Below, piece after piece: positions 1-29,594 of a DNA stretch of 29,594 nucleotides. The stretch lies in contig CAJVPP010000573.1 of NCBI GenBank assembly GCA_910592005.1, positions 1 through 29,594 of the forward strand, in the 5' to 3' direction. The DNA comes from Funneliformis mosseae (lineage: Eukaryota; Glomeromycota; Glomeromycetes; Glomerales; Glomeraceae). The notes beneath the pieces were generated by a model. That model saw nothing but the letters and a program-made list of their open reading frames with translations, ran no database searches and had not been told where the DNA came from. The stretch's first letter is position 1. The number at the start of each line of letters is the position of its first letter. A program made the position numbers and the translations under genes.

Positions 1-237
1 GTAATATTCGATACATTAAAAAATTTTAATTTTGAACTGTCTCGATTTGCCAAGCCACTGAATGCTGTACTACCGATTACTAAGCATTTAACCGTTATAA
101 TAATGACATCACGTGTATATATGCCATTGTGAAGCACAGGTTCAACGGCTAGTTTTTAACTATTATAATACATTTCAACTATTATAAAGTACTTTAATTA
201 TTATAATGTATAATTTTTATAGTTTAAAAATATTAAT

Positions 238-400
238 ACTGTTTTAAGTTAACTTGAGTTAAGTCAAGTTCAAGTTGAGTTAAATATTTAACTAGACTCA
301 AACTCGACTTGCAAATTATCAAGCCAAAAAATATAAACTCAATTTGATTTAAATTTAACTTAATTTAACTAACTTATGAATTAACTCAACTTATTTGAAA
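238..400. repeat. degenerate (T)CAAGTTGAGTTAA / ACTCAACTT repeat, left flank
   Basis: Short, imperfect repeats of AACTTGAGTTAAGTCAAGTTCAAGTTGAG and its complement (ACTCAACTT, TTAACTTAATTTAACT) fill this stretch. The same word dominates the far right end of the window (29355-29594), outside the transposon. It looks like a degenerate host satellite or low-complexity family into whose neighbourhood the element inserted. Confidence 0.6.
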
Positions 401-2309
401 TTTTAATTATTACTAACTGATCTTTTACTTCTAATATAAAGAAAATACTTTTATAATTATTCTTTTATATTTAATATTAATATTAAAAAGAATGTTTTCT
501 TTAATGTATTTTAATATAAATAATAGTTTATATATATATCCTGTCTAAAGTTTAAATAAACTTTTCTATAATAAATTACTCTATAAATAAAATATAATAA
601 TTATATACAATTATATAATTATTATTTAAATTAATTACTATATATTGCAACAAATTAATAAATATCATTAATAATTGCAACATAATTGTAATATATATTA
701 TAATATTAGATATTGCAACATATTAATTATAGTTACTATCTTTATTCTAGACTAATTACAATTATTTAAGAAATTAAAATTTATATTATTAATTTATTGT
801 GATATATTTAATCCAAATGTGACCTATTAATACTTATATATTAAAAATATTAATAAAAAACTCAAATTTAATACTATAATATTAATAGTAAAGATTATTA
901 TTTAGATTACTATAATAGAAAGTATTATATTAGAATTGGTTAGATTTTTATAGAATTTATTATAAAATTTCTTTTTTTTTAAAAAAAATATGTTTACTTT
1001 AGAGATAGGGTTAAGAGAAGATATTCGCAAATAATCTGTTCATCTCCTTAGGTTTTATATGAATAAATATTGTATAATCTTATTACATATATCTATATAA
1101 TAAGGGTTGTCATCTGCATTATAGTCTAATAGTTAATGGCTTTGATCTTAGTTTCTGTATCAATAAGCCTTTACTCAGATTTTAACTGATTATTAGAATT
1201 GGATAGAGACTTACTTCAGTTACAATAATTAATGTACTATTTTTACTAAATACGTATAGGATTTTACCTTATTGTTAACTTCTGAAATCAAGAGATCAAG
1301 TTCTTTATATGAATAGTGACTTTATATCTATAGTGTTAAACTTATCTAAAAATTAAATCTGATTTCTAACTTTAATGATAATAAGATCTAGCCTATAGCT
1401 ACGATATGCAAATCAGTCTGTAATACATTTTAAATCTACTAATAACTAGTTAACCACTTTCTTACTTATATAAGAACCCTTTAAGTTTAAAGACGTAAGA
1501 TTGTATTTATTACAGACCTGTCAGTAAAGATCAAGTTTCTGTTAATCCTTAATATTTGCATCTATATATTCTTCAAAATTTAGTATTTAGATATAATTAA
1601 TATAGATCGATAAATTAATCTACTAGTTTCTAACACATATTAGTCTATACATCTACGTATTCAGTTATATATAAAATTCTTATAAAAATCATCTAGTTTT
1701 ATACCTCAGCCAAGACCTGAACTTATAGCTATTACAATATAATTCACAATATAAGCTTAGTTATTATCAATTAAACTAGATCCAATTTATTATAAAATTT
1801 CTTTTTTAATATTCTAGTAAATGATTGTTTGAAGTATCTAAATTATATAAAATTTCTTTAAAATACTAACTTAAATATAAAAGAGATATATTATGTATTA
1901 CAATTGAATAATAAAATTTAAAAGTTCTCTATTATTACTATTATTATATAAAATAATAATATCCTCAAAATATCAAATTTAAAATATTATAAATCAAAAA
2001 TTATTTTTAAAATTTTTATAAATTAATAACCAAAGAGAATAATATTTATTATATATTTTTGTTTTCTAAAATCTGTAGTTCCTATTTAAAAAAGAATATA
2101 ATATTAAAGAATATAAATAACAAAACCCTAATATAGTTTATAAAAAAAATACTTAACTAATAACAATAGACCATAGTTTAAATAAATTTAAATTTTAAGT
2201 TAATAGATAAATATAAAATGTTTTTTATCATGAATTTAAGATGAATATATAAATTAGTCATATATATTTAAATATTACATATAGTTAATACTTAATATAA
2301 TGAATTTTA

Positions 2310-2515
2310 ATTAGCAAATTATTTGATATAGTGAATTTTTAGTGTGAAACAGATTTAACATATAAAAAAATTTTTGATATAGCAAATTTTACTAATTATA
2401 TTTGCTATAACTTTATGTGAAATTAAGTTCTTAAACAATATATATAAAAATGACTCTTGATATAATAAATTTTTCTTATAATGAATTTTTTTACTATGAC
2501 GAAGCACGTGATTTT
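2310..2515. repeat. repeats of TTGATATAGTGAATTTTT type, possible DNA-transposon end remnant
   Basis: Three or four imperfect copies of T(T/C)TGATATAGTGAATTTTT occur at about 2313-2335, 2371-2392, 2457-2475 and 2478-2492. They end at a GACGAAGCACGTGATTTT motif. Arrays of TATAACGAA-like words next to CACGTGATTTT are, to my recollection, typical of pogo/Tigger-like transposon termini in these fungi; here CG would have decayed to TG/CA. No transposase is visible, so the assignment is weak. Confidence 0.3.
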
Positions 2516-2604
2516 ATAACTTAATTTTTATTAGTTAATCAGTTAATTATATTATAAAAATGATTTAATTTCAAATTACAATAACTCAATAACTCAGTTA
2601 ATAT

Positions 2605-2609
2605 TAATG
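2605..2609. repeat. target-site duplication TAATG, left copy
   Basis: TAATG directly precedes the terminal AGTAATATATTAG of the left TIR, and TAATG directly follows the right terminus at 28865-28869. Polintons usually make 6-bp duplications. A parse with TTAATG is possible if the terminal A of the left end is not part of the element, so the exact length is 5 or 6 bp. Confidence 0.65.
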
Positions 2610-2782
2610 AGTAATATATTAGTGGGCTTTTTAGGACAATTTTGGGTGTAATTTTTTTAAATACTTCCGTTTTCTATAGATTTTAGTCTTTTACTATGTT
2701 CCTAATAAACTTATATAAATCTATATGCAGTGTGTTTTTTTTTATATATGACACCTTGTAGTGTAATTTTTTATATCTATTT

Positions 2783-3340
2783 TGATTACTATTTAGCTTT
2801 CTGATCCGAAGGAGCACAGCGACTCCGAATGTGAAGCGTAGTGGAGCATTAGTTATCTGATTAATTCACAATTAGCTTTTTAACACTAAGGAGCATATAC
2901 CTTAAGTATATGCGATGCAGTTGCAGAGCGTAACAGAGCATAGTTATCTTATTTGACTGCTAATTAGCATTCTATTACTGTGAGCATAAACTTTTAGGGG
3001 AATGCGAAATATGAATAGTGTATTTTTTGATATCCTATTTGGTCACTATTTAGCTTTCTATTATTGTGAGCATATCCTCTCTATTTGATGATAAAAACTC
3101 GATTGCGACGTCAAATCAATGATGATTTATTCACGTTTGGTGTATTTTTTTGTTAACTATTTTGATTACTATTTAGTTTTCTGATCTGGAGGAGCATAAC
3201 GAGTCTGAATGTGAAGCGTAGCAGAGCATAGTTATCTTATTTGATTACTAAACCGTTTTCTATCCTAGAGGAGCATAGCGACTCTGAATGTGAAGCGTAG
3301 TAGAGTATTAGTTATCTATTTAGTTAACAATTAGCTTTTT
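2783..3340. repeat. imperfect repeat array inside left TIR
   Basis: Copies of a unit of about 40 bp with GAGCATAGCGACTC, then TGAATGTGAAGCGTAG and GAGCATAGTTATCT, lie at about 2812-2850, 3192-3230 and 3270-3309, with a diverged copy at 2891-2942. They are preceded by TTTGATTACTATTTAGCTTT and alternate with GTGTATTTTTT and TGTGAGCATA words (near 2980 and 3066). The mirror array is at 28140-28690 in the right TIR. Sub-terminal repeats of this kind could bind the integrase or the terminal protein; that role is inference. Confidence 0.75.
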
Positions 3341-3473
3341 TAATACTGCAAAGTAAAGTGAAGCAGTAGCATTCTTAAAGTATTCTTTTGATAAAGAGTA
3401 TAGTAAAAAATATAATTAGCAGAGTAAGCACAGACATGAAGTGTTATTATTCTATAATAAGTGCTAAAAATTT

Positions 3474-3497
3474 ATTGCAAAGCAATGGGCTAAGCTT
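3474..3497 (+). repeat. short hairpin repeat ATTGCAAAGCAAT..GGCT..GCTT (left TIR copy)
   Basis: The palindromic core ATTGC-AAA-GCAAT is followed by GGGCTAAGCTT. The same design recurs at 10906-10930 (ATTGCGGAGCAATGAGGCTTTGCTT), at 27127-27151 (ATTGCGAAGCAATAAGGCTCTGCCA) and, inverted, in the right TIR near 27985-28008. It is a dispersed mini-hairpin family; see the finding on in-frame repeats. Confidence 0.6.
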
Positions 3498-3618
3498 TAG
3501 GTACGTGACAGGTGTATTTCTTGGTCTCACAAAGTGAGGATGCTATGGTATCTAGCAATATTAATTAAACTTATGCCGATTTTCTAACCCTATGGACACT
3601 CTTCAAACATCTGAAGTC

Positions 3619-3849
3619 TTATGGAATAAGGATGTTTTGCATCTGTTGAGCATAAAACTGCATAACATAATATCCTTTAGCATATTTTTTATAAGTACCA
3701 GGTGTAAAAGAAGTTAGCTTACTACAAATCTTACATAAAATACGTTTTTTTGCTCTCTAATATTCGTGGCATCCTTTACGATATCAGCATCTGCATCCAC
3801 AGACTTCTCCGGAGTTGTGTATATATTCACAAGTATATTTACTGTGCAT
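3619..3849 (-). pseudogene. small Cys/His-rich protein gene in left TIR, two in-frame stops
   Basis: A 77-codon frame runs outwards, towards the element's end, from ATG at 3849 to TAA at 3619. It starts MHSKYTCEY and has a cysteine-rich stretch (CGCRC, then GCH, then ILCKICSK), so it may be a small zinc-binding protein. Two stops, TGA after CGCRC and TAG before RAKKR, lie at the same codons in the mirror copy at 27623-27856. Both fit lost Trp (TGG) or, for TGA, Arg. The two copies differ in length by exactly one codon in a run of Tyr codons, which suggests the frame once coded. No function is known to me. It lies 87 bp from the divergent polymerase start. Confidence 0.55.
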
Positions 3850-3936
3850 TTCAATAAATTTATATAACTGAATTAATTATTTTAATTTAAACAAAAGATC
3901 TGACTATAATAATAAAAACACAGATTACATATTACT
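3850..3936. promoter_or_regulatory. two-way promoter gap in left TIR (87 bp)
   Basis: This AT-rich gap lies between the ATG of the outward small gene (3849) and the ATG of the inward polymerase (3937). It is almost identical to the 88 bp at 27535-27622. The differences I see (CA/CG, GA/GG, AC/AT) are transitions. Both TIRs would therefore give the same promoter to two inward polymerase genes and two outward small genes. The promoter role is inferred from position alone. Confidence 0.5.
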
Positions 3937-6900
3937 ATGGTAAAGATACTTAAATGTCCAGGTTGTGATTGAGAAATAAGAACTGGTAAAACCTGAGATC
4001 TTAATAAATACATGAATTTAAATGAAAACTTTCATAAAGGTCAATGTTTACCGGCTTTGCATTTAATGCAAAACTCAGTTCTAGCTTCAGTAGAAAATCC
4101 AGCTGAAAACCCAGTAGAAAATCCAGCACTGACTCCTGAAGGTGATCTTATATCATTTGCCAAAAACCTACTGTCATACCAGCTAGCCCAGCTGAGAGAA
4201 GAAAATGTGCTGGTAGTCGATCTTTTAACTGATGATATTTCAGATATAAAAGCGGAACCAAGTTCTAATACTCAAAAAGAACAAAAAAAGAAATCAATTT
4301 TAACGATAGATGAATTAATAAAATGGCTATCAAAATCAGGAATAAAAAATAACAAAAAATTAGATCAAAGCCCATACCCAAAACAGATGAGGAATGGTAT
4401 GATTTAATGGAAAACGATGATGAAGATAGTGAACTAAGCGATGATGTGAAATATCGAAGCTCTGCTTCTTCAGAATATGATACAGCTGATGAAAATCCTG
4501 ATATCTATTTCGAGAAAATCAAAGATCCATATATTAATAGAATATCAGAAGCAGAAAATTTTAATGAAGGTGAAGTGTGTGATTATTATGCATTTGTACC
4601 AAAAGGATACTATGCTGAGGGTGGGTCATTAGCCTTCTTTGAATTAATTGAAGAAAAAATTGCAGATGTTTACAGAAGAAAGTTAACTCTAAAAGGTGGA
4701 TTAAAGGTAAGAATTGTATTATTCACATATATGAAGAAAAAAACGCCAGAATCTCAAGAACCTATATTTAAAACTTTTCCTTTCAAGCATGAAACAATAG
4801 AAATTATAAGAGAAGATCGAATTAATGCAAGTATAGAAAAAGGATATAATGAAATTATAGACCAAATTGAGGATGAAGCAATACAAGAATCTGGATGGAC
4901 TTTTGTACGAGCAGTAGAAGTATTTCTTGAAATAAGCACATTCAGACTATTACGAGGTAGTAGTTGGCTATCTTTACCAGAAGATTTAGATAAGCTACAG
5001 CTCGGTTTAATTAATCCACAAAATTTCAAAGACAATGAATGCTTTAGAGATTGTGTTAATATATACCATGCAAGAAAAGATGCACTAAAAGCAGGACAAA
5101 AACCTATACATCTTGAATGTGTAAGCAAGATTAGATGATATGGTAATATAGCTAATTTTGAAGGCATAAATTTTCCAGCAACACTACATGATGTTGACAA
5201 ATTTGAGAAAAATAACCCAAACTATACTATAAATATATTTAGGCCAGTGTATAAAGAAGTGTTCAGAAAAATAAAAGTAGATATAGACCCATTACATATT
5301 TCTGAAAGAAATTATCAAGTCAAACATATGATAGATTTATTATATTTAACAGAAGGTGAAGAGAATTTAAATGACCGAAAAAATACAAATGATATACCAG
5401 AAGGATTAAAAACGCATTACGTATTTATAACAGATTTTACTCGATTAATACGTAAGTGGAATAACCATCATGGAAAAAAATACTTTTGCTGAAAATGCTT
5501 ACAATTTTCTTATAGTCGACTAGATTTATTAGAAAAGCATATTCCAATATGTCCAGGACCAAGTAAAGCATCACAACGATTAATTCTTTCTGAAGAGGAT
5601 AAAAATTATGTAAAACTAAAGTATATTAAAAACATGCTAATGAAACCTTATATAATCGATATGGATTTAGAAGCAGAAGAAATCGAAGTAGAGGAAAAAG
5701 ATAAAGAAGGAAATACTATAAAAATAGCAGAACAAAAAGCAGTTTTATATGGATATACAATACACTGTTCAGATAGGACTATACAAAAACCAGTAATTAA
5801 TCGAGAATCAAAAAATATAATAAAAGACTTAATAGAAAACCTTCAAGAAGATTTGGATGTTATTATAGATAAGCTTTGTGATCCAGTTTCATGTAAAAAA
5901 ATGACACTTAATTATGGCGAAAATATCAAATGGCAAAAAAATGTTGGGGATGTGAAGAAAATTTACATGAAGCTGGATATAATAAAATTTGTGTATTCAA
6001 TCCTGAAACTAAAAATACTTGGGTACTTCACATAGAAAATGTCACGGGAAAAACCAATGATTCAAGGTAAGTTAGATGATGAGCAAAAAGAAAAACATAA
6101 ATCTTGTAAGGTATGTATATACTGCAAAACACAATTATCAGATGAGGGAAAAAATAGAGTAATAGATTATGATCATATTACAGGAAAGTTTCGCAGAGTA
6201 ATACATAGTAGTTGTAATCTTAAATTATGAATCGATCCAGAAATAATAAAAATTCTAGTATTATTATGTAATGGAAGTGGCTACGATTTTCATCATCTAA
6301 TGCAAGAAATAGCAAAAGTGATGGATAAAAAATAGTGCCTATAGCAAATAATTCTGAGCAATATATTACTTTCTCAGTTGGTCAGCTTCAAATTATTGAT
6401 AGTATAAAATTTTCGTTACCTGGTTTAGCTAAGATGGCAGAAAACTTATGTGATGAAAAGAAGGGCCAAACTAAAACACCAGAACAATTGGCAAAATTTT
6501 TTCCAATTATATCAAAATTCATCTCACCTCATTTATTATCATTGCTTATACGTAAAGGAATATTTTCATATCAATGGTTAAATAATAAAATGAAATTTAA
6601 TGAGACACAACTACCTTCACGTGAGGATTTTAATACTAATTTAGATGGGTTTAATTACTGTAATCATAATTGTAGAATAGAAAAATGTGAGCATGGAAAG
6701 AAGATAGGGAAATGCAAACATAAATGTCAGAAATGTAAGCATAAAAAAGAACTAAGTAATTGCAATGAATGTGAAGAAAACAAAGAATGTGAATACGAAA
6801 AAATTTATACCATATCTCAAAAGGATTATGATTTTGCACATACGGTCTGGTAAGAAACAGAATGCAAGACTTTTGGAGATTATCACAATATTTATCTTAA

Positions 6901-8536
6901 AACTGATGTATTGATTTTAGCAGATGCATTCGAAGCATTCTGAAAAGCTTCATATTCAGCATTCAAGCTTGATCCAGCAAATTATTTAACGGCACCAGAT
7001 TTAGCATGAGATGCATGTATGAAGGTAACTAAAGTTAAGCTAGAATTATTTAATGAGCATCAAGGGGATATGCATGATTTCTTTACAGCTATGAAGAGAG
7101 GAGGAATGTCTTTAGCTAGAAGGCATATAGCTCGAGCAAATATTTCAGGATTAGAAGGGTATGATGGAAAAAAAGTGAAAAAATGGTTACTTTATTTGGA
7201 TGCTAATAACCTCTATGGTTGGGCAATGTCACAATATCTACCAACTGGAGAATTTAAATGGTTAACATCAAAGCCAGTCGAGACATCTTCCCTATTAGTG
7301 CAGAAAATTTTATCGTTAAAAGAAAAATCAAATTGAGGATGTTGTTTAGAGGTTAAACTATCGATTCTAAAAGAATTACAACCAAAGTTTCAAGACTACC
7401 CAATGTGTCCAGAACGAATGAAAGTACCATATGATTGGTACAGATCAAAGCAAAAAGAATAGATAGGAAAATAACGTCCCAATACAGAAAAACTTATACT
7501 AACTCTACATGATAAAGACCATTACGTTATTCATTATAGAAATCTACAGCAGCATGTAAGAGAAGGATATGTTTTAGAAAAAGTATATAGAGTTTTAGGT
7601 TTCGAACAATCTCCTTGGATGGAACCCTATATATTAATGAATACGCAACGACGAGCAAAAGCAAAAAATGCATTCAAAAAAGACTTCTGGAAATTAATGA
7701 ATAATTCAGTGTTTTGGAAGACTATGGAAGATGTAAGAAAACGAGTGAACATAGATTTGGTTCGACAGGTAGGTGAAGAATGATGATTATGTCAATTAAT
7801 ATCTAATTCAGCATTTGTTAGTCAGAAAATTTTCTATGGGACTAATCTAGTAGCAGTACATCGAAGACAGATTAATGTAAAGTTAAATAAACCTGAATAT
7901 GTAGGAGCATGTATTCTCGATCTTTCTAAATATTATATGTATGATTTCTGATATGGATACCTTAAAAAGAAATATAGAGATCGGGTAAAACTTTTATATA
8001 CTGATACTGATTTGTTAATTATAGAAATTGAGACAGAAAATATATATCAAGACATGATCGATGATTGTGATTTATTCGATTTTAGCGATTACCCTAAAGA
8101 TTATTAGGTAGTAAAGAATCTTTCAGAAGATTAATAGATAATTAATGAAGAAGGTAAGCGTGTATTAAAAAATACTAAAGTTATAGGCAAGTGGAAGGAT
8201 GAAAATGGAGGAAATAGAGCTATTGGCTATGCAGGAGTTCATGCAAAATGCTATAGTGTTGTATGTGAAAATTCACGAAAAAATATGATCAAGGCTAAAG
8301 GTCTTAAAAAGTCTTTCATCAAGAAAGATCTTATACATAAAATATTCGAGGACTGTGTTTTAGAAGGAAAAGAGGATCAATCACAAACCGCTTAATTCCT
8401 CTGAAGTTACAGATATCGAATGTATAGAATAAAGCAAATAAAGAGAAGTGTTAATCCATTTGATTCAAAATTGTGGATAGTACAAGATATGGAAACGATA
8501 TATTTATTTGGAGATTGTGAAATTCTGGAAGAATAA
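3937..8536 (+). pseudogene. Polinton-type protein-primed DNA polymerase B (PolB1), many stops and frameshifts
   Basis: This is a replicative family-B polymerase of about 1,530 codons, within the Polinton PolB range. The leader has a CPGC zinc-finger-like motif. Next come ESGW.FVRAVEVFL and LLRGSSWLSLP, HHGKKYFC (5470-5492) with LLEKHI, a C..C..DHITGK...H..CNLK zinc region (6100-6227), and exonuclease-like SGYDFHHLMQEIAK and DYHNIYLKTDVLILAD. Motif A is LYLDANNLYGWAMSQ (about 7190-7235). Motif B is KLMNNSVFWKTMEDVRKR (7690-7745), with Trp where Gly is usual. Motif C is YTDTD (7997-8011). The tail RMYRIKQ..VNPFDSKLW matches the family C-terminus. At least 15 stops lie in frame, including 3970, 3994, 5137, 6941, 7007, 7781 and 7784. 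Frameshifts lie near 4405 and in A-runs near 5935 and 6328. The catalytic aspartates survive, but the gene cannot make a full product. Confidence 0.88.
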
Positions 8537-8559
8537 ACACTCAACTAAATCATTTTACG

Positions 8560-8745
8560 AGCCTCAGCGACTTAAGTCACCTTAAACTATTTCATGTCAT
8601 CTGATATCATACGCTTTTGGCTCAACATTATATTTGCACCTAACGATCTGCTCTGCAATAACTATCAAATTGATAACAAATTAGGTCACATTGAAGGAAA
8701 TGCACGTCTTGTCTGTCTTGAATGCAATCAGAATCATCAAGTCTA
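8560..8745 (+). pseudogene. fragment with zinc-binding CNNYQIDN...GHIEGN...CLECN motif
   Basis: Just beyond the polymerase stop, one frame reads LCNNYQIDNKLGHIEGN and then ARLVCLECNQNHQV. The His and paired Cys pattern resembles a treble-clef or HNH-like zinc site. Upstream codons in the same stretch carry stops. It may be a scrap of another polymerase or nuclease gene. I cannot name the family with confidence. Confidence 0.35.
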
Positions 8746-9244
8746 GCCCACTCAATGAGAACCAATACAAAGACAACATTTCCTATAATAATCTTTTTTT
8801 TTAATAATAATAAATATCCAATTCAGAAATTTATAGGTATTACTAGAGTTTGACATGTAATAATTGAGTAAATATGATTTTCGGCTAAAAATATAATTAA
8901 GCGATGTCATGTATTTTATTTCAAAGAAATGGTGAATCAGAAATTCGAGACTCTGTCTCTTCTTTGAACCTAAATCCACGAATCAGAGATCAGCATAGAA
9001 GTATTTCAGAGAACGCTAATTACTTTTGCTAGAAGCGAAGCTTCATTGTTTCACAATAGAAAATTTTCGATATATGTAGTTAAATCTGATCATATATAAT
9101 GATGAAATACATCTATCTCTTTGTTAATACAAAAATATATAGGCATATAGGTGCCGGATGATACATGATTTTATATAGCAGAGCTAGTGTCTCTGACACA
9201 TAATAAAAAATACAAAACGGAAGTGGATATCTATTTATGAAATT
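8746..9244. other. gene-free AT-rich spacer
   Basis: I see no convincing coding stretch. A short palindromic word AGAAGCGAAGCTTC lies near 9030. It resembles the GCGAAGC mini-hairpins found elsewhere in the element. Confidence 0.55.
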
Positions 9245-11178
9245 CTAAGGAGTCGATATGGTTGTTGTTATTTCACCAGAATTATGCTCACTATCTCCAG
9301 AATCAGAATTATATAATATCTTATAGATTATACATGCGATGGCTGTTCTCAGAGTCATCAAAGCATATATAAGTGGGTATACAGCACTTGGTGAAGTTAT
9401 ATGTAATGAAATTGTTGCTTTCTCTATTAGACAGTACTTGTAAATACCTGACTCTCTACACATAGCATAAAGTTCTATATTATCGCCTATAATAAAAGCA
9501 ACATAAATATTCACTTCTGGTTTGTAATATAAGAACATAGTCTCAGGAAAAAAAAAAATATAATGTATTACCTGCGATGTTAATAGCAAATATAGTTAAA
9601 TCCTGCCTCTTGGACGATTGGTTGAATATTCTTTTAAGCTTCGATAAAATCCTAGTAGTATCAATAGAATCTTTGGAAAATCGAATTAATTTTTTGTGAT
9701 TTCGTCGGCGTTTATCTTGACTGAAATTTAGTCTGCCTGTTTCAAGATATACTATTTCAAGTTCTGTATCTTTTCCTAATTGCGCTATGGTCATATAATC
9801 AGGTTTTCGTGCAAACTTGCGAGATCCTTTTCGTATAATACTAGCCGAACTTTTCTCTTCACCTTATTTATAAAAATCATTAAATACGAAACATTCATAG
9901 CCGATACCAAAGTACTGCTTACCATATATCTCATACAACAGGATTTCCAGGTAAATCACTCATTACTATATTTATTAATGGCGCAAGTACTTCACAGACA
10001 TACGATCCTTTGTTAACAGATTTTCCTTTCTTTGTATGGGCTTCATACTTAGGCAATTTCTAAACTTTAAACCTACAAAAGATCCTGCCTGTTCACATTA
10101 CTCATTAGTAGTGACAAGTTAACATATATAAGAATGCAGAATATACTGTGTGATAACTCAAGTGAACTTACAAAGATTTTAATATTCGTCTCGTTATTTT
10201 TCGAAGCCTTTCAGAACTATCTAACCATTTTCTAAATTCGACATCACGCAATTCTTCATCTAAATTTATCTTCAACTCTCATTATGTATAATCTCTTTAC
10301 AAGTATTCATTATCATGTCATTATGATCTAGCTTGTATTTCTCGAAAGGCTCCTTAAAAATATCACAAAGTGATCTGAGCATCTTTGTAAAAGGTTCTGA
10401 TTTAATATCAAGTACTCCAGAACATATTAGATGATTAATCCAAGGCTTTCGACATTTATTTTTTCCAATTCCATTTCTATTCTTTCCCACATAGTTTTCT
10501 CGTAACCAGTGCTCTCTTTTATAAGTTGTCTAACGTCACGTTTCAAATACCGTAAATTTGCATTCGCATCGTCAGACTATGTCTTGGCATCTATTACCAG
10601 AGCCTTTATTTCTGTTAGAGAGCATAAATTTTCGAATGCGCTTACAACCTAAAATTTAATTAACTTAGCTTAGACTTAACATATTTTATTAATTAAAGTG
10701 AATAACAATTCGGGATCAGATTAGGTTTCCATTTTCAAAAACTATCAAAATTGCTAGCAATGAGCTCAATGACTAATATTCTAGGCACATATAACTAGTT
10801 ACTACTATGCGGGAAGCGATAAAATCACAATGGACATTAGCGCATTCGCTAGCATATATACCTTTTAGAAAACCTAAAAATACAAGTCATCATATTCATA
10901 TATTTATTGCGGAGCAATGAGGCTTTGCTTCTATTATAAAAATTTTATCGTCTTACCCGTTTCGCTAATTTTTTTCCTGTACCAAAACTTTGAAGCTTCT
11001 TTTTCTGTTCAACATCACCTGAAGGGAGTTTTTTCAAAACTCTTTCTAGGACATTCGTAAAATTCTTCACCTCCTTTTTGAGAATACCAGTCTATTCACC
11101 ATGTTCTACTCGTGTATACAAAGCTGTAGAAATTCTAACAATATTAAGAGGTTCTTTTGATAAAAGAAATTCTTCCAT
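9245..11178 (-). pseudogene. intron-bearing fungal-type gene with possible PD-(D/E)XK-like core
   Basis: Exon 1 runs 11178-10957 (74 codons, MEEFLLSKEPLNIVR...). The intron 10956-10649 has GTAAG/AG borders and keeps phase. Exon 2 is 10648-10172, then come an exon of about 10059-9923 and a last exon 9862-9245. The core reads KPDYMT..., then ELEIVYLETGR and DKRRRNHKKL. This is like RADGVGYMT / LIYVEGSRP / DKKETDDIKK in the gene at 14135-15858. A conserved D, then E-x-(G/S)-R is suggestive of a nuclease fold, but this is inference. Damage: TAG in exon 1 (HGE*TG), TAG in exon 2 (AKT*SDD), two frameshifts in exon 2, and an A-run frameshift near 9545-9557. The introns mark it as of cellular fungal origin. 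Confidence 0.6.
10906..10930 (+). repeat. short hairpin repeat ATTGCGGAGCAATGAGGCTTTGCTT (intron copy)
   Basis: Second copy of the ATTGC-N3-GCAAT plus GGCTNNGC mini-hairpin. It lies inside intron 1 of the gene at 9245-11178. Related copies are at 3474-3497 and 27127-27151. Confidence 0.55.
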
Positions 11179-11501
11179 TTTTCGTTATAATAAAAAATAA
11201 TAGATATTAGTGTGTAATCCCTATATAAAAATCACGAGTAAGAAATGTAATAAAAACAGAATCACTAAAAGCGACAAGTAACAATAACTTCACTATACTA
11301 CCCTTTTAAACCGTTTCCTCTGTTCATTTCTGTTCTCATTTAGGTATGGGAATAGTGGATTTAGGGAATGTGAAACTGAAGCGATGCAAGCTCATAGGCA
11401 TTTACTATGTAAATATGCACAGTGAAAAAATTTTTCACAAAGAAAATGCGTGTGGCACGAATTGGTTAATCAGATTTAGAATTTATAGTAACAGTCAGCA
11501 G

Positions 11502-11745
11502 GTCATACGATTATATCATACATGAAACCTTCTAATTTATTCTGTGATATAATATGTGATATATATTGATCATAAGTCACACGATTACATCATGCATAGA
11601 GAAGTTCCACAACCTTCTAATTTATTCTGTGGTATATGCTAATCAAACATCTGTGTTATGCAATCGATTTTGGGTTATATGATTACATCATGCATCAAAA
11701 GTTCTATGACCTTCGATTTTATTCTGTGATATATGTATTATAGAG
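11502..11745. repeat. three degenerate tandem repeats, period about 75-95 bp
   Basis: Three copies of (C/T)GATTACATCATGCAT, then A-rich sequence, CCTTC(T/G)AATTTATTCTGTG and ATATATG, lie at about 11502-11565, 11576-11640 and 11671-11745. CATACGATTATATCAT in copy 1 against ATATGATTACATCATGC in copy 3 shows again that most differences are transitions. No coding potential was seen. The whole stretch 11190-11920 has no other gene. Confidence 0.55.
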
Positions 11746-11922
11746 TACGTGCCTGATCAAACAACTTAATCTGTATTACACAATTGATTTTTCAGGCATG
11801 TGGTTTTTTATGAAATATATTAATATTGTCATATAACAAAAAATATAAACAATAAATTTTATTACTTTTTCAGACGAAATCTAGATGTATTAATATCCTG
11901 CTTCACAAATTTCTCTCCTCAT

Positions 11923-12689
11923 TTATAGGTTCCACTTGAGGTAGCTGACTATCGGCATACTAAGATCACTGTCACTCCGTGATATAGATGTATTAAATTT
12001 TGAGATCATATTTGCTAACTCAGATGACGATGAGTATGTCGCATTATTTAAATTCCCGCCTGCATTATTTGTGTTATTGCTTGAATTTCTATCCGCATTA
12101 TTTGTATTTTTCGCATGATCTCGATTGGTAGTTTCGTCTCTTCTGCTGGGAGTTCTCGGATTGGAGATGCAGACCGATCTCTTTGACCAGTGGGAGATTC
12201 ACGGTGACTCTGATTTAGCATTGATGACACTTCGTCAATAGATGATGCTGGTGTTATATTTCCCATATTTCTATTTTGTCTACGGTTTGAGGTATTGATA
12301 GTACGGATTCTATCGAATTCATCTTCAGGCCTCTCCCAAAAATGCATACGAAATTCATCAAAATATTGCGCACCCAATCGATTTCTCTGTGCTCTACGAC
12401 TACCTGCCATATATTCACACATTGCCTAGAAACCCTAAATTTTGTTAATAGCGAGCTAGATAAAAAATAATGCTTTATCGTGAGAACTTACATTATAACT
12501 CTGAACAAGATTCAAAAATTTTTCTTTACAATGATAACTAGTAAAATTAGTATTATGCTTTTGATTGATTTTATCTGCAATACTATGCTAAAATACGTTT
12601 CGATTTCTTCTGAGGTTATGGTATTCTATATTTCTATTTCTTCGTTCTTCGATTAGAGTATCTATATACGCATCTGTCCATTCTACCAT
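11923..12689 (-). pseudogene. Myb/SANT-like DNA-binding gene, one intron, disrupted
   Basis: Exon 1 is 12689-12492 (66 codons), the intron 12491-12426 (GTAAGT...AG, 66 bp, phase 0), and exon 2 runs from 12425. Exon 1 starts MVEWTDAYIDTLIEERRNRN and contains HSIADKIN and CKEKFLNLVQSYN. Exon 2 has CEYMAGSRRAQR, YFDEFRMHFWERPEDEFDR and a Ser/Asn/Arg-rich tail. This is the pattern of Myb/SANT-like (trihelix-type) DNA-binding proteins, with W-x(n)-W helix cores. A TAG at 12590-12588 sits where the domain's second Trp is expected (VF*HSIADK), consistent with TGG to TAG. A frameshift near 12130 joins the frame that ends STOP at 11923. It could be a host-derived regulator; any role in the element is unknown. 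Confidence 0.68.
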
Positions 12690-12920
12690 TTTCAACCAGA
12701 GTTCAACCAGAGTTCTACCAGAGTTCTACCCGTGTTCAACCCATATTTATATTTTATTATATATTCATTATGAGAATGTATAACCAGACTTCAACCAGAG
12801 TTCATACCATTTTCTACTTATTTCGTATCGCTCAAAAAAAAATATATTATAACCAAACTTATTACCTCGGATTTGCACATCTCGGATTTGTTTATCTCAG
12901 ATTTGTTTATCTCGGACAGA
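12690..12920. repeat. short direct repeats GAGTTCAACCA and ATCTCGGATTTGTTT
   Basis: Two simple repeat runs sit upstream of the Myb/SANT gene. The first has GAGTT(C/T)(A/T)ACCA units at 12696-12745 and again at 12785-12805. The second has (A/T)TCTC(G/A)GATTTG units at 12866-12920. They look like slippage-prone promoter-proximal sequence. Nothing codes here. Confidence 0.5.
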
Positions 12921-13095
12921 ACAATCTCAAATGGCGGGTATAGAACATCTATCGCAAAATTAAATCATATGCTTGTAATACACCCGAAATAGATTATACA
13001 ACTATTATCCCAAATGTAGATCCACACACCAGAAATAGATCCCACAAATTTTAATCACATGAATTTTTATATCTTTTATCTATGCATCAGCTGGT

Positions 13096-13275
13096 TCACT
13101 TTTTATTCTTTTGTCGCAATTCTATCTCTTTCTGCAAGTTTAGTGGCGTATCAAATCTTAAACGAATTGCTAGAGGATCGTCCTCAGGCCTATCTAAATC
13201 AAATACAATAAATTCGCCTTTGCGTAAGTAGCTGTTAATAACCATTGATGCATTCTTAACATCATCAGTATATTA
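13096..13275 (-). pseudogene. C-terminal fragment of a second packaging ATPase
   Basis: Read on the minus strand, this is TDDVKNASMVINSYLRKGEF, then IVFDLDRPEDDPLAIRLRFD and a basic tail ending in TGA (13098-13096). It aligns codon for codon with the end of the full ATPase at 17179-17997. Over 45 codons, 24 differ but only 5 change the residue (29 of 135 bases, about 78% identity). That is a diverged lineage once under purifying selection, not a recent duplicate. Homology stops abruptly at about 13275, where a GC-richer block begins, so this is a breakpoint. The rest of this ATPase is absent. Confidence 0.8.
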
Positions 13276-13542
13276 TTATTAATGCTCCAGTGGAGACACG
13301 AAAGACTTTATTGTATGCATAAACGGGAATCACAGATACATACGTTAGACTAACTTTGGTCAACGCGTAACCAAGTCTCGCCACCTGAGTGCTCCCTTTA
13401 CCCCCTCAAGCACTCATCGTAAGGCAAATTTTGCACCCCCCCCCCCCCGTAATTTTATTCGGTATATCATCCGGTTATCTTTCCATTAAAGTACGAATAA
13501 ATATTTCGCTAGTCACGTGGAGATGATTTTGTTACTGCGCTT
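13276..13542. other. GC- and CpG-richer junction block with a poly-C tract
   Basis: From the ATPase breakpoint the composition changes. Words such as CAACGCGTAACC, TCTCGCCACC and CACTCATCGTAAGG are CpG-rich compared with the polymerase region, and there is a run of about 14 C residues near 13435-13448. This looks like the edge of a relatively young captured segment that continues to about 15.9 kb. No coding exon was recognised before 13543. Confidence 0.5.
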
Positions 13543-13842
13543 ATGACACAGACCCGTGACTTTAGAACAGCAAGAATAGATTTTTTTATTTTGAGCCTAC
13601 TGCAAAACATGTCCAAACGCCTCGATTTTTATCTCGACAATATAACTGAAGACTGGACGTGTCTCAAAGTAATAGGCTTTTACCGTACAAAAATAAAACG
13701 AAAGGGTTTGAAAGAAGTACTGAGTTCTATACATAAAGATCTTCGAGATATTGCAAATTCTAATCCTAGATTTGACGCGACAAAGAAGAAAAAAGCTCGG
13801 GAAATACTAGATAACTGGAAAGTATGCACGCTGATAGAGTAG
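13543..13842 (+). CDS. hypothetical 99-residue basic protein
   Basis: An intact frame starts at ATG 13543 and ends TAG at 13840. It is Lys/Arg-rich, with helix-prone stretches (SKRLDFYLDNITEDW, LKEVLSSIHKDLRDIANSN, KKKKAREILDNW). No family is recognised. It keeps CpG-containing codons (CGC, CGA, GACGCG), unlike the decayed polymerase gene, and lies in the GC-richer block just before the gene at 14135. It could be an independent small gene or a 5' exon of that gene; no clear donor site joins them. Confidence 0.35.
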   Translation: MTQTRDFRTARIDFFILSLLQNMSKRLDFYLDNITEDWTCLKVIGFYRTKIKRKGLKEVLSSIHKDLRDIANSNPRFDATKKKKAREILDNWKVCTLIE

Positions 13843-13867
13843 AATGAGCTATTTGTCTGGACAATGA

Positions 13868-13971
13868 TGAACTTTAGATTCGACACTTAGCGCGAGCTGG
13901 GACTTTAGGTCTCCAGTGTTGAACTTTAGGTTCGACGCTTTGTGCAAGCTGGGACTTTAGGTCTTACAAGG
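13868..13971. repeat. 52-bp tandem repeat, two copies
   Basis: TGAACTTTAGATTCGACACT... (13868-13919) is followed directly by TGAACTTTAGGTTCGACGCT... (13920-13971). Each copy contains GCTGGGACTTTAGGTCT, and the period is exactly 52 bp. The internal word GACTTTAGGTC is itself near-repeated. It lies between two genes and could be a promoter-proximal duplication. Confidence 0.7.
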
Positions 13972-14134
13972 ACAGGGCCCTTGGTCCAATGCTCTTTTGC
14001 TCTATATCCTTTACTCTATATTGTTATTGTTGAATATTTCTGAAATTATACTAATTATTCTTTGTTTTGTCAAGAACTGGACCGCACCACTAAAGAACTT
14101 TAAAAAAGATTGTGCACGAATCAAAGTCGATTTT

Positions 14135-15858
14135 ATGAAGGTAAGACAGATAAACCAATTTTCAACCGGAGATGGAACATACAACGACAATCGTCAGGGG
14201 AAACATCTTCGAGATGTGGATGATGATGAAAAAAAGATGAGTACTGAAGGAGCTACAATTCCGGCAAAAAAGGTGAGATTAAGTGACTCTATTAACGTAT
14301 TAATTCCTTTACAATGGATAGCTGAATATCAACAATAATTTATGACATAAATAACAAATTGACATTTTTTACCTTTCCACCTCATAATAAGTGCAAAACT
14401 AAATCTGGAAAAAGAACGAGAAGTGGGAGAGTAGTTGTACCGGATTATCGTGGATTACTTACAGCTACGGATGTCGGAACTTTCTCCAAAAAACTACATA
14501 CGAAGATGAAAACCCCTCTCAAGAAAACGAAGAGGAAGCAACGACCGAGGATTCTTTTGAAAATTGCTCCCAAGGAAATGATGAGAAGAGAACTATTCAA
14601 GATGATATTGTAAGTAATTATCTAATAATGCACTTTAAACCAACAGATGTTTAACGTTTTGATTTTTTTCTACCAGATAACAGATATCTTAGGAAATACT
14701 GAACTCTCAGACGCATCAAAAGAAATTTTTACGATTTATAAAGCGCAATACCCTGATGGCGATCTAATTGATCTCCGACTGAAATCGCCCTTTTTAAAAA
14801 AAACTTTCAAGACAAATAGCAACATCGTATCTAACGGAATTGGATACCATGACAGAGACGTTGGTCCCCGTAAAAGTTCATGAATTTCTTGTAAATTTTT
14901 TCTCACAAAACTTAACAACCGAGAAGTGGAATTACCAAATCGATGATTTGAGAGCACCCGAAAAAGATGATTTTATAATGAATGCAGTGGTACGAATTAT
15001 ACGTCGTACATTGCCACAATTGTATGTAGGCATTATCATAATATTGATTTATTTTTTCAGATTCTGTTCTGAATGTTTCTTTCTTTTGTGTAGTATTAAA
15101 GCATTTTCACTCGAAGAACAGAATCCACTTTTAAATATTGCCACAATAGAACATGCGCATCTTAATGCTTTCGTTCACCCGTGTCTTGACGCTTCTTTAT
15201 GGTACATTGCTGGTATACACTATGAATTCGGCGAGATAACGTCGAAAAATCACACTAATGGTAATCGAGCTGATGGAGTTGGTTACATGACGGATGCTGA
15301 TAAGTATCAGCTCATTTATGTTGAAGGCTCGAGACCAGTAACAAAAGATAAAAAGGAAACCGATGACATCAAAAAAATAACAGATAATTTAAAGAATATA
15401 TTCGCGAATATTGTAAAGGAAACCATCAAAAGCAGGCAACGTTTACCAAAGAAGTTGTATGTATTCGGTGGCCAAAGTTTTCGTCTTCGGATATATTTAT
15501 ACTTTCTTGATCATTGTGGTATGTGTTTTCTTTCTATTTGAAAATTACACTAAGAATGTACTGATGATTTGTTACTAAATATTAATTCAGGAACGTATAG
15601 ATTAAACGAGATTGATAATGCCAATCTTCCTCGGAAATTTTCTGAAATGAAAAATTTCGTTTATTTCTATGAAAGTGTATTGAAATGGTCGGTATGTATT
15701 AATGTGGATTTACATTATGATATTAAACTTCCACTAATCTTATGTATTTATAAATTTAGTTATTGGTTCGTGATGTTACAGCATCCTTTGATGATGCAAG
15801 AGCTGAACAAAGACCTTCGCGACTTTCGTATGCAAACGCTCTTCTCCAGTTGGATTGA
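14135..15858 (+). pseudogene. five-intron fungal gene with possible PD-(D/E)XK-like core, nearly intact
   Basis: The predicted introns all have GT-AG ends: 14273-14391, 14610-14676, 15022-15093, 15519-15590 and 15692-15759 (67-119 bp). For intron 3 a nearer AG at 15060 also keeps frame. The last three exons join in perfect phase to TGA at 15856. The protein starts with a charged region, including TYEDENPSQENEEE. Its core has ATIEHAHLNAFVHPCLDASL, then NRADGVGYMTDADKYQL, IYVEGSRP and DKKETDDIKKI, and ends SFDDARAEQRPSRLSYANAL. Two single-base frameshifts are needed, in the A-run near 14495 and near 14838. The core resembles the gene at 9245-11178. The start codon is uncertain. It is a cellular-type gene inside the element; the nuclease-like reading is inference. 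Confidence 0.65.
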
Positions 15859-16065
15859 TCTTTATTGATGTTAAAAATGGTTGTAATATGTGGGCATCTT
15901 GGACTGATTCGAAAATATTGATCTTACATAAATTATGAATACAATAATTTCATTGATATATTTCTCTTTGCAGTTCATAATAAACAATCATAATAAAAAC
16001 AATAAAAGCTTTTTCAGTTGATTAAAAAGTGATTTTTCTATACTGTAATACCTAACAGTTAGTAT
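15859..16065. other. short AT-rich spacer between convergent genes
   Basis: This lies between the stop of the rightward intron-bearing gene and the stop of the leftward zinc-ribbon nuclease gene. Composition returns to AT-rich near 15980. No gene or clear terminator hairpin is seen. Confidence 0.5.
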
Positions 16066-17150
16066 TTAAAGTTTAATGAGACCCAATTCTCGAAGATGTT
16101 CCGGAATAACTATATATGGGTCTTCGTAGTACCAAACATACCTTAAAGCAATCCAATTCTCTTCGCATAATCCTTTCTTGAGTTGATCCCGTGTTTGCTG
16201 TTTGATAAAATTATTGGGATCGCCTCCATGAAAGAATTCGTGATATTTTTCGTGTTGGATGCCTTGTACTTCGATTGCGAAGCCATATTGCGGATAAATA
16301 TATCAAGTTCTAGTCCATTTGGATATTCTTGTGTCTTTAAGAAATCGGGTCTGCGGATTGGTGAAGGGGCACCGAGATACTTTGTTAAAATCTCATGACA
16401 CAGCTTTTCTCTCTTATATTTTGGACAGAATGGACACCATGAGTTTGAGCGTTTAACATTATCAAAAGTAGCAAACCATCTATGCTTTTTATCACACATC
16501 CATAATAAAGCTAAACGATTATTAATATAATATTCAGAAAGACAAGCTCCCTTTCTATTGTAAGCCAATTGTTTGGCATCTTCAAGTGTACAAGGCCTAT
16601 TAGTTGCACAATACGGACACCACGTCTTATTATTTTTCACATTGTTAAAAGATGCGTTCCACTCATGCCCTTCAGAACAACGCCATGACAAAGGTGAAAA
16701 ACTATTATCATACATTTCGGAAAGGCATTCTCCATTCTTACTAAAAGCAACTTGCTTAGCATCTTCAATTGTATGACTGACCTTGTTTGCGCAATATGGA
16801 CACCACGTCTTGCCGTCTTTGATATTATGAAGAGATGTAGTCCATTCATGACCATTTGCACATTGCCATCGCATTGGGGTATTAGCATTAATGTATTCAG
16901 CAGAAATACATGTTCCATTTCTACTACGAGCTAATTGTCTTGCATTCTCAATTGTAAGAGGTCTATTACCTGCGCAATATGGGCACCATGTCTTACCATT
17001 TTTTATATCATTAAAACTCGCCATCCAGTCATGTTTTCTAGTACAACGCCATAACAAAGGTGAACGATTATTAATATATCTAGTTGAAAGACAAAGTCCA
17101 CCACGTTCTTTAGCAATCATACATGCATCACTTAATGACAGCTTTTTCAT
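16066..17150 (-). pseudogene. four zinc-ribbon repeats plus predicted PD-(D/E)XK nuclease, one frameshift
   Basis: ATG is at 17150. Four repeats of about 58 residues follow, each with a CLS.YI.N segment, W.C...H.W.AS and a closing (T/S)WCP(Y/F)C. The Cys pairs suggest treble-clef or zinc-ribbon folds. After about residue 240 the chain reads EKLCHEILTKYLG..., RRPDFLKTQEYPNGLELDI. A one-base frameshift near 16305 follows, and the other frame continues YPQYGFAIEVQGIQHEKYHE and ends LRELGLIKL at TAA 16066. D in LELD and E-x-Q in IEVQG fit a restriction-endonuclease-like core. Similar repeat-nuclease proteins occur in giant viruses and AM fungi (from memory). It starts only 28 bp after the ATPase stop, in the same direction, so it may be co-expressed with it. 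Confidence 0.75.
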
Positions 17151-17178
17151 TGTTTTTTAGCTGTAGTTGAATCTCTTT

Positions 17179-17997
17179 TTATAAATCTAATGGAGTATCG
17201 AATCTTAATCTAATTGCAAGTAGATCATCTTCTGGCCTGTCTAAGCCAAACACAATGAATTCTCCTTTACGGAGGTATCTGTTAATAACTATGGAAGCAT
17301 TTTTCACATCATCAGTATATTGACGAATAATTTTAGATATTTCTTCACGCGAACTACCAGAGTTAAACAGTACTAAGTGGGAGATATTTTCACGAATAAT
17401 AATTGGAACTTTGTGATATTTCTGCGAAACAAAAATTGGACTTATATTTCGATGTCGCCCATGTGTGAAAAATGGGATTATTCGATTTTGTATTGACTCT
17501 GGAGCGACGCATAAATCCTCAAAAATAATTACAGTACTTCTCTCAGGTGAAAATGATTTTACACTAGGAATTTTTTTCGGCGAGATATATTTAAATCTAA
17601 TATTTTCGTAGTATGGTGCTCTTGGATCACTTGCAATTACTCCATACATATATCTAACAAATGCCCATTTAGGTTCATCTGGGTGATATCCACAAACTAT
17701 CAAATCATCACACTTAATATATCGGGATCCTCCTTTTTTACCTTTGTATATATTTTCAGCTTTATCTCCCAGAACAAGATTTCCAAGTATATTTGTCTTA
17801 CCTGTACCACTCTTACCAGTAAATACTTTACTGAAAGGCCATGTTATTGCTGGATGTCTAACATTTCGGGATGATTCATACTTTGTGGCCTCATCCATAT
17901 CCATAAGGTAAAGTTTCATAGGTGATAGGCTCGATGAGCCATTGCTCTGCAATAGTTCTTTCTTTTGGTTTTTTTGTATGACGGATTGGGAATCCAT
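17179..17997 (-). CDS. FtsK/HerA-type (A32-like) genome-packaging ATPase
   Basis: This is the Polinton ATPase related to viral DNA-packaging motors. Walker A GKSGTGKT is at residues 61-68, preceded by HPAITWPFSKVFT. Walker B TVIIFED is at 155-161. The FVSQKYHKVP segment at 189-198 fits the conserved Gln sensor. The frame has 272 codons and is open to the end. The true start may be Met27, because the first 26 residues overlap another frame. The stop TAA (DTPLDL*) looks premature. In the fragment at 13096-13275 the same position is CAG and the chain runs on about 13 residues; here the codons after the stop still read KEIQLQLKNN. Loss of a short basic tail need not abolish function. This is the best-preserved core gene of the element. 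Confidence 0.88.
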   Translation of the reverse strand: MDSQSVIQKNQKKELLQSNGSSSLSPMKLYLMDMDEATKYESSRNVRHPAITWPFSKVFTGKSGTGKTNILGNLVLGDKAENIYKGKKGGSRYIKCDDLIVCGYHPDEPKWAFVRYMYGVIASDPRAPYYENIRFKYISPKKIPSVKSFSPERSTVIIFEDLCVAPESIQNRIIPFFTHGRHRNISPIFVSQKYHKVPIIIRENISHLVLFNSGSSREEISKIIRQYTDDVKNASIVINRYLRKGEFIVFGLDRPEDDLLAIRLRFDTPLDL

Positions 17998-18100
17998 AAC
18001 TATAATTTCTATAAACTGAATAAAAAATTCCTTTCTTTTTTAATACCCAACCCATATATTCTGCAACTGCTTGCTTTTCCTCCCTAACCTTCATGTGCAT
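17891..18100 (-). CDS. small overlapping ORF between coiled-coil protein and ATPase
   Basis: From ATG at 18100 this frame reads MHMKVREEKQAVAEYMGW, then KKKGIFYSVYRNYSYGFPI, and ends YETLPYGYG. It overlaps the stop region of the coiled-coil gene and the first third of the ATPase N-terminus. No family is recognised. Aromatic-rich content and a position in a tight same-strand cluster make it plausible, but it could be the true N-terminal extension of the ATPase after a frameshift, or chance. Confidence 0.3.
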   Translation of the reverse strand: MHMKVREEKQAVAEYMGWVLKKKGIFYSVYRNYSYGFPIRHTKKPKERTIAEQWLIEPITYETLPYGYG

Positions 18101-19178
18101 CTCAATATCACGAACCACATAACTGCGATAATCAACAAAGTAAGTAACATATATGCTGATAGCGGTAACATCAAAGTACTTGTCACAATGGGAATTGTTC
18201 CTATCCCTCCTATTGGAAGAGGCAAAGCCTCAGGACCAGGTCTCATCTGAGAATTCGATTTAATCAAAGAGGACATATGTGCTTTAGCACTAACTTTGCT
18301 ATTATTATCCGGTTGTGTAAGGTGTGGAGTCACATTTTGAGGCATAGCCTCTGATGTATTAGATTTTATTGGTATATCATCCTTGTTAATTTCACTAATG
18401 CTAGTTCTATCCTTTACTTCAGAATTAACCTCTGTATCAATTTTTGGTAGTTCAGTAATCTCATCATTAACGAAGCAAGTACCAAAAGTACTAGTTTGTG
18501 TCGAGATATCATCATCAATTTTTTTAGCTTGATCTATACTTTTTCTGCGTACAAAATATTGTCTGAGATTTTTGCTAGGTGAGGCATAGCCTCGAATCTC
18601 TGATTCCTCAATAACTGCAGATATATCATTAGACTTGGTCATATTTTTTTCATCATTTCCGCCAACTACAGGTATTGATATAGTCTCTAATTTCAGATTC
18701 TCGAGCTCACTGACTTTTGAAGCTAACTCGTGTTCTACTTCAACTATTTTGGATTTAAGAGATATTATCTCAGTTTCTTTTTTCGATGAGTCGTTTTGAA
18801 TCGAAATCACATCTTTCTGGGCTGAAGACAACTTACTTTCCAATATCTTTATCATAGACTCAAGCGATCTAATTTTCTTGGATTTTATATCATTCTCAGC
18901 TTTGGACTTTGCAAGAGAAATGTCTTTATTAGCGTTTTCAATCTGTAAACGCCTAGCTTCATCAATGAGTTCGAGATCATGAGTACGTAATTTCTGGATC
19001 ATAGTATTGGACCCACCCAGTTTCTGACTCCATTTTTTCTCTCCTGTTCCCAACTTCTCTGTTCATGATCAAAATTTCGCTCTTGCTTTATATACCTGTC
19101 TTGTAATTTTTTATTATGAGAATTTAACCCAGATATAACTTTTACAATACGAGATTCTTTATCTTGCGCATTGGCCAT
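18091..19178 (-). pseudogene. coiled-coil protein with C-terminal membrane anchor, one frameshift
   Basis: The likely start is ATG 19178 (MANAQDKESRIVKVISGLN). A frameshift in the A-run near 19037 moves it into a 320-codon frame. Residues rich in Leu, Lys and Glu (LELIDEARRLQIENANKDIS, SLESMIKILESKLSSAQKD, LKSKIVEVEHELASKVSELE) form a long coiled coil. A low-complexity Ser/Thr region follows, and the chain ends with LPLSAYMLLTLLIIAVMWFV, a clear transmembrane segment, possibly preceded by a second hydrophobic stretch. No family is recognised. It is upstream of the ATPase on the same strand, so a structural, membrane-binding or scaffold role is possible but unproven. Confidence 0.65.
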
Positions 19179-19684
19179 ATATTTTGGCTAAACTATGTGT
19201 AATAAAAATAAGATAAATCATAAAATTTCCTTTTTTTCTCTCAAGTTTGAAAAAAAGATATACAGTCTGCGGAGCAGGACACTTTGTGTCTAACTTGCTG
19301 AAGATAACTATATAATCAAAAATTATTGTTAACTAAATATATTTGGCTTCGAGCATATAGTGCGAGAAGGCAGGATTTCAGTTAAATAAAATATACCTTT
19401 CACCTGAAGTAATTTGTGAGATAATAAATAGTAGAGGTATGCAAAATGCAATATTGATTTTAACTAGAAAGTATCGCATATCACATACACATATTTATGT
19501 TATATGGAAATTTACAGATATGGTAAATAATTAGTACAAATGTTTACACATATTAAAAAATTTTTAAATATTCTAAAGCATACACAAATATTTCGAAACA
19601 TTTTGAAACGTATCAATATATATCAAATTATAGCAAAATGTTTCGAAAATTTTCTTTATTTTTTTAATAGTTCATAAACAATAA
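19179..19684. other. AT-rich divergent spacer with short repeats
   Basis: This lies between the leftward coiled-coil gene and the rightward helix-turn-helix gene. It holds a 27-bp hairpin repeat (19267-19293) and loosely repeated A(A/T)TTTCGAAACATTTTGAAACG words at 19585-19660. No coding exon is recognised. An AG at 19700-19701 directly before the helix-turn-helix frame may be an intron acceptor. Confidence 0.5.
19267..19293. repeat. 27-bp hairpin repeat, copy 1 (CTGCGGAGCAGGACACTTTG...)
   Basis: This matches the 27-bp words at 25818-25844 and 25942-25968. The intact form has a CGAAG-N7-CTTCG stem-loop; here one arm reads GGAG and the other CTTTG. Read on the minus strand it would encode LDTKCPAPQ in one frame. 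Confidence 0.65.
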
Positions 19685-20221
19685 AAATATTCTGATATAG
19701 GTCGTATTCATAAAGAATATTATAGCGCTAATGCAAGATTTTTATCAGATGAAGCGATCAAAGAAATTAAAACATCATTCGGTAGAGTACCTGATGCTAT
19801 TAATACCATGGCAAAAAAACATCGTATATCCTATATTCAGGTCAAAGAATATATTGAGAATTGGGAGCGTAAACAACAAATGATATACTCTCATTCATCT
19901 CAGATACAAAGTGCAATGTCTCCCGAAATAATATCAATATCTCTAAATAAAGAATTAGAAAACAACTATATATCTTTATTGCAAGGCAGGCTATTAAGCG
20001 ATTCTTTGAATCATGGCTCTTCGAGTCTATGTACTTCAAACAATACCTCAGATAAACAGACAAAAAAGAGGTGATTGAAGTCCAAATCTGTTCGAATTTC
20101 TGATCCAACCACTATTATTGATACCCTGCTTGAACAAGTGTTAAACGAGAAAGAGAAACAAATAGAATGTTCAGATTATGTGTTAAATACTCACAAAGTG
20201 ACTACCTTCAGCAATTCTTAA
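19685..20221 (+). pseudogene. helix-turn-helix-like DNA-binding protein, start not found
   Basis: The frame reads from about 19703: EYYSANARFLSDEAIKEIK, FGRVPDAINTMAKKHRIS, YIQVKEYIENWERKQQM. Two helices with a turn around AKKHRISYIQVKEYI fit a helix-turn-helix domain. A Ser-rich linker follows, with SHSSQIQSAMSPE and SLNHGSSSLC. One TGA lies after KQTKKR (about 20072). The tail SKSVRISDPTTIIDTLLEQ, VLNEKEKQIE ends TAA at 20219. The TGA fits a lost Arg CGA in a basic stretch. No in-frame ATG was found before the domain, so the first exon is missing or spliced. I recall similar proteins as multi-copy in Rhizophagus. It may act as an element-encoded regulator or terminus-binding factor. Confidence 0.55.
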
Positions 20222-20308
20222 TTAGCTTTCTCTTTATTCATAGTTTCGTATTTTGATAGTAAAAGTCTGTTATGAATATTAAGCTCGGTAATGATTTTAA
20301 TAGTCCTC

Positions 20309-23300
20309 TCACAATTCACGCATTTTTTTTAACATTTTTGGTGCTTGCTTCGCTATCTTTGACCGATCAAAACCTTCAAGAGCATGCCATTCCTCTAATG
20401 ATTCTAATGTCTCTGTATCTTGAGCAGTATCCTGTATTACTGTAGTACAACAGCTTGATATTTTACTTGAAGGTTGCTTCTCATTAATATCTTCATTTGA
20501 TTTAATAAAAGTTAGGATAATGTAAGATTTTTCACGAACTGTCATTCGGAATTCATGTTTATCTGAATCTGGAATTTCTTTAACTTTTCAGATAAATGGC
20601 ATTCCTAAACAAAGCAGATAATCAGTTTCTCCGTCATCAATAATTACAATATTTACTGTTTCTATAATCCATCCATTTTTATGTTTACAGCTATTGGTAC
20701 ATCTTTATGCCCACCTATTAATTTTGTTTTATGTTCAGAATTATGCATAAGGAAAAAATCTGATACAGTTCTAAGATCCCATCCTAATGCATTGTTTAGT
20801 GCATTATTCATTACATTACATTCAGATGCACTATTGGAAAATCCATCAGGAATAATTGTATCATCAATTCTGCATTCCATATATTTAAGTGATTCAGTCC
20901 ATTTATTTTCAGATGATGGGTTTAAGATTTTTTTTCGCATTGCTGAAGATAATAACTGGTCATCTGATTCTGGAAAAAGTTTAGGTTTTTTACTTAAAGA
21001 TTTATGTGAGCTAGCCTCTGGTTGTGATGACTTATCTATTAGTGATAATATTCATTTTTTTTTTCATTCAAAGATAGGCTCATATCAGAATTATCATCAT
21101 ACCATATATTATCTTCTTCATTATATTCACTATTTTCTTCATTATTACTATAGTCATAATTTTTTTGTTTTATTGGTTGAAAAGGATAATATCGTTGTGT
21201 TCAATTTGATTTGGCTACTGGTTTTTTGGATTGATTTTCAAGTACCATTTTTTCAAATTGAGATGTCATTTGTCCAATTTCATCTACTTTTGATTCTATT
21301 CTATCCATTCTAGTGGATTGGTTTATTCTTTGAAAAGGTTTTTTAGGATAATGTGAATCTAAATCTTCTTTACTATATATACCTAAATTGTTAAAGAATT
21401 TTGCTAAATAATAATTTTCATAATCATTTTCTGTTTTTAAATTTGATGGGAGACCTCTTGGTTGTCTAACTGGTTCAATAGTTTGTGAAACTGTTGCCTG
21501 TATTTTCTGCGCTTTTGGGGTTTGAACTTCCTTTCTCAATTTTTCTATCTCAGCATCATAATTAGATTTCTATTTTGCTAATGTCTCATTAATCATTTTT
21601 TGTATATCAGGTGATTGCGAAATTACTGGAGCTTCTATTATTTTAGGATTATAGGAAGATTGTTGATAAATTTTACCTTCATCAAATTTGAAATACGTTC
21701 TAGCCACATATTTTTTAATTCAGTGAAAAATGCATTAATACCAGCTGAATTAGCAATTTTCATCCATGTATAAAGCTCACCTGGTAATTGATTTTTAAGA
21801 AAACCTAAAACTTGTGCATCATTGTCCGCTACTCCTATTGTTAGTAGTCGAATTCTAGCTTCATAAGTATCAGGAGTATCATAAGGCTGATATCTTTCTT
21901 GAGTCAATTTTTGAATTGCAGATTGTTGGCTACCTATTATTTCTCTTTGATATTTGGCATTTAAATAAGCTTATAATGTGGCGGGTGTATTTATAGCAGG
22001 ATTTCCTAATGTAAAAGAATCATTCGCAGGTACTGGAGCAAACTTTCCATCTATTTTGCTTTTTAAAACATCGCATTTAACAGCATCATTAAAATCTCCT
22101 GCATTTGCATTTTTAAGAGCCATCATTTGAGGCACTGCAATAGACCATGCTTGTTCTAATATATTTACATAATCATCAGGTGGCATTTGGCCTATATATT
22201 GTGGAATTGGTTGAAAAGATTGATAGATTAATTTTAATACTGGTCGTTGTCTACCTTCTGCCATATTTTGTGGATTATTTTGTAATAATAAAATTTGTCC
22301 CTGCAAATTTAAAATTAATTGTTCTGCATTTCGAGTTCTATTTTTCCACTTTTCTCATTTAAGATCGATCTGGATATCACATAAATGTAAATCATTTTTC
22401 AACGTATCTATTCTGATACGACATTGTTGTAATTCTAAAAAATACTGCTGGCATACAACTCTTTCATTATTATATGCAGTAGTTATTAAGTTAAGATCTC
22501 CTTGAGTTTGTGTTAACTCTGTTTGACGTATATCTCGTTCTGCTTTTGCATTATATCTTCGTTGTTGCTCATTTATAAGATCTGTTTGAAGATTGTTATA
22601 TTTGCGATATATCTGTCGTGTTACTCTTTTTATTTGATTGGATAAAATTGTTCTATTTGCTCCTGGATTATCCAAATAACCATCAATAGTATCGGCTAAC
22701 TCAGCTATTGTTGTCATATCTGGGTTAGATGTATAACTATCTTGAGAATTTTCATCTGATTCATATTCATTTTTTACATTCCATATCTGAGCATTTTGTA
22801 AAGTTTCTTGAGTATTTATAAGTTCTACTCTATCTTGGTATCTTAATAATGTTAATGCAAAGTTTTGACAATGTAAATCTGTAATACGAGTTTTTTTCTG
22901 AGCTAATTTATTATCTCGATCTCTAAGATTATATTTTAAAGTATCAATTTCACGTTTGAGACGTTCATTCTCATCTATTAACTTTACCGTTTGGTTGTAT
23001 GCTTTAGGAGTATTACCTGCAGATTTTGATATTTCTCAAATTCAGATTTTGAGTTTCTTTTCTCTTACATCAAATTCAGCTAATTGATTTTCCCTGGTAA
23101 TAAGTTTCTTATCTTTTTATTCGATCTCCTTTTTAAGATGATAGACAATTTTTTTTAGGTCTGATATCTCTTTTTCCAATTCCTCCCTTTCTTGTATTGA
23201 AAGTTCAATTGTATTTGCTAACTCCTCTTTGAGATATCAAATTCTTTCCTCACGTAAAACTATATCCTGTTCAAGATTGTATGTTTGGCGTTCATAGTCT

Positions 23301-23419
23301 CTGTTTGATTGAGCTAATCAATCGATTTCATCGTGAAGTTCTTGATTAGCTTGGCATAGACCCTTTAGGTCATGATTCGAAGAATCACCTAACGGCCTAC
23401 TCTGTAATAATTCATCCAT
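20309..23419 (-). pseudogene. coiled-coil / Gag-like / retropepsin-like polyprotein gene, heavily mutated
   Basis: The start is ATG 23419 (MDELLQSRPLGDSSN). About 330 codons of coiled coil follow, with Glu/Leu/Arg heptads. The middle reads FQPIPQYIGQMPPDDYVNIL, DVLKSKIDGKFAPVPAND, FLKNQLPGELYTWMKIA and INAFFTELKNMWLER, similar to retroelement Gag capsid helices. An acidic linker leads to a retropepsin-like region: FSNSASEC, ALGWDLRTVSDFFL, NIVIIDDGETDYLLCLGMPF, HEFRM. The catalytic DSGA motif is replaced by NSAS (Asn codon 20835-20833), and a Gly is missing. No CCHC knuckle is seen. At least eight stops (first at 23320-23318) and about five frameshifts. The family resembles a multi-copy Rhizophagus protein. 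No reverse transcriptase or RNase H is nearby. Confidence 0.68.
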
Positions 23420-23448
23420 GTTTTTTATTCACTATAATAATAAAAGTT
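23420..23448. promoter_or_regulatory. 29-bp divergent promoter gap, Gag-like gene / integrase
   Basis: Only 29 bp, nearly all A and T, separate the ATG of the leftward Gag-like gene (23419) from the ATG of the rightward integrase (23449). If both starts are right, the promoters must overlap the opposite genes or be shared. Either ATG could instead be internal to a longer transcript. Confidence 0.4.
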
Positions 23449-24594
23449 ATGATTGAAGAAACAAAGTTTCGAATCTCTGATTCATCTGTAGACCCTTCAG
23501 GTTATTGCTTTGCAATAATTTATATTGACTCACAAAGAGCTCATGATCTTGATTGTGAAATTGCTTTACAGAAATTATATTACAGACCTGAAGGGTACTA
23601 TCGAATTGTTGAAAAAATGCATAATGCATCACGTATAGCTAGTTATAATTTTTTGTTAACAGATATTAAAAACTGGTTAAATAAACAGATAACTTTTTTG
23701 GTTCATAAACCTCAACCAAAATTTATTCAGTATGCTTCTTTTAATAATATACAGAGATTAAATGAAATGCATCAATCTGATCTTACTCCTATGCCTCATG
23801 ATAAAATTAGTAATCGAGTTTTTAAATATAGGCTTATAATAAAAGATGTCGCTACAAGATATCGTAAAAGTTGTGCATTAACTAATAAATCCGCTTCTAC
23901 TATTGCAAAAGCAATTAAAAAAAATTATGAGAATCCTAATAATCCTCTTTCTTGGCCTAATGTTTTTAGAACTGATAAAGATACTGAGTATTTAGCTAAG
24001 TATAAAGATTTATTATTAAGCTATGGCATATTTTTCAATCCCAAAAAATCTAAAAAAAGCAATACTATAGCAGAGCGCGATCATCAAGAATTTAAAAAAC
24101 ATGCTTTCATTTGCCAAGATGCCGTAGATTTTCATTTACCTTTGTCTGATAGGTCTAGAGCATAGGTTAAAGGTCTTCATATTAATGATGATACTTTTAA
24201 TAATACTCCAACCCGATTAATTCATATATCACCTAATGAAGCTGTAAAAAGAGCTTTGAAAGGTGAAAAGATAATTGCTGATTCATCTGTAAAACATCGA
24301 AGACCTATTGGGTTTGATGAACCTCGGTTAACCTATAAAGATTCTGTTTTATATTTACTCGAACCTGAAGAGTTAGAATTTGGTAATAGACGTATAACCG
24401 ATATGAATTGGTCTCCAAAAATTTTTCGTATTAAGGAATCACTAATACAAAAAAATCAACCGGTATTATACTGGCTTATGGATGAAAATAGGGATAGTCC
24501 TGAGAGATCATTTGTAAGAGAACAATTGATAGTAGTTAATAATAATGTAGAATATCCCCCAAATGGATCCTTAAACAATATTAAATTATTCTGA
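23449..24594 (+). pseudogene. Polinton-type DDE (rve) integrase, one premature stop
   Basis: The frame is continuous over 381 codons apart from one TAG at 24163-24165 (SRA*VKGLH). This is most simply a lost Trp (TGG to TAG). The N-terminal region reads LYYRPEGYYR..., DIKNWLNKQITFL. The catalytic core shows MHQSDLTPMP (D111), IIKDVATRYRKS, NVFRTDKDTEY (D176) and NTIAERDHQEF (E209), the spacing expected of retroviral-type integrases. The part after the stop holds [14 protein letters not shown]..., [14 protein letters not shown], consistent with a C-terminal DNA- or chromatin-binding domain. It would insert the element and create the target duplication. All three catalytic residues are kept. Confidence 0.85.
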
Positions 24595-24610
24595 AAGAAT
24601 AAGCCTCGCT

Positions 24611-24952
24611 CTACTCATCTATAAGTACATCTTCAACGGCTTTCTCAATTTCTGTTTCAGTCATAGGCCTATCTTTTTTGGATAGCTTATAATAAAGATT
24701 ATATAAATCTTCTATACTAGTAAGTAGCTCCTTTTTACCTTGATATCATTTTCTATATCTCGACATTCTTTTATTATATGTTTCTTCATTTGGAAATAGT
24801 GTTATTGCTGTATATTTTATATACTCATCTCGATTTTCTGCATTATGCAAATTTTTTACATATACAGCGTATTTACTAATAAGCTTACTATCTTTTCTAT
24901 ATCGAAGACGAAAGGCTTCTTTTATTATTTTAATTTGTGCTGATTTAATCAT
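24611..24952 (-). pseudogene. small helical protein, one in-frame TGA
   Basis: ATG 24952 starts MIKSAQIKIIKEAFRLRYRK and continues AENRDEYIKYTAITLFPNEE, YNKRMSRYRK. A TGA at 24748-24746 then interrupts, and the same frame goes on YQGKKELLTSIEDLYNLYYK and ends KAVEDVLIDE at TAG 24611. The total is about 113 codons. It is basic at the start and acidic at the end, with alpha-helical character. The TGA fits Trp or Arg. It lies tail-to-tail with the integrase, only 16 bp apart. Unknown family. Confidence 0.45.
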
Positions 24953-25243
24953 TTTTCATGTAATAGCTTCCTGTATCGTTAACTCTGAGTCCTGCTTATT
25001 TATTAAACTCAAATTATTATCTGTTATACTTAGTTTATACTTACTCTGTATTTTGTTTTATATAATATAAATTTATTCAATACGAGTTTTATTATCCCAT
25101 CTTCTCATAATTTCATTACTCAAAGCTAGATTATTACAGCTACCAATATATTATTTTTGACTATATATCTTTTTGAACATGTGAGAAAAAAAAACAGTTA
25201 TCTTCTAAATGAGTTTTATAGCTTACTCATCTATTACCAAAAA
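24953..25243. other. AT-rich spacer
   Basis: I see no gene, structured RNA or repeat in these 290 bases between two leftward genes. Confidence 0.5.
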
Positions 25244-25817
25244 CTAGTCTTCGTCAAATATATCTTCTATAATTTGAGATGCAATATCATCCTCACTTCG
25301 TGAGTCAACTTCTATTTTATTAATTTCAATTTTCAGATATTTACTCACTAATTGATTTACTATTTTATCTGTTATTCGTTCACAATTTTGTATTTTTATA
25401 GTTTTTATACTTGTACATTTTTCTGGTATACTTAAGACAGTTTTTGGTGCTATTCGATTACTTTCATAGATAAATATATGCTTTAGATTCTTGCATATAT
25501 CCAATGTCATTTTTAGTGACTATTGTTAAGAAATCCCCAACCACAATCCTTAAATGATATAGTTATTATATCTTGGCTTATACCTACAATGTCTTCTAAT
25601 AGAAATTCATTCGTATTAAAATAATTATCTATTCTTTCGAATTCTATCTGTTTTATATATTTTATTACATTCAGTAATGGTTTCTTTTTTACTAATTCTA
25701 CAAATTTTATAATATTGTATCTATATAATGTAATTCTTCTCCATATTAAATATGTTGCACATTCATTCCATCATTTATTAACATATAAAACTGATGATAA
25801 TAATTTATTATTAGCAT

Positions 25818-25844
25818 ACTGCGAAGCAGGACACTTCGTATCTA
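25818..25844. repeat. 27-bp hairpin repeat, copy 2 (inside F-box)
   Basis: CTGCGAAGCAGGACACTTCG plus TATCTAA has the stem CGAAG / CTTCG with a 7-base loop. Its length is exactly 9 codons, and on the minus strand it reads LDTKCPASQ in the F-box frame, splitting the F-box motif without shifting it. Confidence 0.72.
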
Positions 25845-25941
25845 ATATATCATTTTGTGTTCATAAATGTTGAAATATTTCTATTATAATTTCATTTGAA
25901 AGATTTATATTAGCCTTTTTTAATAGTTTCCTTTTTACTGT

Positions 25942-25968
25942 CTGTAAAACAGGATATTCTGTATCTAA
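25942..25968. repeat. 27-bp hairpin repeat, copy 3 (diverged)
   Basis: CTGTAAAACAGGATATTCTG plus TATCTAA has the same length and register as copy 2 but has lost much of the stem, mostly by transitions. On the minus strand it reads LDTEYPVLQ in the same frame, 5' of the F-box. Confidence 0.65.
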
Positions 25969-27126
25969 CTTTGTATTTTGTTCTTTATCTTGTATTTTTC
26001 CAAAATCTAATAAACTATTTGTAATGCAAAGCTCATTTTTTTCGAAATAGTCAAATTTAAAATTTCTGAATATGGTGGTTTCCATATAACTGACATACAA
26101 TTTTTTATTACACAAACTCCTCTTTTCTCTAATTTTAGCTCACCCATTTCTATTCCCGTTTTAAGTTCTACTTTTTCAGCTATAATAAAACCATCTGTAT
26201 GTATACGTTTTACTTGATCTCCTAGTGGTTTTACAATTTCTGATATTCTTTTTCGTGCTAATACTAATTAGAATAGTTTTATTCGTGGATGTATACCATA
26301 ATTTTGCCCATTTCTTTGCTCACATAAGACACTCTATAATGAAACTAATAATGCTTTACTTACTTTTTTAGCTATTCCACCTTCTTTCTTAATATTATAT
26401 AATATATTTCCCATTTACCAAATATGTCTCTTCCACTAATACATGTATTTTTTTCATATATAAGTGCATTTGGTGATTCATTCATTAAATATACTTTCAA
26501 TCCATTTTTTTAGCACGTTCTAAATCATAATGTGTATAAATTCCATATGGATTATATCACAAATATCTTGTATATTGAAGGCTTTTCTTTAGAGGATTTC
26601 CTTCTATTGTTACTTTATAAATTTCATACAGAAATTTACCCCATTTTTTAGCAAAAGTTGAATTTATTGTATGAAATTTACCTTGTGCAAAAGGCCATGA
26701 TGCCTCTTTCTTTAACATTTCATATACATACATTGAGTTTATATTATATTGAATAGCTTCTCCTTCATACCTTTCAGCAAATACTAAAGCACCTGTTGAT
26801 GCTAAATTTAACCAAGCATTTTCTTTTTCATTTACTTTTTCGCTTCTTTTTGATACTAAAGTAGTTTCTCTAAAAAGTTTTAAACTTGTTAATGTATAAC
26901 TTCCAGATTTTCGCATATCAACTTGTCCATTTGTTTTTTCTGCTATAGTTTCTGATTCTTTGATAATTCTTTTATAGGCTTTTATAGTTGTTTCTTTTAA
27001 ATCCGATTTAATAAAATAGTACTTGTTAGATAAAGTACAGAAATCTTCTTTAACACCATACCATTTTCTTTTTCCATCATAAAACTCAAACCCATTTGCT
27101 ATATTTTTATAAATTAAGATAGTTTT

Positions 27127-27151
27127 ATTGCGAAGCAATAAGGCTCTGCCA
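27127..27151 (+). repeat. short hairpin repeat ATTGCGAAGCAATAAGGCTCTGCCA (inside PolB2)
   Basis: The third copy of the ATTGC-N3-GCAAT family lies inside the open reading frame of PolB2. On the minus strand it encodes GRALLLRNK between the shared leader and the polymerase body, so it was inserted or kept in frame. Confidence 0.6.
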
Positions 27152-27330
27152 CTATCTTGGTAGTTTACGATATTTTGCTTTGAAGTAGATCCTATCTCGG
27201 AGTCGAGTATCAATACACTTACCTCTCTCAGCTGGATTGGCTGGTGCGTCAGTGGGTTTTCATTGAATGAAATAAGATCACTTTTGAGAATGGGTGCTGG
27301 GGCTTGGTTTTGCATCGAAATTGGGTTTTC

Positions 27331-27368
27331 AGCTAGTGTCACATTTTGCATCGAAATTGGGTTTTCAG
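27331..27368 (-). repeat. in-frame tandem repeat AENPISMQN in PolB2 leader
   Basis: The nonapeptide AENPISMQN occurs twice in the Asn/Pro/Gln-rich leader; its DNA word is CATCGAAATTGGGTTTTCAGCT on the plus strand. The left leader instead has ENPA/ENPV repeats at 4093-4125. It is a flexible, slippage-prone linker. Confidence 0.6.
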
Positions 27369-27534
27369 CTGGATTTCCTACTGAAGCTGGGACTGGATTT
27401 TGCATTAAACGCAAAGCCGGTAAACATTGACCTTTACGAAGGTTTCTATTTAAATTTATGTGTTTATTAAGATCTCGGGTTTTACCGGTTCTTATTTCTC
27501 GATCACAACCTGGACATTTAAGTATCTTAACCAT

Positions 27535-27622
27535 AGTAATATATAATCTGTATTTTTTATTATTATAGCCAGATCTTTTGTTTAAATTAAAATAATTAAT
27601 TCAGTTATATAAATTTATCGAA
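27535..27622. promoter_or_regulatory. two-way promoter gap in right TIR (88 bp)
   Basis: Mirror of 3850-3936, between the divergent starts of PolB2 (27534) and the outward small gene (27623). It contains TATAATAATA and TTTAAATT AT-rich blocks. The promoter role is inferred from position. Confidence 0.5.
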
Positions 27623-27856
27623 ATGCACGGTAAATATACTTGCGAATATATACACAACTCTGGAGAAGTCTGTAGATGCAGATGCTGACATTGTGAAGGA
27701 TGCCACGAACATTAGAGAGCAAAAAAACGTATTTTATGTAAGGTTTGTAGTAAGCCAACTTCTTCTACACCCAGTACTTGTAAAAAATATGCTAAAGGAT
27801 ATTATTATGTTATGCAGTTTTATGCTAGACAGATGCAAAATATCCTTACTCTGTAA
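27623..27856 (+). pseudogene. small Cys/His-rich protein gene in right TIR, two in-frame stops
   Basis: A 78-codon frame from ATG 27623 (MHGKYTCEYIHNSGEVCRCR) to TAA 27854 runs outwards. Paired Cys residues (CRCRC, HCEGCH, LCKVCSK) suggest a small zinc-binding protein. TGA and TAG occur at the same codons as in the left copy. So the stops predate the last homogenisation of the TIRs, or the gene is read differently. In 95 bases compared with the left copy there are 8 differences, all transitions. The copy is one Tyr codon longer than the left. Function unknown. Confidence 0.55.
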
Positions 27857-28139
27857 GACTTCAGATGTTTGAAGAGTGTCCATAGGGTCAGAAAATCAGC
27901 ATAAGTTTAATTGATATTGCTAGATACCATAGCATCCTCACTTTGTGAGACCAAGAAATACACTTGTCACGTACTTAGGGCTTAGTCCATTACTTTGCAA
28001 TAAATTTTTAGCACTTATTATAGAATAATAACACTTCATATCTGTGCTTGCTCCGCTAATTATATTTTTTACTATACTTTTTATCAAAAGAATACTTTAA
28101 GAATGCTACTGCTTCACTTTACTTTGCAGTATTAAAAAA

Positions 28140-28690
28140 GCTAATTGTTGACTAAATAGATAACTAATGCTCTGCTACGCTTTACATTCAGAGTCGCTAT
28201 GCTCCTCCAAGACAGAAAACAGTTTAGTAATCAAATAAGATAACTATGCTCTGCTACGCTTCGCATTCGGACTCGCTATGCTCCTCTAAGTCAGAAAACT
28301 AAATAGTAATCAAAATAGTTAACAAAAAAATACACCAAACGTGAATAAATCATCATTGATTTAATATCGCAATTGAGTTTTTATCATCAAATAGAGAGGA
28401 TGTGCTCACAATAACAGAAAGCTAAATAGTGACCAAATAGGATATCAAAAAATACACCATTCATATTTCGCATTCCCCTAAAAGTTTATACTCACAGTGA
28501 TAGAATACTAATTAGCAGTCAAATAAGATAACTATGCTCCGCTATGCTCCGCAACTGCATTACACATACCTAAGGTGTATGCTTCTTAGTATTAGAAAGC
28601 TAATTGTGAACTAATCAGATAACTAATACTCAGCTACGCTTCGCATTCGAAGTCGCTGTGCTCCTCTGGGTCAGAAAGCTAAATAGTAAT
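28140..28690. repeat. imperfect repeat array inside right TIR
   Basis: Mirror of 2783-3340. The words CTCTGCTACGCTTCGCATTC, TCGCTATGCTCCTC and TTATCTTATTTGATTACTAA occur several times. This copy keeps CG in CTACGCTTCGC where other units have CACATTC or TACATTC forms. Confidence 0.75.
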
Positions 28691-28864
28691 CAAAATAGAT
28701 ATAAAAAAATACATTACAAGGTGTCATATATAAAAAAAACACACTGAATATAGATTTATATAAGTTTATCAGGAACATAGTAAAAGACTGAAATCTATAG
28801 AAAACGGAAGTGTTTAAAAAAATTACACCCAAAATTGTCCTAAAAAGCCCACTAATATATTACT

Positions 28865-28869
28865 TAATG
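28865..28869. repeat. target-site duplication TAATG, right copy
   Basis: TAATG directly follows the terminal ...ATATATTACT and equals the five bases before the left terminus (2605-2609). Confidence 0.65.
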
Positions 28870-29594
28870 CTACAGATATGAAACATATATTATTCGAATT
28901 CTCTCAATAAGATGATTCTAATAATACTAAACTTATAAAATTCTAATCACTTTTTTTTAAGAAGCGGTAAATGTTTTTATTTATTAAGTATAATCATAAT
29001 CAGTAAAATTTTGCATAAAAATTCTCTGAGGTGATACAGATGTAGAAAATAAAGAAAGCTGCTAAATAAGAATAAAGAGTCCTAAAACCCTATTTTATCA
29101 GACTAACTGGTTATTCTGTTAGGCTCTAGTAATAATTACTAAAAGAATTACCATTGCCATTTAATTATAAAAATTAAATGTATAATAACTAGTTATTATT
29201 GCATTAGTAAGAGAAACCAATGATGACTGTATATATAAGAATTTTAATTAAAGAAATATGATTACGCTGAAGATAAGTTAAAGAAAAAGATATGTTAATA
29301 AAACTATTTCTAGTAAATTGTATAGATAAAGCAAATGGGTTGTGCTTAGAGTTCTGAATGAGTCGAGTTGAGTTGAGTTTAAAGATCAACTCTATTCAAC
29401 TTATTTTTTTTGAATCAAGTCAAGTTAAATTTATTTTATAAAATCTTTCAACTCAACTTGATTTGAGTTATATAAATTTTAAACTCAACTCAATTTGACT
29501 CAACTCGAATTTAACTTGACTCAATTTTGACTTGAATTTATTTGAGTTGAGTTAAGTTCAAATCAAATTTTAAGTCAAATTTAAATTAACTTAT
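28870..29594. other. AT-rich right flank, no gene seen
   Basis: This is host DNA right of the element. No coding exon is recognised. The last 240 bases are a degenerate ACTCAACTTGA repeat (separate entry). Confidence 0.65.
29355..29594. repeat. degenerate ACTCAACTTGA / TCAAGTTGAGT repeat, right flank
   Basis: This stretch is dense with alternating GAGTTGAGTT, TCAAGTCAAGTT, ACTCAACTCAA and TTGACTTGAATT words. It is the same composition as 238-400 on the other side of the element, and runs off the end of the window. Confidence 0.7.

Follow-up and report, generated by a model that had tools for sequence, protein, structure and literature searches.

The window, i.e. the whole stretch of 29,594 nucleotides that was analysed (Funneliformis mosseae, assembly GCA_910592005.1, contig CAJVPP010000573.1), contains a Polinton-like insertion of 26.25 kb at positions 2610–28863. 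This virus-like mobile element, found in arbuscular mycorrhizal fungi, has a different DNA polymerase at each end. The high-identity parts of its inverted repeats lie at 2610–4113 (plus strand, beginning with AGTAATATATTAGTGGGCTTTTT) and 27358–28864 (minus strand); 1397 of the 1501 aligned bases are identical, and 99 of the 104 substitutions between the two arms are transitions. Surrounding the element, a 6-bp target duplication TTAATG is present at 2604–2609 and 28864–28869, the first base of the right copy doubling as the base opposite the terminal A of the repeat. A packaging-type ATPase (Pox_A32) is encoded at 17182–18039 on the minus strand (Pfam E-value of 7e-13, above the cut-off). An integrase-like gene, in two pieces at 23350–24594 (plus strand), adjoins the HTDGF end described below. 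These pieces have no Pfam match; a related piece in another contig (C4079) matches rve with an E-value of 1.2e-4, below the curated cut-off. Neither major nor minor capsid proteins were recognised by Pfam among 10 pieces of the window.

Both the start at 3937 (plus strand) and the start at 27534 (minus strand) fall within the inverted arms and encode the same CCHC leader, as stated in the preliminary description. The left leader (3937–4221, plus strand; around 95 codons) contains two in-frame TGA codons, with CGA at the same places in the right copy, and meets the YTDTD gene between ...VVD and LLTDD. The right leader (27202–27534, minus strand; 111 codons) is open and meets the HTDGF gene between ...LILD and SEIGS. 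These boundaries were set by comparison with the relatives retrieved in a leader-only protein search. Past the high-identity arm, leader homology extends at lower identity as far as about 4221 and 27202, interrupted by a 48-base indel. In the window, pN is 0.087 and pS 0.110, indicating no selection since insertion. Within the right repeat, a small Cys-rich reading frame with two in-frame stops (27623–27856, plus strand) points away from the leader; its left counterpart starts near 3849 on the minus strand. The two divergent starts on the right are separated by an intergenic stretch (27535–27622), which may be a two-way promoter. The C202 row, whose coordinates were wrong, was left out of the comparison behind this stretch and the small frame.

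The left leader continues into a large Polinton-type PolB (4222–8395, plus strand; YTDTD at about 7997–8011) via one frame change near 4353–4407 and many stops. The right leader leads into a short PolB (25244–27201, minus strand; HTDGF at about 26201–26187), followed by F-box and LRR-like stretches. Here, 325 codons are open up to a stop at 26557–26559, followed by later breaks. The two fusions proposed earlier can both be read; both genes are present as broken pieces and neither is intact in this copy. The pieces of the left gene match relatives elsewhere in this genome, which in turn have DNA-directed DNA polymerases among their protein relatives. None of the ten polymerase pieces of the window scored above the Pfam cut-off, with a weak match to DNA_pol_B_2 (E-value of 0.029). 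Profiles of the YTDTD and HTDGF proteins show no mutual homology in hhalign (probability 0.65, E-value of 0.088), which agrees with the earlier view that both replicases are unrelated.

Among the HTDGF proteins, 9 of 23 aligned members match DNA_pol_B_2 at an E-value of 0.01 or lower. The match of protein P0049 (E-value of 9e-10) covers profile positions 167–390 of 468 only and includes the palm region, where motifs A, B and C lie. Residues D241, K371 and D425 of protein P0192, which we take to be the catalytic residues, fall in nearly invariant columns, and motif C reads HTDG(F) in place of a DTD form. The N-terminal part of the profile, its exonuclease part, lies outside the P0049 match, although a sequence search can miss a diverged domain. 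In comparisons with the PDB, three F-box/LRR chains were the only matches of the HTDGF alignment, and no usable hit was obtained with P0049, the ATPase piece or the YTDTD alignment. No relative of the polymerase pieces was confirmed among the IMG/VR viral contigs.

The leader-only search identified the leader in 23 proteins among 205 candidates, all from Glomeromycotina. Behind it, 11 proteins have a YTDTD body and 12 an HTDGF body, so the leader occurs fused to either polymerase. The shared start on both polymerases recurs in several fungal genera, with the same and with other leaders. In a leader tree of 26 rows, the polymerase labels are fully intermixed: the 8 YTDTD rows go with 8 changes of type, at least 4 of them required by starred branches, and shuffled labels need 7.0. 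This tree omits P0203 (fused gene model), P0205 (other leader), P0206 and P0208 (leader mostly missing) and the left leader of the window, and adds P0046, P0048, P0056, P0065, P0081, P0114 and the right leader of the window.

A second family in the same genome carries a different, amphipathic leader without CCHC motif on six HTDGF and seven YTDTD copies. Among the 15 strongest repeat places, seven lead to YTDTD and six to HTDGF, and two were not read. Identity in the upstream DNA and the leader ignores the polymerase type, and body identity follows it: after the leader, HTDGF pairs share 77–89%, YTDTD pairs 80–92% and mixed pairs 40–51%, sorting all 45 pairs. The second change of type in the body tree is caused by decayed rows (C2375 and C3566) joined by long branches. 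In the repeat-leader tree, 6 changes of type are counted (the maximum being 6) and all three resolved pairs, including a starred one, are mixed. One row of the shared-block tree (C3566) is very long and just a single branch is starred; shuffled labels need 4.6 changes there. Since shuffled labels also need many changes, the leader and shared-block trees show a lack of sorting by type and nothing more. At the junction, the motif S(D/E)Y(E/D)TA is found in 10/12 and 9/12 of the YTDTD proteins; in HTDGF proteins it is present in 6/10 of the amphipathic family and 0/20 of the finger families. Proteins without a pattern match (e.g. P0125, P0159, P0038 and P0205) were counted as misses.

Only the contig of the window was matched by both polymerase searches, the contigs being short. 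Of 12 pairs tried, one has matching 6-bp flanks, namely C3940 (HTDGF) and C2393 (YTDTD), with 90.7% identity over 1295 bases of repeat; such a match is expected by chance in around 6% of cases over 12 pairs (0.005 each). This suggests, less firmly than the evidence from the window, that both contigs are the two ends of a second element with both polymerases. Co-occurrence in one element is seen in the window and suggested by these flanks, and no second contig with both polymerases was found. To the extent that they could be checked, the outcomes named in the preliminary description as refuting its reading were not encountered.

The reading that we consider probable takes the repeat as a promoter-plus-leader cassette serving two polymerases, which is homogenised between the ends and belongs to the architecture of this lineage, and the element as a decayed member of a Polinton lineage of Glomeromycotina. 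In this reading, the inverted repeat bears a small gene that faces outward, a short intergenic region that is probably a two-way promoter, and the first 95–110 or so codons of an inward gene, which open into the large YTDTD PolB on the left and the short HTDGF PolB with its F-box/LRR tail on the right. Occasional copying of one end onto the other would keep upstream DNA and leader alike within an element and let them differ from family to family. In the family with the amphipathic leader, the edge of the repeat would have shifted inward as the YTDTD end was copied onto the HTDGF end. The DNA is shared and used in frame on both gene types, in this and other families and genera; the types are intermixed on the repeat and leader trees, and the junction is repeated.

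Another explanation is mechanical spill-over, in which end-to-end copying makes the repeats grow, the edge happens to land among the opening codons of each terminal gene, and the leader has no joint function, the common promoter being a by-product. Very different leaders (CCHC and amphipathic) serve the same two polymerases, as if their sequence hardly matters, and the edge moved in one family through copying from the YTDTD end. Nevertheless, we find this unlikely: the reading frame of the leader is kept on both gene types in many gene models, and Cys/His positions recur among the CCHC leaders. In addition, the pN/pS of the second-family leader is 0.32–0.37, below 0.4 (non-independent pairs of decaying copies, around 20 codons), which argues, though less strongly, for selection on the leader. 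It is very improbable that both polymerases independently acquired the leader as an ordinary mobile domain at their N-terminus, with a fortuitous repeat overlap. The diverged leader homology beyond the high-identity arm would agree with this, but the upstream non-coding DNA is likewise shared and follows the leader instead of the body, the types are not separated on the leader tree, and the leader search, within its length limits, gave no protein type besides the two polymerases. A one-off recombination or assembly error bringing the leader to one end of this copy only is hardly credible, even though the leader is found at just two places in the 82-Mb genome, both in this element, because the 6-bp duplication surrounds the whole element and the same layout is seen with another leader elsewhere in this genome, as well as in other species and genera.

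Under the promoter-plus-leader cassette, both genes would be co-regulated and expressed jointly. The preliminary description had the repeat supply promoter and N-terminus to both replicases; the upstream DNA and the N-terminus are indeed shared, and we infer the promoter role. Its suggestion that the leader sends each polymerase to its own terminus was rejected, since the two ends do not differ in leader or terminus, so that the leader cannot tell them apart, and since one leader family is without the CCHC motif. A zinc finger as common requirement was also discarded, as the amphipathic family lacks one. The leader may give both enzymes a common handle, which would bind either the repeat or a replication partner that both enzymes share. 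A bolder reading, less likely than not, is that the repeat is the maintained control cassette of a two-polymerase replication system. A protein-primed large PolB and a short PolB tied via its F-box to the host ubiquitin machinery would be produced jointly, and a single exchangeable leader, evolving with its repeat, would direct both to the same DNA ends or to the same partner. The element raises the question why it should need a second, short polymerase joined to an F-box. Since the edge of the repeat lies within codons, its position can be followed codon by codon, so that it can be tested directly how end repeats of linear mobile DNA grow and become homogenised.

Literature searches for a precedent found no paper describing such an arrangement, in line with the earlier statement that no described element of this design was known to its author; passages in PMC11075540, PMC4409740, PMC7824580 and PMC10675037 have no bearing on it. 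As far as these searches went, no described Polinton-type element carries two DNA polymerases unrelated to each other, or has repeats encoding both starts. According to a passage in PMC7805220, Polintons are known in Rhizophagus irregularis (Glomus intraradices), early ones being without a detectable capsid gene, and a passage in PMC8647823 places Maverick copies among the recent expansions in R. irregularis. The Oxyrrhis marina polinton-like virus (OmPLV) is a Polinton-like element with an unusual helicase-PolB fusion (PMC12721341); as described there it has one such fusion, no second polymerase and no repeat-encoded leader, unlike the present element. In herpes simplex, one repeat contains the ICP47 promoter, and ICP22 is driven by the corresponding promoter in the other repeat (PMC10688380). 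With ICP22 and ICP47 at opposite short repeats, this is an analogy of layout, not kinship: the passage describes a promoter and intron upstream of the coding sequence and mentions no shared protein N-terminus, and the genes are not polymerases. The HTDGF proteins, like P0049, match DNA_pol_B_2, a profile of organellar and viral PolB, and differ from it in the partial profile match of P0049, the HTDG(F) motif and the F-box tail. The element shares with Polintons/Mavericks long terminal inverted repeats, a 6-bp target duplication, a Polinton-type PolB and a packaging-type ATPase; the integrase-like gene is a candidate for a further common feature. Unlike Polintons/Mavericks, it has a second, short PolB with an F-box/LRR tail at its other end, and its repeats encode the start of both polymerases.

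One leader, encoded in a terminal inverted repeat, opens two different polymerase genes. Translation from the starts at 3937 (+) and 27534 (-) gives matching sequence (MVKILKCPGCD.EIRTGKT.DLNK...KGQCLPAL), as the preliminary description had read it, and the left copy indeed opens a PolB with YTDTD and the right copy one with HTDGF, both seen in the window in broken pieces. High identity between the two leaders stops near codon 59. Related coding sequence past this point spans a 48-base indel, and the junctions lie at about 4221 on the left (...VVD/LLTDD) and about 27202 on the right (...LILD/SEIGS). Entrophospora gene models have the same junction, with APAVD/LLTDD in the YTDTD protein P0142 and APAVD/PGIGS in the HTDGF proteins P0192 and P0193. 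Based on the continued homology and these junctions, the leader module is ~95-110 codons long, with an edge that predates the window copy.

The two genes lie in a single insertion (2610-28863) in a contig of an 82-Mb genome of 4154 contigs, bounded by inverted repeats of ~1.5 kb and a 6-bp duplication (TTAATG). Its Pox_A32-type ATPase (E 7e-13), PolB and integrase-like gene make it a Polinton-type element. Most of its genes are in broken pieces, and a Pfam search of the window pieces recognised no capsid gene. Between the repeat arms (2610-4113 and 27358-28864), 99 of 104 differences are transitions, as from methylated cytosine loss or a similar process. The left leader has two TGA codons where the right copy has CGA, both compatible with C to T at CpG; in the window, a pN of 0.087 and a pS of 0.110 fit post-insertion decay. 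The element also encodes a protein built from zinc-ribbon-like repeats (W.C..H.W...NIK.G.TWCPYCA; 16143-17156 (-)), with odd partial Pfam matches only, and a 172-base direct repeat, 77% identical (13103-13274 and 17150-17321, spacing 4047 bases).

The left gene encodes a large PolB, with an endonuclease VII-like domain in some relatives, and the right gene a short PolB; a profile-profile comparison found no mutual homology between the two types. Among 23 aligned HTDGF relatives, nine match DNA_pol_B_2 and 12 match F-box (E ≤ 0.01), the former match in relative P0049 being limited to profile positions 167-390 of 468. Used as a profile, the alignment matches solved F-box/LRR proteins. F-box and LRR-like repeats are fused to the HTDGF polymerase in the window (25244-26139 (-)) and in many relatives, e.g., L033:8542-9426, L040:2833-3516 and P0195; to our knowledge, no such polymerase fusion has been described. 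An integrase-like gene and an adjacent 69-codon frame (23350-24955) adjoin the HTDGF end in the window and the YTDTD end in three other contigs (C4079, C3333 and C854; loci L043, L044 and L047), and in gene model P0196 the HTDGF polymerase continues into the 69-codon frame. Relative to the element core, the polymerases have changed ends.

Protein searches with HTDGF pieces (7995 candidates with most words in common scored) and with a YTDTD piece returned 132 and 69 proteins, respectively. The nearest relatives are Glomeromycotina (every named protein in the 120 HTDGF matches listed and 23 of 23 leader matches; lineage looked up for two), including Rhizophagus, Gigaspora, Diversispora, Entrophospora and Cetraspora; a coral and a wasp protein were also matched by the YTDTD search. 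N-termini of these proteins show the window's CCHC leader on both polymerase types, and likewise an amphipathic leader (MSSLLGSIF or MSGLLGSIT). A further finger-like leader occurs in one protein of each type, YTDTD P0205 and HTDGF P0067, from different species. A leader-only query (residues 1-120 of P0142), which could reach proteins of ~519-1650 residues, returned 23 of 205 candidates, 11 with YTDTD and 12 with HTDGF bodies. In a tree of 26 leaders (8 YTDTD and 18 HTDGF, including the window right copy), polymerase type changes 8 times, the maximum possible, against a mean of 7.0 with shuffled labels. The starred branches require at least 4 changes, and starred mixed-type groups include P0161 with P0199 from Gigaspora margarita.

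A search of the genome's contigs did not find the window leader elsewhere; a second family there carries the amphipathic leader. An alignment of ten copies shows upstream and leader identity to be independent of polymerase type: 95 and 96% between contigs C202 (HTDGF) and C2403 (YTDTD), and 70 and 71% between C202 and C1017, both HTDGF. Past the leader, identity tracks polymerase type in all 45 pairs. The repeat-leader tree of 13 copies has 6 type changes, the maximum that its 6 HTDGF rows allow (mean 4.6 with shuffled labels); its three resolved pairs, one starred, are all of mixed type. The body tree of 12 copies has 2 changes, owing to two decayed rows on long branches. The 15 strongest occurrences of the repeat lead to YTDTD in 7 cases and to HTDGF in 6 (2 not read), as expected if every element has one of each.

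Co-occurrence of both polymerases in one element holds for the window; no other contig was matched by both polymerase searches, which, given how short the contigs are, is evidence neither way. Among 12 testable pairs of second-family ends, with a matching rule derived from the window, one pair, C3940 (HTDGF) and C2393 (YTDTD), shares a 6-bp flank (TCAAGT; chance 0.005 per pair, ~6% over 12 pairs). This match and the 90.7% identity of their 1295 repeat bases support, without proving, a second two-polymerase element. The motif S(D/E)Y(E/D)TA precedes the YTDTD body in both leader families (10/12 and 9/12), and occurs in 6 of 10 HTDGF proteins of the amphipathic family and 0 of 20 of the finger families. 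Within the amphipathic family, YTDTD and HTDGF proteins resemble each other as far as this motif and differ beyond it. On the simplest reading, the repeat would have extended inward, the YTDTD end being copied onto the HTDGF end.

Both repeats also contain a small Cys-rich frame head to head with the leader (3643-3876 (-) and 27596-27856 (+)), with a second-family counterpart (L041:3521-3778), 37-48% identity between families and no Pfam match. It is intact in C2403 and has two stops in the window; its start codon is separated from that of the leader by 88 bp in the window's right repeat and by 103 bp in C2403. With the two frames facing apart across a short gap, the repeat looks like a two-way promoter cassette, from which both polymerase genes might be expressed together. 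Over the first ~20 second-family leader codons, pooled pN/pS is 0.32 for HTDGF, 0.36 for mixed and 0.37 for YTDTD pairs, computed on non-independent pairs of decaying copies. Separate targeting of the polymerases to their respective ends by the leader, as proposed, is unlikely, because the two ends carry similar leaders and similar termini. In the parts of the open-licence literature consulted, no Polinton was described as having two polymerases or a leader encoded in its repeats. A precedent for the promoter arrangement is herpes simplex virus, in which the ICP47 promoter lies within a repeat and ICP22 is driven by that repeat's counterpart (PMC10688380).
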